Source of the DNA: Anaerolineae bacterium
GTDB taxonomy: Bacteria; Chloroflexota; Anaerolineae; 4572-78; J111
Assembly (NCBI GenBank): GCA_023382535.1
Contig: JAHDWA010000040.1
Span: 1-64,000, forward strand
DNA length: 64,000 nt
Direction: 5' to 3'
Part shown: positions 1 to 64,000 of the stretch, piece after piece
Layout: each line of letters opens with the position of its first letter
How positions within the stretch are numbered: position 1 is the first letter of the stretch
Program-made: the position numbers and the translations under genes
Notes under the pieces: model-generated
Database searches by the model: none
What the model was told of the DNA's origin: nothing
What the model saw: the letters and a program-made list of their open reading frames with translations, nothing else

Positions 1-69
1 GGTCCGCTTGATGATCCGTCGTCTGGCCGCTACCTGACCTTTTCAGACAGGCTCTCAGAGTCTCTCACC

Positions 70-303
70 TCATGAGCTTTGTCTCGGCCAGGCACGCTGG
101 CGGATTGAATTCAAGTCAATTTCGCGCCCCTCCCATAAACCGGCCAGGGCAAAGAAATCCGATACCTCTCCCTGGGTTATTGAGTTGGTTTCAATTTCTG
201 CGCTGTCGGTATTGACTGACTCGACAAAATCCAAAGCCATGAGTAATTCAGATAGCAACTGCGCCTTTTCTTTATCTTTGACATAAACCAGAATTTTTTC
301 CAT
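70..303 (-). CDS. Orphan antitoxin-like small protein
   Basis: A 77-residue protein. Its C-terminal stretch (FFALAGLWEGREIDL, then IRQRAWPR) resembles small antitoxins that usually sit beside PIN-domain toxins, where a Leu-Ala-Gly-x-Trp segment and a terminal Ala-Trp-Pro-Arg are common. The family call is from memory of that pattern. The ATG directly follows the TAG stop of the upstream nuclease remnant with no spacer, so the two are probably co-transcribed from the promoter at 758-786. No toxin frame follows: all three minus-strand frames in 1-69 hit stops. It is therefore an orphan within what is visible, or its partner lies beyond the edge. Confidence 0.55.
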   Translation of the reverse strand: MEKILVYVKDKEKAQLLSELLMALDFVESVNTDSAEIETNSITQGEVSDFFALAGLWEGREIDLNSIRQRAWPRQSS

Positions 304-723
304 CTAACCCTCGCCTTCGACAATTTTGATCTCCGCCTGGCTGAGATTATACAACGCATAGACCCGCCGATCAATTGCCTTATCCGTGGCCGCGATCTGG
401 CGCTGGTAGAGCTGTTTATCCGCTGGGTTTTTGGCTTCCAAAAAGAATTTGCGCTCGACCCGGCCGTTGGGCAGGCGGAAGGAGTAATCGGGCGCTTTTT
501 TGCGGCCTTTGATGTCCAATTTATCTTCGTGGATAACCTCGCGCAGGTTTTCGGGCAAGCCCTGGCGCTTGGTCATATCCCAGCCCAGCGCCTCAAAAAA
601 GGGATTGATGAAATCTATCCGGGTTAAGGTCTCGTTATAGCTAACTCGCTTGTAATCGGCCAGGTTATACTGAAACTTGGCGACGAGGGCAGCAACGGCA
701 TCTTTGGCTTGGGCTTTGCTCAT
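304..723 (-). pseudogene. Internally deleted type IIG restriction enzyme; PD-(D/E)xK domain remnant
   Basis: A 139-residue frame. Residues 1-100 resemble the N-terminal nuclease domain of Eco57I-like restriction-methyltransferase proteins (FINPFFEALGWDM, then PDYSF, then KFFLEAK). This keeps a PD-(D/E)xK signature at Asp79, Glu96 and Lys98. Residues 101-139 (QRQIAATDKAIDRRVYALY, then IVEG) resemble the extreme C-terminus of the same enzymes. The methyltransferase and target-recognition parts, normally many hundreds of residues, are missing although the frame is intact. The start is the ATG at 723, because the promoter at 758-786 lies inside any longer frame and a GGAG motif precedes this ATG. 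It may be a dead remnant or a small nuclease. Confidence 0.6.
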
Positions 724-757
724 GGCGCAAACTCCGGTGAGGCAAGTGAATGATAAG

Positions 758-786
758 ATTATAACATAAGATAAGACGTGACTCAA
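758..786 (-). promoter_or_regulatory. Sigma70 promoter for the nuclease remnant/antitoxin pair
   Basis: On the minus strand TTGAGT (781-786) is followed after 17 bases by TATAAT (758-763). This places the transcript start near 750 and the ATG at 723 about 28 bases downstream. Confidence 0.7.
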
Positions 787-817
787 TCGCGTCATCAAGA
801 CAACTTTAATTCCTCTA

Positions 818-841
818 GTTCCCAAACTCAGGTTTGGGAAC
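818..841. repeat. Perfect intergenic hairpin, 10-bp arms
   Basis: GTTCCCAAAC (818-827) and GTTTGGGAAC (832-841) are exact inverted copies around a TCAG loop. It lies between two divergent promoters (758-786 minus, 878-906 plus). There is no U-tract, so it is not an obvious terminator. It could be a mobile palindromic spacer or an operator. Confidence 0.75.
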
Positions 842-877
842 CAGAGGGCAGACCCATCAGGACGGGTTCAATTCAAT

Positions 878-906
878 TTGACATCAGTCTAGGCCGATGT
901 TACAAT
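878..906 (+). promoter_or_regulatory. Near-consensus sigma70 promoter of the catabolic cluster
   Basis: TTGACA (878-883), a 17-base spacer and TACAAT (901-906) differ from consensus at one position. The first gene starts at 1082, leaving a leader of about 170 bases with a strong AAGGAGG (1065-1071) ten bases before the ATG. Within the leader no clear regulator site was recognised. Confidence 0.8.
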
Positions 907-1081
907 CGCGCCACCGTTCCCTGGATTAAACGGCGTTCGCTGTTTAATGGCTTTATGGTTAACTGCGACCTGTAATTCTTCCCTCACTGCTCACCATCCC
1001 CGCGCGACGATGCTGCGCACCCGGTTTGTCGAAAATTTATTGAAGGATTGTTTCTAAAAAACCAAAGGAGGTATAAGAGCA

Positions 1082-2308
1082 ATGTCTTCCAGCAAAAGTT
1101 TTTATTTTACCCGGCGTGAGTTCTTAAAGGCGACGGGGGCAGCAGCGGCGACTCTGGCGGCTGGACCGCTGCTGGGCGCGTGTGGCGGCGGTGCGGCTTC
1201 TGGCCCCTTGAAGATTGGAGTGCTGTTGCCCTATTCGGATATTTATGCCGTTCTGGGGGAGAGCATCACCGAGGCGATCAAGATGTATTTGGATGAAGTC
1301 AACAACGAAGCCGGGGGGCGGAAAATCGAGATCATTACCGAGGACGAGGGTACCCAGCCGGATGCCGCTCTGCAAAAGGCCCGCAAGTTAGTAGAGCAAG
1401 ATGAGGTGGCTTTTGTGGCCGGGGTGGTCAGTTCGGGAGTGCTGGCCGGGCTGCGGGACTATTTTGATCAAAACAAGAAGCTGCTTATCTGCGCCAATGC
1501 CGGGGCCAACGCGCTCAGCCGGAACGGGAAAACGCCGTACATCTGGCGGACCTCCTTTACCAATTGGATGCCCAACTGGCCGGTCGGCACCTGGGCAGCT
1601 AACAACGTGGGCAAAAACGCCTATATCAGCGTGCCCGATTACGGCGCGGGTAAAGATACGATTAACTCTTTCAGCAACAGTTTTGAAGCCGCCGGTGGCA
1701 CGCTGATGGGCACGCAGTTGACTCCCTTCCCTAATATGGGCGACCCCGCTCCCTTCATTACCGAGCTGTCAAATGCCGCTCCCGAATTGATTTACTGTTT
1801 CTACAGTGGCGGCGCAGCCGTAACCTTTATGAAGGCTTACGGGGAATTTGGCCTGGCCGGTAAAATTCCGTTGATGTGCTCCGGCTTCATGGTCGAAGAA
1901 GATGTGCTGCCGGCCCAGGGGGATGCAGCCCTGGGGGTACGCAGTGGTCTGCATTGGTCGCTGCTCCTCGATAATCCGGAAAACAAGAAATTTACGACAG
2001 CCTACAAAGAGCGGACCGGCAAAGAGGCGAACGTTTTTGCGGTCCAGGGGTATGATACCGGGCGAACCATCGTCGAGATGTTGAATAAAGTTCAGGGCGA
2101 TACCACCAATGTGGATAAGATGATCGAGGCCCTGGGTGGGACTAGCTTTGCCAGCCCGCGTGGTCCCTTTGCCCTGGATGCCGCCACCCAGGCCCCGCGC
2201 CACCACATTTACCTGCGTGAAGTGCAGTCGGTAGATGGGGCGTTGCACAATGTGGTCATCGAAGATCTGGGCGAAATTGTTGATCCGGGAGACGATTCGA
2301 AAGGCTGA
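1082..2308 (+). CDS. ABC transporter substrate-binding lipoprotein, branched-chain amino acid type (LivK-like)
   Basis: A 408-residue periplasmic-binding-fold type 1 receptor of the HAAT family. Residues 1-34 form a twin-arginine lipoprotein signal: TRREFLK with Arg11-Arg12, an Ala-rich core, and a lipobox LGAC ending at Cys34. It would be exported folded by Tat and anchored at the outer face of the membrane. The ligand-binding body (residues 44-395) carries the usual ILLPYSDIYA-like opening strand. Four transporter genes follow on the same strand. Receptors of this family often carry aromatic acids rather than leucine (for example the HbaEFGH uptake system of Rhodopseudomonas), and the aromatic-type enzymes downstream favour that here. 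The ligand itself is inference. Confidence 0.9.
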   Translation: MSSSKSFYFTRREFLKATGAAAATLAAGPLLGACGGGAASGPLKIGVLLPYSDIYAVLGESITEAIKMYLDEVNNEAGGRKIEIITEDEGTQPDAALQKARKLVEQDEVAFVAGVVSSGVLAGLRDYFDQNKKLLICANAGANALSRNGKTPYIWRTSFTNWMPNWPVGTWAANNVGKNAYISVPDYGAGKDTINSFSNSFEAAGGTLMGTQLTPFPNMGDPAPFITELSNAAPELIYCFYSGGAAVTFMKAYGEFGLAGKIPLMCSGFMVEEDVLPAQGDAALGVRSGLHWSLLLDNPENKKFTTAYKERTGKEANVFAVQGYDTGRTIVEMLNKVQGDTTNVDKMIEALGGTSFASPRGPFALDAATQAPRHHIYLREVQSVDGALHNVVIEDLGEIVDPGDDSKG

Positions 2309-2326
2309 ACCGATTTACGATTTACG

Positions 2327-2375
2327 ATTTTGGATTTTAGCTTGAGTAAGAAATCCAAAATCTAAAATCCAAAAT
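2327..2375. repeat. Intergenic inverted repeat, 14-bp perfect arms
   Basis: ATTTTGGATTTTAG (2327-2340) and CTAAAATCCAAAAT (2362-2375) pair perfectly around a 21-base loop. The repeat fills the whole gap between the binding protein and the first permease. It could lower expression of the distal genes relative to the receptor or stabilise the upstream mRNA end. Confidence 0.75.
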
Positions 2376-2377
2376 TC

Positions 2378-3247
2378 ATGATGGACAACTTCCTCATCCA
2401 ACTTCTCAACGGGCTGGTTTTTAGTATGCTGTTATTCACCCTAGCCGCCGGGCTGTCTCTGATTTTTGGCTTGATGGACGTGATCAACCTGGCGCACGGG
2501 GCGTTTTACCTGCTGGGCGGCTATATTGGCTTAACCATGGTCCGGCAGTTTGGCAATTTCTGGCTGGCCCTGGCTCTGGCCCCACTACTGGCCGGCGGGT
2601 TAGGGTTGATCCTGGAGTATTTTTTTCTGCGGCGGCTGTACGGCCGACACCGTCACCTGGATCAGGTGCTGTTAACCTTTGGGGTAGCTCTCATCGTCAC
2701 CGACCTGGCCCGCTGGAATTGGGGCGCTTATGTCGAGGCGGTCCCCGGTCCCGCTTTACTTGAGGGTCAGGTGCCGGTGTTTGGCATCCTCTTCCCGGTT
2801 TATCGCCTGGCTTTGATTGGCTTTGGCCTGGGCCTGGCTGCCGCGCTGTGGCTGTTCATCGAGCGTACCCGCCTGGGCGCTATTGTCCGGGCCGGGGTGT
2901 TTGACCCGCAGATGGTCAGCGGCCTGGGCATCAATATCCAGTGGGTGTTTGCCGGCGTGTTTGCCCTGGGCACCGCTCTGGCTGCGCTGGCCGGGGTCAT
3001 TGGTGCGCCGGTGCTCAATTTATATCCGGGACTGGACTCGGAAATCTTGATCCTGACCCTGGTCGTCGTGGTTGTAGGCGGCCTCGGTACTTTGAAGGGC
3101 GCCTTTTTTGGCAGCCTGGTAATCGGCCTGGCCGACACGTTTGGCAAGGCCCTGCTGTCTCAATTTTCGCTCTTTTTGATTTTTGCGGTGATGGCCTTAG
3201 TCTTACTGCTGCGCCCATCCGGCCTGTTTGGCCTGAAGGGGTCTTGA
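2378..3247 (+). CDS. Branched-chain-type ABC transporter permease (LivH-like)
   Basis: A 289-residue integral membrane permease with about eight hydrophobic segments. It contains the family motif GLSLIFGLMDVINLAHG near residues 23-40 and, near the end, GGLGTLKGAFFGSLVIGL, typical of LivH. It forms the channel together with the LivM-like protein that starts three bases after its stop. No good ribosome site precedes the start, and ATG 2378 and ATG 2381 are equally possible. The repeat at 2327-2375 sits directly upstream. Confidence 0.9.
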   Translation: MMDNFLIQLLNGLVFSMLLFTLAAGLSLIFGLMDVINLAHGAFYLLGGYIGLTMVRQFGNFWLALALAPLLAGGLGLILEYFFLRRLYGRHRHLDQVLLTFGVALIVTDLARWNWGAYVEAVPGPALLEGQVPVFGILFPVYRLALIGFGLGLAAALWLFIERTRLGAIVRAGVFDPQMVSGLGINIQWVFAGVFALGTALAALAGVIGAPVLNLYPGLDSEILILTLVVVVVGGLGTLKGAFFGSLVIGLADTFGKALLSQFSLFLIFAVMALVLLLRPSGLFGLKGS

Positions 3248-3250
3248 GCG

Positions 3251-4255
3251 ATGGGAGCAATTGTAGAAGGTTTGACCGGCTCACGGGCGTGGCTGGCCGA
3301 GCGCCGCAAGTGGCTGCTGATCTTTCTGGGTGTGGTTGCACTGATTTATCCCTTCATCGTCCGCAGCTACTTTCTTGGCCTGGCGATCGAGGTGCTGATC
3401 TTCGCTATTTTTGCCATGAGCCTTGATCTGCTCCTGGGTTATACTGGCCTGCCCTCATTTGGCCACGCCGCTTTTTATGGGTTTGGAGCATACCTGCTGG
3501 CCTACACCGCCAGCCGCAGCGAATTGGCTCTCAATCTGACTAACAACCTGCTGCTGACTATCCCTCTGGTGATGGTGGGCACGGCCCTGTTGGCTCTGGT
3601 GATTGGCTTTTTTGCTCTCCGGACCAGCGGCATCTATTTTTTGATGGTCACACTTGCCTTTGCCCAGATGCTCTTCAGTATCGCCATCGGCTGGTCCGAA
3701 GTGAGCGGCGGCTCCGATGGCTTAGCTGGAGTGCCCCGGCCCGCGCTGGGTCTCGGCCCGCTCAGTTACACGTTCGACACCCGCGAGAGCTACTATTATC
3801 TGGTTTTGGCCTTCTTTTTGCTGGCCTGGTGGGTATTACACCGCATTGTTAACAGCCCGTTCGGCTGGACGCTGCGCGGCATCCGCGAAAACGAGCAGCG
3901 CATGGCTGCCCTCGGTTATCGCACGTTCGATTTCAAGATGGCGGCTTTTGTCATCGCCGGAGCTTTTGCCGGCCTGGCCGGAGCCTTGATTGTCCACTTT
4001 TTCGGGATCGCTTCACCTGAAAATCTCTATTGGACCACCTCCGGCGAAGTCATGATTTCGCTCATCATCGGCGGTGCGGGCACGCTGACCGGGCCAATCT
4101 TTGGCGCAGCCATCGAGCGTCTGTTACCCAACTTTGCCAGTACCTACCTCGACCGCTGGCAAACTTTGATGGGGGTGGTTTTTATCATGTTTGTGATGTT
4201 CGCCCCCCAGGGGGTTATGGGCCTGCTCCGAGCACGGCGAGCGGTGGAGAAGTAA
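3251..4255 (+). CDS. Branched-chain-type ABC transporter permease (LivM-like)
   Basis: A 334-residue permease partner of the LivH-like protein. It shows the LivM pattern MSLDLLLGYTGLPSFGHAAF near residue 55, an EAA-like cytoplasmic loop NSPFGWTLRGIRENEQRM near residues 200-217, and GGAGTLTGPIFGA near residue 275. About ten hydrophobic segments are visible. Its start lies three bases after the LivH stop, so the pair is translationally linked. Confidence 0.9.
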   Translation: MGAIVEGLTGSRAWLAERRKWLLIFLGVVALIYPFIVRSYFLGLAIEVLIFAIFAMSLDLLLGYTGLPSFGHAAFYGFGAYLLAYTASRSELALNLTNNLLLTIPLVMVGTALLALVIGFFALRTSGIYFLMVTLAFAQMLFSIAIGWSEVSGGSDGLAGVPRPALGLGPLSYTFDTRESYYYLVLAFFLLAWWVLHRIVNSPFGWTLRGIRENEQRMAALGYRTFDFKMAAFVIAGAFAGLAGALIVHFFGIASPENLYWTTSGEVMISLIIGGAGTLTGPIFGAAIERLLPNFASTYLDRWQTLMGVVFIMFVMFAPQGVMGLLRARRAVEK

Positions 4256-4289
4256 GGCGTGAGTTCGCGGATTTCGACCCTCTCCCTAA

Positions 4290-4350
4290 CCCTCTCCCTG
4301 CCAGGGAGAGGGAATTCAATCTGCTCCCCTCTCCCTACAAGGGAGAGGGG
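4290..4350. repeat. Two perfect CCCTCTCCCT palindromes between livM- and livG-like genes
   Basis: First palindrome: CCCTCTCCCT (4290-4299), loop GCC, AGGGAGAGGG (4303-4312). Second: CCCCTCTCCCT (4326-4336), loop ACA, AGGGAGAGGGG (4340-4350). Both are exact. The same family is found between genes at 14135-14157 and inside coding sequence at 8005-8050 and 15871-15895. Confidence 0.85.
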
Positions 4351-4368
4351 TTGGGGGGTGAGGGTCCC

Positions 4369-5112
4369 ATGACCCGCCTCAAAATCGAGCGCCTGAGCAA
4401 AAACTTTGGAGGTATCGCCGCCCTGGTCGGGGTAACGCTGGACGTGCAACCCGGCGAACGGCGGGCGATTATCGGCCCCAACGGCGCGGGGAAGAGTACG
4501 CTCTTTAACCTCATTGCCGGTGAGTTGCCCCCTTCCAGCGGTAAAATTTACCTGGGGGAACGGGATGTCACTGACCTGCCGGTGTATGCGCGGGCTAATC
4601 TGGGCCTGGGGCATACTTTTCAGCGCAATAACCTGTTCATGGGTCTGACCGCTTTTGAAAATGTCCGACTGGCCGTCCAGCACCACCAGCGGGTAGCTCG
4701 ACACCTCTTTCGGACGGTTCACCACTTTGAGCCGGTGACGTGGGCCAGCGAGGCGCTGTTAGAGCAGGTGGGATTAACAGAGCAGCGAAACCAGATGGTC
4801 AAAACGTTGGCTTACGGGCAGCAGCGTGCCCTGGAAGTGGCGCTGGCCCTGGCGACCAATCCCCAGGTGGTGCTGCTGGACGAACCCACTGCCGGCATGT
4901 CGCCCGCGGAAACAGGCGAGATGACCCGTCTGATTGAAAAGCTGCCCCGCTCGCTGACCATGTTGATTGTGGAACACGATATGGACGTGATCTTTAGTCT
5001 GGCCGAGCGGATTACAGTGCTGCATTACGGCCAGGTTATTAGCGAAGGGTCGCCGGCCGAGGTCCGGGCCGACCCGCTGGTGCAGGAAATTTATTTAGGA
5101 ATAAGCGAGTAA
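4369..5112 (+). CDS. Branched-chain-type ABC transporter ATP-binding protein (LivG-like)
   Basis: A 247-residue ATPase. Walker A is GPNGAGKST near residue 37, the Q-loop region is HTFQRNNLF, the signature is AYGQQRALEVALAL (a LivG-type variant of LSGGQ), Walker B is VVLLDEPTAGMSP, and the H-loop is VEHDM. The open frame runs upstream through the palindromes, but the first ATG consistent with homologues is 4369, just after them. With the LivF-like protein it forms the nucleotide-binding pair of the importer. Confidence 0.9.
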   Translation: MTRLKIERLSKNFGGIAALVGVTLDVQPGERRAIIGPNGAGKSTLFNLIAGELPPSSGKIYLGERDVTDLPVYARANLGLGHTFQRNNLFMGLTAFENVRLAVQHHQRVARHLFRTVHHFEPVTWASEALLEQVGLTEQRNQMVKTLAYGQQRALEVALALATNPQVVLLDEPTAGMSPAETGEMTRLIEKLPRSLTMLIVEHDMDVIFSLAERITVLHYGQVISEGSPAEVRADPLVQEIYLGISE

Positions 5113-5119
5113 GCGAATG

Positions 5120-5160
5120 GGCGAATGGTGAAACAACAAATTTCTTAATCGCCATTCGCC
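5120..5160. repeat. GCGAATGG-family inverted repeat between livG- and livF-like genes
   Basis: GGCGAATGG (5120-5128) pairs with CCATTCGCC (5152-5160). Further GCGAATGG and GTTCGCC copies flank these arms. A relative of this element lies inside the coding sequence near 46338-46430. Confidence 0.7.
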
Positions 5161-5177
5161 GTTCGCCTGTTTGAGCC

Positions 5178-5873
5178 ATGCTAACTGTTAACGACATCCA
5201 TACCTACTACGGCGACAGCCACATCCTGCAAGGCGTCTCACTTACGGTGGGGCAGGGCGAAGCGGTCGCCCTGCTGGGACGGAATGGGGTCGGCAAATCT
5301 ACCACCATCAAATCCATCATCGGCTTCACGCCACCCCGGCACGGACAGATCATACTGCGGGGAGTGGATGTCAGCCATTTGCCCTCACACCGGATCGCGC
5401 AAATGGGGGTTGGCCTGGTGCCGCAGGGGCGCTCGATTTTTCCGGCGCTAACGGTGCGTGAGAATATTATGCTGGCCGCCCGTGGAACGGCGAATGGAGG
5501 CTGGACCTTTGAACGGGTGCTGGAAACCTTTCCTCCCCTTAAGGCCCGGCTCAAGAACCTGGGCGCTCAATTGAGCGGCGGCGAGCAGCAAATGCTGGCC
5601 CTGGCCCGCGCCTTGATGACCAACCCTGAGCTGCTGCTGCTGGACGAACCTTCGGAGGGACTGGCCCCGCTGATTGTGGCCGAGATTGGCCGGATCGTTG
5701 CCCAGTTGCGGCAGGACGGCCTGTCCATCCTCCTGGTCGAGCAAAATTTGGCCCTAGCCCTGAGTGTGGCTGATCGAGTGTATGTGATGAACAAAGGCCG
5801 GACTGTTTTTGAGGGCACACCGGCGGACCTGCGCGAGCAGGCCGAGGTGAGGCACCGGTACTTGGGCGTCTAA
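5178..5873 (+). CDS. Branched-chain-type ABC transporter ATP-binding protein (LivF-like)
   Basis: A 231-residue ATPase. Walker A is GRNGVGKSTTIKSI, the Q-loop region is VPQGRSIFPALTVREN, the signature is LSGGEQQMLALARAL, Walker B is LLLLDEPSEGLAP, and the switch is VEQN in place of VEHD, as is usual in LivF. It completes a five-gene importer (receptor, two permeases, two ATPases) in canonical order. Confidence 0.92.
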   Translation: MLTVNDIHTYYGDSHILQGVSLTVGQGEAVALLGRNGVGKSTTIKSIIGFTPPRHGQIILRGVDVSHLPSHRIAQMGVGLVPQGRSIFPALTVRENIMLAARGTANGGWTFERVLETFPPLKARLKNLGAQLSGGEQQMLALARALMTNPELLLLDEPSEGLAPLIVAEIGRIVAQLRQDGLSILLVEQNLALALSVADRVYVMNKGRTVFEGTPADLREQAEVRHRYLGV

Positions 5874-5880
5874 ATTGACA

Positions 5881-5945
5881 ATTGACAATTGATTGTTAAT
5901 TATTGACAATTGTCAACAGTCAATGATCAATTATTAATTGTCAAT
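5881..5945. repeat. ATTGACAATT repeat cluster with a 14-bp palindrome
   Basis: ATTGACAATT (5881-5890) pairs with AATTGTCAAT (5936-5945), and TTGACAATTGTCAA (5913-5926) is a perfect palindrome between them. It occupies the gap between the transporter and the monooxygenase gene and is AT-rich against a GC-rich background. It may be a mobile spacer. Its TTGACA cores could also be mistaken for -35 boxes. Confidence 0.75.
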
Positions 5946-5958
5946 CAGAGGAGTCAGG

Positions 5959-6801
5959 ATGAAAGTTGGTATTGGCTTACCCAACACTACCCCCGGCGCA
6001 GACCGGGATTTGCTGGTTAATTGGGCCAGGGAAGCCGATGAAGGGCCGTTTTCAAACCTGAGTGTGCTCGACCGCCTGGTTTACGACAGCTACGATCCCT
6101 TGACCGTCCTGGCGGCGGCGGCGGTGATCACGCAGCGTATCCGTTTGGCCACAACCATTGTCATCAGCCCGCTGCGGAATACGGCTTTACTGGCTAAAGA
6201 AGCGGCCAGCGTGGATGCGCTGTCGGGCGGGCGGCTGACCTTAGGGCTGGCGGTCGGCGCCAGGCCGGATGATTATACCGCAGCCGGGGTGGACTACTCT
6301 ATTCGAGGCAAACGGCTGACCGGACAACTGGCGGCGCTGCGGGCACAGTGGGAGGACGAAGCCTTTGGCCCTCGACCGGTTCAGCCTAACGGACCGGAAC
6401 TGTTGGTCGGCGGTGGCAGCGACCAGACGTTTGCGCGCATGGTCCGTTACGCCGATGGCTATGTTCACAGCGGCGGGCCGCCCAAAACTTTTGTTCGCGC
6501 CGCCGAAAAAGCGCGGGCGGCCTGGCTCGACGCTGGCCGGCCGGGCCAGCCGCGTCTGTGGGCCATGGGTTACTACGCCTTGGGTGATGAGGCAGCCGAG
6601 GCTGGGGCGAATTATCTGCGGGATTACTACGCTTTCACCGGCTCTTTTGCCGAAAAGATTGCAGCCAGCCTGCTGACGACCCCCCAGGCGGTTGCCCAGT
6701 TTATCCGCGGCTACGCCGACGCCGGCTGCGACGAGTTGGTGCTGTTCCCCACCGTGCCGGCGTTGAGCCAGCTTCAGCGGCTGGCCGAAGTCATATCGTA
6801 A
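5959..6801 (+). CDS. Luciferase-like (LLM class) flavin- or F420-dependent oxidoreductase
   Basis: A 280-residue TIM-barrel oxidoreductase of the bacterial luciferase-like family. It shows VGIGLPNTTPGAD at the N-terminus, the barrel strand RIRLATTIVISPLRN, the SGGRLTLGLAVGAR segment and a late LLVGGGSDQTFARM segment. Both FMN/FMNH2- and F420-using members exist, and the sequence alone does not decide. The start is the ATG at 5959, with AGAGGAG at 5947-5953; an upstream TTG in frame lies inside the repeat. It lies between the importer and the aromatic-CoA monooxygenase, so it probably acts on the same substrate or on a pathway intermediate. Confidence 0.8.
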   Translation: MKVGIGLPNTTPGADRDLLVNWAREADEGPFSNLSVLDRLVYDSYDPLTVLAAAAVITQRIRLATTIVISPLRNTALLAKEAASVDALSGGRLTLGLAVGARPDDYTAAGVDYSIRGKRLTGQLAALRAQWEDEAFGPRPVQPNGPELLVGGGSDQTFARMVRYADGYVHSGGPPKTFVRAAEKARAAWLDAGRPGQPRLWAMGYYALGDEAAEAGANYLRDYYAFTGSFAEKIAASLLTTPQAVAQFIRGYADAGCDELVLFPTVPALSQLQRLAEVIS

Positions 6802-6863
6802 TGCGTGATGTGTGGGAGATTTTACGCATCACCATGATAATTATCTGAAACTGAGAGATTATT

Positions 6864-9050
6864 ATGAAAGTCCTCATCCTCGGCGGCGGCCCCGCCGGTT
6901 TGTATTTTGGTATCTTGCTCAAGAAGGCCAATCCCGCCCACAACATTACCATCATCGAGCGAAATCCGGCCAACGCGACATACGGCTGGGGGGTGGTCTT
7001 TTCTGACCGGACCCTGGCCTCGTTCCGCGAGGCCGACCCCAAGAGCTACGAAGAGATCACCGACCAGTTTGTGCTGTGGGAAGCCATTGACGTTCACTAT
7101 CGGGATGAGGTCATCCGTGTCGGCGGCAACGTTTTCGCCGGGATGTCTCGGCGCGTTCTATTGAACATTTTGCAGGAACGCTGCCGGGAGTTGGGCATCA
7201 AAATGATCTTCCAGGCCGACATTACCGACCTGGCCCAACTGCCCATCGTAGCAGGCGCCAACGATTTCGATCTGGTCGTGGCCGCCGACGGGGTCAACAG
7301 CCTGACCCGTAAAACGTACGCTCACGTTTTCAAACCTGATTTAGACGTCGGTAAGTCGAAATTTATCTGGTTTGGCACCACCAAAGTGCTGGATTCCTTT
7401 ACCTTCATCTTCAGGGAAAATGAGCACGGCCTGTTCCAGGTTCACGCCTATCCCTTCGACGGTACAACCGGGACCTTTATCGTCGAATGCGAGGAGGAAG
7501 TGTGGCAGCGGGCCGGCCTGGATGGGGCCAGCGAAGCTGATAGTATTGCCTACTGTGAAAAGCTCTTTGCTCAGGATTTGGGCCAGGCCCGTCTCCTTTC
7601 CAACCGCTCGCTCTGGGTTAATTTTGTCACGGTCAAAAGTAAAACCTGGCGGCATGGCAATATCGTGCTGCTGGGCGATGCCGCCCACACCGCCCATTTT
7701 TCGATTGGCTCCGGCACCAAGCTGGCCATGGAGGATGCGATCGCGCTGGCGAACGCCTTTGAGCAGTACAGTGATATTGCCACCGCGCTGTCCGAGTACG
7801 AATTGGAGCGCCGGCCCAAGGTGGAAGCGCTGCAAGAAGCAGCCCGCGAGAGCCGGGTCTACTTTGAAAACATCGCCCGCACGCTGAATCTTGAGCCGCT
7901 GCAGTTCACCTTCCACCTGATGAGCCGCAGCGGCCGGCTGGGTTACGATAATCTGCGGCAGCGCGATCCCCACTTTGTGGAGGCAGTTGACCGCTGGTTT
8001 GCTATCCCTCCCTCAACTTCCTCCCCTTTAAGGGGGGGGAAGGAGGGAGGTCTCTTCATTGCGCCCCCGCCGCTCTTTAACCCGTACAAACTGCGCGACC
8101 TGATTTTGGCCAACCGTGTTGTCTTGTCGCCTGCACCAACCTATACCGCTGCTGACGGCCTGCCCAGTCCAATCCTCGCCGCCCAACTCAAGCGTCAGGC
8201 TCTGGCGGGCGCGGGCCTGGTCATGACCGAACCCGCCGCCGTCTCCGCCGAAGCACGAATTACACCTGGCGACATTGGTTTGTATCGCTCTGAACACGTG
8301 GCCGCGTGGCGGCAGATTACGGATTTCATCCACGCCAACTCCCCGGCGAAAGTGGCGATGCAGTTAAATCACGCCGGGCGGCGCGGCTCAACCCGGCCGC
8401 GCCAGGAGGGCCTCGACCGGCCGCTGCGCGCCGGCAACTGGCCGCTGCTGTCGGCCTCGGCGCTGTCCTACGGCCCGAACAGCCAGGTTCCCAAGGCAAT
8501 GGACCGGACGGACATGGAGCACGTTTGCGGTGATTTTGTGCGGGCAGCGCAAATGGCCCATCAGGCCGGCTTCGATTGGCTGCACCTCCATTTTGGCCAC
8601 GGTTATCTGCTGGCCAGCTTCCTTTCACCGCTGACCAACCGGCGCGAGGACGAGTATGGCGGGTCTTTAGAAAACCGGCTGCGCTTCCCGCTTGAACTGT
8701 TCGCCGCGGTGCGGGCGGTGTGGCCGGAGGATAAGCCCCTCAGCGTGGCCCTGAATGTGAGCGATGGCCTGGCTGGAGGTTTTGAGCTGGCTGAGGCCGT
8801 ACAGGTCGCCCAGGCGCTCAAAGCCTCTGGCTGTGACTTGATCGAAGTCCTGGCCGGCCAGACAACGCCGGAGGCTCATCTCGCCTACGGTCCCGGTTTT
8901 CTGACCCCGTTCAGCGATTGGCTGCACAGCAAGGCCGCCATAGCGACAATGGTCGGCGGCCATTTGACCACGACCGATGAAGTCAATACTATCCTCGCTG
9001 CCGGGCGGGCCGACCTGTGCCTCATGCACCCTTTTTCTTTGGGCGACTGA
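6864..9050 (+). CDS. Fused FAD monooxygenase / old-yellow-enzyme reductase (anthraniloyl-CoA or salicylyl-CoA hydroxylase type)
   Basis: A 728-residue two-domain flavoprotein. Residues 1-375 are a class A FAD monooxygenase: GGGPAGLYFGILLKK dinucleotide fold, VVAADGVNS (DG motif) and GDAAHTAHFSIGSG (GD motif). Residues 400-728 are an old-yellow-enzyme barrel with QLNHAGRRG, a LHLHFGHGYLLASFLSP active-site segment and EDEYGGSLENR. This fusion is characteristic of 2-aminobenzoyl-CoA monooxygenase/reductase and salicylyl-CoA 5-hydroxylase. The domain junction (residues 380-397) is encoded by a CCTCCCC palindrome. The protein stops soon after ILAAGRADLC, whereas I recall the family continuing for some 30-50 residues, so it may be C-terminally shortened. 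Confidence 0.85.
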   Translation: MKVLILGGGPAGLYFGILLKKANPAHNITIIERNPANATYGWGVVFSDRTLASFREADPKSYEEITDQFVLWEAIDVHYRDEVIRVGGNVFAGMSRRVLLNILQERCRELGIKMIFQADITDLAQLPIVAGANDFDLVVAADGVNSLTRKTYAHVFKPDLDVGKSKFIWFGTTKVLDSFTFIFRENEHGLFQVHAYPFDGTTGTFIVECEEEVWQRAGLDGASEADSIAYCEKLFAQDLGQARLLSNRSLWVNFVTVKSKTWRHGNIVLLGDAAHTAHFSIGSGTKLAMEDAIALANAFEQYSDIATALSEYELERRPKVEALQEAARESRVYFENIARTLNLEPLQFTFHLMSRSGRLGYDNLRQRDPHFVEAVDRWFAIPPSTSSPLRGGKEGGLFIAPPPLFNPYKLRDLILANRVVLSPAPTYTAADGLPSPILAAQLKRQALAGAGLVMTEPAAVSAEARITPGDIGLYRSEHVAAWRQITDFIHANSPAKVAMQLNHAGRRGSTRPRQEGLDRPLRAGNWPLLSASALSYGPNSQVPKAMDRTDMEHVCGDFVRAAQMAHQAGFDWLHLHFGHGYLLASFLSPLTNRREDEYGGSLENRLRFPLELFAAVRAVWPEDKPLSVALNVSDGLAGGFELAEAVQVAQALKASGCDLIEVLAGQTTPEAHLAYGPGFLTPFSDWLHSKAAIATMVGGHLTTTDEVNTILAAGRADLCLMHPFSLGD
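8005..8050. repeat. CCCTCCCC-family palindrome inside the fused monooxygenase gene
   Basis: A run of CCTCCCT and CTTCCTCCCCTT is mirrored by AAGGGGGGGGAAGGAGGGAGG around a TA centre. It is translated in frame as a Ser/Gly-rich linker exactly between the two catalytic domains. It belongs to the same family as the intergenic palindromes at 4290-4350 and 14135-14157. Confidence 0.75.
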
Positions 9051-9091
9051 AATCCAGCCGGCAGTTGAGGAGTAAATTTTTGGCCCGGTAA

Positions 9092-9119
9092 TTCACCTCT
9101 GCCAATTTTTAGGTATAAT
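9092..9119 (+). promoter_or_regulatory. Possible internal promoter before the SH3b gene
   Basis: TATAAT (9114-9119) lies in the 250-base gap between 9050 and 9301, with only a weak TTCACC (9092-9097) 16 bases upstream. The next gene starts 182 bases later behind AGGAGGA (9290-9296). The rest of the gap shows no gene. Confidence 0.4.
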
Positions 9120-9300
9120 TTAATTTAGGTTTGCGTAGTCCGGTAGAGTTTTTGCGGTTCGGAAAGGAGCAGCCACCCCCATTTTTTTCTGGCCTGACAA
9201 TTGAATCGTTTCCGTCGGTGGGTCAAAGCATCTTTGGCCTAAAATCACTCCTTCTTTTCAGAGTTTCTACAAATTACTATTACCTTTTCAGGAGGACCCC

Positions 9301-10059
9301 ATGAAACAGAAACAGACCGTTGGTATCATCGTGGCTCTGGTTTTGATTGTTCTGCTGCTCGTTTTGTTCAACACAAAAGCGTGCAGCATCGCCAAGCCGC
9401 CCGTTCCGGCGACGACGGAAGCGATTGCCTCACCTTCCGCCACCGAGATGAAGGCGACGACCCTCAGTCAGGTCAATCTGCGCAGTGGACCGGGCACGGC
9501 CTATGCCGTCGTCGGCAGTGTGCCGGCTGACAGCGAAGTTACCGTGATCGGCCGCAATGAGGATAGTACTTGGCTGCGAGTGAAGTCAAACGCCGCGGAG
9601 CAGGTCTGGGTGACGGCCGATGCGGCTTTGGTAAAAATTGAGCAGGCTCAGTTGGCCGGCCTGCCGGTGGTCGAAGCGCCAGCGCTGCCCTATGACGTGA
9701 ACAATCCCAAGGTCAATGAGGTGCTTGCCCTCATCCCCCTGGTGCTGCACAACCCGCAAAGTTTTACCTGCGCCTCTCATGCCGGGATTAATAATCTAAT
9801 TGCCCTGCAAGAGGGTAATGTAATCGGGCCGCATGCCGGGGATTTTGTGATGGGCAGCGACAATGTTTTGTTCAAATACACGGGTGGTTCGCTCGTCCTG
9901 ATCCGTGAAAACCCCATCGCTCGTTTTGAGGGGGGGGCGGAAACTTTGCCTTTTGGCCAGGCCATGCAACTGTTTCAAAAGGGTGAAATTGTCTGGACGG
10001 GAACGTTAGGCCAGTCGCCCGGCCGCGGCGTGACCGGGTGCGACCCGACGATGAAATAA
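9301..10059 (+). CDS. Membrane-anchored SH3b-domain protein
   Basis: A 252-residue protein. Residues 8-26 are a hydrophobic anchor or signal, residues 28-48 an Ala/Thr/Pro-rich linker, and residues 52-112 a bacterial SH3 domain recognised by VNLRSGPGTAYAVVG and a WLRV strand. Residues 120-252 match no domain I can name and contain two Cys (near residues 157 and 247) that could pair outside the cell. The protein is probably extracytoplasmic and envelope-associated. It sits inside an otherwise cytosolic catabolic cluster with its own possible promoter and a strong ribosome site, so it may be an unrelated insertion. Confidence 0.75.
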   Translation: MKQKQTVGIIVALVLIVLLLVLFNTKACSIAKPPVPATTEAIASPSATEMKATTLSQVNLRSGPGTAYAVVGSVPADSEVTVIGRNEDSTWLRVKSNAAEQVWVTADAALVKIEQAQLAGLPVVEAPALPYDVNNPKVNEVLALIPLVLHNPQSFTCASHAGINNLIALQEGNVIGPHAGDFVMGSDNVLFKYTGGSLVLIRENPIARFEGGAETLPFGQAMQLFQKGEIVWTGTLGQSPGRGVTGCDPTMK

Positions 10060-11586
10060 TTGTTGAAGGGGGAGGATTTGGCAGGCTTCAAGTTATTCGA
10101 ACCCATCCAAATTAACACGATGCGGCTCGAAAACCGGATTCTGCTCACGGCGATGGTCACGCGCTTATCGGGCGAAGATGGTTATGTTAACCAGCCCATC
10201 CTTGACCGCTACATGCGCTTTGCCCGGGGCGAAACCGGCTTGATTGTGGTCGAGGCAACAGCGGTCCACGGGGCCAAAAGTGGGCCGCTGCTGCGGCTCA
10301 GCGACGCCTCCTTTGTTCCCGGTCATCGGGAATTGGTCCGGCGCATTCACGCCGAAAGCCACAGCAAGGTCGCTCTCCAAATCATCCATTTCTTGAAAAT
10401 TGCCCGCAGCGGCTGGCGGCAAACTGTAGATATGCTGAGCCACGACGACATCCGTTTGATCGTGCAGCAGTACGGCGAGGCCGCCGCCCGCACCCGCGAA
10501 GCCTGCTATGACGCGGTCGAACTGCACATGGCCCACGCCTACACCATGTCCTCTTTCCTGTCCAAACGCAATGCCCGCAGCGACGAATACGGCGGGCGCA
10601 GCCTGGAAACCCGGATGCGGGCCATGACCGAGGTCATCCTCCAGGTGCGCCGGCAAGTTGGGGCTGACTTTCCGATTGGCGTGCGCTTTGACGGCGAGGA
10701 ATGTATCAAGGGCGGCTACGGGCTGTCAGAGTCGAAATACATGGCCCTGCGGATGGCCCAGCTCGGCGTGGATTACATCAGCATCTCTGCCGGGGGTAAG
10801 TTCGAGGATGCGGTCAAAAAAGAGGGCGAGCCGCTCTACCCCTACACCGGCTACAGCGGCGACCGGACCATGCCGCCCGCGGAGTACCAGGACGGGGCCA
10901 ATGTTTACCTGGCCGCCGGGATCAAAGCCTTTATCAATGCCCACGGCTACGCAACACCCATTGTCACGACCGGCAAAATCCCGACGCCTCAATCCGCCGA
11001 AGAAATTTTGCAGCGGGGCCAGGCCGACATCGCCGGCTTTGCCCGCGCCCTGCTGGCCGACCCCGACTGGCCCAAAAAGGCCCGGCTGGGTCAAGAGGAG
11101 CGGATTGTCCGCTGCGTCTACGGCAATGTCTGTAAGGCCCTGGACGAGAACTTCAAACAGGTCAAGTGCACCCTCTGGTTGAAACAGGGGCTGCACCCGC
11201 CAGACCCACCCGCAGAGGGGGACGAGTCGCCGCCCATCTGGCCCAGCGGCGGCCAGCTCCAGGCGACGCGGCAGGCCAACGGCCGGGTACTGCTGGCCTG
11301 GGAACGGGCGGTGGACCCGCAGGGTGTCTACGGTTATGAAATTTTCCGGGCAGTGAACGGTGGCCGTTTTGTTCACCTCACCTCGGCGACCACCACCCGC
11401 CACGCCGACGATCACGCTCTGGCCGGCAACACCTACGCTTACCAGATCAAAGCCTACGACTTCGCCGGGAACCGCTCCGCGCCATCGAACACGGCAGTTG
11501 TTGAAATTCCGTTGCCTATGCCGATTTCCAGGGAAACGTTGCGTTTGAACGGCGAAGTTGAAGCGCAGATGGGATATAGCGCGTGA
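10060..11586 (+). CDS. NADH:flavin oxidoreductase (old yellow enzyme family) with C-terminal fibronectin-III-like domain
   Basis: A protein of about 508 residues. Residues 8-370 are an old-yellow-enzyme barrel: KLFEPIQINTMRLENRI start, VELHMAHAYTMSSFLSKRN active site, SDEYGG, and a late TGKIPTPQSAEEILQRGQAD segment. Cysteines follow (CVYGNVC, then C twelve residues on), recalling but not completing the 4Fe-4S ligands of dienoyl-CoA reductase-type members. Residues 390-490 form a fibronectin-type-III-like beta domain (VLLAWERAVDPQGVYGYEIF, then YAYQIKAYDFAGNRSAPSN), which is unusual on a cytosolic flavoenzyme. Start candidates are TTG 10060, 10063 or 10078; the first is adopted because it directly follows the previous stop. 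It may reduce an unsaturated or dienoyl ring intermediate. Confidence 0.8.
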   Translation: MLKGEDLAGFKLFEPIQINTMRLENRILLTAMVTRLSGEDGYVNQPILDRYMRFARGETGLIVVEATAVHGAKSGPLLRLSDASFVPGHRELVRRIHAESHSKVALQIIHFLKIARSGWRQTVDMLSHDDIRLIVQQYGEAAARTREACYDAVELHMAHAYTMSSFLSKRNARSDEYGGRSLETRMRAMTEVILQVRRQVGADFPIGVRFDGEECIKGGYGLSESKYMALRMAQLGVDYISISAGGKFEDAVKKEGEPLYPYTGYSGDRTMPPAEYQDGANVYLAAGIKAFINAHGYATPIVTTGKIPTPQSAEEILQRGQADIAGFARALLADPDWPKKARLGQEERIVRCVYGNVCKALDENFKQVKCTLWLKQGLHPPDPPAEGDESPPIWPSGGQLQATRQANGRVLLAWERAVDPQGVYGYEIFRAVNGGRFVHLTSATTTRHADDHALAGNTYAYQIKAYDFAGNRSAPSNTAVVEIPLPMPISRETLRLNGEVEAQMGYSA

Positions 11587-11708
11587 GAAGAGTCCGTAGA
11601 TGGTTCTAGACGAATTCGGAAGAAATGAGTAAAGAATTTAATGTTAAGTGAGAGCGCCCTGAGTAGCGCGAAACTCGTCCTGAGTGAAACGAAGGGCGGA
11701 GTGGAGCG

Positions 11709-11766
11709 CGTATCGAAGGGTGCGGCTTGGGGAGAACCACATCGCTGTGCCGCACCCCTCGATACG
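11709..11766. repeat. Long imperfect inverted repeat in the 294-base gap before the SDR gene
   Basis: CGTATCGAAGGGTGCGGC (11709-11726) pairs with GCCGCACCCCTCGATACG (11749-11766) at 17 of 18 positions. Outside the arms are further related pieces: GTCCTGAGTGAAACGAAGGGC to the left and GTTTCGCTCCGCTC to the right. This resembles widely scattered TCGAAGG/CCTGAG-type bacterial intergenic repeats. The gap 11587-11880 holds no gene that I can support. Confidence 0.7.
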
Positions 11767-11880
11767 GTTTCGCTCCGCTCAACCTACTCGGGATGCTCCT
11801 CACGTAATGATAGTTTCATTTAAAGACGATCGTTGTGTTCGGTCAGTAAAGGTTAACGGTGGATAGGCTATGGGAGAAAT

Positions 11881-12666
11881 ATGAATGAGGCAGTTCTGGC
11901 TGGCCGGCGGGCCGTGGTGACGGGAGCCAGCCGAGGAATTGGGTCCAGCATCGCCCTGGCCCTGGCTCAGGCCGGGGCCGATGTGGCCGTAACGGCTCGC
12001 AGCGAGGCCGAGCTGGAGCAGGTCGCGGAGCAAATTCGCGCGCTGGGCCGGCGCACTCTGGCTGTGTCCTGTGATGTGACCGACCCGGCCCAGGTCGAGC
12101 GGCTGGCGGCGGCGGTACAGGCGGGCTTCGGCGGGGTGGATATTCTGGTCAACAATGCCGGCGGCGGCGCGAGCCACAAATTTCTCAACCATCCCGACGA
12201 GTTGTGGCAGCGCATGCTTTTGCTCAACCTGACCAGCGTTTATTACGTCACCAAAGCCTTTGTCCCGGCGATGGTCGAGCAGCGCTGGGGCCGGATTATG
12301 ACCATCGCTTCGACGGCGGCTAAAGTCGGAGGGCGTTACATTGCCGCTTATACGGCAGCCAAACATGGCGTGCTGGGCCTGACCCGCAGCCTGGCCCTGG
12401 AGTTAGCTCTCTTCCAGATTACGGTCAATGCCGTCTGTCCGGGCTATGTGGACACGCCAATGACCCAGGCGACGATTGACAATATCGTCAACCGGGCCGG
12501 CATGAGCGAGGCTCAAGCTCGCGAGTCATTAGAGAAAACGAGTCCCCAGCAGCGCCTTATCAAGCCGGATGAGATTGCGGCCTTGATCGTTTTTTTGGCC
12601 CAAGATACGAGTTACGGCATTACCGGCCAGGCCATCAATGTGGATGGGGGAACGGTCATGGCATGA
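11881..12666 (+). CDS. SDR family dehydrogenase (3-hydroxyacyl-CoA / BadH-like)
   Basis: A 261-residue short-chain dehydrogenase. The cofactor motif is TGASRGIGSS, followed by NNAGG. The catalytic Ser is in ASTAAK, and Tyr and Lys are in AAYTAAKHG. A C-terminal INVDGGTVMA tail is typical. An Ala-Arg-Ser after the second strand (VTARSE) suggests NADP(H) is possible, but this is weak. In aromatic-CoA clusters such enzymes oxidise a 3-hydroxyacyl-CoA or an alicyclic hydroxyacyl-CoA, as BadH does. A GGGAGAAAT motif immediately precedes the ATG. Confidence 0.85.
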   Translation: MNEAVLAGRRAVVTGASRGIGSSIALALAQAGADVAVTARSEAELEQVAEQIRALGRRTLAVSCDVTDPAQVERLAAAVQAGFGGVDILVNNAGGGASHKFLNHPDELWQRMLLLNLTSVYYVTKAFVPAMVEQRWGRIMTIASTAAKVGGRYIAAYTAAKHGVLGLTRSLALELALFQITVNAVCPGYVDTPMTQATIDNIVNRAGMSEAQARESLEKTSPQQRLIKPDEIAALIVFLAQDTSYGITGQAINVDGGTVMA

Positions 12667-12698
12667 AACATAAAACATGAAGGAGTCTATCATACCTG

Positions 12699-13301
12699 AT
12701 GTTCAAAACATGGAACAGGAACAACTTTCAGCAGTTATTTCTCCGTTTAACCCTACTCGGAGCAGTGATCTTAAATGCCACCGTGGTGGCCGAGCGGGTG
12801 ATCGCTCAGGGTTCTTTAGATAAACAGTTATTCTTACCGCTCATTATCAAGCCGGCTTGTCCGTTAAGTCTTGAAGAACAAGCGCTGGCCAACCTGCTGA
12901 TAAACGATGCCAATCAACAGCGTGCCTCTCTCTCCTGCCATCCCGTTCTGGCTCAAGTTGCCCGTCAAAGAGCCGAGGATATGGCCCAGCGGGACTACTT
13001 TAGCCATACCACCCCGGAGGGTTACGGGCCGAATTACCTGGTCCGCCAGGCGGGTTATGTGCTGCCCTCCTTCTACAGCACCGCGCTGGACGGCAACAAC
13101 ATCGAGTCGATTGCGGCAGGTTTCCCGACTGCTGCCGCCACCTGGCAGCAGTGGATGGGTTCGACCCCCCACCGGACACAGTTGCTTGGCCTGAATTCCT
13201 TCTTTGCCGAGCAGACCGAATATGGCATTGGTTATGCCTTTAATCCAAACAGTGAGTATTTATATTACTGGGTTGTCATCACGGCGAAACGAGGGCCTTG
13301 A
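12699..13301 (+). CDS. Secreted CAP (SCP/YkwD-like) domain protein
   Basis: A 200-residue protein. Residues 12-37 form a hydrophobic signal segment ending near VIAQG. Residues 58-196 form a CAP domain: an early helix LLINDANQQRASLSCHPVLA, then RAEDMAQRDYFSH and a late GIGYAF strand followed by YYWVVITAKR. Two Cys near residues 53 and 79 may form a disulfide. CAP proteins are extracytoplasmic and mostly of unknown enzymatic role. Like the SH3b protein it is an envelope protein inserted between CoA-pathway genes. GAAGGAG lies about a dozen bases before the ATG, which is rather far. Confidence 0.8.
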   Translation: MFKTWNRNNFQQLFLRLTLLGAVILNATVVAERVIAQGSLDKQLFLPLIIKPACPLSLEEQALANLLINDANQQRASLSCHPVLAQVARQRAEDMAQRDYFSHTTPEGYGPNYLVRQAGYVLPSFYSTALDGNNIESIAAGFPTAAATWQQWMGSTPHRTQLLGLNSFFAEQTEYGIGYAFNPNSEYLYYWVVITAKRGP

Positions 13302-13321
13302 AATAAGCAAAGGGTAGGGAT

Positions 13322-14113
13322 ATGAAGTATGATTTTTTATATGAAGTGAATGACGGCGTCGCCACCCTGACCTTTAACCGCCCGGAGGTGCTCAATGCGC
13401 TGACTTTTGAGGTGTATGCCCAGTTTCGGGACCTGCTGGAGGAGCTGCGCTACGACGACGCAGTCAAGGTCCTGGTGTTGACCGGCCAGGGACGCGGTTT
13501 TTGCTCCGGCGGTGATGTCCACGACATCATTGGCGAACTGCTCAAGCGGGATGTGAAGGGTCATCTCGATTTTACCCGCATGACCGGGGCGTTGGTGCAG
13601 GCCATGCGGCTGCTGGACAAGCCGATTATTGCGGCGCTCAACGGCACAACAGCGGGAGCAGGGGCGGTCATTGCCCTGGCCTCGGATTTACGCATTGCTG
13701 CCGAAGGGATGAAGTTCGCCTTTCTGTTTACCAAGGTCGGCCTGACCGGGGCGGATATGGGCGCGGCTTATCTGCTGCCGCGCGTCGTCGGCCAGGGACG
13801 GGCGCTGGAACTGCTGCTGCTGGGTGACGCGATTGACGCGGCGACCGCCGAGCGCTACGGTTTGGTTAACCGCGTCGTCCCGCCCGCCGACCTCCTGCCG
13901 AAAGCCGAGGAATGGGCCAGCCGCCTGGCACACGGCCCGACGCTGGCTATTTCGATGACCAAACGGCTGGTCAACAACGAGTGGCATATGGACCTGGTTT
14001 CCGCCATTGAAAGCGAAGCCCAGGCCCAGGCCCTGCTGCTGATGGGCCAGGATCACCGGATTTTTTACGAGGCGTTTAAAGAAAAGGTCGAGCCAAAATT
14101 TAGCGGAAGATAA
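13322..14113 (+). CDS. Crotonase-fold enzyme, non-canonical active site
   Basis: A 263-residue enoyl-CoA hydratase/isomerase superfamily protein with RPEVLNALTFEVYAQF, the oxyanion-hole segment GFCSGGD and a second oxyanion segment NGTTAGAGAV. Compared with rat enoyl-CoA hydratase, the position of Glu144 is Val116 and that of Glu164 is Phe136, so both hydratase glutamates are absent. Asp145 in the segment GLTGADMGAAYLLPR is the likely acidic residue, at the position where dienoyl-CoA isomerases also place an Asp. It is therefore probably an isomerase, hydrolase or ring-cleaving crotonase rather than a simple hydratase. That function is inferred. Confidence 0.82.
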   Translation: MKYDFLYEVNDGVATLTFNRPEVLNALTFEVYAQFRDLLEELRYDDAVKVLVLTGQGRGFCSGGDVHDIIGELLKRDVKGHLDFTRMTGALVQAMRLLDKPIIAALNGTTAGAGAVIALASDLRIAAEGMKFAFLFTKVGLTGADMGAAYLLPRVVGQGRALELLLLGDAIDAATAERYGLVNRVVPPADLLPKAEEWASRLAHGPTLAISMTKRLVNNEWHMDLVSAIESEAQAQALLLMGQDHRIFYEAFKEKVEPKFSGR

Positions 14114-14134
14114 ACGACCGCCACCCCCTCCCTT

Positions 14135-14157
14135 CCCTCCCCCTCTTAGGGGGAGGG
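14135..14157. repeat. Perfect CCCTCCCCCT palindrome between crotonase and acyl-CoA dehydrogenase genes
   Basis: CCCTCCCCCT (14135-14144), loop CTT, AGGGGGAGGG (14148-14157). It is flanked by further C-rich and G-rich runs. It lacks a U-tract, so termination here is unlikely. Confidence 0.85.
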
Positions 14158-14193
14158 TTAGGGTGGGGGTCAGCGGTCATACCGGAGACATCT

Positions 14194-15342
14194 ATGAACT
14201 TTGAGTTAACCTCCGCCCAACAACAGATCCAGGTGCGGGCGTGTCAATTTGCTCAGGAAGAAGTTGCGCCGCTGGCCCGTGAGGCGGACGAAACAGGGGA
14301 GTTCCCGGCCCATCTGGTGCGGCGGATGGGAGAACTTGGGTTTCTGGCCGGGCCGATGGGGCCGGAGTACGGCGGCACAGGTATGGATTACGTCAGCTTT
14401 GCCCTGGTTTATGAAGAGTTGGGGCGGGTGGATTCGTCGGTGCGGGGGTTTCTGGCGGTTCATGCCGGGCTGGTTTCGTTATGTCTAGCTGATTGGGGCA
14501 GCGCCGAGCAGAAGCAGCGCTACCTGCCCCGGCTGGCCCGCGGCGAGTGGGTCGGCTGCTACTGCCTGACCGAGCCGAACGCCGGCTCGGATGCGGCCGG
14601 TATGGAAAGCACGGTCCGAGAAGAGGAGGACAGTTATGTGCTCAACGGCGAGAAAATCTGGATTACCAACGGCAATCTGGCCGATGTGGCCCTGGTTTTT
14701 GCCAGCCGCGATCGCGCCGCCCGGCATAAAGGTATCTGCGCGTTCGTGGTCGAGACGAACACACCGGGTTTTCGCCGGGAGAAGATGACCGGCCAGGAGT
14801 TGGGCCATCGCGCCTCTGACCACGCCCGGATTATTCTCGAAGAGTGCCGCGTGCCCAAAAGCGCGCTGCTGGGCGAGCCGGGGCAGGGGTTTAAGGTGGC
14901 GATGTCGGCGCTGGATCACGGCCGCCTGGGGGTGGCCGCCGGGGCGCTGGGTGTGGCCCAGGCCTGCCTGGACGCCTGCGTCAGTTTTGTCCGCCAGCGG
15001 CGGCAGTTCGGCCAGCGCATCGGCGATTTTCAGATGATCCAGGCCACCATTGCCGACATGGCCGCGGAAGTTGAGGCGTCCCGCCTGCTGGTTTACCGGG
15101 CGGCCTGGCTGAAGCAGCAGGGCCGGCCAACCACGCGCGAAACCTCCATTGCCAAGCTCTTTGCCACCGAAGCGGCGGTGCGGGCCGCCTCCGAGGCGGT
15201 GCTGATTCACGGCGGGCGGGGCTACTCCAACGAGTATCCTCTCGAGCGCCACTACCGGGACATTAAAGGCTTGCAGATTTATGAAGGCACCTCCCATATC
15301 CAGAGGATTGTCATTGCCCGGGAGGTGATTGGGCGGGAGTAA
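14194..15342 (+). CDS. Acyl-CoA dehydrogenase
   Basis: A 382-residue flavoenzyme of full family length. It has the N-terminal helical domain, the FAD-contacting CYCLTEPNAGSDAAG and the WITNG strand in the middle beta domain. The C-terminal helical domain has RRQFGQRIGDFQMIQ and the catalytic base Glu in QIYEGTSHIQR. It would oxidise an acyl-CoA to the 2,3-enoyl-CoA and pass electrons to ETF. Genes for ETF are not in the window. The neighbouring SDR and crotonase make up a beta-oxidation-like set. Confidence 0.92.
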   Translation: MNFELTSAQQQIQVRACQFAQEEVAPLAREADETGEFPAHLVRRMGELGFLAGPMGPEYGGTGMDYVSFALVYEELGRVDSSVRGFLAVHAGLVSLCLADWGSAEQKQRYLPRLARGEWVGCYCLTEPNAGSDAAGMESTVREEEDSYVLNGEKIWITNGNLADVALVFASRDRAARHKGICAFVVETNTPGFRREKMTGQELGHRASDHARIILEECRVPKSALLGEPGQGFKVAMSALDHGRLGVAAGALGVAQACLDACVSFVRQRRQFGQRIGDFQMIQATIADMAAEVEASRLLVYRAAWLKQQGRPTTRETSIAKLFATEAAVRAASEAVLIHGGRGYSNEYPLERHYRDIKGLQIYEGTSHIQRIVIAREVIGRE

Positions 15343-15425
15343 AAAAGACCGCAGACCGCTGACGACCGACCGCCAATTATTCTTCCGGCGGCGGTCATCG
15401 GCCGGCAGTCGGTAGTCATAAAACA
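15343..15425. repeat. GACCGCC/GGCGGTC inverted repeat before the CoA ligase gene
   Basis: The gap contains GACCGCAGACCGCTGACGAC and GACCGCC mirrored by GGCGGTC and CGGCAGTCGGTAGTC. A related GGCGGTCGGTAGTCGG piece is found inside the glycosyltransferase gene near 39590-39610. Confidence 0.6.
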
Positions 15426-15441
15426 ACAAAGGAGTGAAACG

Positions 15442-17028
15442 ATGATGCGAGCAGCAGACCTTCCCCTTTATTATAATGCCGTGGATATTCTGGAGCGTAA
15501 CCTGGCTGAACGGGCCAACAAGGTGGCTTTGTACAGCCTGGAACGGGAAATGACCTTCCAGCAGGTGGCGGATGAAGCCAACCAGGTGGGCCGTGCCCTC
15601 AAGAAACTGGGGGTGCGCATGGGAGATTTTGTCGGCATCCTCTCGCCCGATGTGCCGGAGTGGGTCACTTCCTTCTTTGGTATCTTCAAAATTGGGGCCA
15701 TCGCCGTGGGCATGAACACCCTGCTCAAGCCGCACGAGTACGACTACATTCTGCGCGACAGCCGCGCCCGCGTTTTGATTATTCACCAGGCGCTGCTGCC
15801 CGCGCTGGAGGCCATCCGGGCAGAGCAGGAGTTTTTGGAGCATGTCATCGTCATCGGGCAAAATGATACTCCCCTCCCCCTGACAGGGGGAGGGGCCGGG
15901 GGTGGGGGTCTAATTGCCTACGCCGATTGGATCAGCGGTGAGCCGGCCGAATTGGAGGCGGCGCCAACCCATCGTGACGATTTCTGTTCGCTCAATTACT
16001 CCAGCGGCACCACCGGCGAACCGAAAGGGATTTTACACGCCCACAAGGATTATCCACTGACCTCGCAACTGTGGGGGGTGAACGTGCTGGGCTTGCGTGA
16101 AAGCGACCGGACCCTCTCCGCCGCCAAATTGTTTTTCACCTTTGGCCTGGGCGGCGGGTTGATCTTCCCCTGGTACGCCGGGGCAAGCGTCGTGCTGTTT
16201 GCCGGGCCGCCCCGGATTGCTACCAACATGCTGGAGATGATTGACCGCTTCAAGCCGACCATTCTCTACAACGCGCCGACCGGCTACGCCGCCACCGTGG
16301 CCGTGCCGGACTTCACGACCAGATACGATTTATCCTCGTTGCGGCTGTGCGTCTCGGCGGGCGAGTCTTTGCCGGCCCCCATCTGGCACGCCTGGAAGGA
16401 AAAAACGGGGGTGGACATTATTGATGGCATCGGCTCAACCGAAAACTTCCACATTTTTATCTCCAACCGCCCCGGCGACATTCGTCCCGGCAGCAGCGGC
16501 AAGCCTTTTGCCGGCTATGATTTGAAGATTGTAGATGCTGACGGCCATGAGGTTCCCCAGGGAGAGATCGGCAACCTGCTGGTCAAAGGGGAAACGGCGG
16601 CGCTGTTTTATGTGCACCAGTACGAGCGCAGCCAGCGCACCTTTCAGGGGGAGTGGCTCTTTACCGGCGACAAGTATTACGTGGACAAGGACGGCTACTA
16701 CTGGCACGCCGGCCGCTCGGATGATATGCTCAAGGTCGGCGGCATCTGGGTTTCGCCGGTAGAAGTCGAAAGCACCCTGATCAGCCACCCCGCCGTGTTG
16801 GAGTGCGCTGTCATCGGCAAAGAAGACCAGGCCAGCCTGGTCAAACCCAGGGCTTTTGTGGTCCTGAACGAAAGCTACCCCGCCTCGGACGAGCTGGAGA
16901 AGGAGCTGATCCAATACTGCCGGGAAAAAATGGCCGAGTACAAGCGCCCGCGCTGGATCATGTTTGTCAAGGAGCTGCCGAAGACGGCAACGGGGAAGAT
17001 TCAGCGATTCAAGTTGCGCGAGATGTGA
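15442..17028 (+). CDS. Benzoate-CoA ligase family enzyme (aromatic acid-CoA ligase)
   Basis: A 528-residue ANL-superfamily adenylating enzyme. It has the family opening YYNAVDILERNLAERANKVA, the phosphate loop YSSGTTGEPKGILH, GIGSTENFHIF, TGDKYYVDKDGYYW, the hinge GRSDDMLKVGG and the C-terminal catalytic Lys in TATGKIQRFK. It should convert an aromatic acid, CoA and ATP to the aroyl-CoA, AMP and pyrophosphate. A CCCCTCCCCC palindrome is translated in frame at residues 144-152 as a Pro/Gly-rich insert. The start has AAAGGAG upstream. Benzoate, aminobenzoate and hydroxybenzoate are all possible substrates; the fused monooxygenase favours 2-aminobenzoate or salicylate. Confidence 0.87.
   Translation: MMRAADLPLYYNAVDILERNLAERANKVALYSLEREMTFQQVADEANQVGRALKKLGVRMGDFVGILSPDVPEWVTSFFGIFKIGAIAVGMNTLLKPHEYDYILRDSRARVLIIHQALLPALEAIRAEQEFLEHVIVIGQNDTPLPLTGGGAGGGGLIAYADWISGEPAELEAAPTHRDDFCSLNYSSGTTGEPKGILHAHKDYPLTSQLWGVNVLGLRESDRTLSAAKLFFTFGLGGGLIFPWYAGASVVLFAGPPRIATNMLEMIDRFKPTILYNAPTGYAATVAVPDFTTRYDLSSLRLCVSAGESLPAPIWHAWKEKTGVDIIDGIGSTENFHIFISNRPGDIRPGSSGKPFAGYDLKIVDADGHEVPQGEIGNLLVKGETAALFYVHQYERSQRTFQGEWLFTGDKYYVDKDGYYWHAGRSDDMLKVGGIWVSPVEVESTLISHPAVLECAVIGKEDQASLVKPRAFVVLNESYPASDELEKELIQYCREKMAEYKRPRWIMFVKELPKTATGKIQRFKLREM
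15871..15895. repeat. Perfect CCCCTCCCCC palindrome inside the CoA ligase gene
   Basis: CCCCTCCCCC (15871-15880), loop TGACA, GGGGGAGGGG (15886-15895), followed by more G-rich sequence to 15909. The frame is maintained and encodes a Leu-Pro-Leu-Thr-Gly-Gly-Gly type loop. Confidence 0.85.
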
Positions 17029-17034
17029 AAACAA

Positions 17035-17066
17035 GGGGCGAGATAATCTCTCGCCCCTCTTTTTTT
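17035..17066. terminator. Strong intrinsic terminator ending the catabolic cluster
   Basis: GGGGCGAGA (17035-17043), loop TAATC, TCTCGCCCC (17049-17057), then TCT and a run of T. It lies between two converging genes. Read on the other strand it ends in a T-rich TTGTTTT, so it may serve both directions. Confidence 0.88.
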
Positions 17067-18420
17067 ACGACGAAAACGCGTGCCGCCAGGCGAAGGTGCG
17101 GCGGTAGCCGTAGTCGGTGCTGAAGCTGCCAAAGACCTTGGCCGGCATGCGCGGAATGGGATGGCGGCTGAGGGCGCGCAGACCGCGCTGAGCGATGCGG
17201 AAGGGATGGTAGATCGTGCGGCAGACGCGGTCGTATTCGCGTTCAAACTCCTCGACGCTCATCTGGCGGGGGTAATAAGTGACGTGAGCGGTGTCGTAAT
17301 GGCGCCAGCTTTTGCCGGGGATAAGCCGTTTTTCTTTGACCAACTGCTCGCGGAAAGGCGTGCCGGGGTAAGGGGTTAAAATGGTGGCGCTCATGCTGTC
17401 CAGCCCGGAATTTTTGGCGAATTCCCAGGTGTCCCACATCACTTTGGGTGTGTCGGCGTCGAAGCCGAAAACAAACAGGCCGACCACGCCGAGTCCCTGG
17501 GCGTGGATGGCGTCAATGGCTTCTTGATACTGCTTCATCATACCCTTGCTCTTGCCGCCCAGTTCGCGCCGGTTCTCCGGGTTAACCGATTCGAAGCCGA
17601 TGAAGAATTTATCCAAATGGGCGCGTTTGGCCAGCTTGAGCAGTTCGGGGTACTTGGCGACCATCATTTCGGCCTGGGTGGTCCAGCCGCGCAGGGGCAA
17701 TTTTTCCAGGGCCAGGAACAGCTTCTCGGTGTAGTCGGGGTCAATGGCGAAGGCCAGGCCAAAGTTGTCGTCGGTCAGGAAGAAGCGGTCAATCCGGCGG
17801 CGCTCAATCTCCTCGACCACCTCCTCAACCGGGCGGAAGCGCATCTTCTGCCCGCTGACCCGAATGGCCGTGCAGAAAGAACAGTTGCGCGGGCAGCCGC
17901 GGGTGATTTCCATTAAAGGCGTCCAGTAGCGCCGTTTTTCGTCTACCTGGGCGATGACCCGATCGGTCAGCGGGGCGACGCCGGTCAGGTCGGCCCATTC
18001 GGTGTCGTTGTAGTGCGGCTTCAGCGCGTCGTTTTGGAAATCCCGGATAATTTGCGGCCAGGTGTAGTAAGCCTCGCCGGTGACGACCACGTCGGCCCAG
18101 CGGGCCACATCTTCGGGTAATAGGGTGGCATGCGCCCCCCCGACCACGACCGTTTGGACGCCGGCCTCGTGGGCAATGCGGGCATAGCGCTCGGCGGTTT
18201 CGATAGCCAGGGTTTTGGAGGTGATGCCGACTAGGTCGTGTTTGCCCAGCGTGCGGATTTTGTCGTCCAGGTACTCCCAGTTTTCGTCCCAGATTTCTAC
18301 GGCAATGTCGCCGGGCACCAGGGAGGCCAGGCGCATCAGGGTGTAGGGTACGGCGGTGGCTTTGCCAAAAATACGGCCTTCGCGGCCGGGATGAATGAGT
18401 ACGATTTTGCGGATTTCCAC
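17065..18420 (-). CDS. B12-binding-domain radical SAM protein
   Basis: A protein of about 451 residues. Residues 10-125 form a Rossmann-like cobalamin-binding domain (VGITSKTLAIETAERYA, then VVVGGAHATLLPEDV). Residues 155-370 are the radical SAM barrel with the cluster motif CPRNCSFC and later DRFFLTDDNFG, FFIGFESVN and a VVGLFVFGFD strand. The start is a GTG at 18420 with AGGAGGA five bases upstream; longer frames run through a repeat. The family contains methyltransferases and ring-forming enzymes on lipids and cofactors, and the substrate cannot be read from the sequence. It converges on the CoA ligase gene with a shared terminator. Confidence 0.85.
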   Translation of the reverse strand: MEIRKIVLIHPGREGRIFGKATAVPYTLMRLASLVPGDIAVEIWDENWEYLDDKIRTLGKHDLVGITSKTLAIETAERYARIAHEAGVQTVVVGGAHATLLPEDVARWADVVVTGEAYYTWPQIIRDFQNDALKPHYNDTEWADLTGVAPLTDRVIAQVDEKRRYWTPLMEITRGCPRNCSFCTAIRVSGQKMRFRPVEEVVEEIERRRIDRFFLTDDNFGLAFAIDPDYTEKLFLALEKLPLRGWTTQAEMMVAKYPELLKLAKRAHLDKFFIGFESVNPENRRELGGKSKGMMKQYQEAIDAIHAQGLGVVGLFVFGFDADTPKVMWDTWEFAKNSGLDSMSATILTPYPGTPFREQLVKEKRLIPGKSWRHYDTAHVTYYPRQMSVEEFEREYDRVCRTIYHPFRIAQRGLRALSRHPIPRMPAKVFGSFSTDYGYRRTFAWRHAFSS

Positions 18421-18432
18421 GGGTGTCCTCCT

Positions 18433-18530
18433 GAGGGAAGGATGGAAGAATGGAGGATTGGAAGGATGGAAACGGGAATTCCTACCCGCCTTCCAACCTT
18501 CCAGTTTTCCTGCCCTCCACATTTCCCCAG
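18433..18530. repeat. GGAAGG-type repeat cluster upstream of the radical SAM gene
   Basis: Tandem GGATGGAAGAATGG and GGATTGGAAGGATGG units are mirrored by CCTTCCAACCTTCCAG and TGCCCTCC. The same family fills the gap at 24317-24405. The 304-base interval 18421-18724 holds only this repeat, an AT-rich stretch and the kinase promoter. Confidence 0.65.
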
Positions 18531-18608
18531 AGTCTAGCACAGGATAAATAGAGAAGCAATTTTTATAGTGAGGGTTATAAATATTGTTGTACCCCCCCCA
18601 AAAGCCCA

Positions 18609-18637
18609 TTGTCTCACCTGGTTTGATTTGCTATACT
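18609..18637 (+). promoter_or_regulatory. Promoter of the histidine kinase gene
   Basis: TTGTCT (18609-18614), 17 bases, TATACT (18632-18637). It overlaps the inverted repeat at 18611-18649. Confidence 0.65.
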
Positions 18638-18649
18638 GGTAGGTGAGAC
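18611..18649. promoter_or_regulatory. Inverted repeat bracketing the kinase promoter (possible operator)
   Basis: GTCTCACCT (18611-18619) and AGGTGAGAC (18641-18649) are exact inverted copies, centres 30 bases apart (about three helical turns), placed over the -35 box and just after the -10 box. A dimeric repressor or the downstream OmpR-type regulator could bind here. This is inferred from position. Confidence 0.55.
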
Positions 18650-18724
18650 TTCAATAGCGCGGAAAGTGTCAGTCAGCTCCAGGTCGCTATTTTTGTACGT
18701 TACCATTTCTGAAGAGTGCTTGAG

Positions 18725-20974
18725 ATGCAGATTTATCTTCTTGCCACCAACCTCTTTGCCCTGGCGGCCCTCCTGTTGGGGTTGGGAAGCTTTATCGGGG
18801 GAGGCCGTAGCTGGCGGTTATTACCCCTGTTTTTGCTGGTGATCAGCCGGTCATTTAGCCTGATCATTTCCTTGACGGCGCTGGAGCGCAGCCAGGTTGG
18901 CCTGCTGCTGGGGATGCTGGAGGTTTTTAGCGCCTTTTGTATCGTCTGGGCGCTGGTGGAGTTACCTCCCCATTGGCCGGCCGGCTGGACCCTTCTGACC
19001 TGGGCCGGGGGTGCGGCGGCCCTGGTTCTCACTGTTTTGGCGGCCATCCCCGCCTGGCCGGCGCCGGCCCAGTTTCACAGCCTGATCATTGCCGTTTGCA
19101 GCACTCCGTTCATCCTGATGAGCGCCGGCGAGGTGCGCTGGTCCCACCTGGCTGCCCCTTTTATTCTGGCCCTGGCTAATTTTTTAAATCTGCTGGGGTT
19201 GACCGGTGCGGCCTGGCTGGTCAATTTGCTGGCTTATGTCTTTTTCATCAGCGCCATTCACGGGGAGAGCATCCTGGCCTACCGGCGGCGTTACGCCGAG
19301 CGCCAGCAGGCCGCCGAAGCCATGGTCCAGGAGGCTGTTGACCGAGACCGCGAGCACCAGCGCTGGCTGGAGGTCAGCGAACTGCTCAACGCGATCCCCA
19401 ACTTGAGCCAGAGCATGGAGCATATTGTGCGCAGCATGGCCCAGGTCATCCACGCCGATCAATCCGCCGTCTTTATTTTGGACGCCCATGTCCCCGGCCA
19501 GGCCCGCCTGGTCACACTGTACAGCCCGCAGCGCCCTCTCCATCTCTCCCCCCAGGATCAGATTGTTTTTAGACTGGAAAACTGCCCTCCCTTACAGCAG
19601 TCTATTGAAACCCAAGAGCCGCTGTTACTGCCGCAGCCGCACACCAACGGATTAAACCGTCTCTATGAGCTGTGGCGCGAAGAGCGGTCAGGCCCTACCC
19701 TGATTCAACCCCTGCTGATCAAAGGCCGGCCGGTGGGCGCCTTGTTGCTGGGCAATCCGATTACCAGCCGCCCCATTCGGGAGAGCGACATCCGGCTCTG
19801 CCGCAACCTGGCCCCCCAGATTGCCACTATCGTCGAACATCGCCGCCGTTACCTGGAGCTTGAAGCCGAGGCCGAAGCGATGGCCGAAACGGTGCAAAAA
19901 CAGGCGCAAGCGCCCGACGAAAACCTGGTCATCCTTGAAACGATCAGCGATGGCCTGGTCGTCAGCGACGCTCAGGGGCGGGTGAAACTGGTCAACCAGG
20001 CGGCTGAACGAATCCTGGGAAAAGTGCGCTGGGAGCTGCTGGACCAGCCAATTGGCACCATTTACGGTGAGATTGATTCGGGCGAACCCATCGAGGACCT
20101 GGCGGTGGCTTTTGCCCGCCGCAACCAACCGTTGCCCACTTTTTTTGAGAATGAGGAGCGCGCGATTCAGGGCCGGCTCATTCCCTGGCGCAACCAGCAG
20201 GGAGAATGGCTGGGGATTATGGCGGTGTTTCGGGATGTTACCCGCGAGGTTAAAGCCGACCGGGCCAGAAATGATTTTATTGCCGCGCTTTCCCGTGAAT
20301 TGCGTACGCCGTTGACTTCGGTCAAAGGCTACTCTGACCTGATCCTCCAGGGCATGTTGAACGATTATACCCCGGAACAGTTGCACGTCCAGCAGATTAT
20401 CCACAGCAGCGCCGACCGGATGGTCGCCGTGTTGGATAATGCCATCCAGATTAGCGCGCAGAACCGGCGCAAATTATTACCTCGCTTTGAAGAAGTAAAC
20501 GTGGCCCAAATCATCAACGATGCTCTGGATGAGATCACGTCTTTAATCCACCTGCGCGAGTTGAAACTGGGGCGAGACGTACCCGGTGACCTGCCGACGA
20601 TTACCGGCGACCCCAGGCAGATCCGCCAAATTCTGGATAACCTGCTGACCAATGCCTGCCATTTTACCCCGCCCGGCGGCCGGGTGACGCTGCGGGCTGA
20701 GGTCGAACAGGAGCGGTCCGGCAATACCTTCCTCCCCCGCCTCCATCTAGCCGTCGCTGATAGTGGCGTTGGCATTCCTCGTTCCGAGCAAAAACGCGTT
20801 TTTGATGCCTTTTATCAGATTAAAAATCAAAGTAAAGATGTGCAGACCGGAATGGGCATGGGCCTGGCCGTGGTCAAAGAGCTGGTAGAACTGCACCGGG
20901 GCCGGGTGTGGGTAGAAAGCCTAGTCGGCGAAGGTTCTACCTTTCACGTCTCTTTGCCCTTAAGCCAGGAGTAG
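18725..20974 (+). CDS. Membrane sensor histidine kinase lacking the phosphoacceptor histidine
   Basis: A 749-residue protein. Residues 1-190 form about six membrane segments, followed by a coiled linker. A GAF-like domain lies at about 215-375, a PAS-like domain (ILETISDGLVVSDAQGRVK) at about 402-515, a dimerisation domain at about 515-580 and a GHKL ATPase at 625-745. The N box (NLLTNACHFTPPGG), G1 box (DSGVGIP) and G2 box (GMGMGLAVVKELVELH) are intact. The H box reads ALSRELRTPLTSVKGY: Arg524 (codon CGT, 20294-20296) replaces the usual His. It therefore cannot autophosphorylate in the normal way. The start is ATG 18725; a GTG nine bases earlier is possible. Confidence 0.87.
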   Translation: MQIYLLATNLFALAALLLGLGSFIGGGRSWRLLPLFLLVISRSFSLIISLTALERSQVGLLLGMLEVFSAFCIVWALVELPPHWPAGWTLLTWAGGAAALVLTVLAAIPAWPAPAQFHSLIIAVCSTPFILMSAGEVRWSHLAAPFILALANFLNLLGLTGAAWLVNLLAYVFFISAIHGESILAYRRRYAERQQAAEAMVQEAVDRDREHQRWLEVSELLNAIPNLSQSMEHIVRSMAQVIHADQSAVFILDAHVPGQARLVTLYSPQRPLHLSPQDQIVFRLENCPPLQQSIETQEPLLLPQPHTNGLNRLYELWREERSGPTLIQPLLIKGRPVGALLLGNPITSRPIRESDIRLCRNLAPQIATIVEHRRRYLELEAEAEAMAETVQKQAQAPDENLVILETISDGLVVSDAQGRVKLVNQAAERILGKVRWELLDQPIGTIYGEIDSGEPIEDLAVAFARRNQPLPTFFENEERAIQGRLIPWRNQQGEWLGIMAVFRDVTREVKADRARNDFIAALSRELRTPLTSVKGYSDLILQGMLNDYTPEQLHVQQIIHSSADRMVAVLDNAIQISAQNRRKLLPRFEEVNVAQIINDALDEITSLIHLRELKLGRDVPGDLPTITGDPRQIRQILDNLLTNACHFTPPGGRVTLRAEVEQERSGNTFLPRLHLAVADSGVGIPRSEQKRVFDAFYQIKNQSKDVQTGMGMGLAVVKELVELHRGRVWVESLVGEGSTFHVSLPLSQE

Positions 20975-20986
20975 TAAGTTCTGCTT

Positions 20987-21015
20987 TTGGTCATTCCCGC
21001 CCTTTTTGTTATAAT
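20987..21015 (+). promoter_or_regulatory. Separate promoter for the response regulator gene
   Basis: TTGGTC (20987-20992), 17 bases, TATAAT (21010-21015). The regulator ATG at 21065 follows a leader of about 43 bases with no clear ribosome site. Confidence 0.6.
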
Positions 21016-21064
21016 GGGACTTCAAAGAAGCTCATTGCCCCCAAAATACACTTCTTAAGTCTAT

Positions 21065-21754
21065 ATGTTAGAAAATCAACAAAAATCCATTTTAATCGTT
21101 GAGGATGACGAAACTTTACAACAAACCCTGGCTTACAACCTGGAAATAGAAGGTTACGCTGTTTCCGTTGCTGCGGATGGGCAGACCGGCCTGAAAGTGG
21201 CCCGGTCGCAGCCGTACGATTTGATTGTGCTGGATGTTATGCTGCCTCAGCTCGATGGTCTCTCGGTGTGCCGCATTCTGCGGCGGGAACTGGATACGCC
21301 AATTATCCTTCTTACGGCTCGCTCAAGCGAGGTAGACAAAATCATCGGCCTCGACTCAGGCGCGGACGACTACATTACCAAACCCTTCAGCCTGGGTGAG
21401 TTTTTGGCCCGCGTCCGGGCGGCGCTGCGCCGCCATCCCCCACCCGGCAGCATGGAACGTCTGGTTTCGGGCGATCTGGCGCTGGATTTGGTGGCGCGTA
21501 AGGCTTACAAAGACCAGACAGAGCTAAATCTCAGCTTCAAAGAGTTTGATCTGCTGGCCGAACTGCTTCGCAGCCGGGGCGTTGTGCTCTCTCGTGATTT
21601 CCTCCTGACCAAAGTATGGGGCTACGATTACTACGGCGAGTCGCGGACGGTGGATGTGCATATTCGCTGGCTGCGGGAAAAAATTGAAGATGAACCCTCC
21701 AGGCCCAAGCGCATCACCACCATTCGCAGTATTGGCTACCGCTTTGAGGGGTAA
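21065..21754 (+). CDS. OmpR/PhoB-type response regulator
   Basis: A 229-residue protein. The receiver domain (residues 8-120) has a complete active site: Glu13-Asp14-Asp15, phosphoacceptor Asp57 in VLDVMLP, Thr84 in LLTAR and Lys106 in ITKPF. A winged-helix DNA-binding domain (residues 130-228) ends in RTVDVHIRWLREKI and the usual IRSIGYRFEG. It follows the His-less kinase but has its own promoter. It is fully equipped for phosphorylation, so another kinase or small-molecule phosphodonor may feed it. It ends three bases from the convergent glycosyltransferase gene. Confidence 0.93.
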   Translation: MLENQQKSILIVEDDETLQQTLAYNLEIEGYAVSVAADGQTGLKVARSQPYDLIVLDVMLPQLDGLSVCRILRRELDTPIILLTARSSEVDKIIGLDSGADDYITKPFSLGEFLARVRAALRRHPPPGSMERLVSGDLALDLVARKAYKDQTELNLSFKEFDLLAELLRSRGVVLSRDFLLTKVWGYDYYGESRTVDVHIRWLREKIEDEPSRPKRITTIRSIGYRFEG

Positions 21755-21757
21755 ACG

Positions 21758-24316
21758 CTACTGAATTGGAACTACTGCGTTCGTCGTTAAGTACAAAAAA
21801 TCGTCGGGGCTGCCGTCGGTGCGGGGGAGGCGCTGGCCATTGCCTGCCTGATACAGCCCGACAATCAACGAGTACTCGCCGGCGGCCAGCTCAGCGGGCA
21901 ACTGCAAGCCGTATCCCTGCTGGAGTGTCTGGCCCGGCAGCAGCGGCGACTGCTTGAAGTTTTGCAGGTCCACTAACAGGCGGTCAACCTGCGCCACTCT
22001 TTGCCCCTCAGTTTTACCCAGTAATTGTACAAAAGCAATGAGGCTGTCCGTGGGTAGCCTCTGCCTGGCCAGGTCGGTGGCGGCAGGGACTTGCCAGGTC
22101 AAGCGCAGTTTTAATACCTCTCCCGGTACAAGCGCATCCCCCATCACTGAAAAATCTACCAGAGTCAGCCCGCCCTGGAAAGTGACATTCAGCGGCGTTG
22201 GGGCCGGCGGAGGAGTCTGGGCCAGGGCGTAGAGGGTTAACCGGCCGCTTTGCTCAAGCCACTGTTCTTGCAGCGGAAAGGCGTTCCGGTTAAGGTGAAT
22301 CGCCGTGACGGTTGGCGGGTCGCCTTGAGCCAGCCAGCGCTCGAAGAGCCAGACCCGCTGCGCCCGGGCCTCGACGGCCTGCCAAACATGTTCGCGCTCG
22401 GCGGGCTGGATGGCACGGGGATCGCTTTCAATCCAGGCGTAGGTGGGCAGCGGGCGGCGCAGGTAGGCCATCAGTCGGGTCGAGATTTCCTGGACATCGG
22501 CAAAGGGGGGCATCGGCAGCAGCAGTACATCGCCGGGACGGGCGGCGCTGTTGAGCTGGGCCAGGAGTGGCAGATCGAAGCGAGCCTGGTCATTCGCCAG
22601 GGCCACCCCGGCTGTATTACGCATCATCACGTAAGTCAGGGCGATGGTGAGTAAGAGCAGGATGAAGGCGACAAGAGGCGTAAAACGTAAAGCGTGACGC
22701 GTCTTGCGTCTTGCGTTCTGCGTAATACTTTTTAATTTCTCATTTCTTATTTCTTTCAGATAAGAAACAATCAGATTGGCTGTAGCCAACCCAAGCAAAG
22801 CCAGCGCCGGCAGCAGCACCCGCCACTGAATTTGGAGTCCCGCCGGGCCGGGTTGCAGCCAGATCAAATCCACCAGGCCCTCCTGCAAAATCTGCCAGTG
22901 GGCCAGCGGGGGAAAGACCGCCCAATTAAAAACAAAATTGTCGTTTGCGCCGAGCCGCAGAAAGTGCTCGTTGAAATCAACTAGGATGCCGAGGAGGTTG
23001 ACGATGAGGCTGAGGAAGACCAAAACGTAAAACGTGATGCGTGATGCGTAAAGCGTAAAGCGTGGTGCATCCCAAGGGGAGGCTACGCTCTGATGCGGGG
23101 TGCGTGGTATCAGAGCATTTTCGCTCCCCTGCTCCTCTGCTCCTCTGCTCCTCTGCTTCTCTACCTCTCGTCTCTTCGCTTCCTCGCCTCCTCGCGCTAT
23201 CGCTTCTGCCACAAAAACCATGAGCAGGGGCAAAATCGGCAGGAGGAAGCGCGGACCCCAGCCCCACGCGCCGCCCCAGGCAAACCACGAGCCGTAGAAG
23301 AGCCAGTAGCTCAGGCAAAGGGCTGTAATCAGCCAAAAATAGAGCCGGGGTAGTCGCTGCCAGGCCGGGCGCAGCCCCCAAAAAAGCATCAGCAGCAGCG
23401 GTGAGTAGATAAACAAGCCCCGGCCAGGACTAAAGAGCAGGCCGTAGGCGCCTACCCACGGCTCTTTGAACAAAATCTCCTGGCTGTAGCCAGTCTCGAT
23501 TAAACTCCCGAAGCGGACGTAGTTAAAATATAATAGACCGAAACCGATGAGGAGAGAAGGGGCAAGGTAAAGCGTAAAGTGTGAGGCGTAAAGTGTGAGG
23601 CGTGAGGCACGGACCTTTTCGCTCCTCCGCTCCCCTGCTCCCCTGCTCCTCTGCTCCTCTGCTCCTCGCCTCTCCACGGTCAGGTATAAGCCAACCAGCC
23701 CGAGGGCTATGACGGCCTCAAAACGGAGGGTCAGGCTGACAGCAACGGCCAGGCCGCAGAGTAATAACCACAGCCAGCGCCGCTGCGATTGAGCAAGGTG
23801 AGTGGCGTGGTAAGCGGCCCAGACCGCCATCAGAAAAATGAAGGCCAGCAGCGAGGACTCCCAGAACATTCGGGCGTAAACCCAGGCGATGGTGCATAGA
23901 CCGTAACCTAAAGTGGTCAGGACAGCCACCGTGGGCGCAAAGCCGAGATCAATCAGCCAGATAAAAAGGAGGCCGGCCGTCAGCGCGGTGACAACGGCGT
24001 TGGTCAGCAGACCGGCATGAACGGCGTTGAGACCGGGCAAAGCATGCCCCAGCCAGATGAGCGGCGCCGTGATAAAGGAGATGCCGGGCGGTTTTTTGGT
24101 GTAGAGATTGCCATCACTGCCCCAAATACCGGGCGGATTGGGCGTCCAATGGTTGGTCCAGATGAGTTGGTTAATGTCCGCGCGGCGATGTTGAGCCAGA
24201 TTGTGACCTGCCGTAAACACAGCCAGCTCGTCCATCACATGGAACTTGCCGGAAAAAGTGAAGAGATAAATCGAGAAGAGAAAAAGGCCGAGAGCGAAGG
24301 GGAGGGATTTAGACAT
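21758..24316 (-). CDS. GT39/PMT-like membrane glycosyltransferase with repeat-derived inserts
   Basis: An 852-residue protein with about ten to twelve membrane segments. The first external loop has the Asp-Glu pair of GT-C enzymes (FHVMDELAVFTAG). It ends in a beta-sandwich domain (LKLRLTWQVPAATD, then LPAELAAGEYSLIVGLYQ) shared with other large proteins in the window. It probably moves a sugar from a polyprenyl phosphate to an extracytoplasmic acceptor. Three insert regions near residues 209-252, 375-427 and 525-545 are translated repeats (GAEEQRSRGAG; ASRLTLYASHFTLY; FTLYASRITFYV). The start is the ATG at 24316, since the longer frame runs into a GGAAGG repeat. Confidence 0.8.
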   Translation of the reverse strand: MSKSLPFALGLFLFSIYLFTFSGKFHVMDELAVFTAGHNLAQHRRADINQLIWTNHWTPNPPGIWGSDGNLYTKKPPGISFITAPLIWLGHALPGLNAVHAGLLTNAVVTALTAGLLFIWLIDLGFAPTVAVLTTLGYGLCTIAWVYARMFWESSLLAFIFLMAVWAAYHATHLAQSQRRWLWLLLCGLAVAVSLTLRFEAVIALGLVGLYLTVERRGAEEQRSRGAGERRSEKVRASRLTLYASHFTLYLAPSLLIGFGLLYFNYVRFGSLIETGYSQEILFKEPWVGAYGLLFSPGRGLFIYSPLLLMLFWGLRPAWQRLPRLYFWLITALCLSYWLFYGSWFAWGGAWGWGPRFLLPILPLLMVFVAEAIARGGEEAKRREVEKQRSRGAEEQGSENALIPRTPHQSVASPWDAPRFTLYASRITFYVLVFLSLIVNLLGILVDFNEHFLRLGANDNFVFNWAVFPPLAHWQILQEGLVDLIWLQPGPAGLQIQWRVLLPALALLGLATANLIVSYLKEIRNEKLKSITQNARRKTRHALRFTPLVAFILLLLTIALTYVMMRNTAGVALANDQARFDLPLLAQLNSAARPGDVLLLPMPPFADVQEISTRLMAYLRRPLPTYAWIESDPRAIQPAEREHVWQAVEARAQRVWLFERWLAQGDPPTVTAIHLNRNAFPLQEQWLEQSGRLTLYALAQTPPPAPTPLNVTFQGGLTLVDFSVMGDALVPGEVLKLRLTWQVPAATDLARQRLPTDSLIAFVQLLGKTEGQRVAQVDRLLVDLQNFKQSPLLPGQTLQQGYGLQLPAELAAGEYSLIVGLYQAGNGQRLPRTDGSPDDFLYLTTNAVVPIQ
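22679..22740. repeat. CGTAAAGCGTG-family repeat inside a glycosyltransferase gene
   Basis: GCGTAAAACGTAAAGCGTGA is followed by CGCGTCTTGCGTCTTGCG, translated in frame near residues 525-545. Further copies are at 23030-23075 and 23565-23610 of the same gene and at 45682-45725 and 60735-60765 in two others. Confidence 0.75.
23030..23190. repeat. Composite repeat (CGTAAAGCGTG plus CTCCTCTGCTC units) inside a glycosyltransferase gene
   Basis: GTGATGCGTGATGCGTAAAG is followed by tandem CTCCTCTGCTCCTCTGCTC units. Read on the minus strand it gives Glu/Arg/Ser/Gly-rich and SRITFY-like peptides in frame. A sister copy lies at 23560-23690. Confidence 0.8.
23560..23690. repeat. Second composite repeat inside the same glycosyltransferase gene
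   Basis: AAAGCGTAAAGTGTGAGGCG units precede CTCCCCTGCTCCCCTGCTC tandem units. It encodes GAEEQRSRGAGERR and SRLTLYASHFTLY in frame. The layout is the same as at 23030-23190, which suggests both were inserted as one composite unit. Confidence 0.8.
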
Positions 24317-24405
24317 GGAAGATTGGAAGTTGGAAGGTTGGAAGGTTGGAAAGGAGGCGCCTGTGTCCTGTCCAATCTTACATTCCTCCAATCCTCCATG
24401 CCTCC
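24317..24405. repeat. GGAAGGTTGG repeat between htpG and the glycosyltransferase gene
   Basis: GGAAGTTGGAAGGTTGGAAG is mirrored by CCAATCTTACATTCCTCC and CCTCCATGCCTCC. It is a relative of 18433-18530. Confidence 0.65.
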
Positions 24406-24408
24406 TTC

Positions 24409-26343
24409 TTACAGTTTCGCTGCCGCTTCCATAAGTTGCTGAATGCGCGGAATCATATCGGCGGGATTGGGATGAATGCCTTCGAGCACCATGGCACTTT
24501 CAAAGAGTTGCTCAATCAGGGGATCAATCAAGGCGTCGTCGGGTTGGGCCGCCAGACGAGCAGACAGGTTTTGAATCAACGGGCTGCTGCGGTTGATCTC
24601 CAGGATTTTCTTGGGCACTTGATAATCCTTGCCCAGCAGCCGCTGGACCCGCTGCATGTTGGTATTCATTGCATTGGCCGGGTTGACCAGGCGGCAGGGG
24701 CTGTCGGTGAGAATTTTGCTCTCGCGCACATCCTCGACCCGGTCCTTGAGCGTTTCTTTGAAACGGCTGACCAACGCCTCGAATTTGTCGGCCGGGATGG
24801 CGGCTTCGGCCTCTTTGGCTTCCGCCGCTTGGTCATCTTCGGGCAGGTTAAGGCCGGCGTCGTCTACATTTTTGAGAGGCTTGCCGTTGTATTCATTCAG
24901 GCCGACCAGCATAAAGCTGTCCATTGGATCGGTCAGATACAGCACCTCAAGATCGTGCTTTTTGAAATATTCCAGGTGCGGGCTGCGTGAAATCGTATGG
25001 TAATCGTCGCCCAGAATGTAGTAAATTTCGCTCTGATCCTTTTTCATCCGCTCGACATACTGGGCCAGCGACACCAGGTCATCGGCGTTCTCGCTTTTGC
25101 TGGAAGGGAAGCGCAGCAGGTCGGTGAATTTGCCCCGGCTGTCTGCGTCAATAGCAATCCCTTCTTTGATAAAGCCGCCAAACTCCTGCCAGAAGGTCCG
25201 GTAAGTGTCCGGCTTTTCTTTGGCCAGTTCGGCCAAATCGCCCGACAGGCGGCGCACCAGAACGCTCTTGATTTTTTCCAGCATCGGCGTCGCCTGGACC
25301 ATCTCTCGCGAGACATTCAGCGGCAAATCTTCAGAGTCGACCACCCCTTCGACAAAGCGCAGGTAGTTGGGCAGCAGCTCCTTAAAGTTTTCACGGATGA
25401 GGATTTTGCGCGAGTAGAGCTTCAGGCCGTGGTCTTCTTTCATCCCGAACAAACGATAATCTTTTTTGGAGGGGATAAAGAGCAGGGCATAAAACTGCAC
25501 CGGCGCGTCGGCGGAGGTATGCAGCCGTAATAAGGGTTTGCCAAAATCGAGAGTTGTTTGGTGGTAGAAGGACTCATATTTCTCCTCGTCTACCTCGCGC
25601 GGCGACTGCCGCCAGATGGCCTGCTGCTGGTTGATCTGGGTAAACTCGGTTTTGCCCTCTTTTTCGCCCTTGGCCGGGGGCTTTTGCTCTTTAAGGTAAA
25701 TCGGGTAAGCCACAAAGTCGGAGTGAGTTTTGACAATCTGGCGCAGCCGGTAGGGCGCCGCAAATTCTTTGGCGTCTTCTTTTAGCTTAATTTGGATTGT
25801 CGTGCCCCGGTCTGCTTTATCAGCCGGGCCGATGGAGTACGTCCCCTGGCCCTGCGACGACCACACGGCCGCCTCGGCGTCGGGCTGATAGGAACGTGAG
25901 GTGACGGTAACTTCCTCGGCCACCATAAAAACAGAGTAAAAGCCAACCCCGAACTGGCCGATGATATCCGTGGTAATGCCCTGGCCCTCTTTGCCGGCCT
26001 CTTCTATGGCCTGCAAAAAATTTTTGGCCCCGGAGCGAGCAATCGTCCCCAGGTTTTCGACCATCTCGTCGCGGGTCATGCCGATGCCGGTGTCGCGCAG
26101 GGTCAGGGTGCGGTTCGCCTCATCCGCCTCCAGCCAGATGCCCAATTCCGCATCTTCGTCCAACACCTCCCGATTGGTCAACATCTCAAATTGAATACGG
26201 TTGAGCGCATCTGAAGCGTTGGAAATCAATTCGCGCAGAAAGATTTCCCGCTCGGTGTAGAGCGAATGGACCAGAATGTTGAGAAGCTGCTGGATTTCTG
26301 CCCGAAACTCAACCTGGGCAGTATTGGTTTTTCTTTTGGCCAT
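24409..26343 (-). CDS. htpG: Hsp90-family chaperone HtpG
   Basis: A 644-residue cytosolic chaperone. The N-terminal GHKL ATPase has SLYTEREIFLRELISNASDA, the DTGIGM motif and the IGQFGVGFYSVFM lid/nucleotide segment. The middle domain has NVSREMVQ with the conserved catalytic Arg. The C-terminal dimerisation domain ends in IQQLMEAAAKL, with no MEEVD tail, as expected in bacteria. The start is the ATG at 26343 with AAGGAGG at 26352-26358. A clear promoter (26452-26480) and a hairpin in the leader (26371-26427) precede it. Confidence 0.97.
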   Translation of the reverse strand: MAKRKTNTAQVEFRAEIQQLLNILVHSLYTEREIFLRELISNASDALNRIQFEMLTNREVLDEDAELGIWLEADEANRTLTLRDTGIGMTRDEMVENLGTIARSGAKNFLQAIEEAGKEGQGITTDIIGQFGVGFYSVFMVAEEVTVTSRSYQPDAEAAVWSSQGQGTYSIGPADKADRGTTIQIKLKEDAKEFAAPYRLRQIVKTHSDFVAYPIYLKEQKPPAKGEKEGKTEFTQINQQQAIWRQSPREVDEEKYESFYHQTTLDFGKPLLRLHTSADAPVQFYALLFIPSKKDYRLFGMKEDHGLKLYSRKILIRENFKELLPNYLRFVEGVVDSEDLPLNVSREMVQATPMLEKIKSVLVRRLSGDLAELAKEKPDTYRTFWQEFGGFIKEGIAIDADSRGKFTDLLRFPSSKSENADDLVSLAQYVERMKKDQSEIYYILGDDYHTISRSPHLEYFKKHDLEVLYLTDPMDSFMLVGLNEYNGKPLKNVDDAGLNLPEDDQAAEAKEAEAAIPADKFEALVSRFKETLKDRVEDVRESKILTDSPCRLVNPANAMNTNMQRVQRLLGKDYQVPKKILEINRSSPLIQNLSARLAAQPDDALIDPLIEQLFESAMVLEGIHPNPADMIPRIQQLMEAAAKL

Positions 26344-26370
26344 GGTTACTGCCTCCTTAAGCAAAATGAA

Positions 26371-26427
26371 AGAGCGTTCGTCTGTTTATACCGACATGCT
26401 GACCCCAGCCGGGAAACTGAACGCTCT
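26371..26427 (-). promoter_or_regulatory. Inverted repeat in the htpG 5-prime leader
   Basis: AGAGCGTTC (26371-26379) and GAACGCTCT (26419-26427) are exact inverted copies with a 39-base loop, lying between the -10 box and the ribosome site. The sequence does not match CIRCE. It could be an RNA hairpin controlling translation or a repressor operator for heat control. Confidence 0.55.
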
Positions 26428-26451
26428 AAAGTTTGGTTTCAGTATGGCAAA

Positions 26452-26480
26452 ATTATAAACCAATTTGTCAAAATTTTCAA
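26452..26480 (-). promoter_or_regulatory. Sigma70 promoter of htpG
   Basis: On the minus strand TTGAAA (26475-26480), 17 bases, TATAAT (26452-26457). It predicts a leader of about 100 bases before the ATG at 26343. Confidence 0.75.
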
Positions 26481-26496
26481 AAATCGTTACTGCTCA

Positions 26497-26602
26497 GGCT
26501 ACACAGAGCTTCACGGAGAAGGCATAGAGACGCACAAAGAAAAGCTAAAAATTTTTCTGTGTATCTCCGCCGGGTCTCTGCGCGTCTCTGTGACTTGTGC
26601 AG
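26497..26602. repeat. CACAGAG/CTCTGTG palindromic repeat between htpG and the aminotransferase gene
   Basis: CACAGAGCTTCACGGAGAAG and AGAGACGCACAAAGAAAAG are mirrored by TTTTTCTGTGTATCTC and TCTCTGCGCGTCTCTGTG. It lies just after the aminotransferase stop in transcriptional terms and may help end that transcript. Confidence 0.7.
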
Positions 26603-26626
26603 TTACGAAAAATCCCACTGACAGAC

Positions 26627-28012
26627 TCACATCACGATTTGGATAGATTTCTCCAAAATTTCCACCGCTTCGTCAGCTAAATCCTGGCTGACCATTAGCG
26701 GCGGCATCAGGCGGATGGTGCTCACGCCGCAGGAGAGTAATAACAGGCCATTGCGGAAGGCTTCGTGAATCACCTGTTCAACCAACTTTTTGGCCGGCTC
26801 TTTGCTGACCGGGTCTTTAACAAACTCCAGGCCAATCATCAGGCCTTTGCCCCGCACCTCGCCAATGATGGGATAGCGGGCCGCCAGCTCGCGCATTTTG
26901 CCCAGCAGATGTTCACCTACCTGAGCGGCGTTGTCTTTGTACTCATTTTCGACCAATTCAATTGTTGCCAGGGCAGCGGCACAGCAGATGGGATTGCCGC
27001 CATAGGTGTTGCCGTGCGCACCATGCGCCCATCGCTCCATCAACGACTTGCGCGCTGTAACCGTGCCAATGGGCATACCGGAGGCCAACCCTTTGGCCGT
27101 GGTCACGATATCCGGCTGTACATCCCAATGCTCGACGGCAAACATTTTGCCGGTCCGCCCGATGCCGCTCTGCACTTCGTCGGCGATAAGTAGGATGCCG
27201 TAACGGTCGCACAGGGCGCGGAGACCGGGCAAAAAGCTGTCGGGCGGGACAATGTAACCGCCCTCGCCCTGGATCGGTTCAAGTAGGATGGCCGCCACTT
27301 CCTGGGCCGGGAGGTTGCTCTGGAACAGCACATTTTCGATGTAGTTAAGCACGGCCTGGCCCTGGTCAGCCCCGGCGAAGACCGGGCGATAGTTGTTAGG
27401 GAAGGGCACATGAGTCACCCCTGGCATGGTCGGGAAGAAGGAGGCCTGCTGGGTATATTTACTGGCGGTAAAAGCCAGCGAGCCCATGCTCCGGCCATGG
27501 AAGCCGCCCAGAAAGCCGATGAAGCGAGGCCGGCCGGTCACAAAGCGGGCCAGTTTCAACGCCCCTTCGACGCTTTCAGTGCCGGAGTTGGTAAAGAAGC
27601 TCATGGCCGGCTCGTTCAAGGGGGCGATGTCACTCATCTTTTCGCCCAGCCTGATTTGCAGCTCGTGGTAGTAGTCGGATGAGATGTGCAGGAATTTATC
27701 GGCGGCAGTCTTGATCGCCTCAACGACTTTAGGATGAGCATGGCCGGTGGAGGTCACGGCGATGCCGGCGGCAAAGTCAATAAAGCGGTTGCCGTCTACG
27801 TCCCATACCTCCGCGCCCCGGCCATAATTCATGACAAAGGGGTAGTCACGCGGATAGGAAGGTGAAACCACCTGTTCGTCACGGGCCAGCAGAGCCTGAG
27901 CCTTGGGGCCGGGCAGGTCGGTAATAATTCGGGGTGAACGCCCGTCCACTTTTGTTCCGAGTTTAGCGGCGTGCGTCTGAATTTCTTGTTTTTCAAATAA
28001 TGGTGTCGTCAC
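26627..28012 (-). CDS. Class III PLP-dependent aminotransferase (4-aminobutyrate/acetylornithine type)
   Basis: A 461-residue fold-type I aminotransferase. It has DFAAGIAVTSTGHAHP, the phosphate-binding FTNSGTESVEGALKLAR, FHGRSMGSLAFTASK, EPIQGEGGY and ADEVQSGIGRTGK. The PLP Lys is Lys307 in TTAKGLASGMP. The roughly 40-residue N-terminal extension before the core (ITDLPGPKAQ) matches GABA aminotransferase-like or amino-acid racemase-like members more than ArgD, but the substrate stays open. The start is a GTG at 28012 with a GGGAG motif upstream. A structured leader of about 300 bases precedes it. Confidence 0.88.
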   Translation of the reverse strand: MTTPLFEKQEIQTHAAKLGTKVDGRSPRIITDLPGPKAQALLARDEQVVSPSYPRDYPFVMNYGRGAEVWDVDGNRFIDFAAGIAVTSTGHAHPKVVEAIKTAADKFLHISSDYYHELQIRLGEKMSDIAPLNEPAMSFFTNSGTESVEGALKLARFVTGRPRFIGFLGGFHGRSMGSLAFTASKYTQQASFFPTMPGVTHVPFPNNYRPVFAGADQGQAVLNYIENVLFQSNLPAQEVAAILLEPIQGEGGYIVPPDSFLPGLRALCDRYGILLIADEVQSGIGRTGKMFAVEHWDVQPDIVTTAKGLASGMPIGTVTARKSLMERWAHGAHGNTYGGNPICCAAALATIELVENEYKDNAAQVGEHLLGKMRELAARYPIIGEVRGKGLMIGLEFVKDPVSKEPAKKLVEQVIHEAFRNGLLLLSCGVSTIRLMPPLMVSQDLADEAVEILEKSIQIVM

Positions 28013-28315
28013 TTCTGTTCTCCCAAATCGCCGTTAGCGTAAAAGAAGTAGAGGCCAATAAACAGAGCGACAAGCTCGGCACCTGAAGTGCAGCTAACGG
28101 CAACGCTATAGATTTTTATCAGTGGATAATTTTAATCGGAGCGGTCCGGCTTCAGGCGCTATGCAGACGCTCGCCAAGACGCAAATCCAGATTGTTCCGG
28201 CAGGATGTACCGGAATGCTACTGAAGAGGTGCAGGCTGGAGTCGCTAAGTGTAGCAGCCTATAGCTCGTGGCATGGGCAGCCAACGGCGGAAGTGAACTG
28301 TAAAAATCATTGTCA
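28013..28315. other. 303-base structured non-coding interval upstream of the aminotransferase
   Basis: No gene is seen. GCCGTTAGC (28030-28038) pairs with GCTAACGGC (28093-28101), close to the aminotransferase start. Further upstream, in minus-strand reading, TTCCGG and CCGGAA form a small hairpin near 28190-28215. No T-box sequence or riboswitch core that I know is present. It may be an RNA leader or a remnant. Confidence 0.4.
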
Positions 28316-29251
28316 TCAACTCTCCCCCAACACCACCGCCACTTCCCGGCGGAGACGGTTCAGATCATATCCACGCGGGTCGGACTTGCGGCCTGGAGGA
28401 AGGGCAATATCAAGGTGTCCCATGATATCGTCAACTTTAATATTGTGAATGTAGCACAAGTGGGCACATAACGCAACATTGGCCTGATGCTGCGCTTCGG
28501 GATAGGGGTCCTGGCCATCATTGAGATTGACCAGTTCAATACCGATGGCGTAGTCGTTGACGGAATTACGCCCTTTCCAAACACTTTGACCGGCATGCCA
28601 GGCGCGGTCCGTATCCCGGACATGCTGGACAATTTTGCCATCTTTGCCGATGGTGTAATGGGCGCTGACCTGGGCATTGGGATTGTTGAACCAATCAATT
28701 ACCCCTTGCAGCCGGTTGTTGGCTGTCGAGTGGATGACAATTGCTGTAATATCAGTGGGGCTGCGGCGCTGGTTGAAATTGGGCGAGCCAACCCATTGGA
28801 TAGGCGGTTGAGGCGGCGGCGTAGTGGGTCGAGTGGGCTGCGGTGTAACCACCGGTGAAGGGGTGATCGGCGATGTTGTTGGGACGGTAACCACCGGCTT
28901 GGGTGGAAGTGGGGGTGGAGGAGGGGCAGGTGTCGGGGCGGCCGTCGAATTTAGCGGTGGAATGATCAGGACTTGGCCGACCCAGATGCGGCTGGGATCA
29001 ACCAGATTATTGGCCTGTTGGATGAGCGGGTACTGGTGGGCGTTGCCATAAACCTTTTGAGCAATACGGCCCAGGGTATCGCCGCGTTGAACGGTGTAGC
29101 TGGTCGGCGCGCCGGCGGCAGCACCCTGAGCATACTGGCTCAAAAACTCGCCAATGACCTGGCCAATGGCCTTTCCTTCACGTGTAGCTCGATTGAGGGC
29201 TGTTTGGAAGATGGCGTCGTCCACGTCTACTTGTACGGTTCGCAGAGGCAT
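28316..29251 (-). CDS. LysM-linked N-acetylmuramoyl-L-alanine amidase with ribbon-helix-helix-like N-terminus
   Basis: A 311-residue protein. Residues 5-42 look like a ribbon-helix-helix segment (VQVDVDDAIFQTALNRATRE). Residues 51-98 are a LysM domain (YTVQRGDTLGRIAQKVYG). Residues 100-150 are a Pro-rich linker. Residues 160-305 are an Amidase_2/AmpD-type domain. The predicted zinc ligands are His174 (IVIHST), His279 (GHLDIA) and Asp291 (RKSDPRG), with Lys289 as the catalytic basic residue. It should cut the lactyl-amide bond of peptidoglycan. No signal peptide or membrane anchor is visible. It is encoded ten bases after the zinc-ribbon gene, so they are co-transcribed. Confidence 0.85.
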   Translation of the reverse strand: MPLRTVQVDVDDAIFQTALNRATREGKAIGQVIGEFLSQYAQGAAAGAPTSYTVQRGDTLGRIAQKVYGNAHQYPLIQQANNLVDPSRIWVGQVLIIPPLNSTAAPTPAPPPPPLPPKPVVTVPTTSPITPSPVVTPQPTRPTTPPPQPPIQWVGSPNFNQRRSPTDITAIVIHSTANNRLQGVIDWFNNPNAQVSAHYTIGKDGKIVQHVRDTDRAWHAGQSVWKGRNSVNDYAIGIELVNLNDGQDPYPEAQHQANVALCAHLCYIHNIKVDDIMGHLDIALPPGRKSDPRGYDLNRLRREVAVVLGES

Positions 29252-29261
29252 GACTGGCTCC

Positions 29262-29978
29262 TTAAGCTACATACAGAATACGGCCACAAGTACCGCAGTA
29301 AATTAACTCCGTCCCGGCGCGGGCGTGCTGAATCCGGCTGCTGGAGGCGGCTACGCCACATCCCAGGCAGATGCCATCTTTGACCACCGCCACTGCTCGA
29401 CCGGCTTTACGGGGGCGCAGCTCTTCGTACTCGTCCAGGTCATCCGGGTCAATCACCTTGACCATAACCGGGCGCTGTTGTTTTAGTTCATGGAGTTTGT
29501 TTTTCAGGGCCGCTTGTTGTTCGGCCAGGCGTTCCTGGTCAGACTGCCAATCTGTCTGGACGGTGGCTAACTCGGCACGTATCTGCTCAAGTTGTTGTTC
29601 GGCCTCTTCTGCCCCGACCATCGCTTCCAATAAAAGCTCCTCGCGCTGGCCCTGGCGGCGTTTAAGCGAGGCGATTTCATCCTGCAGATTAGTCGCTTCT
29701 TTGGGGCTGAGCGCCTTGCCCTGATACAGCGTTTTTTCCTGCTGGGCTATTTTCTGGGTCAGGCTCTGCAGCTCTAAATTCAAATTTTGCATGGCTGCTT
29801 GAGCTTGGTGAAACTGTTTCTCAGCCGCCTCAGCCTGGGCTTTGGCCTGTTTCAATACTTCACTTTCACCCAACTGGGAGGCAATTTCAGCCAACTGCTG
29901 GTTGGTTTTATCTACTTCACTATCAAGCATTTGCAACTGGTAAAGCTGTTGGACCCGGCTCAAGGCTTGCCTCGACAA
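29262..29978 (-). CDS. Coiled-coil C4-type zinc-ribbon protein
   Basis: A 238-residue protein. Residues 1-165 are a long, charged, Gln/Glu/Ala-rich coiled coil, and the C-terminus is a zinc ribbon with CLGC and CGTC pairs about 25 residues apart. This matches the widespread bacterial C4-type zinc ribbon family of putative nucleic-acid-binding proteins, whose role is not established. The start is probably a TTG at 29978, with TTG 29963 as an alternative. It leads a two-gene unit with the amidase and is divergent from the PEPCK gene. Confidence 0.82.
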   Translation of the reverse strand: MSRQALSRVQQLYQLQMLDSEVDKTNQQLAEIASQLGESEVLKQAKAQAEAAEKQFHQAQAAMQNLNLELQSLTQKIAQQEKTLYQGKALSPKEATNLQDEIASLKRRQGQREELLLEAMVGAEEAEQQLEQIRAELATVQTDWQSDQERLAEQQAALKNKLHELKQQRPVMVKVIDPDDLDEYEELRPRKAGRAVAVVKDGICLGCGVAASSSRIQHARAGTELIYCGTCGRILYVA

Positions 29979-30265
29979 AAATCAGTATTAAAATAAGTGA
30001 GCCTATTATACCACCGTTATGCAAAGTAGTAAAGGATATAATATGAGGGTTAGTACTGTGAATTAAATCACTAAAAAGTGACAAACTACCTGGCTAATTT
30101 ATGACATGTTACACTTTCAGAAAATGTCGTTTTGACATATTGTTTAAATAGCCTGCAGTATACCCCCTATCATCGCGGCTAGTTTCCCCGAACATTACTG
30201 TTAAGTTATAATAATATATCTTGCAGATTTTGTTTGCAGATGAGAGCCACATTTAAGGAGGCATC
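29979..30265. promoter_or_regulatory. AT-rich divergent control region between the zinc-ribbon and PEPCK genes
   Basis: TATAAT at 30207-30212 has no good -35 box but is well placed for the PEPCK gene. TTGACA at 30132-30137 has no partner at proper spacing. Several TGACA/TGTCA words (near 30078, 30102, 30125 and 30133) may be regulator half-sites. AAGGAGG (30255-30261) serves the ATG at 30266. Confidence 0.45.
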
Positions 30266-32125
30266 ATGGAATTCCCAACGTATGTGAGAAACGAAAAATT
30301 GAAGGCATGGGTTCAGGAATTGACTGCCCTCTGCCAGCCTGACCAGGTTTACTGGTGTGATGGCTCACAAAAAGAGTATGATCAATTGTGCCAGACCTTG
30401 ATTGATGCGGGCACATTTATCAAACTCAATGAAACAAAGCGCCCCAACAGTTTCCTGGCTCGCTCCGACCCCAGCGATGTGGCTCGGGTAGAAGACCGGA
30501 CCTTTATTTGCTCCGTTTCCAAGGATAGTGCCGGTCCAACCAACAACTGGAGGGACCCCAGAGAAATGAAAGCCATCCTATACAAGCTTTTTGACGGCTC
30601 GATGCGCGGCCGCACGATGTATGTGGTGCCGTTCAGTATGGGCCCCATTGGCTCACCTTTATCTCATATCGGCGTGGAATTGACCGACTCCCCCTATGTA
30701 GTGGTCAATATGCGCATTATGACCCGCATGGGCCGACAGGTTTTAGAAGTATTGGGGGAGCATGGAGAATTTGTGCCCTGCTTACATTCAGTGGGGGCGC
30801 CTCTGGAGCGAGGTCAAAAGGATGTGCCCTGGCCGTGCAACAAAGAGCACAAATATATTGTCCACTTCCCGGAAGAACGCGCTATCTGGTCTTACGGCAG
30901 CGGCTATGGTGGCAACGCGTTGTTGGGCAAAAAGTGTTTTGCCCTTAGAATTGCCTCCGTCCTGGGTCGAGATGAAGGCTGGCTGGCCGAACATATGCTC
31001 ATCTTAGGTGTGGAGTCTCCGCAAGGAGAGAAAACCTACGTGGCGGCGGCGTTTCCCAGCGCCTGTGGCAAAACAAATTTTGCCATGCTCATTCCGCCGC
31101 CTGCTTTTGAGGGCTGGAAAGTTACCACCGTTGGCGACGATATTGCCTGGATTAAGCCCGGTCCGGATGGTCAACTTTATGCCATCAATCCCGAAGCTGG
31201 CTATTTTGGGGTCGCGCCCGGCACCTCCGACAAATCAAACCCCAATGCACTGGCTGCATGCAGCCGTAATACGATCTTTACCAATGTAGCCCTCACGCCT
31301 GATGGTGATGTCTGGTGGGAGGGCATGACTGAGTCAAAACCGCCAAAGCTGATTGACTGGCAAGGCCAGCCCTGGACACCTGACTCGGGCCGGAAGGCGG
31401 CCCATCCCAATGCCCGCTTTACCGCCCCAGCCGATCAGGCTCCATGCATTGACCCGGATTGGGAAAACCCGCGCGGCGTGCCGATTAAAGCTTTCATTTT
31501 TGGAGGGCGGCGCAGCAGCGTCATTCCATTGGTTTACCAAGCTTTTAACTGGAACTATGGCGTTTATCTGGCCGCCACTATGGGTTCGGAAACGACGGCT
31601 GCCGCCGCCGGTCAGGTTGGCGTGGTCCGGCGCGACCCCTTTGCCATGCTGCCTTTCTGCGGTTACCACATGGGCTCCTACTTTAACTATTGGCTGAATT
31701 TTGGGCGAATGGTTCCCAACCCGCCCCGCATTTTTGGAGTCAACTGGTTCCGCAAGGATGAAAACGGAAATTTCATCTGGCCGGGTTTTGGCGAAAATAT
31801 GCGCGTGCTGAAGTGGATTGTGGATCGGGTCAATGGGCGCGCGATTGGGATTGAAAGCCCGCTGGGCCGGGTGCCCCGCTACGAGGATATTGATTGGCGC
31901 GGCATGGAGGATTTTACTCAGGAACAATTTCAAGAGTTGATGTCGGTAGACCGAGAAGAATGGGTTGAGGAAGTGTTATCGCATGAGGAGTTATTTTTTA
32001 AGCTGTATGACCGTTTGCCGAAGGAATTGATCTTCATTCGGGAGTTGATCCTCTCCGCTTTGTGGCGGTCGCCTGAGCGGTGGCGATTTGGTATTGGTGG
32101 CAATGGAAATGAATTGGCCAATTAG
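30266..32125 (+). CDS. pckG: Phosphoenolpyruvate carboxykinase (GTP)
   Basis: A 619-residue cytosolic enzyme of full length. It converts oxaloacetate and GTP to PEP, GDP and CO2 in gluconeogenesis, or the reverse. The P-loop segment is [13 protein letters not shown] with the hyper-reactive Cys267. The metal/phosphate segment is VGDDIAWIK, and the substrate region has FSMGPIGSP and the GTP-specific [16 protein letters not shown] stretch. The absence of an ATP-PEPCK-type GLSGTGKT loop separates it from the other class. It has a strong ribosome site and is followed by a hairpin terminator and an AspT-like transporter gene. Confidence 0.96.
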
Positions 32126-32157
32126 CTGTAAAACCGGATAAATAGGATTAAAGCCAG

Positions 32158-32186
32158 GGGGCAGACGTCTTAACGCCTGCCCCTTT
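32158..32186 (+). terminator. Probable intrinsic terminator after pckG
   Basis: GGGGCAG (32158-32164) pairs with CTGCCCC (32177-32183), followed by TTT. The T-tract is short, so read-through to the exchanger gene is possible. Confidence 0.55.
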
Positions 32187-32261
32187 CCGTCTACTGCAAC
32201 TTGTGGGGCAGGTCTCAGCTCTGCTCCTCCGATGACTTACACGTTGAATATGGAGGCAAGT

Positions 32262-33905
32262 ATGATCCAATTATTACTTGACAACCCCATGCTGCTGTTG
32301 TTCATCGTCGCCGCCATCGGCTATCCTTTGGGACATGTCAAGTTCAAGGGGAGCAGCTTGGGGGTAGCGGCAGTGCTGTTTGTCGGTTTGGCTGTCGGCT
32401 CGCTCCACCCTGACCTCAAATTGCCCGAAGTCATTTACGTTTTGGGATTGGTTTTGTTTGTCTATACCATCGGTCTGAGCAGTGGTCCCGGCTTTTTTGC
32501 CTCCTTCCGGCGTAAAGGGCTGCGGGACAACTTCCTGGTCGTCGGTGCCCTCATTCTGGCGGCAGGGCTGGCTGTAGCTGCCTATTATGTTCTAAACCTC
32601 AGGCCGGCCCTCACCGCCGGCCTGTTTGCCGGCAGCCTGACCAACACCCCCACCCTGGCCAGCCTATTGGAGCAGGTCAAACGCACTGCCCCCGCCGACT
32701 TGCTGGACCAGATGATTAATGAGCCGGTTATTGGTTATTCAATTGCCTATCCGATGGGTGTCGTGGGGATGATCGCCGCCATTTTTACCATGCAGCGCCT
32801 CTGGAAGATTGACTATGCCCGCGAGGCCAGAGAGGCCGGCGACCTGGGTGCAACCCATATGCAGCTCCAGGCCCGGACTATTTGCATCACCCGGCCCGAT
32901 GTCGTCCAGACCCCGGTGCGAGATTTGCTACAACAACACGGTTGGCAAGTTATCTTTGGCCGGATGAAGCATGCGGACAAACCGCTGGCCCTGGTTGGGG
33001 GTGAGACCCAGTTGCAGGCAGGCGACCTGATTACGATGATTGGCACTCAGGAGGAACTGGACCGGGTTATGGACTACCTGGGCAAGCCATGCACCGAACG
33101 GCTTGAACTGGACCGCAGCGAATATGACTTCCGGCGTATGTTCGTCTCTAATCCGCGGGTGGTGGGCCATCGCCTGAGCGACTTTGACCTGCCGCAGCAA
33201 TTTGGGGCCATCGTTACCCGGCTTCGGCGGGGTGATGTGGAGTTGCTGCCTCACGCCGATACTGTTTTGGAACCGGGCGACCGGGTTCGTGTGGTGGCAA
33301 AACCGGAAAATATGGCGGCGGTCAGCAAGTTTTTTGGCGACTCTTACCGCGCCCTGAGCGAGGTTGACATTCTGACCTTCAGCCTGGGGCTGGCGCTGGG
33401 CTTGCTCCTGGGCTTGGTTCCCATTCCCCTGCCCGGTGGCGTGATCTTTAAACTGGGCCTGGCAGGTGGGCCGTTGGTGGTTGCGCTCCTCTTGGGCAAA
33501 TTAGGCCGGACCGGCCCGCTGGTTTGGGCCATGCCGTACAGCGCCAACCTGGTTTTGCGCCAGTTTGGACTAATCCTCTTCCTGGCCGGGGTCGGCACCC
33601 GTTCCGGCTATGCCTTTTTTACCACCTTTTCCCAGAGCGGCGGCGGCGCAATTTTTGTCGCCGGGGCTGTCATTACCTGTGTGACGGCCCTGACGGTGTT
33701 AGCTGTAGGCCACTACCTCTTGCACATCCCGATGGGCCTGCTCAACGGCATTTTGGCCGGCCTTCAAACGCAGCCAGCGGTGCTTGGCTTTGCCCTGGAG
33801 CAAAGTGAGAACGACCTGCCCAATATCGGCTACGCGACCGTTTATCCCATTGCCACCATTACCAAAATTTTGCTGGCACAGCTCATTCTGGCGTTTTTAT
33901 CCTAG
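32262..33905 (+). CDS. AspT/YidE-like transporter with two TrkA-C domains
   Basis: A protein of about 547 residues. Residues 1-160 hold some five or six membrane segments with the repeated family motif LFVYTIGLSSGPGFFASF. Residues 190-360 hold two cytosolic TrkA-C (RCK-C) regulatory domains. Residues 370-547 hold a second membrane half with FLAGVGTRSGYAFF. This is the aspartate:alanine exchanger family layout. Substrates in the family include C4 amino acids and dicarboxylates; the position after PEPCK would suit an aspartate or C4-acid link, which is inference. The start is the ATG at 32262 with GGAGG at 32252-32256, rather than an upstream ATG at 32232. Confidence 0.85.
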   Translation: MIQLLLDNPMLLLFIVAAIGYPLGHVKFKGSSLGVAAVLFVGLAVGSLHPDLKLPEVIYVLGLVLFVYTIGLSSGPGFFASFRRKGLRDNFLVVGALILAAGLAVAAYYVLNLRPALTAGLFAGSLTNTPTLASLLEQVKRTAPADLLDQMINEPVIGYSIAYPMGVVGMIAAIFTMQRLWKIDYAREAREAGDLGATHMQLQARTICITRPDVVQTPVRDLLQQHGWQVIFGRMKHADKPLALVGGETQLQAGDLITMIGTQEELDRVMDYLGKPCTERLELDRSEYDFRRMFVSNPRVVGHRLSDFDLPQQFGAIVTRLRRGDVELLPHADTVLEPGDRVRVVAKPENMAAVSKFFGDSYRALSEVDILTFSLGLALGLLLGLVPIPLPGGVIFKLGLAGGPLVVALLLGKLGRTGPLVWAMPYSANLVLRQFGLILFLAGVGTRSGYAFFTTFSQSGGGAIFVAGAVITCVTALTVLAVGHYLLHIPMGLLNGILAGLQTQPAVLGFALEQSENDLPNIGYATVYPIATITKILLAQLILAFLS

Positions 33906-33913
33906 CAATTCGA

Positions 33914-34363
33914 TTAATCACTGCCCCCTGAGCGAACCAGGAGCAAAGGCCGGTCCACCCGATGCAAGATACCGGCGGCCACACTCCCGTAGAAGACCCG
34001 GGCCAGGCCGGTCCGGCCGTGGCTGGCCATAGCAATCAGGTCCGCATCTTCGCGTTCGGCTGCATCTATAATCTCAGTTACAACCGGTCCCTGAGCAACA
34101 TGTGATTTAACCTCAATCCCTTTTCGACGTAATTCTCCCTGGAGCGCCAGCAAATAACTCTCGGCAGTTTTGAAGTGCTGCTCGTGTTCCACCAGGTCCG
34201 GCACAGCATAGGTCCCGTCAATGAGGAGCGGTTTTGGCTCGATGACTTGCAGCAGGACAACCTGGGCCTGATAACACTGGGCCAAATCCTCCACATGAGG
34301 CATAATTGCCTCGGCTCGCTTCGAGCCATCCAGGGGAACTAAAATCTTTTGATAGAGCGCCAT
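33914..34363 (-). CDS. Universal stress protein (UspA family)
   Basis: A 149-residue single-domain protein with [15 protein letters not shown] at the N-terminus and the ATP-binding motif [17 protein letters not shown] (Gly-x2-Gly-x9-Gly-Ser pattern) near residue 117, so it is probably the ATP-binding type. It has a clear AAGGAGG-type ribosome site and converges on the exchanger gene with an eight-base gap. The 203 bases upstream show no convincing promoter boxes. Confidence 0.93.
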
Positions 34364-34566
34364 TGAATAAACCTCCTTTGAAAGGATATTGTTTCACGTC
34401 AAAAATAAAATCTCCCCAAATGCGCTTGCATCAGAGGAGATTGACAGCTGCCCAAGTAATCAATCTTTGGCTTATCGAGTTGACCAGGGATAAGCTTGGC
34501 CTTGTGCATCAGCGCACGGTGATGACATTTGCAATCCTATTTACTTAATCCCCTGCCATTATTATA

Positions 34567-35874
34567 CTACACCTGGCCGGGTAAATCAATCCGTTTTTGG
34601 CTGCGATTACCCAGCCAAAAGATAAAAGCGGCCAGGAAAAAGGTAGACGCTGAAAAAAAGAAGATGATGTGCCCGTTGGTCTGATCCCACAAATAACCGG
34701 CCACAACTGAGCCAAGACTCCACCCCAGACCGCTTTGAGCCGCCCCCATCAGCGCCTGGGCCGTGGCGCTCAGCCCCGGCGGAGCGGCTTCACTGGCATA
34801 GCCGACTGCCGCTACCCAAAAAAAGCCATAGCAAAGGCCCACCCCTGGGAGAACGGTAATGATGAGCCGGGGCGTGGAGGCCAGCGCAACCAGGGTCCAG
34901 ACGAGGGCAAAACCCAGCAGGCCAATGACAATCAGCCGCTTATGGCTGTAGTGAGCAAACCAGCTCGCTCCAAAGTACATTAAAACCACTTCGGGCAGGG
35001 AATTGGCCGTCCAGGCTAAGCCTACCTGGGCTTCGCTACCGCCGAGCGCCAAAATGTGCAGGCCCAAAAAGCCAATATATGCCGAAATCCCCATTCCAAG
35101 CAGGGTCATAGCAATCAAAAAGCTCAAATATCCCCCCTGGCCTATCAAGGTTCGCAGCCCTTCCAGCAGCCCGACTCTGTGCGGGGCGCTGCTAATCGGC
35201 AGTAAAAAACTCAAGCCGGCACAGGCGATCCCTAGCAATCCCCCATGCAGCCAAAAGATCAGGCTCAGGTTCGTGGGCGTCAACAATTGGCCCAGGACGA
35301 ACGTGGCCAGGACAAAGCCAATTGTGCCCCACAACCGCTGCTGGCCGTAGCTGCTCCCGGTGCGTTTAGTCATATCCATCACCGCGCTGTCCACAATTGA
35401 ACCGATGGGGGTGCGAAAAAATGACAGCGCCATGATCAGGGCCATGAGCGGCCAAAAGCTGCTCACGCCCAGGAAAAGAAGGGCAATCAACCCGGCCATA
35501 AAAGCGCACAGGGCCAGAACCGGGCGATGGATCTGCCAGCGGTCGGCCACGGCGCCCCAAAAAGGATTGGCGGCCAGGGCAACGAACGGGGCAATACTGC
35601 CCAGCCAGCCAATCTCGACGCCGCTCAGCCCCTTCCCTTGCAAGTAGATATTAAGAAATGGCACCAGCGAGCCGATTGCCCCAAAAAAGAGCAGATAATA
35701 TATTTTGGCAACAAACAACCCCCATTTGAAGGAACCAGCGGCAATGTTGGGGGTCAGCACCGGCGCTGGACGTGGTTGGCGGTAAATAGACAGGTCCTCT
35801 TTTCCAGGTAAGTAGATTTTTGAGTCCAAGATATGCTTGAGACTCCCTTTCAACAAAGACTGACAATAGCACAA
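34567..35874 (-). CDS. MFS transporter (LacY/nucleoside- or phenylpropionate-type MFS_1 family)
   Basis: A protein of up to 435 residues with about twelve membrane segments. It has a LFFGAIGSLVPFLNIYLQGKGL first helix, an FWGAVADR loop after helix 2, and RLWGTIGFVLA, all typical of the HcaT/LacY-like branch. The substrate is unknown. The start is uncertain: the frame begins at a TTG at 35874, but about 50 polar residues precede the first helix and a later TTG or GTG may be used. It is divergent from the CYTH gene. Confidence 0.8.
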   Translation of the reverse strand: MCYCQSLLKGSLKHILDSKIYLPGKEDLSIYRQPRPAPVLTPNIAAGSFKWGLFVAKIYYLLFFGAIGSLVPFLNIYLQGKGLSGVEIGWLGSIAPFVALAANPFWGAVADRWQIHRPVLALCAFMAGLIALLFLGVSSFWPLMALIMALSFFRTPIGSIVDSAVMDMTKRTGSSYGQQRLWGTIGFVLATFVLGQLLTPTNLSLIFWLHGGLLGIACAGLSFLLPISSAPHRVGLLEGLRTLIGQGGYLSFLIAMTLLGMGISAYIGFLGLHILALGGSEAQVGLAWTANSLPEVVLMYFGASWFAHYSHKRLIVIGLLGFALVWTLVALASTPRLIITVLPGVGLCYGFFWVAAVGYASEAAPPGLSATAQALMGAAQSGLGWSLGSVVAGYLWDQTNGHIIFFFSASTFFLAAFIFWLGNRSQKRIDLPGQV

Positions 35875-35896
35875 AAGGACAGAGGGAGCAATTTGA

Positions 35897-35924
35897 TTGA
35901 CAATCCTCTGAATTCTCCTATACT
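35897..35924 (+). promoter_or_regulatory. Consensus-like promoter of the CYTH gene
   Basis: TTGACA (35897-35902), 16 bases, TATACT (35919-35924). The ATG at 35945 lies about 14 bases after the expected transcript start, behind AGGAG (35931-35935). Confidence 0.75.
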
Positions 35925-35944
35925 AACGGCAGGAGAAAAGGGTA

Positions 35945-36541
35945 ATGGTCTTTGAAGTCGAACTAAAAGCCTGGTTGCGCCAGCCTGAGGTGATCGAAGC
36001 AAAAGCGGCGCAGATAGGTGCTTTTAAGGGGGAAACCCGCAAGGAAGATATCTATTTTCGGCGGCGCGGTGAGAAGAGCGCCGCGCCCGCCGACCGTTTC
36101 CGGCTGCGGCGAGAGGAGGGCCGGGCTGTTGCCAATTTTAAGCAAGAGGCCGTCACCGCGGGTGTCGAGGTCAACGAAGAGGTCGAATTTGGAGTGGACG
36201 ACGCCCACGCTTTTTTCCAATTTGCCGACCATTTTGGCTTTGAGCCGTTTGTCGTCAAGCGCAAAAAATCGCGGGTTTACCGCATCGAGCGGGCCAGTGT
36301 AGAATTGAATGAGGTGGAGTACCTCGGCCACTTTATTGAGATCGAGATTCTGTGCGACGATCCGGCCCTGGTCCCGGCGGCTCGCACCGAGATCGCCCGG
36401 TTGTATCACCACCTCGGCCTCCCCCCGGCCGAGCTGGAGCCGCGCCGTTATATCGAGTTGATCCAGGCTGCCCACCCGGTGCAGTACCGCTTTGTCAACG
36501 ACCGGACTCTCGATTGGCCGTTTACGGAATTTCCCTTGTGA
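35945..36541 (+). CDS. CYTH-domain protein (class IV adenylate cyclase / triphosphatase-like)
   Basis: A 198-residue protein that is all CYTH domain. It has the N-terminal ExExK metal/triphosphate motif EVELKA, basic strands FRLRREEG and NFKQEA, KRKKSRVYRI and the acidic EVEYLGHFIEIEI. CYTH enzymes hydrolyse or cyclise triphosphate substrates (ATP to cAMP, thiamine triphosphate, inorganic triphosphate). No additional domain points to one of these. It stands alone behind its own promoter and ends two bases from the convergent glycosyltransferase gene. Confidence 0.85.
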   Translation: MVFEVELKAWLRQPEVIEAKAAQIGAFKGETRKEDIYFRRRGEKSAAPADRFRLRREEGRAVANFKQEAVTAGVEVNEEVEFGVDDAHAFFQFADHFGFEPFVVKRKKSRVYRIERASVELNEVEYLGHFIEIEILCDDPALVPAARTEIARLYHHLGLPPAELEPRRYIELIQAAHPVQYRFVNDRTLDWPFTEFPL

Positions 36542-36543
36542 AT

Positions 36544-38622
36544 TTAGGGAAGCGTGGGCCAGTCAATGACTGCAGCGTTTTCCCCGCTGCTGTCGTTAAC
36601 AAGGGGCACGCGCTCCAGCGTGCTGGGATCATAAAAGCCCACGTACAGCCGGTAGGGTTGGTCGGCAGCGGGCAAGGGGAGGGGCAACTGTAAATAGGCG
36701 GCGTCACGCAGCCATTCCCCTCTTTGCTGCAAGGCATGCCAAACCTCCAAAGTTAGTAACCCTTCCAACAAAAAGTGGTCGGATTGAGCGATGATTTGCC
36801 CTTGACCGTTGCGCATTTGCACAAACACTTTTAGCTGGCGAGCCGGCGTGCCAGCGGGCCGCCAGTAGAGGCCCAGGGCAAGCGTGCCATCGGGGGCAAT
36901 CGTCGCAGGGTCAAGGCTGTAACCTCCCAGGTGAATCACGTTGCCAAAATTGGCGTCGAGGCTGGCGGCGGGTTCGGCGGGCAGCGGCCTGGGGTAAGGC
37001 CGGCTGAGGAAAACTTGAGTTGCGCCGGTTTGGTAGATTAAGTCCATCTGGGCCAGGATTTGCTGGGTAAAGAAAGGCTCAAAGCGCTCGAACAGGCGCG
37101 TTTGATCTACGACAAACCAAACCCGCTGGCCCTGCCCCAGGGCGACATTCAGTTCCTCGATCGAGTCAATCAGCGGGCTGCCGGTGTAGCGGTCAATGGG
37201 GGTGTCGCTCTCGTCCCCTTCAGGTAAAACCAGGGCGGTGACCTGGTTAGCGTAATAATCGCAGCGATCCAGGTAGAGATAGGCTGCCGCCGGGTGGACG
37301 GTCATCACCCGGTCGCCGGACTGCCAATTTTGGCGGACGTACGTAAAAGCGGTGTTGTAATCTCCCGTTCCCCGGGCCTGGGCCAATTCCCAGGCCGGCG
37401 GCCCCCATTGGACCACAATCAAGGCTACTCCGGCCAGGCCTGTCACCCCTCTTAACCCGGCTATAGACCAACGTGCCTGGCCCAACCGGGCCAAGAGTGC
37501 AGCCAGGCCGTCCAGCAGGCGAGCCAGACTGCCCGCGCCCAGTAACAAAAAAGCCGGCAGAGCCAGGATAAAAACGTAGCGGCTCTTGCTCCAGGTATCC
37601 GTTAACAGCGCCCCCATCTCAAAGATGACCAGCAGCCCAAACAGGGTCAGGAAGAGAAAGGCAATATCGGCGAAGGTGAAGCGTCGCCACAGCAGCCGGT
37701 ACAGGGTCATCAACAAAGACAGGCCAATCAGGGGTCGCAGCCAAGCGTAGGCCGAGGTTTCAAAGAAACCAAACAGGTTGTCAAAGCGGGACCACTCCAG
37801 GCCGGGGAGAAAAAAGCCGCGCAGGAACTCCAGCCCCAGCGGAGCGGGAGTTTGGGCCGACAGGTCTTGTAAAGTATTGGTGCTGCCCACCTGTCCCCTC
37901 GCCGCAACAGCCAGGACCAAGCCCAACAGCAGCGCCGCGACGAGACCTTCTTGCCATAAGCGGGGTTGGTTGAGCCAGTCGCGGCGGTAGATTAGAGTGA
38001 AGAGGAGGAGCAGCAGCGCCAGGGGCGGCACGATCAGGAAAGTGATGGTATGTGAAAATAGGGCCAGCGCCAAGAAAGCCAGGCCCAGGTAGCGTACTTG
38101 CCGGCTGGGACGCTTGACGGTGCCCAGCAGCAGCCAGGCCGTCCCCAGCAGCACAAACAGGTGAGCCGGGGTGTACATGCGCGCCCGGCTGCCCCAAATG
38201 ATAGACCACTCGTCCAGGGCTGCCAGCGTTGCCGCCAACAGACCGGCCAGGTGCGAGTCAAACAGCCGCCGGGCGGTCAGGTAATAGGCCGCCACAGTGA
38301 CGATACTAATGAGCAGGACCGGCCAGCGGGCAATCTCTTCCTTAAAATCCACCAGGGCCAGCAGTGTCCCGGAGAGAAAGGAGAGCAGCAGACCGTGGTC
38401 GTAAAACAGGCCGGAGGGCAGGACCGGCAGGCCGCGTTGGGCGACCATGCGGGCAGCCAGCATGCTGATATATTCGTCGAAGAAATACACGGACGCCAGA
38501 AGGTAAGAGAGGCGGAGCCAAAAAGCCATGAGCAAGAACAGCCAGAGGATGGAGCGCGTCCACCCAGGCGCGGATGAGTTTGGCAGTCTGCCAGGAATAA
38601 ACCCTCGCCCCGGGAGGATCAT
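36544..38622 (-). CDS. GT39-like membrane glycosyltransferase
   Basis: A 692-residue protein with about eleven membrane segments. It carries the GT-C Asp-Glu pair in YFFDEYISMLAARM, a GLLAATLAALDEWSIIWG segment and a C-terminal beta domain (LALGLYWRPAGTPARQLKVF, then YRLYVGFYDPSTLERVPL). It is a close paralogue of the gene directly upstream. Its ATG (38622) overlaps that gene's TGA stop in an ATGA arrangement, which fixes the start and implies translational coupling. It is the last gene of a long minus-strand run that begins at 52519. Confidence 0.82.
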   Translation of the reverse strand: MILPGRGFIPGRLPNSSAPGWTRSILWLFLLMAFWLRLSYLLASVYFFDEYISMLAARMVAQRGLPVLPSGLFYDHGLLLSFLSGTLLALVDFKEEIARWPVLLISIVTVAAYYLTARRLFDSHLAGLLAATLAALDEWSIIWGSRARMYTPAHLFVLLGTAWLLLGTVKRPSRQVRYLGLAFLALALFSHTITFLIVPPLALLLLLFTLIYRRDWLNQPRLWQEGLVAALLLGLVLAVAARGQVGSTNTLQDLSAQTPAPLGLEFLRGFFLPGLEWSRFDNLFGFFETSAYAWLRPLIGLSLLMTLYRLLWRRFTFADIAFLFLTLFGLLVIFEMGALLTDTWSKSRYVFILALPAFLLLGAGSLARLLDGLAALLARLGQARWSIAGLRGVTGLAGVALIVVQWGPPAWELAQARGTGDYNTAFTYVRQNWQSGDRVMTVHPAAAYLYLDRCDYYANQVTALVLPEGDESDTPIDRYTGSPLIDSIEELNVALGQGQRVWFVVDQTRLFERFEPFFTQQILAQMDLIYQTGATQVFLSRPYPRPLPAEPAASLDANFGNVIHLGGYSLDPATIAPDGTLALGLYWRPAGTPARQLKVFVQMRNGQGQIIAQSDHFLLEGLLTLEVWHALQQRGEWLRDAAYLQLPLPLPAADQPYRLYVGFYDPSTLERVPLVNDSSGENAAVIDWPTLP

Positions 38623-40721
38623 GGGCGGGAAATGGTCTCCAAGAGGACGGCGTTCTCGCCGCTGCTGTCGGCAACCAGGGGAACCCGTTCGAGCGTGGTG
38701 GGATCGTATAGGCCGACCCAGAGGCGATAAGTGCCCGGCGGCAAGCTTTCCGGCAGGATTAAATCGGCGGTGTCGCGCAGCCATTCGCCCTGATCTTTGA
38801 GCTGGCCCATAATCCCGCCGGTCAGCAGGCCCTCGTAGATAAAATGATCAGCCTGCGCTACGGTTTGATTTTGCCCGTCGCGCAGTTGAACAAAGACTTT
38901 ATAGGGCTTTCGGATTTGAGCGGTTTTAGGCCGCCAGTACAAAACCAGTTGAACGGTTCGATCCGGGGCCAGCGCGGCCAAGTCAAGGCTATAGCCGCCT
39001 AATTCTACTAAATCGCTAAAATTCGCGTGAAGTTCGGCCAGCGGCTCGGCTGGGATGGCACGCGGGTAGGGCTGGCTCAAAAAAACGAGGACGCTGCTGT
39101 CCTGGCGCTGTACATTCATTTGAGCAAAGACCTGCTGGATAAAGAGCGGTTCATAGCGGCTAAACAAGCGGTTGTTATCCACCACAAACCAGAGCCGGGG
39201 CGACTCAGCCAGAACCTTACTCAACCCCTCCGTTGAGTCAACCAAGGTCGAGCCGACATACCGGTCCACCAACTCTTCCGACTCATCATCGGCGAACACT
39301 CGTGCTGTGCCCTGGGTAGCGTAATAATCGGAGCGGCCCAGGTACAAATAAGCAGCGGAAGGATGGACGGTCATCACCCGGTCGCCCTCTTGCCACTGCG
39401 ACTCTACCCACTTGAAAATAGTATGGTAACCGCCTGTCCCTTTGGCCAGGGCTATGCTCAGGGCTGGGCCAGCCCAATAGGCGACAATCACTAAGACAGG
39501 GAGTAGGTAGTAGAGAGTAGAGAGTAGGGGGATTCCTTGCGGTGGTCCCAAAGGGAGGCTCACCTGCCCCACCGCAGGTGCGGGTCGCTCTCGGCGGTCG
39601 GTAGTCGGTGCTCGAGATGTTAAAAGACGAAGCGATTTTTCAAACACACGGGCCAGGCCATCGGCGGCGAGGAGGAGAAAGGGGGGGTGGCAAAGAATGA
39701 ACAAGTAGCGGGTTTTGCGCCAGGTTGAAGTGAGCGCCAGGCCCAATTCGGCGATGGTCAGCAAAAAAACCAAACCCAGGCAGATAACAGCCAGATCACG
39801 CCGGGTCAGCCGCCCGCGCATGGCGGCCAGGAGCGCCAGGCCAAAAGACAGGGCCGCTAAAATCAATAGGGGCCAGTATTCAGCAGCGGTGTAAACATAG
39901 ATAAAATCGTCAACGCGCTGCCAACTGAAGCCGGGGTCCAAGAATTTATTAAAGACTCCCTGTAGACCACCGCCACCCCCATTTCCACCACTATCGGCGG
40001 CTGTACCGGGAGACAAAAACGGGATCTGTCCTCCCACCGCAAAAGCTACCCCAACGGCCAGCAGCACCCCGGCAACGACCAGTTCCAGGATAACCGTTTT
40101 TTGGCGGTACCAGTCAAACTTGAACTTTCGCTGGCCCAGCCACAGGCCGATCAGCAAGGCCAAACTCCAGACCGGCAGCGCCACTACCGCCACCGAATGG
40201 GCCAGAATCGCCCCGAGATAAATGGCAACTCCCAGCAGGCGGTCAAAGCGGTTAGGGCGCAGAAGAACACCTTGCAGCAGAAAATAGAACCCCAGGAGCA
40301 TGAGTAAGCTGGCCAGGGCATACATGCGCATCCGAGCCGACCAGAGAATCATTTCGGGATCAAAGGTTGCCAGAGTTAAAGCCAGTATGCCTGCGAGCGA
40401 AGTTTGCAGGGTTCGCCGGCCTACCTGATAAAAAGCAGCCAGCGCCAGCACCCCAGCCAGCAAAGAGGGCCAGCGTGCAATTTCCTCCCGGAATCCGGCC
40501 CATTTGATCAAGGGCGCCGCCAGGTAGGATAAAAGCAGACCCTGGTGATACAACAAGCCTGACGGCAAAAAGGGCGCGCCTTTCTGGGCCGTCATCTGCG
40601 CGGCTAACATGCTGATGTATTCGTCAATGTGAAAAATACCGGCCAGTAAGTGCCCGAGACGCAGGGCAAAAGCGGCCAGCAGGAGGATTAGGATGAGAAA
40701 ATAACCAAGTTTGGTTGACAT
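38619..40721 (-). CDS. GT39-like membrane glycosyltransferase, tandem paralogue
   Basis: A 700-residue protein with the Asp-Glu pair in FHIDEYISMLAAQM and the same order of elements as its downstream paralogue, including PFLPSGLLYHQGLLLSYLA, a GDRVMTVHPSAAYLYLGRSD external segment and the beta domain ending in YRLWVGLYDPTTLERVPL. Residues 364-410 are a repeat-derived insert that is absent from the paralogue (APTTDRRERPAP, then STLYYLLP). Probable role: transfer of a sugar from a polyprenyl-phosphate donor on the outer face of the membrane. Confidence 0.82.
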   Translation of the reverse strand: MSTKLGYFLILILLLAAFALRLGHLLAGIFHIDEYISMLAAQMTAQKGAPFLPSGLLYHQGLLLSYLAAPLIKWAGFREEIARWPSLLAGVLALAAFYQVGRRTLQTSLAGILALTLATFDPEMILWSARMRMYALASLLMLLGFYFLLQGVLLRPNRFDRLLGVAIYLGAILAHSVAVVALPVWSLALLIGLWLGQRKFKFDWYRQKTVILELVVAGVLLAVGVAFAVGGQIPFLSPGTAADSGGNGGGGGLQGVFNKFLDPGFSWQRVDDFIYVYTAAEYWPLLILAALSFGLALLAAMRGRLTRRDLAVICLGLVFLLTIAELGLALTSTWRKTRYLFILCHPPFLLLAADGLARVFEKSLRLLTSRAPTTDRRERPAPAVGQVSLPLGPPQGIPLLSTLYYLLPVLVIVAYWAGPALSIALAKGTGGYHTIFKWVESQWQEGDRVMTVHPSAAYLYLGRSDYYATQGTARVFADDESEELVDRYVGSTLVDSTEGLSKVLAESPRLWFVVDNNRLFSRYEPLFIQQVFAQMNVQRQDSSVLVFLSQPYPRAIPAEPLAELHANFSDLVELGGYSLDLAALAPDRTVQLVLYWRPKTAQIRKPYKVFVQLRDGQNQTVAQADHFIYEGLLTGGIMGQLKDQGEWLRDTADLILPESLPPGTYRLWVGLYDPTTLERVPLVADSSGENAVLLETISRP
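39490..39630. repeat. Repeat insert inside a glycosyltransferase gene (TAGAGAGTAG and GGCGGTCGGTAGTCGG units)
   Basis: AGTAGAGAGTAGAGAGTAGG is followed by a CCTGCCCCACCGCAGG palindrome and by GGCGGTCGGTAGTCGG. The tandem paralogue at 36544-38622 lacks this block, so it is an insertion within the reading frame. Confidence 0.75.
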
Positions 40722-40734
40722 AGGACAATAATTG

Positions 40735-40797
40735 TGAATTGTGAATAGTCAATTGTGAATTGTGAATCTTCATTAACCATTCACAATTCACTTTTTT
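40735..40797. repeat. AATTGTGAATTGTGAAT repeat between the methyltransferase and glycosyltransferase genes
   Basis: Direct repeats of AATTGTGAATTGTGAAT are mirrored by ATTCACAATTCAC. It is AT-rich. The element is similar in style to 5881-5945. Confidence 0.65.
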
Positions 40798-40798
40798 C

Positions 40799-41398
40799 TC
40801 AGCCTCGTTTCCGGCCCAGGGCAATTTGCCAGGGGAAAGAGTAACCGTGCCAGACAACATCTACCACGCCGCTGACCATCCGTTTAAAACTGCGCCCGCT
40901 ATAGTTGTGAAAATGTTCAGGATCGTTACCCAGGGCGGGGAGATGTTTGCCCCGCAAAAAATTGGCTCCCCGGAAAAACGGTTCATGGGGGACACTCAAT
41001 AAGACGTATTCCGCCGAAACACGGGCCAGTTCGCGTAACCCAACGGTCGAATCGGGCAGATGCTCCAACACCTCCAGGCAAATAACCAGAGGAAAGTGAT
41101 TGTCGGGAAACGGCAGGTGGTGAACATCAAATTGGGTTAAGGGCGCATGATGCTCCAGATGGTCACGTCCCCAGATCAGGGCATCGGCGCTAAAATCCCC
41201 TCCTATGACCGGGTTGAGGGAGATATGCGCCTGCTGCAAATGTTTCAGCACAAAGCCTTCGCCGCAGCCGGCATCCAGCAAGCAGGCAACACTCGTCTGT
41301 CGAATGAGGGTTACGATGCGCTGATGAAATTTATCCAGCAAGACCCGCTGGAGTGGGTTTGGATTAAGATGTTTTTGACGATTGCCGTGTCGGTCCAT
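40799..41398 (-). CDS. Class I SAM-dependent methyltransferase
   Basis: A 199-residue methyltransferase with motif I LLDAGCGEGFVLKHL, an acidic FDVHHLPFPDNHF segment and ICLEVLEHLPD, typical of type 11 methyltransferases. The start is the ATG at 41398, 22 bases after the GT2 stop; a longer frame overlaps the GT2 gene. It lies in a glycan operon after a polyprenol-phosphate GT2, so a sugar or lipid-linked intermediate is a likely substrate, by context only. Confidence 0.82.
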   Translation of the reverse strand: MDRHGNRQKHLNPNPLQRVLLDKFHQRIVTLIRQTSVACLLDAGCGEGFVLKHLQQAHISLNPVIGGDFSADALIWGRDHLEHHAPLTQFDVHHLPFPDNHFPLVICLEVLEHLPDSTVGLRELARVSAEYVLLSVPHEPFFRGANFLRGKHLPALGNDPEHFHNYSGRSFKRMVSGVVDVVWHGYSFPWQIALGRKRG

Positions 41399-41420
41399 AG
41401 TGAATGAGCAGTAACAAAAA

Positions 41421-42392
41421 TTAGGCCTCGTGTTGCAAAATCTGTTTGATAGCATACTCCTGCTCCGGGCGAAAGGTGAAATAACGGATCATTTCGCCCA
41501 GAAGGCCGGTAGAAAAAAGCTGAATTCCCAGGATCATGGCTAAGATGCCAACGGTAAAGAGCGGTCGGGTGCCAATCGGCTCAACTTCGGCCAGGCCCAG
41601 GGTTCGCCGGAGCCACTCGACGGCCAGATACAATTCAATGAGGCTCCCTAAGCCAAACATAGCCAGGCCGGCCACTCCAAACAAGCGCAGGGGGTGCTTG
41701 AGATAGGTGGTGAGAAACAGGACTGTAATAAAATCTAACAAGCCGCGGATGGTCCGGCCCGCGCCGTATTTGGATACGCCGGCATGGCGGGGGTGATGCT
41801 GCACCGGCAGTTCGGCGGCGCGGAAGCCCTGGCCTACGGCTAACACCGGGATAAAGCGGTGGAAATCACTGTATAAAGGAATTCGTTCGGTTACGGCGCG
41901 GCGATAAACTTTGAAGCCGCAGTTAAAATCGTGCAAGCGGACCCCGCTAAAGGTGGACACGCCCCAGTTAAAAATCCGCGACGGCCAGGTTTTATCAATC
42001 GGGTCCTGGCGATCATAACGCCAGGCCGCCACCAGATCAAAGCCCTCGTTCAGCCTGGCCAGCATGGCCGGAATTTCAGCCGGGTCATCTTGCAGATCGG
42101 CATCAAGGGTAATGATGATTTCGCCCCGGCTGTGGCGAAAGCCGGCCACCAGTCCTGCCGTTTTGCCAAAATTTTGCTGAAAGTGAATCACCCGGACAGC
42201 CGGGTCGGCCTGAAACAGCTCGTTTAAGATGTGCGCCGAGGCATCGGTGCTGCCATCATTAATAAAAATAATTTCATAAGGCAGACCCATGGCCGTCAAG
42301 ACTTCGGTCAGTTTCTGGTGGAGCAGCTTTAAGTTACCTTCTTCATTTAACAGCGGGATAACCACAGAAATAACGGGGGAGGTGGCGGTCAC
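41421..42392 (-). CDS. GT2 glycosyltransferase, polyprenyl-phosphate sugar synthase type (DPM1/GtrB-like)
   Basis: A 323-residue enzyme. The GT-A catalytic domain (residues 8-225) has VVIPLLNEEGNLKLL, INDGSTDAS and the metal-binding ITLDADLQDDP. Two membrane helices at the C-terminus (about 230-305) follow, as in GtrB and other polyprenyl-phosphate glycosyltransferases. It would load a sugar on a polyprenyl phosphate, the donor type used by GT39/GT-C enzymes in the same operon. The start is a GTG overlapping the upstream TGA (GTGA), so it is coupled to the flavoprotein. Confidence 0.9.
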   Translation of the reverse strand: MTATSPVISVVIPLLNEEGNLKLLHQKLTEVLTAMGLPYEIIFINDGSTDASAHILNELFQADPAVRVIHFQQNFGKTAGLVAGFRHSRGEIIITLDADLQDDPAEIPAMLARLNEGFDLVAAWRYDRQDPIDKTWPSRIFNWGVSTFSGVRLHDFNCGFKVYRRAVTERIPLYSDFHRFIPVLAVGQGFRAAELPVQHHPRHAGVSKYGAGRTIRGLLDFITVLFLTTYLKHPLRLFGVAGLAMFGLGSLIELYLAVEWLRRTLGLAEVEPIGTRPLFTVGILAMILGIQLFSTGLLGEMIRYFTFRPEQEYAIKQILQHEA

Positions 42393-43879
42393 GCTCCCTC
42401 CTTCGCCTGCGGCGTTACCCCCGGAAAGGGAGACGAGGCAGGAACACGAATTTCCTCGTGATACGAGCGTTCGGTGTTGACCACCCAGAGGTCGTGTTTT
42501 TCGCCCAGGATATTTTTAACGGCCAGCATGGCGGTTAGCATGGAGTGATCTTGATTGTTATACATATGCAGGCCATTACGCCCGGTCGTTTGCAGATTTT
42601 CGATGGAGCTAAGATAGGTTTTGATCAACTCCAGATAAACTTTGTACTCGCCTGTATAAACGGGGTAGGCTTTGGGTTGGCGGAACACCACCCCATCCAG
42701 CACGTCGGCTTCCTCTACCAGGCCCAACCGGGCCAGTTCGCGCCGGCCCAGCGCAACTAAATCAGGGTCAGACATCTGCCACAGGGCATCGTCCTCATTG
42801 CAGAAATATTCGAGGCCGATGCAGGATGTGCCAGGGTCGGGCACCATGTCAGGACTCCAATTCTTGAAGTTCTGAATCCGGCCCACTTGAACTTCGGGGC
42901 TGTGAACATAAATCCAATTATCGGGAAAGAGATTATCCCGCCGCACAATCAAGGCCACCGTTAAAAAGTCACGGTAACTCAGCTTACGGGCTGCCTCGAC
43001 AACCTCCGGAGCGGGCGCCGGCCTCATTTTCAAAATCAGCTCGCTCAAGGGCATGCTGGAGATAAAGTGATCGCCGCTGGCAATCGTGGACCCGTTGGGG
43101 CCGGCTGAAACAACCTGCTTGACCCGCCGGCCGTTCATCTGCAACTCGACCACCTCGTTCTCCAAAAAAACACGATGATTCTGAGCTTCGATCAACTCCT
43201 GGACGCGCTGCCAGAGCATGCCCGGCCCGCGCCGGGGATAGTCAAAGGCGTCAATCAACGTTTTGACCGCTTGGCTCTCGGAGTTGAAGAGGGCATTTTT
43301 GATCGCCGTCGTCAGCGAGAGGCCCCTAATGCGCTGGGCCGCCCACTCGGCCTTGATTTCGGTGCAGGGAATACCCCATACTTTTTCGGTATAGGTTTTG
43401 AAAAAAATCTGGTACAGCCGCTTGCCAAAACGATTAGAAACCCACTCTTCAAGGTTTTCCTCTTGAGGATAGGGGCGCAAACGCGCCGCAAGGTAACTCA
43501 AGCCGATGCGAATACTCTCGATCAAGCCGAGTTTTAGCAGCGCATCAAAAAAGCGAATCGGGTAGTAAAAAAACTTGTTTTTATAGTAGATGCGCGACAG
43601 CCGGGCGCGATGCAGAAAATCATCGCCCAGCACCTCGCGCCACATGGCCTCCACTTCGGCCACCTTGGTAAAAAAGCGGTGCCCACCGATATCCACCCCG
43701 TACCCTTTGTAATTTTCGGTCCGGGCAATGCCTCCCACCAGCGGCCCCATTTCAAAGACAATCGTCTGTTTGCCCACCTTGCTCAACTGGTAGGCTGCGG
43801 TCAATCCTGCCGGTCCCGCGCCGATGATGACCACATCGGTTTTAAGTTCGATTGGATCTTGCTTAAGTTGATCTGCCAT
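42389..43879 (-). CDS. FAD/NAD(P)-dependent oxidoreductase, UDP-galactopyranose mutase-like
   Basis: A 496-residue protein with an N-terminal dinucleotide fold (VVIIGAGPAGLTAAYQLSK) and GYGVDIGGHRFFTK. It has the KVWGIPCTEIKAEWAAQRI segment common to a family of amine-oxidase-fold proteins found in polysaccharide clusters and related to UDP-galactopyranose mutase, and a late YNNQDHSM FAD-contact stretch. It may isomerise or oxidise a nucleotide-linked or lipid-linked sugar. It heads the GT2-methyltransferase subset, 60 bases after the preceding glycosyltransferase. Confidence 0.8.
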   Translation of the reverse strand: MADQLKQDPIELKTDVVIIGAGPAGLTAAYQLSKVGKQTIVFEMGPLVGGIARTENYKGYGVDIGGHRFFTKVAEVEAMWREVLGDDFLHRARLSRIYYKNKFFYYPIRFFDALLKLGLIESIRIGLSYLAARLRPYPQEENLEEWVSNRFGKRLYQIFFKTYTEKVWGIPCTEIKAEWAAQRIRGLSLTTAIKNALFNSESQAVKTLIDAFDYPRRGPGMLWQRVQELIEAQNHRVFLENEVVELQMNGRRVKQVVSAGPNGSTIASGDHFISSMPLSELILKMRPAPAPEVVEAARKLSYRDFLTVALIVRRDNLFPDNWIYVHSPEVQVGRIQNFKNWSPDMVPDPGTSCIGLEYFCNEDDALWQMSDPDLVALGRRELARLGLVEEADVLDGVVFRQPKAYPVYTGEYKVYLELIKTYLSSIENLQTTGRNGLHMYNNQDHSMLTAMLAVKNILGEKHDLWVVNTERSYHEEIRVPASSPFPGVTPQAKEGA

Positions 43880-43939
43880 TAATCCATTTCAAGATCTCGT
43901 TAATAATTGCTGGATTCAGGAGTGAAGAAGTGCGCTTTT

Positions 43940-46750
43940 TCACTCTCGAGAGGAGTCAGGTTTAACGCTTAACGTCCCTATGGTTAAACTATTGCCCTGC
44001 TCATTGCCGGCAATATCCAAGTAATTCAAACGTAAATTCAAATCCGGCTCATACATGCCGGCCAGCAGCGTGTAGTCGCCGGGGGGTAAGTCGGGCGGCA
44101 GCTTGAGCAGGTGCCGATCCAAAACCGTTTCCCCAGGAGTCCAGGTATTGGCATGAGAGAGTCCACAGACCGGGAAGTCATCAGCCTGGGCTACAACCTC
44201 TGCCTGACCTTCCTCTTGCGAGGAGAGCAAATGGATAAAGACCTTATAACGCAAACTCAGTAGGCTCTGCGCCTGCCAGTACAGGGTAATCGGGACAATC
44301 CCACCCGGCCGGGCATAATCCTGATTAATATCGTAACCTAGCAGGGCTACCCGGCCGGCCAACTGCCCGGCCCGCTCCAGGTACTCCGGTGGAGCATTAT
44401 TCTTTAATTCCGACCCCTCCCCCAGAACCAACGGCGGCTCCAGGAGCGCTTGTGGAGCCGCGGGTTTAGCCATCAATGCTGGGGCAAAATCGGCGGCAGT
44501 GACAGGCGGCTCAAAATAGGCCGGCTCGACCAGGTCAATCACGTCGGCGGGGTGGAGCGGTTGAAACTCTGAAATCGTCAGCCGCAGCCGCCCGTTCCCC
44601 CATAGGCGATAACGCGGGCTGTAACCGAAGTTGGCCGGATCGAAAGGGACATTAAAATCGCTGTCCCCTTTGTAAGTAATCTTTCCTTCCAGTACATAAC
44701 GCGGGTAGCACGGCGTCGAGGGATCACCCAACATATACCAGAGGGGAGCATTGCCGTCGTCGTTGCCGGCCCAGCTTCCCTCTAACTGACCCGTTCGCCG
44801 CAATTGGCCGACAAGCTGCCAGCCCAGGCGAAAAGGATAACCAAACCCGATCCGGGTGCCGTAGGGATAGGCGGCATCGGTCGGATAAAAATTACTCTTG
44901 TGCTCAGGATAAGTCAGTACGTACTCCACGTTGCTGCGCAGAAAGAGCATCAGCGCATGCCCGGCAAAAATCGCCAGAAGGCCGGCGGCGGCCGCAGCGG
45001 CTAACCAGCGTCCTGCGGGCTGGCGCAGGCCCGGCCAGCGGGACACGCTCCAGTGCCAGAGCTGCACTACCATCCAGCCGACCCAGAGGGTCAACGCGCC
45101 CAAAAAGAGGTAGTGATGCTTGCCCGGCCGGTTGACCAGAAAAACATACACCCAAAATGGCGGTGCCAGCCATAGCCAGAGAATTCTCTGCGGCATGTCT
45201 GTTTGCGGCGAAGGAATGACCCATCCAAAAAATAAGGCCAGACCCACGGCCAACAGCCCCGCCGCCAGTTGAACCCAGCCCAGCAGCCAGAGGACCGATC
45301 CACTCAGAAGCAACAGGGCGATTAGCAGGCGGGGGAGCAGGGGACTGCCAGCGCAGAGCGCCAGCCGAGGGGAGCGGAGGCGAGAGTTCTCCTCTCTACC
45401 CGCCTGCCCCCGGTAGTTCACGGGGGTGTTCCTCTGCATCTCGGCTAAAGCAACGATCACCAGCAGCAGCAGCAATCCGTCAAACAGGGCCACATAATAG
45501 GCCGAGTTATACTTCAGCGCCTCGTAGTAGAAAAAGTGGGCCAGGTTGTTAAAGGGCGGGCTGCTGCCCCCGCCAATCCGGTTTTCCAGGTAAGTCCCCG
45601 TGCTTTTGAGATTGGGGTTGAGTGCGAAGGGTATGTAAAATAGGGCGACCGGTACAATGAAAAGGAGGAGGGAGGGCCAGAAACGTGATACGTGATACAT
45701 GATACGTGATACATGATGTGTGAGGCGAAGAAGTTGCAAAACTGATCTTTCCTCGGCTCCTCGCTGCTTCGCTTCTTCGCGGCTCCCCGGCAAGGCAGAG
45801 GCAAAGGTCAGGTAGGCCGCAACGGGTAACAACAAAATCGTCTCGAAATGAAACAGACAGGCAGCGGCCAGTAAAAATGTCGCCAGGCTGTGCCAGTGTC
45901 GAGATTGGCTGCCGGTTTGGTAAAAACGATAGTAGCCATAAATAGCGGTTAGGGTCAACAACAGCACCACGCTTTGATATTGGGCCGTGCGGGCGTAGGA
46001 GACAAAAACCCCATCCACAGCAGCCAGCAGGCCGGCAATCAGGCCCACCCAGGGATTGAATAAGCGCTGCCCCAAGAGAGCGATTAATCCAACAGCGATG
46101 GTTCCGGCAACGGCGAAGGGCAGCCGGGCGGTCTGCTCGTCAAAGCGGCCGGTCAAAGTGCCGATGGCGTTGAGTAATAAAATTTCGCCGGGACCTTTGG
46201 AATGGGTCAACAAGGCATCCCCTTGCCCATAAACCAGTGAGACGGCCCGCAGCAGGATATCGGCCTCGTCACCCTGGTAGTCAGAGTAGTGGATATTGAT
46301 AACACGGAAGCAAGCAGCCAGAAGGAGAATCAGAATAACCGAGTAGGCGAATCGGCGAGTGGGCAAGGAAGAAAACCTCTCTGGTTTTGGATCATTCGCC
46401 ATTCGCTGATACGCTGCTTCGCGCCGCCAGGCAATCAGGGCAAAGAGCAGGGTTAATCCACCCAGGCCAAAGCCGACAGAAAGGGTGTTGAGAGGCAGCC
46501 GCGCCAAGGCCATTAACAGTAGTAATATAGTTGTTAAACTGTAACTTATCGGCACGGCGATAAGCCATTGTTCTGGCTGGGTCAGATGTTCGGATTGCGG
46601 CCGGAGCGCCAGCAGCAGTGCATAACCCGGCAAAAAGGCAATCAGCAGCAACCCGGCGCTCAACTGCCAGGGATACCAGGACACCACCAGGACGAGCAGA
46701 GGCAGCAGGATGGCGCTCGCTCCCAGAATGATCAAATTGCTATTCTTCAT
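43940..46750 (-). CDS. Large GT39-like membrane glycosyltransferase with extra N-terminal membrane domain
   Basis: A 936-residue protein. Residues 1-105 add about four membrane segments before the GT-C core, whose Asp-Glu pair is in YSDYQGDEADILLRAV near residue 160. The core is followed by a soluble segment and a C-terminal beta domain (IVPITLYWQAQSLLSLRYKV, then LPPGDYTLLAGMYEPDLNLR). Two repeat-derived inserts are translated in frame: one near residues 107-137 (GCGAATGG family) and one near 320-370 (EEAKQRGAEER, then THHVSRIMYHVSRF). Confidence 0.8.
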   Translation of the reverse strand: MKNSNLIILGASAILLPLLVLVVSWYPWQLSAGLLLIAFLPGYALLLALRPQSEHLTQPEQWLIAVPISYSLTTILLLLMALARLPLNTLSVGFGLGGLTLLFALIAWRREAAYQRMANDPKPERFSSLPTRRFAYSVILILLLAACFRVINIHYSDYQGDEADILLRAVSLVYGQGDALLTHSKGPGEILLLNAIGTLTGRFDEQTARLPFAVAGTIAVGLIALLGQRLFNPWVGLIAGLLAAVDGVFVSYARTAQYQSVVLLLTLTAIYGYYRFYQTGSQSRHWHSLATFLLAAACLFHFETILLLPVAAYLTFASALPGSREEAKQRGAEERSVLQLLRLTHHVSRIMYHVSRFWPSLLLFIVPVALFYIPFALNPNLKSTGTYLENRIGGGSSPPFNNLAHFFYYEALKYNSAYYVALFDGLLLLLVIVALAEMQRNTPVNYRGQAGREENSRLRSPRLALCAGSPLLPRLLIALLLLSGSVLWLLGWVQLAAGLLAVGLALFFGWVIPSPQTDMPQRILWLWLAPPFWVYVFLVNRPGKHHYLFLGALTLWVGWMVVQLWHWSVSRWPGLRQPAGRWLAAAAAAGLLAIFAGHALMLFLRSNVEYVLTYPEHKSNFYPTDAAYPYGTRIGFGYPFRLGWQLVGQLRRTGQLEGSWAGNDDGNAPLWYMLGDPSTPCYPRYVLEGKITYKGDSDFNVPFDPANFGYSPRYRLWGNGRLRLTISEFQPLHPADVIDLVEPAYFEPPVTAADFAPALMAKPAAPQALLEPPLVLGEGSELKNNAPPEYLERAGQLAGRVALLGYDINQDYARPGGIVPITLYWQAQSLLSLRYKVFIHLLSSQEEGQAEVVAQADDFPVCGLSHANTWTPGETVLDRHLLKLPPDLPPGDYTLLAGMYEPDLNLRLNYLDIAGNEQGNSLTIGTLSVKPDSSRE
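45640..45790. repeat. Composite repeat inside the large glycosyltransferase gene
   Basis: ACGTGATACGTGATACATGA tandem units are followed by TCCTCGGCTCCTCGCTGC-like units. This is the same composite order as at 23030-23190 and 23560-23690, and it encodes HHVSR and GAEER peptides in frame. Confidence 0.75.
46338..46430. repeat. GCGAATGG-family inverted repeat inside the large glycosyltransferase gene
   Basis: GGCGAATCGGCGAGTGG is mirrored by CATTCGCCATTCGC. It corresponds to the intergenic element at 5120-5160. Confidence 0.7.
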
Positions 46751-46997
46751 ATCCGGCAGAGGGGGGTAGAGGTGAGGCCCGATGAATTACCCGATGATTT
46801 TCTGCCCTCCCAACTTGCGGCCTCCGGCGCTTCGATTACGACTACTTCTGGCCAGGGATGAGCAACACCCGGCCAAAACAGGGCCATTTTACCATCAGAC
46901 GGATGATAATTCAAACCCCGTGATCAAACTCTATGCGCCCCAAATTTTGGACAGACTTTAAAGGTCTTTAAAACCCTTGCAGGTCTAGTTTCTTCAC
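46751..46997. other. 247-base gap between glycosyltransferase genes
   Basis: No gene seen. A short repeat at 46950-46988 combines AGACTTTAAAGGTCTTTAAA with CCTTGCAGGTCT, a common bacterial intergenic repeat pattern. No promoter boxes are convincing. Confidence 0.4.
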
Positions 46998-49535
46998 TCA
47001 CTGAGCGATAACAGGGATTTGACTCAGACCCTGCCGGCTGACTTCCGCTTCGGTGGCGGCGTCGAACACGGCGACTTCCAGTTGGTAGATTCCTGGTTTT
47101 ACTTCAGCGGGAAGGTTTAGCAACCAGGGGTCCTGAACAATTTGCCCCGACCGCCACTCGGTCGAAGGATACCCACTCCGCACCGGGCGGCCGAGCCAGT
47201 AGGCGGCTTCTTGCCCCTCTTGATCGAGCAGTCGCAGCAAAATGACGTAATCATGGGTGACATTAGCCAAAGCTTGCCAATAGAGTGTAACCCAGACGTT
47301 AGTTCCGGGCGCTGTCTTTTCCGGCTCCAGATTATACCCGGCCAGGGCCAGATCATCATTAACTGCCAGCCTGAAAGGATGCGGGGGTTGAAAGGTTTGG
47401 GGATAGGCGGCGGCGCGGGTGACATGGATGGGCTTGGTATCCTCGGGCAGTTCGAAGTGGCCGATAATTTCACCACTGTCGGTGCGAAAACCAGGTTTGA
47501 AGAAATAATCGCCCGGCGGCATGCCGACCGGCAGGGTTAATATCGCCTCGCTTTCGAGAATAGCCTCGCGCTGGCGGTTGGCTTCTTCAAAGCCGGGCCG
47601 CGGCTGGGCGATGGCTTCAGCCCAAACGTAGCCATCCAAATCCATCAAGCGCACAAAAAAGCGATCCGTTTCAAGCTGGCCCTCGTTGCGCCAGAACAGG
47701 GTGACCGACAGGGTGTCGCCGGCAGCAAGTTCGACCTCACTGCCTGCCCCGCTTTTGCAAGGAGAAAGGAGAGGACAGAAATTATAGCCAAACAGCGTGC
47801 CGCGCCCTTCGAGTTTGAATCCGCCGCCGTAATAGTGGGCTGCCGGGCCGGGGTAAAGCCAGGCGTACTCCAGGCCGTGCAATGTCACCGTAAAAACCGG
47901 CGGCTGGCGCTCTAGGTAATTCAGAATATTAGGATCGTGTTTGCCGCGCTGTAACTGGGAAATGTAAATCAGGGTATAATCGCTTTGCACCCAGCGGCCA
48001 TCCTGATTGTCCAGCGGGATGGTCTGGCCGCTGAAAACGGGATCAATTTTAGTAGAATTGGCCAGGGCGAGCTTTATGTTCTGGGCCTCTGGCTGGTGAT
48101 TGAGATAAGCCGCTACCTGATCAAGGCCCTCCCCTGCACCCACCGGCAGAATATGAACGGCTTGCCGCAGGCCGCCCAGGATAGGATTCCAGTAGGTGTA
48201 GTAATAGGGATGGTGCGGAAGCGCCACAACCATTTGCAGTCCCAAAACGAGCAGGGCAGGGAGCCAGGCCATATTTAGGATTTTCGATTGTTGACTATCC
48301 CTTGCTGTCAGCCAGCGCCAGGCAGCAACCAGGCCCAGGGCGGTCAGGAGATTCAATGGAGGCAGCATAGGAATGATGAAGCGGTCATACTTGAGGGTTG
48401 AGCGCGTGATTAGGGCCAGGTAGACGAGCAAGAAAAGCAGAATGGCGCTCAACAATGCAGGAGAGACAGGCAATATCCTAGCTGTTTTCTTTTGAGTGAA
48501 TGTTTCTGCCCGGCCTCTGGCAGACCAGATAACCCCCCCAATAAGTAGAATCAAACCCAGCCACAGGACCGGGCTGGTTCGATATAACAGCACGGTTGGG
48601 TAGAACAGCGGGCCAACCTCTTCATCGGTCAGCTCTTCGCCCAAGAGGAAGCTTTTGCCGCCCACGTTGCCTTCTTCAACCCGCACCCCGACGTATTCGG
48701 ACATTTGTTGAACTACCTGGGTTGGACTAACCCACAGGGCCGGCCAGACCACAAAGATAGTCAGCAGCAAGACGCTGCCAAAAACCAGCAGAGCAACAAC
48801 CATCGCTTGCAGTCGTTTGGTCATCGGGTAGAGCCGGTTAAACAGCGCTACCCCGCCGATCATGATCCCGGCTACCGGCAGCAGAGCCGCGGCCGAAATC
48901 TTGCTCAGGATAGCCAGGGCGGTTAAGGCTCCGGCCAGGGCGCTGTAGCCGAGCTTGCGCCGCTGCAGATAGAGCAGCAAGGCCAGCAGGGCCAGCATCG
49001 TCAAGCCGGTCAGAATACCTTCACTGCGCAGCGCCCGCGACTCGGTCAACAAAAAAGGGTCGAAGGCTAACAAAAAGCCGAAGAGCCAGGCTGTGGCATG
49101 GCCAAACAGCCGGTAGACCAGCAAGACAGCCAAAACTAATAACAGGGCATTGCTGCCGGCCAGAATCTCTCGTTTGGCGCTCAAATTGGCCATCGAGTCT
49201 TCCGGGCCGATGAGTCTCTCCCACTCAACCGGATGGCCCACGAGACGCTGATAGCCGTAACGTACTCCTGCGCCAATTGTCTCTAGCCACATCAAGGTCA
49301 CGCCGGGGTGACCATCCTGATACGTCTCGGCCCAATTCCCACTCGTTACCGCACGAGCGAAATTGGCGGAGCGCCGATCCCAGGTAAACTCATCCGGCCC
49401 GACAAAAACATCCAACGCCGGCAGGCGGGGGATCAGGGCCAGGACGAAGATAGCTAGCGCCAGAACCAGGGGTGAGCTTACCACGGGACGGGTGAGCGAA
49501 TGAGCCAAAGAACGGACAGAGGCGAGGGTCGTCAT
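46998..49535 (-). CDS. Large GT39-like membrane glycosyltransferase, two C-terminal beta domains
   Basis: An 845-residue protein. The GT-C core (residues 22-470) has the Asp-Glu pair in VFVGPDEFTWDRRSANFA and the subfamily motif DGHPGVTLMWLE, shared with the proteins at 49538-52519 and 52767-55742. Residues 590-845 hold two successive beta-sandwich repeats (LSVTLFWRNEGQLE to MPPGDYFFKPGF, and VWVTLYWQALANVT to KPGIYQLEVAVFD). It starts two bases after the stop of the preceding gene, so the pair is coupled. Confidence 0.82.
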   Translation of the reverse strand: MTTLASVRSLAHSLTRPVVSSPLVLALAIFVLALIPRLPALDVFVGPDEFTWDRRSANFARAVTSGNWAETYQDGHPGVTLMWLETIGAGVRYGYQRLVGHPVEWERLIGPEDSMANLSAKREILAGSNALLLVLAVLLVYRLFGHATAWLFGFLLAFDPFLLTESRALRSEGILTGLTMLALLALLLYLQRRKLGYSALAGALTALAILSKISAAALLPVAGIMIGGVALFNRLYPMTKRLQAMVVALLVFGSVLLLTIFVVWPALWVSPTQVVQQMSEYVGVRVEEGNVGGKSFLLGEELTDEEVGPLFYPTVLLYRTSPVLWLGLILLIGGVIWSARGRAETFTQKKTARILPVSPALLSAILLFLLVYLALITRSTLKYDRFIIPMLPPLNLLTALGLVAAWRWLTARDSQQSKILNMAWLPALLVLGLQMVVALPHHPYYYTYWNPILGGLRQAVHILPVGAGEGLDQVAAYLNHQPEAQNIKLALANSTKIDPVFSGQTIPLDNQDGRWVQSDYTLIYISQLQRGKHDPNILNYLERQPPVFTVTLHGLEYAWLYPGPAAHYYGGGFKLEGRGTLFGYNFCPLLSPCKSGAGSEVELAAGDTLSVTLFWRNEGQLETDRFFVRLMDLDGYVWAEAIAQPRPGFEEANRQREAILESEAILTLPVGMPPGDYFFKPGFRTDSGEIIGHFELPEDTKPIHVTRAAAYPQTFQPPHPFRLAVNDDLALAGYNLEPEKTAPGTNVWVTLYWQALANVTHDYVILLRLLDQEGQEAAYWLGRPVRSGYPSTEWRSGQIVQDPWLLNLPAEVKPGIYQLEVAVFDAATEAEVSRQGLSQIPVIAQ

Positions 49536-49537
49536 AC

Positions 49538-52519
49538 TCAGTCCAGGGGAACAACCTGCAGCGAAATGGCGGTCTCGCCAGCGGAGGTCGGTAAGCGCTC
49601 GCCGGTGGTTGGATCGTACATACCCGCCACTAACCGGTAATCTCCCGCCGGCAGGTCTGGAAATTCAATCAGGTGCCGGTCGGCAATGATCTCATTGGCG
49701 GCCCAATCGGGGGTGGGGATTGTTCCTTCCGCCGGCAGGCCATCGTGCTGAGCAACCACCTGGCCGCTGGCGTTAAGCAGATGAACAAACACGGTATACG
49801 ATGCGGCGACCGCCTCGTTGGCCTGCCAGTAAAGGATCAGCCGCAAGCGACCTCCCCCCATAATCGGTTCGGTCGTCAGATCGTAGCCCATCAAAGTTAC
49901 TTGTGTGCCTAACCGGGCATTGACGGTGTGGGGCAAGGTGGGCAGGTCGAATCGTTGCGGCCGTTTGCTTACTGCCAGCATACCCAGCTTTATCTGTCCC
50001 ACCTGCGCCTGTGTCTCGGCATCAAATACCGCCGCCTGCAAAATGTAGTCGCCGGGAGTAAGGCTGGCCGGCAGTTCCAAGCGCCAGGGGTCGCCCACAA
50101 TTTCCCCGGCGGCCCACTGGGTCGTCGGGTAGCCACTGAAGACGGGACGGCCCAACCAATAGGCAGCTTCCTGCTCCTGCTGATCAAGCAACTGCATCGC
50201 GATCACATAATCCCGCGTGGGAGCCTGGTCCGCCTGCCAATAGAGGGTCAGCCAATTGGGGCGGGTCAGGAAAAGGGTTTCATCCGGCAGATTGAACCCC
50301 AACAGCGTTAGCTGCGGTGCGATGGCCTGACCCACCTGATGCGTAAGGGTAAGATCGGCAGCAGTGGGAGCGCCAGCCGGCCGAACCACCGTTACTTTAT
50401 CGCCGCCTGCTAAAGTAAAATAACCCAAATTCTCCTGCCGCGCCTTGTTGTAAACGCCGCTGCGCAGAAAATAAGTTCCCGGCGGCGTACCGACCGGGAT
50501 CATCAGGTCAGCCTTGCTCTCGACCATCTGATACGGGACCAGCGCCGCCTCCTCAAAGCCGGGCAGAGGGGCAGCGCTAGTCTCAGCCCAAACATACTCG
50601 TTAGCGTCCACCAACTGCAAAAAGAAGTTATCGGCCGGGGTCATACCCTGATTCTGCCAGTAAAACTTGACCGGCAGGGTGCCACCAATGACCATCTCCG
50701 GGCCGTTCACATCATAGCCCATCAGGATGGCCTTGCCGGCCAGGGCGCTTGGCCCGGCAAAGTACTGCGCCCGTGGTCCCTGGTAAATCCACAAGTAATC
50801 TACCCCATCCAGGTTGACCACATGCTCCAATTTTAAGTGGTTCAGATAATCTAGCTGGTAGGGTTCGAGTTTTTCGCGTTGAAGGTGATTGCGGCGCACC
50901 AGCAGGTAGTCGGCCTGAATCCAGGGCTGCTCCGGTACCCAGCGCAGGGTTTGGCCTTTGAAAATCTGAGTAAAGCCCCGGGTGCTGCGCGTGGCCGCCT
51001 TCAGCTTTTCGGCTTCAGGTTTACGGTTAAGATAGTCTGCGGCGGCGCTCAGGTCCAAATCCCAGCCAATTCGTACCGCGTCCGCCGCCCAGCGGTCGCC
51101 CAACACCAACGGATTCCAATAAGTATAATAGTAAGGGTAAGAGGGTAGAGTGGTCGCCATCTGCAAAACCAGGATGGCCGTGAGACCCAGCCAGGCGGCA
51201 GTCGCAGCGGAAATACGAGCCGCCGCCCGGCGCTGCCAGAGACGCTGCCCCAACCAGACCAGGCCGGCAGCGGCAATAATATCGAGCGCCGGGAATATCG
51301 GCAAAATGTACCAGTCCCGCTTCAGCGTGCCGATCGTCATCAACGCTCCGTAAATCAGCACGAATAGCCATAACAGGCCAACCAGGAGGACTTGCAGCCG
51401 TTCCGCCTCGTTCAATGCTGAGTCGGCTCCGCGCCGGCGAGCAAGCGCCTGCCAAAGGTACACCCAATTGGCAATTAACCCCAGGCAGACCAGCGGCGTT
51501 ACCCGCAAGATAAAGACAACAGGGTAAAACAAGAGCAGCCATTCATCGGTGTAGACCTGGTCGAAGAAGTAATTTTCGCGCCCGCTCACGCCAACTTCGG
51601 CCACAAAATTGCGCATGTAACCGAGGGCCTGCAGCGGCGAAACCCACATGGCCGGCCACAATACCCAAAATGTAGCGACAGCCAACAAGGCCCAGCCCAG
51701 CCACGTACCCCACATCCGGCCGAGTTGCTGCCGAGTAAAAGCAGCCGGGGATGCCTCGGTGCTGGCTGTAGCTTCCTTGAGTTCCCTCCAATTTTGCCGA
51801 GCCAGCACCAGCAGCAGAAGCGCGAGGCCCGCCCAGATGAACAGGCTGACAGCCGAGATTTTGGTGAGCAAAGCCAGGCCGGCCATCACGCCCGAGAAAA
51901 TCAAGTAGCGGCGGCGTTGGTAAACCCAGTAATTCAGATAGGACAGGACGGTCAACATGGTCAGGCTGGCCATTAAGCCCTCACCGCGCGAGGTGCGCGA
52001 GTCGGCCAGGTAGAACGGATCGAAAGCCAGCAGCACCGCCGCTGCCAGGGCCACCCAGCGCCCAAACAGGCGCTCGAGCAGGCGATAGGCGAGCGCCACC
52101 GCCAGCGTATTGAAAAGAACAATCGGCCAGCGCCGCTGCATGAGCAGGTCAAGCGCCGGCTCAAGTTGGAAGTCGGGCCAGGTGGACAGCGCCACTGCCT
52201 GGAGGCCGTTGATCCAGGCCCAGCCATATTTCAGGCCCATGACCAGCGAGTGACTGAGAAAAATGGTGATGCTGGGATTGCCCGGCCCAACAATGGTACC
52301 CGGCCAATTCCCCTGTAACAGGGCGAAGAAAAAGTCGTGCGACCAGGCCCAGTATTGGGTTTCGTCGTGGGCCAGAAAGGCGTTCAGCGAGATGAGCCGG
52401 GGTAGCGCGGCTAAAATGAACACGGCCCCGAGGAGCAACCACGCCCCCCAGCGCGTTGCTTCCTGTTTTATCGGGGAGGCTGTTTTGGCTTTATATCGTC
52501 CAAGCGGAATGATTCGCAT
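49538..52519 (-). CDS. Large GT39-like membrane glycosyltransferase, three C-terminal beta domains
   Basis: A 993-residue protein, the first gene of the long minus-strand glycan run. The GT-C core (residues 30-480) has the Asp-Glu pair in LNAFLAHDETQYWAWSHD and GPGNPSITIFLS, matching the neighbour's GHPGVTLMW motif. Residues 600-993 hold three beta-sandwich repeats, marked by LPVKFYWQNQGMTP, LTLYWQADQAPTRD and LRLILYWQANEAVA, each closed by a PGxY strand (PPGTYFLRSGVY, TPGDYILQAAVF, PAGDYRLVAGMYD). The soluble tail would face outside and could bind glycan. Confidence 0.82.
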   Translation of the reverse strand: MRIIPLGRYKAKTASPIKQEATRWGAWLLLGAVFILAALPRLISLNAFLAHDETQYWAWSHDFFFALLQGNWPGTIVGPGNPSITIFLSHSLVMGLKYGWAWINGLQAVALSTWPDFQLEPALDLLMQRRWPIVLFNTLAVALAYRLLERLFGRWVALAAAVLLAFDPFYLADSRTSRGEGLMASLTMLTVLSYLNYWVYQRRRYLIFSGVMAGLALLTKISAVSLFIWAGLALLLLVLARQNWRELKEATASTEASPAAFTRQQLGRMWGTWLGWALLAVATFWVLWPAMWVSPLQALGYMRNFVAEVGVSGRENYFFDQVYTDEWLLLFYPVVFILRVTPLVCLGLIANWVYLWQALARRRGADSALNEAERLQVLLVGLLWLFVLIYGALMTIGTLKRDWYILPIFPALDIIAAAGLVWLGQRLWQRRAAARISAATAAWLGLTAILVLQMATTLPSYPYYYTYWNPLVLGDRWAADAVRIGWDLDLSAAADYLNRKPEAEKLKAATRSTRGFTQIFKGQTLRWVPEQPWIQADYLLVRRNHLQREKLEPYQLDYLNHLKLEHVVNLDGVDYLWIYQGPRAQYFAGPSALAGKAILMGYDVNGPEMVIGGTLPVKFYWQNQGMTPADNFFLQLVDANEYVWAETSAAPLPGFEEAALVPYQMVESKADLMIPVGTPPGTYFLRSGVYNKARQENLGYFTLAGGDKVTVVRPAGAPTAADLTLTHQVGQAIAPQLTLLGFNLPDETLFLTRPNWLTLYWQADQAPTRDYVIAMQLLDQQEQEAAYWLGRPVFSGYPTTQWAAGEIVGDPWRLELPASLTPGDYILQAAVFDAETQAQVGQIKLGMLAVSKRPQRFDLPTLPHTVNARLGTQVTLMGYDLTTEPIMGGGRLRLILYWQANEAVAASYTVFVHLLNASGQVVAQHDGLPAEGTIPTPDWAANEIIADRHLIEFPDLPAGDYRLVAGMYDPTTGERLPTSAGETAISLQVVPLD

Positions 52520-52766
52520 CTAACCCATTTCTGTGGCAAAATAGCTGCCGTCCTCAAGTGGGCCTGACTGAAACTATACTTTGCCATGTCTTAGATAATT
52601 GCACAAGTTTTCTGAGGGATTCTATGTTAGTCAAAGCCTGGTCCGAAGTGAACAGCGCCGCCCATCTGAATTTAACCCCAGCCTTTGCCGATGATGCCAC
52701 CCCAACGATTCAGTGCTATCTGGCCGAAAATACTCCGTTTCTGGCTGCCTCTAAATAGTTATTCCC
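52520..52766. other. Divergent gap between two glycosyltransferase genes
   Basis: A 247-base interval that must hold both promoters. TTGCAC with TATGTT 18 bases later (plus strand, near 52601-52630) is the best but weak candidate. A 44-codon frame from ATG 52624 to 52758 has a GAGG motif upstream but resembles nothing I know. Confidence 0.35.
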
Positions 52767-55742
52767 ATGGCCGTTTTCACTGTTCGCGGAAAAAAGGATG
52801 GCCGCCAGAGTGGGCTGTTTTTCAAGCGCGCTCTGCTCGGGGTCATTTTGATCGCCCTGGTCATGCTGCCGCGCCTGCTCAACCTCGATATTTTTATTGG
52901 CCCCGACGAAATGGCCGAATTGGGCCGGGATAACAACTTTGCCCTGGCCCTGGCCAGGGGCGATTTGGCCGGAACGTTGGTCGGCGACGGCAAGCCGTCG
53001 GTGACGTTGATGTGGATCAATACCGTGGGCGTAACCGGCAAGTGGCTCTGGCTGCGCCTCAGCGGCGACCCGCGCCCATTCGAGCAGGTCGTTGCCCCGG
53101 AGCGCCCTTTTTCGGTCTGGCCGGAACGGCGGATGTTCCTGGCCCTGGTCAGCGGCCTGCAAATTCTGGCAGCGTGGCTCCTCCTGCGGCGTATCTGGAA
53201 TGAGCAAATTGCCACCCTTGCCGTGGGGTTGATGGCCCTGGAGCCATTCCTGCTGGCGTTCACCCGCATCATTCGGGGCGATGCGCTGCTGGCCGGGTTC
53301 ATGATCCTGTCCCTTCTTGGCGCTTTAGCCTTTTTGAAGACCGGCCAGCGCGGCTACAACTTTTTTTCGGGGGCCATGGCCGGGCTGGCCCTGCTGACCA
53401 AGCTCTCCGGCGGGGCGATGGTGATCACGATTGCGCTGCTGTACGGAATAGCTCTACTCAATCAGCAAAAGGTGTGTGGCCCAACTTCCTCGCCGGAGCA
53501 GATACGGAAAGAGGATGGTTTAAATTCATCCTTCCGCCCTCATCCTTCCGCCTTCTTCATCTGGGCGTTTGCTGCGGCCGTCATCTTTTTCGGCCTGTGG
53601 CCGGCCTGGTGGTTCCGGCCCGTGGAAACGTTCGATCTTCTCTGGAATAAGGGTCTGTTCCACGCCGTTGAGGCCGGTCAGGGAGGAGCGGAGCTTTACT
53701 TTTGGGGAGCGGTCCACCCTTCTGGCCCCGGCCTGTGGTTCTATCCGGTGCTGGCCGGGCTGCGTTTGACCCCGTGGCTGTTACTGGGCAGTTTTATCGC
53801 GGTTGGACGCTGGCTCTGGTCAAACCTCCGCCGGCGAGCCGGTCCTGAGCTAACCCTGTTAGGCGTGCTGATCTATATCGGGGTTTACTGGCTGGTCATC
53901 ACCCTCCCCGACCAGAAACTTGACCGCTTTTTTACGCCAATCGTGCCTGCCCTGGCTATTTTGACGGCTGTCGAGGTGGCTAACCTGGTTCAATGGCTTT
54001 CGGAACGGGCGAATCATCGCTTAAAACAAGTACCGATTATGTTCCACGTTTCACGTCTCACCTATCCGGCCATCCTTCTCATCGGCCTGGCTCTCACCTG
54101 GCATGTTAGCCGCTACCATCCCCTGTATTCCACCTATTTCAATCCGCTGAGCGGCCCGCCGGAGTTTTGGGCTTGGGCCTTACCCATCGGTCACGGGGAG
54201 GGAGTCAATACTGCGCTGTCATACCTTTCAAATCAGGACGATATGGCCGCTAAGACCCTGGTTTGTGGCACCAATCTACCCCGCTGCGAACCCTTCTTTG
54301 GCGGAAAATTGCTACCTCAGGAAGATCTGCGCTCCGGGGCGTGGTTCAAAGCCGATTATGTTTTATGGCACGTTGACGAGGAACAAATGGATGTTTTTCC
54401 TGCCGAAGTGCTGGCTTATCTGCGCCGCCAGCCGCCGGTTTTTGTCGCTCGTTATGATGGCCTGGATTATACCTGGCTCTATCCCGTCCCCCGGCCCGCT
54501 TTTCTGGCTTCAGAGGCCCGGCTGGAAGGCGTGGCCCGGCTTTATGGTTACGACGCCGGTCAGGATTTCGCCGGGCTGAAACCGGGAGATAGGATCAACC
54601 TGCGGATCTACTGGCAAAACGAGGGGCAGGCGCAGCAGCAGCAGTTTTGGTGGCGGGTAGTGGATGGATCGGGCTATGTTTGGAGTGAGGCGGCCGCCCG
54701 GCCTTTACCCGAATTCGAGGCGGCTGCCTCTCAAAAAGGGGCTGTTGTGGAAGGAGCAGTCAGCCTGACCCTGCCGGCTGATATGCCTCCTGGCCCTTAT
54801 GTCTTGAAGGCAGGCTTTGCCAAGGCCCAAGAGGAAGTGGGGCAGTTTCCGCTGCCGGCGGACGGCAGCAGATTGGTTGTCTCCGGGGTTCCTGTTGGTC
54901 CCAGCCAGCCCATCCATGTTCTGGATCACCTGCTGGCTCCAGGGCTGCGCCTGCGTGGCTATGATCTTTCGAGCGATAAGGCAGTACCCGGCGAGACAAT
55001 CTGGCTGGTCCTTTTCTGGCAGGCGGTCAGTTCAATTCAGCGGGATTATGCGCTCACCTTGCGCCTCGTTGACCCAACCGGGCAGCCGGTGCAGGAGTGG
55101 CCTAAGCTCCAGCCCGTGTCCAACACCTACCCCACCTCCGCCTGGCCGGCCAACAGCAGCGTGCGCGGTCCCCAGCCAGTGTCGCTAGCAGAAGAACTGG
55201 CTCCGGGGCAGTACCGGTTTGAACTGGGCCTGGTTGATGGTACCGCTCCCTCTTCTGCAGCGGATAAGGTTGGAGTAGGAGTAATCAACGTAGTGTCCCG
55301 TAAAACTGTCTTCGACGCGCCGCCGATGCAGTTCCCGGCCAAGGCCGTTTTTGGCGACATAGCCACCCTTTTAGGCTACGATCTGGCCGGCGACCTGTCA
55401 CCCGATGGTGTTCGCGTAACGGTGACGCTTTACTGGCAAGCTCAAAGGAGCACTACCCAGCCTTATCAGGTTAGTCTACGTCTGGTAGATAGCAGCAGCA
55501 ACACAACGCTGGCCGAGCAAACAGCCGAACCAGTGCAGGGGAGCGCGCCGACAACCGGTTGGCAAGCCGGAGAAATCATCACCGACCGGCATGAGCTGGT
55601 GACTGCCAGCAGCCAGCCCGCTTCGGTTAATCTGGAAATCCGGTTTTTAGCCGATACTCACCAGCCGGCCCCGTTAGCCGACGGCCAACCGTTTTTTGTT
55701 GTGCCTGAAGTACAGCAAAAAGTATCCTGGCGCACCCCCTAA
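52767..55742 (+). CDS. Large GT39-like membrane glycosyltransferase, three C-terminal beta domains
   Basis: A 991-residue protein, divergent homologue of the two preceding genes. The core has IFIGPDEMAELGRDNNFA, GDGKPSVTLMWIN and a YFNPLSGPPEFWAWALPIGHG external segment. Residues 590-991 hold three beta repeats (INLRIYWQNEGQAQ, IWLVLFWQAVSSIQ, VRVTVTLYWQAQRST). Repeat-derived inserts occur near residues 235-265 and 425-435 (FHVSRLTYPA). It leads a three-gene plus-strand unit with the next glycosyltransferase and an SGNH hydrolase. Confidence 0.82.
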   Translation: MAVFTVRGKKDGRQSGLFFKRALLGVILIALVMLPRLLNLDIFIGPDEMAELGRDNNFALALARGDLAGTLVGDGKPSVTLMWINTVGVTGKWLWLRLSGDPRPFEQVVAPERPFSVWPERRMFLALVSGLQILAAWLLLRRIWNEQIATLAVGLMALEPFLLAFTRIIRGDALLAGFMILSLLGALAFLKTGQRGYNFFSGAMAGLALLTKLSGGAMVITIALLYGIALLNQQKVCGPTSSPEQIRKEDGLNSSFRPHPSAFFIWAFAAAVIFFGLWPAWWFRPVETFDLLWNKGLFHAVEAGQGGAELYFWGAVHPSGPGLWFYPVLAGLRLTPWLLLGSFIAVGRWLWSNLRRRAGPELTLLGVLIYIGVYWLVITLPDQKLDRFFTPIVPALAILTAVEVANLVQWLSERANHRLKQVPIMFHVSRLTYPAILLIGLALTWHVSRYHPLYSTYFNPLSGPPEFWAWALPIGHGEGVNTALSYLSNQDDMAAKTLVCGTNLPRCEPFFGGKLLPQEDLRSGAWFKADYVLWHVDEEQMDVFPAEVLAYLRRQPPVFVARYDGLDYTWLYPVPRPAFLASEARLEGVARLYGYDAGQDFAGLKPGDRINLRIYWQNEGQAQQQQFWWRVVDGSGYVWSEAAARPLPEFEAAASQKGAVVEGAVSLTLPADMPPGPYVLKAGFAKAQEEVGQFPLPADGSRLVVSGVPVGPSQPIHVLDHLLAPGLRLRGYDLSSDKAVPGETIWLVLFWQAVSSIQRDYALTLRLVDPTGQPVQEWPKLQPVSNTYPTSAWPANSSVRGPQPVSLAEELAPGQYRFELGLVDGTAPSSAADKVGVGVINVVSRKTVFDAPPMQFPAKAVFGDIATLLGYDLAGDLSPDGVRVTVTLYWQAQRSTTQPYQVSLRLVDSSSNTTLAEQTAEPVQGSAPTTGWQAGEIITDRHELVTASSQPASVNLEIRFLADTHQPAPLADGQPFFVVPEVQQKVSWRTP
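53470..53560. repeat. Repeat insert in a glycosyltransferase gene (AAAGAGGATGG / CATCCTTCCGCC)
   Basis: GGAAAGAGGATGGTTTAAAT is mirrored by TTCATCCTTCCGCCCTCATC. It is translated as a polar loop between two membrane segments. Confidence 0.65.
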
Positions 55743-55755
55743 AGTGAGATAAGAG

Positions 55756-57999
55756 ATGTCTGGTTTATCAGCAAAACTGTCCAGGAAACTGGCCCTGTTC
55801 GTCGTTTTATTCTCTTTATTCATTGGCCTCTATAACCTGGGCGATACCCGTATTGCGGCGGATGAGCTGAAAACTTTCAGGACGATTGAGTTCCGCAGCC
55901 CCTTTGAAGTAGTCAGCTATTATCATACCAGCAGTCACCTGCTGCATTCCTTCCTGTTAACCATCATTTATCAGTTCACAACCCATATCTACTTTTTCCG
56001 GCTGGTTTCGGTGATATTTGCCGTACTGACAGTAGCCATGACCTATCGCTGGAGCAGGACTTTTTTGCGGGGGAGGCGGCAGCCTTTTAGCCATCCCGCT
56101 TTCGCGGACGGGTTAGCTTTAGGCGTATCTTTCCTCCTGGCTATCAGCCCGATCTTCGTCCGCTACCAGCGTGAAATTCGGGGTTATTCGGCGACGGTTT
56201 TCTTTGGCCTGATCATTTTCTTCTGTTTGTGGCAAATCGTTGAACGGGTGAGAAAGGGTCAAGCTAGCTCAAAGTATTGGGGTCTCTTTATTGCCGCCTC
56301 GGTCCTCGGCCTCTATACTCACTTTTTCATGATCTTTGCCCTGCTGGCGGTAACGGTAATTGTCGCTCTGGAGTGGTTGTCCGCTGGGGAGCGGACCCGC
56401 ACGGCTCAAAGCCTGCTCAGACCCTATCTGCTCAGTCTCGTTGCTGTCGCTTTACTGCTCGGCCTGCTGCTGACACCGCTGGTCGGACAAATTGTGGCCG
56501 TGCCGGAAACCGAAGGCCGTTATGCCTCTGATTTTGTCTCGTTTTCGCTGAGCTGGGGGTTTGTGCAACAATATTTGGAGGCATTTCAACTTTTTAGCCC
56601 GCTGAGCGACTTCAAAGAGCTGCCCGATATTTTCCTTGTCCTGGCCCTGGTTGGGGCTGTGAACAATTGGCGGCTGCCCCAGCGACGACGCCTGACCACC
56701 TGGCTCGTCTTGTGGTGGCTGATTCCCTTTGCGGCGATCCCCTTTTTTCTGTTATTAGTCCCCTGGGGGATGGCCCAGGCCCGCTTTTACCTGTTTACCC
56801 TGCCGGCTTACCTGCTCCTTGGCCTGTATGGGCTGGAGGCTGTGGTTGAGGGAGCAGTGGCAATATCAGGCAAACGGTTCCGGCCAGCAATAGGGCTGGG
56901 TTTAGCCATCTTGCTGCTCGTCATCGCCGCGCCACGCCTGGTTCGCCTGTTCAGCGAGTTGAATCGGCTGGCAGTTGAGCAGGCCTGGACCTCGGTTGCC
57001 GCTTCTTTACAAAGCCAGGTTAGGCCCGATGATTTGATTCTGTGTGAAGCCTTTGAACTGCCGGGAGGGGATGAGGCTAAATGCCGCTGGCAGCTTAATC
57101 AGATCTCAGAGCTAACCACCGCCCGGCTGCCCATTCCCTACTTTAGCGCTATTGCGGAGTTTCGGGGGGCGGAGAAGCGGCGGGACCTCCTGCAGCGGCA
57201 GGGGCAAGTCTGGTTTGTCCTGTATTTCAGGGATTCGACCCGCGCTCAAACCGTCAGTTTTGAAGATGCGCCCGGGGTAACAACAACCCGAGTGGGCACG
57301 ACGTGGCTGGTTCGGGTGAATACGGGAGACAGTTTGCTGGAGAACCTGACGGCGCTGGGCGAGTGGCTGCTCAAGGCCCTGCCTGACGAAGATCACCAGT
57401 TTCGTTATCGGCTGGATGTAGCCCAACTGTACGCGTTGGCCGGGGAACAGGAAGCCGCTACCCGCCATCTGGAGCAGGCCGTTCAACTGCAGCAGCAGTC
57501 AAACGAGGCCAACCGTATCCCGGAATTGAGGACGGTGGCGGCGCTGGTTCGTTTCTATGCCCCGGCCAAGCCGACCCCTCAGCACGAGGTCAATGTAAAT
57601 TTTAATAATCACCTCACTTTGTCCGGCTACTCGCTGGAACCGCAAGTGTTGAGTGCGGCTCAGTCCAGCCTGGTCAGCCTTTCCCTGTACTGGCAGGTTT
57701 TGGCCACCCCGGAAAAAGATTATTCTATTTTTGTTCACCTCAAGGATGCCGGCAATCAGATGGTCAGTTCTTTTGATTTTCAGCCTTTCGATGCCATCTA
57801 TCCCATGTCCTACTGGTCCCCTGGAACCGCGCTGCGCGAAGCGCGTCAATTTACCCTGCCGGCCAACCTGCCGCCCGGCGAATATACACTGACCGTGGGC
57901 ATCTACTGGCCGGGTGATCTGAGCCGGCTAAAAATTATAGATGATCCTGGCGGCGAAAACGAGGTGACGTTGGGTAAGCTGGTGGTGAACAGATCGTGA
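55756..57999 (+). CDS. GT39-like membrane glycosyltransferase
   Basis: A 747-residue protein. The GT-C core (residues 10-400) has the Asp-Glu pair in TRIAADELKTFRTIEF and RYQREIRGYSATVFF. A soluble part includes one TPR-like helix pair (YRLDVAQLYALAGEQEAATR) and the beta domain (VSLSLYWQVLATPEKDYSIF, then LPPGEYTLTVGIYWPGD). It starts 13 bases after the preceding gene and is followed 13 bases later by an SGNH hydrolase gene. Confidence 0.82.
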   Translation: MSGLSAKLSRKLALFVVLFSLFIGLYNLGDTRIAADELKTFRTIEFRSPFEVVSYYHTSSHLLHSFLLTIIYQFTTHIYFFRLVSVIFAVLTVAMTYRWSRTFLRGRRQPFSHPAFADGLALGVSFLLAISPIFVRYQREIRGYSATVFFGLIIFFCLWQIVERVRKGQASSKYWGLFIAASVLGLYTHFFMIFALLAVTVIVALEWLSAGERTRTAQSLLRPYLLSLVAVALLLGLLLTPLVGQIVAVPETEGRYASDFVSFSLSWGFVQQYLEAFQLFSPLSDFKELPDIFLVLALVGAVNNWRLPQRRRLTTWLVLWWLIPFAAIPFFLLLVPWGMAQARFYLFTLPAYLLLGLYGLEAVVEGAVAISGKRFRPAIGLGLAILLLVIAAPRLVRLFSELNRLAVEQAWTSVAASLQSQVRPDDLILCEAFELPGGDEAKCRWQLNQISELTTARLPIPYFSAIAEFRGAEKRRDLLQRQGQVWFVLYFRDSTRAQTVSFEDAPGVTTTRVGTTWLVRVNTGDSLLENLTALGEWLLKALPDEDHQFRYRLDVAQLYALAGEQEAATRHLEQAVQLQQQSNEANRIPELRTVAALVRFYAPAKPTPQHEVNVNFNNHLTLSGYSLEPQVLSAAQSSLVSLSLYWQVLATPEKDYSIFVHLKDAGNQMVSSFDFQPFDAIYPMSYWSPGTALREARQFTLPANLPPGEYTLTVGIYWPGDLSRLKIIDDPGGENEVTLGKLVVNRS

Positions 58000-58012
58000 G
58001 ACAGGCGAAGCT

Positions 58013-59356
58013 TTGGTGAGTTCCAGGATCAAAACGATTTTGAAATCCGGCGGCCTGATCTTGTTTGGGCTGATGGCCGGGTTGCTCTTCGGCGAGGGAG
58101 TGTTACGCCTGCTGCCGGAGCAAACGCTGAATGAGCTTGTTGCTCTGCATCCTATCCGCTATATCCTCTATCAAACCGATCCTGATATCGGCTGGCGGCT
58201 CAGGCCCGGGGCACAGTATCGCTACCAACGGGACGAGTATGATCTGCCCATCGAGATTAATTCCCAGGGGTTACACGACAGCGAACACACTTATGATAAG
58301 CCGGCCGGGGTTTATCGCATCCTCATCCTGGGTGACTCGTTCACGGAGGCGGTCCAGGTGCCCATTGCCGATAATTTCTCTCGCCGCCTGGGTGACTGCC
58401 TGAACCAGCAAAACCAGCAGCCGGTTGAAGTGATCAACAGCGGGGTCAGTTACTACAGCAGCGCCGAGGAGCTGTTTTTTCTACAGCACGAGGGGTGGCG
58501 GTACCAGCCCGATCTCGTGCTGGTCGCCTTCTACGTAGGGAATGACATCGAGGCCTACGAGGCCAGAAAAAGGGAAGATGGCTGGGTGGCTTCCCTGGGC
58601 GGTTTTTTGACGGAACTGGACGGGGCCGGAAATCTCAAAAAGACCTGGGTGGATTGGGCCAATCCCAGCCCTTACGAAGATATTTCGCCGCTGCAGCGCC
58701 TGTTGCAGCGCACGTCGCGGATTTATCGCCTTCTGGCGCATCCCGATTCAAAAGCGGCCGAGTGGCTTGATCAGCAGAAAGATGCCTTCAACGAGACGCC
58801 TATGAGCCGGTGGCTGGCTCCTGCCCAGGCTCCGGGTCGCCCCACGGCCTGGGCCGCTGGCGGGACTCTACCCAACAATTTCGACTTGGTCATTTACGCC
58901 CCCACCTTTCCCGGTGGCCCCAATATGCCGCCGGAAGTAGGCGAAACGTGGGCTATTCTTCAAAAAATCTTCGCCGAGTTCAAGCAGGCTTCGGCAGCGA
59001 TGAAGGCTGGGTTGGGGGTGTTGATTATTCCGGCCAGGGAACAGGCCCACCAACGTTACTATCAGGCTACCTACCAGCAATTTTCAAAACGCTACGGGAC
59101 CTCATTGGCCCATATCGCCTGGAACTACGCCCAGCCCGATCAAGCCCTGGGCCAGTTATTTGCCCAACAAGACATCCCTTATCTGGATTTACTGCCGCCC
59201 CTACGCGCTTACGATGCTACCGGCGGCCCAAGTTTGTACTTTGAAGAGGATGGTCACTTTAACCAGGCCGGCCACCGCTTAACAGCCGAGTTGGCCTGCC
59301 AATGGATTCAGGAGCAGCAGTTTATTACTCCGCCCGCTTCCTCTTCCTCAAAGTGA
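58013..59356 (+). CDS. Membrane-anchored SGNH/GDSL-type hydrolase
   Basis: A 447-residue protein. One N-terminal hydrophobic segment (residues 10-30) anchors it, and the catalytic domain follows: ILILGDSFTEA with nucleophile Ser109, the GND block at 176-178 and a terminal Asp-x-His in EEDGHFNQAGH. This layout is seen in extracytoplasmic polysaccharide O-acetyl-transferring or deacetylating SGNH proteins such as AlgJ/AlgX-like ones. Its place after two glycosyltransferases suggests acyl decoration of the glycan. The start is TTG 58013 or GTG 58016, with only a weak ribosome site. Confidence 0.82.
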   Translation: MVSSRIKTILKSGGLILFGLMAGLLFGEGVLRLLPEQTLNELVALHPIRYILYQTDPDIGWRLRPGAQYRYQRDEYDLPIEINSQGLHDSEHTYDKPAGVYRILILGDSFTEAVQVPIADNFSRRLGDCLNQQNQQPVEVINSGVSYYSSAEELFFLQHEGWRYQPDLVLVAFYVGNDIEAYEARKREDGWVASLGGFLTELDGAGNLKKTWVDWANPSPYEDISPLQRLLQRTSRIYRLLAHPDSKAAEWLDQQKDAFNETPMSRWLAPAQAPGRPTAWAAGGTLPNNFDLVIYAPTFPGGPNMPPEVGETWAILQKIFAEFKQASAAMKAGLGVLIIPAREQAHQRYYQATYQQFSKRYGTSLAHIAWNYAQPDQALGQLFAQQDIPYLDLLPPLRAYDATGGPSLYFEEDGHFNQAGHRLTAELACQWIQEQQFITPPASSSSK

Positions 59357-59364
59357 GGTATTAG

Positions 59365-61425
59365 TTATTGAGAGAAGCTGATCTCGCCAATGACGTAGAT
59401 GCTGGGATAAAGCCGTTCACTCGCCACGGGTAAAATTCGGATCCGGTCATACCCCTGCAAGGCTGCTGCTTCTGGAATTTTAATCGGCGAGGTAACTCCT
59501 GCTGCGGGAATTTGAGCCGGTAGTTGGAGGGTTTGGTCTGCTACCGGCGCGTCGCCGTGGTAATAAACCAACTGGTAATCGTCCTGCTCCGCCGGAATTT
59601 CTGTCCCCCTGGAAATTAACCTGATTTGGGCTTGCTGCGCATAGTGCAGCGCACCCAGATTTAGCTCGATGCCGGCGTAGTCGGTCAAGTGATTGGCTTC
59701 ACTCCACAACCTTTTGGCCGGACCGAGCCGACTCACTTGAAAGAATGGGCGATACGCGGCCAGCCAGGCGTTGTATTGGCCGGTATTCAGTTTCCAGATT
59801 TCGACCAGGCGGTTGCGGTCAAACAGGGGACCCCGAACGGCCCAGGCCAGTTTGTCGTAATAGGCAGCCAGTTCGGGCGGGGCCAACTGATTTTGGCCCG
59901 ATTGCAGCGTTTCGAGGTAGCCCGGCGGGATGTGACGGGTAAAGTGACCGATGCGCCAATCGGGACTGAGTTCAGCCGGAAGACGAGCCAGCAGCGGGTC
60001 GGCTAGGGCCATTTTATCCACGACGTACACCTGCGGGCCGGCAAAAAAGCCAAAATAACCAATCGCTCCCCGGATTTCGACCGCCGGGCCGGCCTGTCGA
60101 GCGGCCTGGCCCTTAACGACCCAATCATGATTGGGCCAGGTCAGACCAGGGTTTTGGAGCGCCCGGAGCAGGCCCGACGCCTGGTAGTAGTAAGCCCGTT
60201 CATCCTCGATGCCGTAGCGGTCGCGGATGCCCTCGCGATTCTGCCCATACGCGGCGTCGCTCAGCAGGGGCGAGCGGGGCGAAAGCAGGCCAACCAGCAG
60301 AATGATGCCCAGCAGCAGCCCCCACCCGGGCAGCCTGAGCCGTTGAACGTTAAACGTTGAACCTTGAACATTCAACACTAAAAGCGTGGCCGCTACAAAA
60401 AGAGGCGCTGCCAAAAAACGGCCGCTCATGAAATCGCCCCCAATTTTGACAATGTAAATGAGATAAAGGATCACGCCCAGGGCCAGCGTTATTTTACGGG
60501 ATTCTCTGGCTGTGAAAGCGGTAAGCAGGCCCAGGACAATTACGAGCAGGGTCAAAGGGTCTGAGCGAAGCGAGTTTGACAAGTAGTAGAAACCGACAGT
60601 CAGGAGAGTTGCCTGGCCGATGCCGGTGTTTAGTTTGGCGTAGGCGGTGTTGGGAAAAAGAAAACCATAATAAAACAGGGAGAAAAATTCCCACAGGATA
60701 AAAGGGATAAAACCGGCAATTATCACCATCAAACGCAAAGCGTAAAGCGTCAAGCGTGAAGGAGTCAGGTTGGCCGTCTGCTGCGGTATTAAAAATAACC
60801 AGGCGTAGCCGAGCGGCGGAAGAAAAAACAATAAGGTGTCCATCCGGTTGAGCGTGGCTAACGCAGCGATCAAGGCCAGCCAGAACAGGGTTTGAAGGTT
60901 AAAGCCCGGCTGCCGGTGCGACAAATAAAGCCAGAGAAAAAGTGCCAGCAAGAGATAGGTCAGCGGGTTCTCCAGGCCGGAGGTAGCGTAATCCACAAAG
61001 GCTTTGGAGCAAGCTAAGATCGTTACCCCCAGCGCCGCCGCTCCGGGCGAGCCAACAACTTTGAGGGCGAACACCAGGATGGCCGCCAGAGACACCAGCA
61101 TAGACAAAAACAGGCTGGTGTAAAAAATCTCGCCGGTAAAGGCGTAAACGGCGGTCACTAAAAACAGCCACAGGGGGTGGGTGTAAGCCTGGACTCTCTC
61201 CGTGACATTCCAGGTGAGGCCATAACCATTGACCCAGTTATCGGCGGTTCTAAAGGTGATGTAGGCATCATCGCTGAGCCAGGCGCTGCGGAACATGACG
61301 ACGGCAAAGACAAGTATGGCCAGCGCAGCAATTAATTTGTCGCGCCTCAGGGCCAGATGGGTCATCTGCCGCACAGCCAAGGGGCTTGCTTCAAGTTGCT
61401 CGGGGGCTGCCTGGGGTCTGTTCAC
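59365..61425 (-). CDS. AftB/ZomB-like GT-C membrane glycosyltransferase
   Basis: A 686-residue protein with about eleven membrane segments. The first loop has a double Asp (SDDAYITFRTADNW) followed by GLTWNVTERVQAYTHPLW. This pattern recalls mycobacterial AftB-type arabinofuranosyltransferases and ZomB, rather than the Asp-Glu loop of the other glycosyltransferases here. The soluble tail has a lone beta region. Repeat-derived peptides occur near residues 220-230 (SRLTLYALRLM) and 350-360 (VLNVQGSTFNVQR). The GTG start (61425) overlaps the TGA of the upstream SGNH gene. Confidence 0.7.
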   Translation of the reverse strand: MNRPQAAPEQLEASPLAVRQMTHLALRRDKLIAALAILVFAVVMFRSAWLSDDAYITFRTADNWVNGYGLTWNVTERVQAYTHPLWLFLVTAVYAFTGEIFYTSLFLSMLVSLAAILVFALKVVGSPGAAALGVTILACSKAFVDYATSGLENPLTYLLLALFLWLYLSHRQPGFNLQTLFWLALIAALATLNRMDTLLFFLPPLGYAWLFLIPQQTANLTPSRLTLYALRLMVIIAGFIPFILWEFFSLFYYGFLFPNTAYAKLNTGIGQATLLTVGFYYLSNSLRSDPLTLLVIVLGLLTAFTARESRKITLALGVILYLIYIVKIGGDFMSGRFLAAPLFVAATLLVLNVQGSTFNVQRLRLPGWGLLLGIILLVGLLSPRSPLLSDAAYGQNREGIRDRYGIEDERAYYYQASGLLRALQNPGLTWPNHDWVVKGQAARQAGPAVEIRGAIGYFGFFAGPQVYVVDKMALADPLLARLPAELSPDWRIGHFTRHIPPGYLETLQSGQNQLAPPELAAYYDKLAWAVRGPLFDRNRLVEIWKLNTGQYNAWLAAYRPFFQVSRLGPAKRLWSEANHLTDYAGIELNLGALHYAQQAQIRLISRGTEIPAEQDDYQLVYYHGDAPVADQTLQLPAQIPAAGVTSPIKIPEAAALQGYDRIRILPVASERLYPSIYVIGEISFSQ

Positions 61426-63803
61426 GGTTGGTTCTGACTAAAAGGCGGATGGCTCAACAGATAATCGGTGACAACATCGGCGACCAATTGAGCGCCATGC
61501 TCATTGAAGTGGACTTCGTCGTAAAAAACGGTGGTATTTTTAGGCAAAGCCGAGGCCAGATCCAGACACTCGACCTGGCGCTGCCGGCACACTTCCAGCA
61601 AGCGTTGATTATACCGGGAGATACCCTCGCCCATCGCCTGGGAGGAGTAAAAGTATTCGCGCCCAGGCCCCGCCCCTAACCAGAACAACTTCTCCTCGGC
61701 CTCGGTTAAATCGGGGCGGTACATGGTGGGTTGAGTCATAAAAATGACGCGCACCTGATAGATTTCGGCCAGATCAATAATCCGGTCGAGATTGTCCTCG
61801 TATTCGGCCAGCCCAGCCGACAAATCCGGCAATTCGTCAATTTTGGGAGCGAGCTGCCTTTTCTCGCGCCGCTGCACGTAGTTTTGGCCGGTCTCATCTT
61901 CAACATCAACGGCTTCTACCGCCGTGAGTTGGCTCTGCGAGCGCCGGCTTCTTTCGACAATACGCCAGATGGCCGTCTGTTGATAGTAAGGCGCAAAAGG
62001 GTCTTGTTCAACCAATACATCGAAGGCTCGCCTCAGTACTGCTTCTTTGGCCCCCACCGAGGCTGCCAGAAAAGGATTCTCCTCACCCCAGCGGAAGCCC
62101 GAGTTAAAATCGTTAAAGCCAACGAGCAGGATAACCGCATCAATTTTCGGATACTGCGGGATCAAATACTGCACGTGCAGCAAATGTTCGCGGGACGTGC
62201 GGGCGCTCTTGCCGGTATTGCCAACCCACACTTTCGAGCCGCCCGCCTGTTCATTCAATCTATCCTGGATCAGATGAGGCCAGGCTTCGGCCTGGTCCAA
62301 ATACAGGCACTCCGTCGTGCTGCCCCCAATGGCTAAAATACGATAATTATCACCTGCCGAAAATTCATCGCCGCGAATCCCCTGAGAATTGACGATAAAA
62401 TGAGACTCGCCCTGCACTCCGGGCATAATGGTGGGATCGGGCCTGAAAGCGCGCTGCAAATTAGGCAGCCAGGGATAGTACTTGGCCGCCGGTGGGAAAA
62501 CCAGCCGCGGCCCCAGTTCGGCCATTGCCAGAATGATCAGCAGGCTGATGGCCAGCCGGTTAAAGACCGTGATGGTCTTGCCTGGCAGAACAGAGGCCAG
62601 GCCGCTGCCAGCGATGAACCCAAGCATCGCCAGGTATAAAATCAGCAGTCCGTTTTCCAGCCAGGGGATTATCCGGCTCCAGCTTGCCGCGTTCGGGGCA
62701 AATTCGGCCCACTTTGCAGCCGGTAAAAACAGTTGGGGCGGGTCGCGCGGGTCCTGGGGGATAACCTGCACCCCCGGAGAGACCACCCCCATGTGACCGT
62801 CTTTGACCTGCAAAAAGTTGAGGAAATCACTACCGGTAAATTCCAGAGTTTGAGATGACAGGCCCCTGACTCCGAGTTTTCGGAAGACGGGGGAGTAATT
62901 TCCGGCCGGGTCTGCGGCTATATTTAAACCAATTTCTTCAGCCTGCAAGGCACTCAGGGGCAGTTTAGCCCGCCAGACAGCGGGCTGCTGCGCGGCCAGG
63001 GTGACAGCTTTAAACCCTACGGTCGGGGCCAACAGGTCGAGCCTCTGTTCAACACCCTGCCAGCGCACCGTCACCTGGCCCGATTGAGGATTGCTGGCAA
63101 AGAGCAAGGTCAACGGGCCGGAGGCAACTCCTTGCCAGCGCAAGATCGCCGGCTGCTCAGTTTGAGCTACCCAGACCGGCTGATTTTGATAAGCTCCCCA
63201 ACTGAACCGCTGCTGCTGCCAGCCCCGTTCAGTTTGAAACTGCTCAAAGGGAATGTCGCGGCCGTCGGGCCAGGTGGCTCTGACAAACCAGACATGCGCC
63301 GCCTGTCCGGGGGTCAAGCTGACTTCCTGCCCCTGCTTCCCGCCGACAACAATCTCTAACGAGACAGGCACGGACCCGTCTTCCGGCAGCGTAAAGGGTA
63401 TATCCCATAAACCGTCCGTAACCCAGGCGGCGGAAAAAATTTGCGGTGACCAGACGTTTTCGACATCCAGCTCTAACGTGACCCTGGTTAATCCGGCCGG
63501 GGTGGTGAAAAGGAAAGCCAGGAGGCCGCAAATCACCCCGCCGAGGATAGCCAGGAGCAAACGCGGCGCCTGTTCAGCACCAGAACCAAATTTTTGGAAG
63601 AGGCGGCCGGCTCCCCAGACTATCGCTGCCCAGAAGAGAACAAAACCGACGGTAGTGACCAGCCAAGTCCCCAGCCAGGCAGCCTGGCTAACAGCTTCAA
63701 AGCCGAAAATAACCGGCGCCCGCCAGGCCGACAGCCCGGAGATGAGCAAAATCATAACCAGAATGACGGAACCGATGCGTTTGTTTTTGCCTGAAAAGCT
63801 CAT
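61422..63803 (-). CDS. Large membrane SGNH hydrolase-like protein
   Basis: A 793-residue protein. Residues 8-30, 40-62 and 85-103 are membrane segments. Residues 110-365 form a beta-rich external region with no domain I recognise. Two more membrane segments lie near 385-430. An SGNH domain (about 480-790) has the nucleophile block ILAIGGSTTE, the GFNDFN block and the terminal DEVHFNEHGA Asp-His pair. It probably acts on an extracytoplasmic glycan or lipid. It overlaps the AftB-like gene by four bases, repeating the glycosyltransferase-SGNH pairing seen at 55756-59356. Confidence 0.78.
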   Translation of the reverse strand: MSFSGKNKRIGSVILVMILLISGLSAWRAPVIFGFEAVSQAAWLGTWLVTTVGFVLFWAAIVWGAGRLFQKFGSGAEQAPRLLLAILGGVICGLLAFLFTTPAGLTRVTLELDVENVWSPQIFSAAWVTDGLWDIPFTLPEDGSVPVSLEIVVGGKQGQEVSLTPGQAAHVWFVRATWPDGRDIPFEQFQTERGWQQQRFSWGAYQNQPVWVAQTEQPAILRWQGVASGPLTLLFASNPQSGQVTVRWQGVEQRLDLLAPTVGFKAVTLAAQQPAVWRAKLPLSALQAEEIGLNIAADPAGNYSPVFRKLGVRGLSSQTLEFTGSDFLNFLQVKDGHMGVVSPGVQVIPQDPRDPPQLFLPAAKWAEFAPNAASWSRIIPWLENGLLILYLAMLGFIAGSGLASVLPGKTITVFNRLAISLLIILAMAELGPRLVFPPAAKYYPWLPNLQRAFRPDPTIMPGVQGESHFIVNSQGIRGDEFSAGDNYRILAIGGSTTECLYLDQAEAWPHLIQDRLNEQAGGSKVWVGNTGKSARTSREHLLHVQYLIPQYPKIDAVILLVGFNDFNSGFRWGEENPFLAASVGAKEAVLRRAFDVLVEQDPFAPYYQQTAIWRIVERSRRSQSQLTAVEAVDVEDETGQNYVQRREKRQLAPKIDELPDLSAGLAEYEDNLDRIIDLAEIYQVRVIFMTQPTMYRPDLTEAEEKLFWLGAGPGREYFYSSQAMGEGISRYNQRLLEVCRQRQVECLDLASALPKNTTVFYDEVHFNEHGAQLVADVVTDYLLSHPPFSQNQP

Positions 63804-63826
63804 AAATTACTGCTTTGCAAAGATGA

Positions 63827-64000
63827 TTACCCGGCCACCGTGATCGAAAGAGGTAAACATTCCACCGTTTTGGCTGTGCCGGTGACAACGCCGGGCAAGG
63901 GTTGGTTCTGGCCGGCAATAGCCAGGCAGACATCCAGGGCATATTCGCCGGGCGCTGCCGCAGCCGGGAGTAGCACTGGATAAGGTACCGGGATAACCGC
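63827..64000 (-). CDS. C-terminal end of a glycosyltransferase-type beta-domain protein (runs off the window)
   Basis: An open frame of 57 residues reaching the window edge and ending in TAA (63827-63829). The visible end has LLPAAAAPGEYALDVCLAI, the PGEY strand that closes the beta-sandwich domain in the other large membrane proteins of this island. It is therefore probably another member of that set. It ends 24 bases before the SGNH gene on the same strand. Confidence 0.6.
   Translation of the reverse strand, partial: AVIPVPYPVLLPAAAAPGEYALDVCLAIAGQNQPLPGVVTGTAKTVECLPLSITVAG

Follow-up and report, generated by a model that had tools for sequence, protein, structure and literature searches.

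Tandem heptamer arrays occur in bacterial genomes, and to our knowledge there is no agreed origin for them. The closest described systems, according to the accessible portion of PMC4692102, are the STRRs or heptameric SSRs of Nostoc, Calothrix, and Xanthomonas, which are many-copy, head-to-tail 7-mers, some of them G-rich, that prefer intergenic DNA, bacterial heptamer arrays having been on record since 1990. The TAACTGA repeats of Beggiatoaceae are likewise heptamer arrays common to distant phyla, and in the available text of PMC4679880 they constitute one family that is intergenic and nearly all direct. REPIN and REP elements have two inverted copies and form a hairpin between genes (PMC3116915, in its accessible part), and in head-to-head interstitial telomeric sequences the G-rich strand runs toward the joint from both sides (our own comparison, drawing on part of PMC7215372). 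Bacterial synthesis of short tandem repeats is exemplified by DRT10, the products of which, unlike the loci described below, are 9-nt, ncRNA-templated, protein-primed cDNA in the available sections of PMC12632851.

Herein we analyze a stretch of 64,000 nucleotides from an Anaerolineae bacterium (the window; contig JAHDWA010000040.1) together with sequences from other genomes. The layout of the repeat loci, found on either strand, is (G-rich 7/8-mer)n - short joint - (C-rich 7/8-mer)m. Compared with the STRRs, these loci also include 8-mers, inverted and mixed two-arm arrangements, a G-to-C polarity, frequent in-frame use within genes, and hosts among the Chloroflexota and Acidobacteriota. They differ from the TAACTGA repeats in their many families, paired arms, and coding locations, and from REPIN and REP in that the arms are tandem 7/8-mers of interchangeable families and no transposase link was found (PF01797, 23 genomes). 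The likeness to interstitial telomeric sequences is one of layout; the present loci are bacterial and have 7-8 bp units in many families. Of the polar two-arm layout we found no earlier description; subscription journals were mostly outside the coverage of the literature searches for the two-arm rule and we do not claim its absence from print, and a search with the octamer letter strings gave, by title, only unrelated papers.

Arrays of 7- and 8-bp Units in the Window

The window contains 21 arrays with a unit of 7 or 8 bp, at rates per 100 kb of 21.9 for period 7 and 10.9 for period 8, compared with 0.0, 6.2, 1.6, 0.0, 0.0, and 4.7 for periods 5, 6, 9, 10, 11, and 12. Periods 7 and 8 exceed the rest of the 5-12 range in all five sequence sets, which are the window, G319 (a syntenic relative of the window with 91% nucleotide identity), G293, the cyanobacterium G005, and the acidobacterium G008. 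This comparison of periods and the controls given below rule out chance or coding bias as the source of the arrays, and the tandem, dispersed, multi-copy 7-bp units are a feature shared with STRRs or heptameric SSRs.

The original prediction described in-frame repeat blocks in at least four large membrane proteins, and all seven places that it listed are confirmed, with the quoted peptides present in the ORF translations. Three of them (22679-22740, 23030-23190, and 23560-23690) fall within the 877-aa ORF, 45640-45790 within the 936-aa ORF, 54042-54065 within the 991-aa ORF, and 60341-60369 and 60737-60761 within the 686-aa ORF. It overlooked additional families (AATTGTG, GATTTAC, TGGAAGGT, GCGAATGG, GAGTAGA, and a TTCATCC-like unit) and the inverted pairs formed by the intergenic arrays (Table 1). 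The recurring order that it reported, which on the coding strand is octamer then heptamer, is borne out at 45679-45790 and, in the 877-aa protein, in linkers 1 and 2. In linker 3 of that protein the heptamers are joined to another 7-mer, one rich in A+T. As to the label of glycosyltransferase, two carriers, the 936- and 991-aa proteins, reach the Pfam PMT_2 cut-off, the 700-aa carrier has a sub-threshold Pfam PMT_2 match, and the 877- and 686-aa proteins have no Pfam match and match NCBIfam glycosyltransferase models at sub-cut-off scores throughout.

Table 1. Repeat arrays in the window and the genes that carry them
Feature	Position	Strand	Remarks
Inverted pair, intergenic	2308..2376		Arms GATTTAC/GATTTTG and CCAAAATC; +7 bp in G319
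Inverted pair, intergenic	5107..5170		Arms GCGAATGG and CCATTCGC
Inverted pair, intergenic	5873..5945		Arms AATTGAC
877-aa membrane protein, putative glycosyltransferase	21758..24391	-	Three repeat-built linkers; NF047440 below cut-off
Linker 3	22679..22765	+	Heptamer arrays CGTAAAG, GCGTCTT, and ATTTCTT array
Linker 2 heptamer arm	23026..23068	+	CGTAAAG / CGTGATG units
Small dispersed repeat TCCCAAGGGGAGGCTACGCTCT	23070..23092	+	Nested between heptamer and octamer arms of linker 2
Linker 2 octamer arm	23123..23195	+	GCTCCTCT then CTCGCCTC units
Linker 1 heptamer arm	23567..23608	+	GTAAAGC / GTGAGGC units; coding strand reads SRLTLYASHFTLY
Linker 1 octamer arm	23621..23667	+	GCTCCTCT; coding strand reads GAEEQRSR
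8-mer arrays TGGAAGGT / TCCAATCC	24316..24413		Around probable start of 877-aa gene
700-aa membrane protein	38619..40721	-	GAGTAGA array 39501-39527, adjoining small dispersed repeat
Inverted pair, intergenic	40728..40792		Arms AATTGTG and ATTCACA
936-aa GT39-like membrane protein (PMT_2)	43940..46750	-	Pfam cut-off reached
Heptamer arm in 936-aa gene	45679..45727	+	ACGTGAT; reads HHVSRIMYHVSRF
Octamer arm in 936-aa gene	45761..45790	+	TCGCTGCT; reads EEAKQRGAEERS
845-aa membrane protein	46998..49535	-	GATTTTC-type array near 48290
991-aa PMT_2 protein	52767..55742	+	TTCATCC-like array 53526-53552; heptamer GTTTCAC array 54042-54065 (FHVSRLTY)
686-aa membrane protein	59365..61425	-	Heptamer arrays 60341-60369, 60737-60761

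Length Changes and Reading Frame

Within genes the inserts keep an open frame and vary in length among close relatives, with a net change that preserves the frame. Relative to G319 there are 25 clusters of coding indels, many with steps of 7, 8, 14, 16, 28, or 32 bp, and all 12 clusters with a step of at least 5 bp sum to a multiple of 3. A clean pair of occupied and empty sites was not found between the window and G319, nor was a precise empty site in Chloroflexota. In the 877-aa protein, all three linkers are hypervariable among homologues (16 sequences, 63-99% overall identity): P0001 is 8 aa shorter at the octamer arm of linker 1 (24 bp, or three unit lengths, in this protein-level comparison), P0005 and P0006 lack the octamer part of linker 2, the small dispersed repeat of linker 2 is within a stretch that is missing from G319, and linker 3 has a net gain of 42 bp in G319. 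Elsewhere, the octamer arm of the 936-aa gene is variable across 18 aligned proteins, the 991-aa gene has +18 bp at 53545 and the array of the 845-aa gene +21 bp (three TTGGATT) in G319, and the 60737 array of the 686-aa protein is missing from P0129 and P0130. An alignment of the inserts with conserved residues had been named as evidence against the original prediction; in the three proteins compared with homologues on this point (877, 936, and 686 aa) they fall in gap-rich, non-conserved columns. The predicted structure of the 877-aa protein is a poor model (mean pLDDT 46.3) and carries no weight as evidence.

Since neither 7 nor 8 is a multiple of 3, an array repeats the same peptide in any frame. 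Steps in the two kinds of array can compensate each other, as 7a+8b is divisible by 3 whenever a and b leave the same remainder on division by 3, so that an insert made of one 7-mer and one 8-mer arm is frame-tolerant. On the coding strand the octamer is read in its G-rich orientation, giving the hydrophilic peptide GAEEQRSR, and the heptamer in its C-rich orientation, giving FTLYALR; the opposite strand of the heptamer contains TAA. Hence the order of a charged octamer peptide followed by an SRLTLY peptide is produced by a fixed polarity alone. The layout accounts for odd, fast-changing peptides such as GAEEQRSRG, SRLTLYALRF, RRQEAGG, and TQHSALST in predicted Anaerolineae and Nostoc proteins, and these loci offer a naturally occurring example of repeats with non-triplet units evolving in coding sequence while the frame stays intact.

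A Polar Two-Arm Layout

An inverted partner within 130 bp accompanies 5/21 arrays in the window, 22/191 in G319, 90/277 in G293, 75/184 in G005, and 49/112 in G008, versus 0/21, 1/190, 2/276, 3/183, and 1/111 for random places; the corresponding numbers of same-strand partners are 0, 12, 18, 23, and 13. These counts and those of orientation and location may include both arms of a locus as two arrays, while each neighboring pair is taken once in the polarity and consensus-unit counts. Many of the loci were chosen for holding the octamer or heptamer (20/35 in G319, 20/25 in G293, 20/20 in G005, and 20/20 in G008), which biases abundance, and we see no reason why it would bias polarity.

Among 203 neighboring array pairs at most 60 bp apart, same-family inverted pairs are oriented G..C in 69 cases, C..G in 2, and G..G in 1, with no G/C bias in 40, and unlike-family pairs are G..C in 35, C..G in 1, G..G in 17, and C..C in 14, with no bias in 15. 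The head-to-head order of telomeric repeats, G-rich and then C-rich at the joint, is thus seen at 69:2 and 35:1. It holds in Chloroflexota and a cyanobacterium, and in the acidobacterium for same-family pairs only, where unlike-family pairs number 1 G..C and 1 C..G. Each family with at least two paired arrays has a single 5' orientation, with the exception of one family in G005 (19 versus 2). A heptamer array lies downstream of an octamer array in 19 cases and upstream in 1 of 95 in the window, G319, G293, and G005 (0 versus 1 of 73 in G008), and convergent octamers outnumber divergent ones by 40 to 2 (2/0 in G319, 8/0 in G293, 5/0 in G005, and 25/2 in G008, with none in the window). The same-strand neighbors (G..G 17, C..C 14, and the 9 same-family pairs on one strand) are exceptions to a strict two-arm rule.

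Plain replication slippage, in which chance 7-8-mers expand in place with no exchange among loci, was proposed earlier for the heptamer excess, as stated in the accessible text of PMC4692102, and agrees with the unit-sized length differences at orthologous arrays. We regard it as quite unlikely, as it leaves unexplained the inverted partners (5/21 up to 49/112 versus 0 to 3 in controls), the polarity, and the high-copy octamer that is shared by three phyla and lacking in 200 Pseudomonadota. Fold-back copying of one arm as the sole source is weakened by the mixed pairs, which keep the polarity, and by the consensus unit, which differs between the two arms in 87/112 same-family pairs, albeit as a rough consensus from short, imperfect arrays.

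Arm Exchange and the Origin of the Arms

At two orthologous Nostoc coding sites the layout is kept while one arm is exchanged and the other stays. In G004 the G-rich arm at site 787 is made up of GAGCAGGG repeats, and the others have GGCAGGR, GAGCAGG-like, or GGGAGACAA arrays in its place; an AT-rich joint and a C-rich ACTCAGC arm recur. At the two sites, 20/21 placed segments are in frame without a stop (43-171 bp, the two of the reference genome included), and one target, L249, found no placement at the second site; the protein bearing both sites has no Pfam match. The original prediction had the octamer and heptamer inserted as one composite unit. We reject such a single-block insertion: the arms are independent, are found alone, pair with themselves or with other families, and are exchanged at the Nostoc sites.

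We lean, with somewhat better than even confidence, toward two-armed repeat loci with interchangeable arms that are shaped by slippage, template switching, and selection against genic hairpins. Slippage would grow and shrink the arms, template switching, in the course of replication or repair, between loci that resemble each other would swap them, and each 3' end would tend toward extension with the G-rich strand, while selection would clear hairpins from genes and disordered loops would tolerate the remaining inserts. A G-rich arm that faces a C-rich arm, with the two interchangeable, makes the origin of the heptamers amenable to testing, as a matter of which process lengthens or copies the arms and why it runs in this direction.

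The polarity also brings to mind a telomerase-like process, in which a reverse transcriptase would extend each 3' end at a break with G-rich 7/8-nt repeats, followed by head-to-head joining. By our own comparison, a G-rich strand that reaches the joint from both sides is the geometry of head-to-head telomeric repeats, and the bacterial reverse transcriptase DRT10 is reported to add 9-nt repeats in a telomerase-like manner (PMC12632851, in the part available), while mammalian interstitial telomeric repeats are said to be inserted at breaks (PMC7215372, likewise in part). On the other hand, many unit families per genome would require many templates, and the DRT10 products are protein-primed cDNA, with chromosomal entry not among the results described in the accessible sections of PMC12632851. 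These points make the process distinctly improbable in our judgment. In an equally improbable elaboration, some bacteria would possess an end-extension activity with a repertoire of templates that adds G-rich 7-/8-nt repeats at breaks or collapsed forks, with the ends then joined head to head; at least one template (GAGCAGRG) would be common to Cyanobacteria, Acidobacteriota, and Chloroflexota, and the scars would be hairpins between genes and, where the arms differ, translated and frame-tolerant loops within them. If so, such scars would correspond, in bacteria, to interstitial telomeric repeats.

Scattered genomes of Chloroflexota, Cyanobacteria, and Acidobacteriota are rich in the octamer GAGCAGRG, which is absent from 200 Pseudomonadota. 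At least 7 matches are present in 4/301 Chloroflexota, 2/199 Acidobacteriota, 6/117 Cyanobacteria, and 0/200 Pseudomonadota, where overlapping matches within one array are tallied separately. Many matches are single, as also given by the reversed-pattern control, which matched 2/301, 3/199, 1/117, and 0/200 genomes, respectively, with at most 2 matches per direction. G008 and G004, the centers of the survey, were originally found via the octamer, and a shorter exact pattern was used for G319, G293, and G284.

A REPIN- or MITE-like origin, in which a transposase moves palindromic units, slippage drifts the arms, and mixed arms come about by recombination or nested insertion, is in our view unlikely. 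The inverted arms, constant orientation, and intergenic bias outside G008 match REPINs as they appear in the accessible part of PMC3116915, and Y1_Tnp (PF01797) genes are present in 21/23 genomes searched. These genomes are both with and without the octamer, however, and the presence of Y1_Tnp does not track it (G266, G340, G215, and G014 have the gene and no octamer match). In addition, the arms are 7/8-mer arrays rather than a single conserved 16-20-mer, arms of different families combine with the same polarity, and one site retains its layout while an arm changes.

Location Within and Between Genes

Same-family arms are predicted to pair as a hairpin and are mostly intergenic, except in the acidobacterium, while genes also hold arms that stand alone or are joined to an arm of another family. 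Arrays that have an inverted partner lie between genes in 5/5 cases in the window, 16/22 in G319, 56/92 in G293, 67/76 in G005, and 19/50 in G008, the last having 27 paired arrays in called ORFs versus 19 between them by a crude ORF caller. All arrays taken together are in ORFs in 14/21, 121/191, 155/277, 35/184, and 57/112 cases, respectively, and because ORFs cover 80-94% of the sequence sets (94% of the window), intergenic DNA is still over-represented.

Membrane-loop positions had been predicted to be tolerated sites, which agrees with what is found here and is not general. ORFs with at least six predicted transmembrane segments hold 13 of the 14 genic arrays in the window (49% of residues) and 12/13 coding arrays in ten unselected G319 stretches (21% of residues), in contrast to 0/30 in the cyanobacterium G005 (3% of residues). 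One could argue from the Chloroflexota preference, which extends to 87/112 coding arrays across all array-bearing stretches of G319, that the loops are selected protein linkers, a charged segment followed by an aromatic one, with the DNA repeats as a by-product. We give this almost no credence, as some relatives do without a linker or one of its arms (P0129 and P0130, and P0005 and P0006 for the octamer part of linker 2) and the same layout is present between genes and in cyanobacterial non-membrane genes.

Distribution of the repeat arrays

The original prediction that several large membrane proteins of the window carry in-frame blocks of short repeated units holds, in that arrays of 7- or 8-bp units are present at all of the places it listed, and the window contains additional families, including CGATTTA, AATTGAC, AATTGTG, GGAAGAAT, TGGAAGGT, GAGTAGA, CGTTGAA and others. 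A single detector was applied for periods 5 to 12 to the window and to stretches from the syntenic relative G319, a second relative (G293), the cyanobacterium Microseira (G005) and an acidobacterium (G008), and a peak at 7 and 8 bp is seen in the window and in all four comparison sets, whose stretches were all (G005, G008) or mostly (G319, G293) picked for octamer or heptamer content. Exact double copies of the heptamer TTTACGC are frequent in G319 alone (22 matches) and occur at all in 4 of 26 genomes, while the exact double octamer GAGCAGRG has 26 matches in G319, 63 in G293, 47 and 3 in two further relatives (G284 and G256, respectively), and none in the seven other relatives searched.

A 20-base octamer pattern, with one mismatch tolerated, is also found outside the Chloroflexota (9/301 genomes, at most 63 matches per genome, at least seven in four genomes), namely in Acidobacteriota (11/199, maximum 65, at least seven in two) and Cyanobacteria (14/117, maximum 447, at least seven in six), and in 0/200 genomes of Pseudomonadota. 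The reversed-pattern control yields single matches at a comparable level, and therefore only the richer genomes are informative. A contig scan for the octamer-GAAAA joint gave 79 stretches, only three of which (from a Microseira, a Nostoc and an acidobacterium) qualified as arrays by our test. Heptamer arrays, and their abundance in cyanobacteria, are already known (PMC4692102, PMC4679880), and no description of a cross-phylum octamer was found in the literature searched.

Two-arm layout and polarity

The octamer arrays face one another (40 convergent and 2 divergent, none of them from the window), and an inverted partner lies no more than 130 bp away for 12-44% of arrays versus 0-2% at random places. 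In a census of 203 array pairs spaced by 60 bp or less, same-family inverted pairs run G-rich then C-rich in 69 cases and in the opposite order in 2, and unlike-family pairs do so in 35 cases and 1 case, respectively, with the rest being on the same strand or without G/C bias. With a single exception, every family having at least two paired arrays keeps one orientation. The window composites conform to this polarity, as ATGCGTG or ACGTGAT precedes CCTCTGCT or CGCTGCTT on the plus strand, and the peptide order GAEEQRSR then FTLYALR arises because the composite-bearing genes run on the minus strand. Same-family pairs are chiefly intergenic except in the acidobacterium (19 of 50), where genic arrays, which elsewhere mostly have no inverted partner, are more evenly divided (30 without, 27 with). 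No description of a two-arm polarity rule covering like and unlike families was found in the literature searched. Such polarity would be best accounted for by a telomerase-like addition of units to DNA ends, for which DRT10 (PMC12632851) offers a bacterial precedent, but the number of unit families weighs against this and we keep it as a minority reading. The layout, its turnover and the keeping of frame are direct observations, and the mechanism behind them is inferred. We favor slippage together with template switching between like loci as the most likely source of arm change, in which 3' ends would prefer to copy the G-rich strand and subsequent selection would purge hairpins from genes.

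Turnover and frame-keeping in coding sequences

The window has a G+C content of 57% and numerous large membrane proteins among its products, the closest named proteins being from records labelled Chloroflexota, Anaerolineales or Anaerolineae bacterium, and one carrying the label Rubrivivax. The 877-aa protein is conserved except at three linkers, which vary strongly (16 sequences). Linker 1 differs between the window and P0001, a homologue of 98% identity, by eight residues, which corresponds to three octamer units in length, and the octamer part of linker 2 is absent from P0005 and P0006. The 936-aa protein has the same variability at its composite (18 sequences), and the array at 60737 of the 686-aa protein is missing in two relatives, P0129 and P0130 (11 sequences). 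Synteny with G319 extends over almost all of the window (61,356 bases aligned, 91.2% identical at the nucleotide level), and the two differ by 25 indel clusters within genes, 12 of which have a step of at least 5 bp. Net length is a multiple of three in all 12, some of which fall outside called arrays, and their single steps are frequently 7, 8, 14, 16, 28 or 32 bp.

Exchange of arms is seen in Nostoc, where locus L228 is matched in all 11 genomes compared from the genus of G004, G004 included. Two sites within a single open frame have inserts of 43 to 171 bp, two-armed by eye, in the placed orthologues, and the frame is kept without a stop in 20/21. In G004 the G-rich arm is built as an octamer array, in the others mostly as a heptamer or nonamer array, and the C-rich ACTCAGC arm and the AT-rich joint recur. 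One of 11 orthologues at site 787 (L247, 115 bp) is out of frame, either because frame-keeping failed in nature or because of an error in the assembly. A third place, presumably peptide-synthetase-like, has a related copy without the insert in another genome (L277). We found no description of arm exchange at orthologous coding sites in the literature searched. The main rival to slippage and template switching is a REPIN-like transposition of units, and Y1 transposase genes were indeed found in 21 of the 23 genomes searched, but their occurrence shows no relation to that of the octamer.

Preference for membrane proteins

In the window, G319 and G293, coding arrays are concentrated in ORFs predicted to have six or more transmembrane segments, as counted by a hydropathy window in ORFs called by length alone. 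Such ORFs hold 12/13 coding arrays versus 21% of residues in ten G319 stretches unselected for repeats, and 13/14 versus 49% in the window. In array-bearing stretches the values are 87/112 versus 27% for G319, 75/138 versus 22% for G293, and 0/30 versus 3% for Microseira. Disordered loops of membrane proteins may tolerate single or mixed arms, with lengths compensating modulo three; the structure predicted for the 877-aa protein was not good enough to place the loops.

Nested repeats and other sequence elements

Further short repeats are nested within arms, also in frame, both at the Nostoc sites and in the window. One of these, TCCCAAAGGGAGGCTTCGCTCT, has seven matches across the window, G319 and G293, five of which have a called array no more than 60 bp away and five of which, by eye, immediately follow GCG in a heptamer of the GCGT type. 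By our reading, its peptide in several homologues is SERSLPLG or SAKPPLGT. Two more dispersed repeat families in Nostoc G004 have many copies across genomes of the genus among the matches listed in a DNA search. Compared with the window, G319 has additional DNA at two syntenic points and, at another, lacks an imperfect palindrome. It also has REP-like sequences of type CTTGTCCTGAGCGTAGTCGAAGG, one of which is in frame within the 877-aa gene and has as its counterpart the peptide FDYAQDK in the homologue P0004.

Locations of dispersed repeats and other elements in the window and compared loci
Feature	Location	Size
Dispersed repeat TCCCAAAGGGAGGCTTCGCTCT	window 23070-23092; L114 2662; L141 10298; L146 5951; L116 9006; L191 13837; L195 338	~22 bp
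Dispersed repeat families, Nostoc G004	L213 3936-4069; L213 3667-3715	
Additional DNA in G319	opposite window 36529-36557	~10 kb
Additional DNA in G319	opposite window 33893	~3.3 kb
Imperfect palindrome	window 26490-26600	~110 bp
REP-like sequences in G319	opposite window 22669 and 9100
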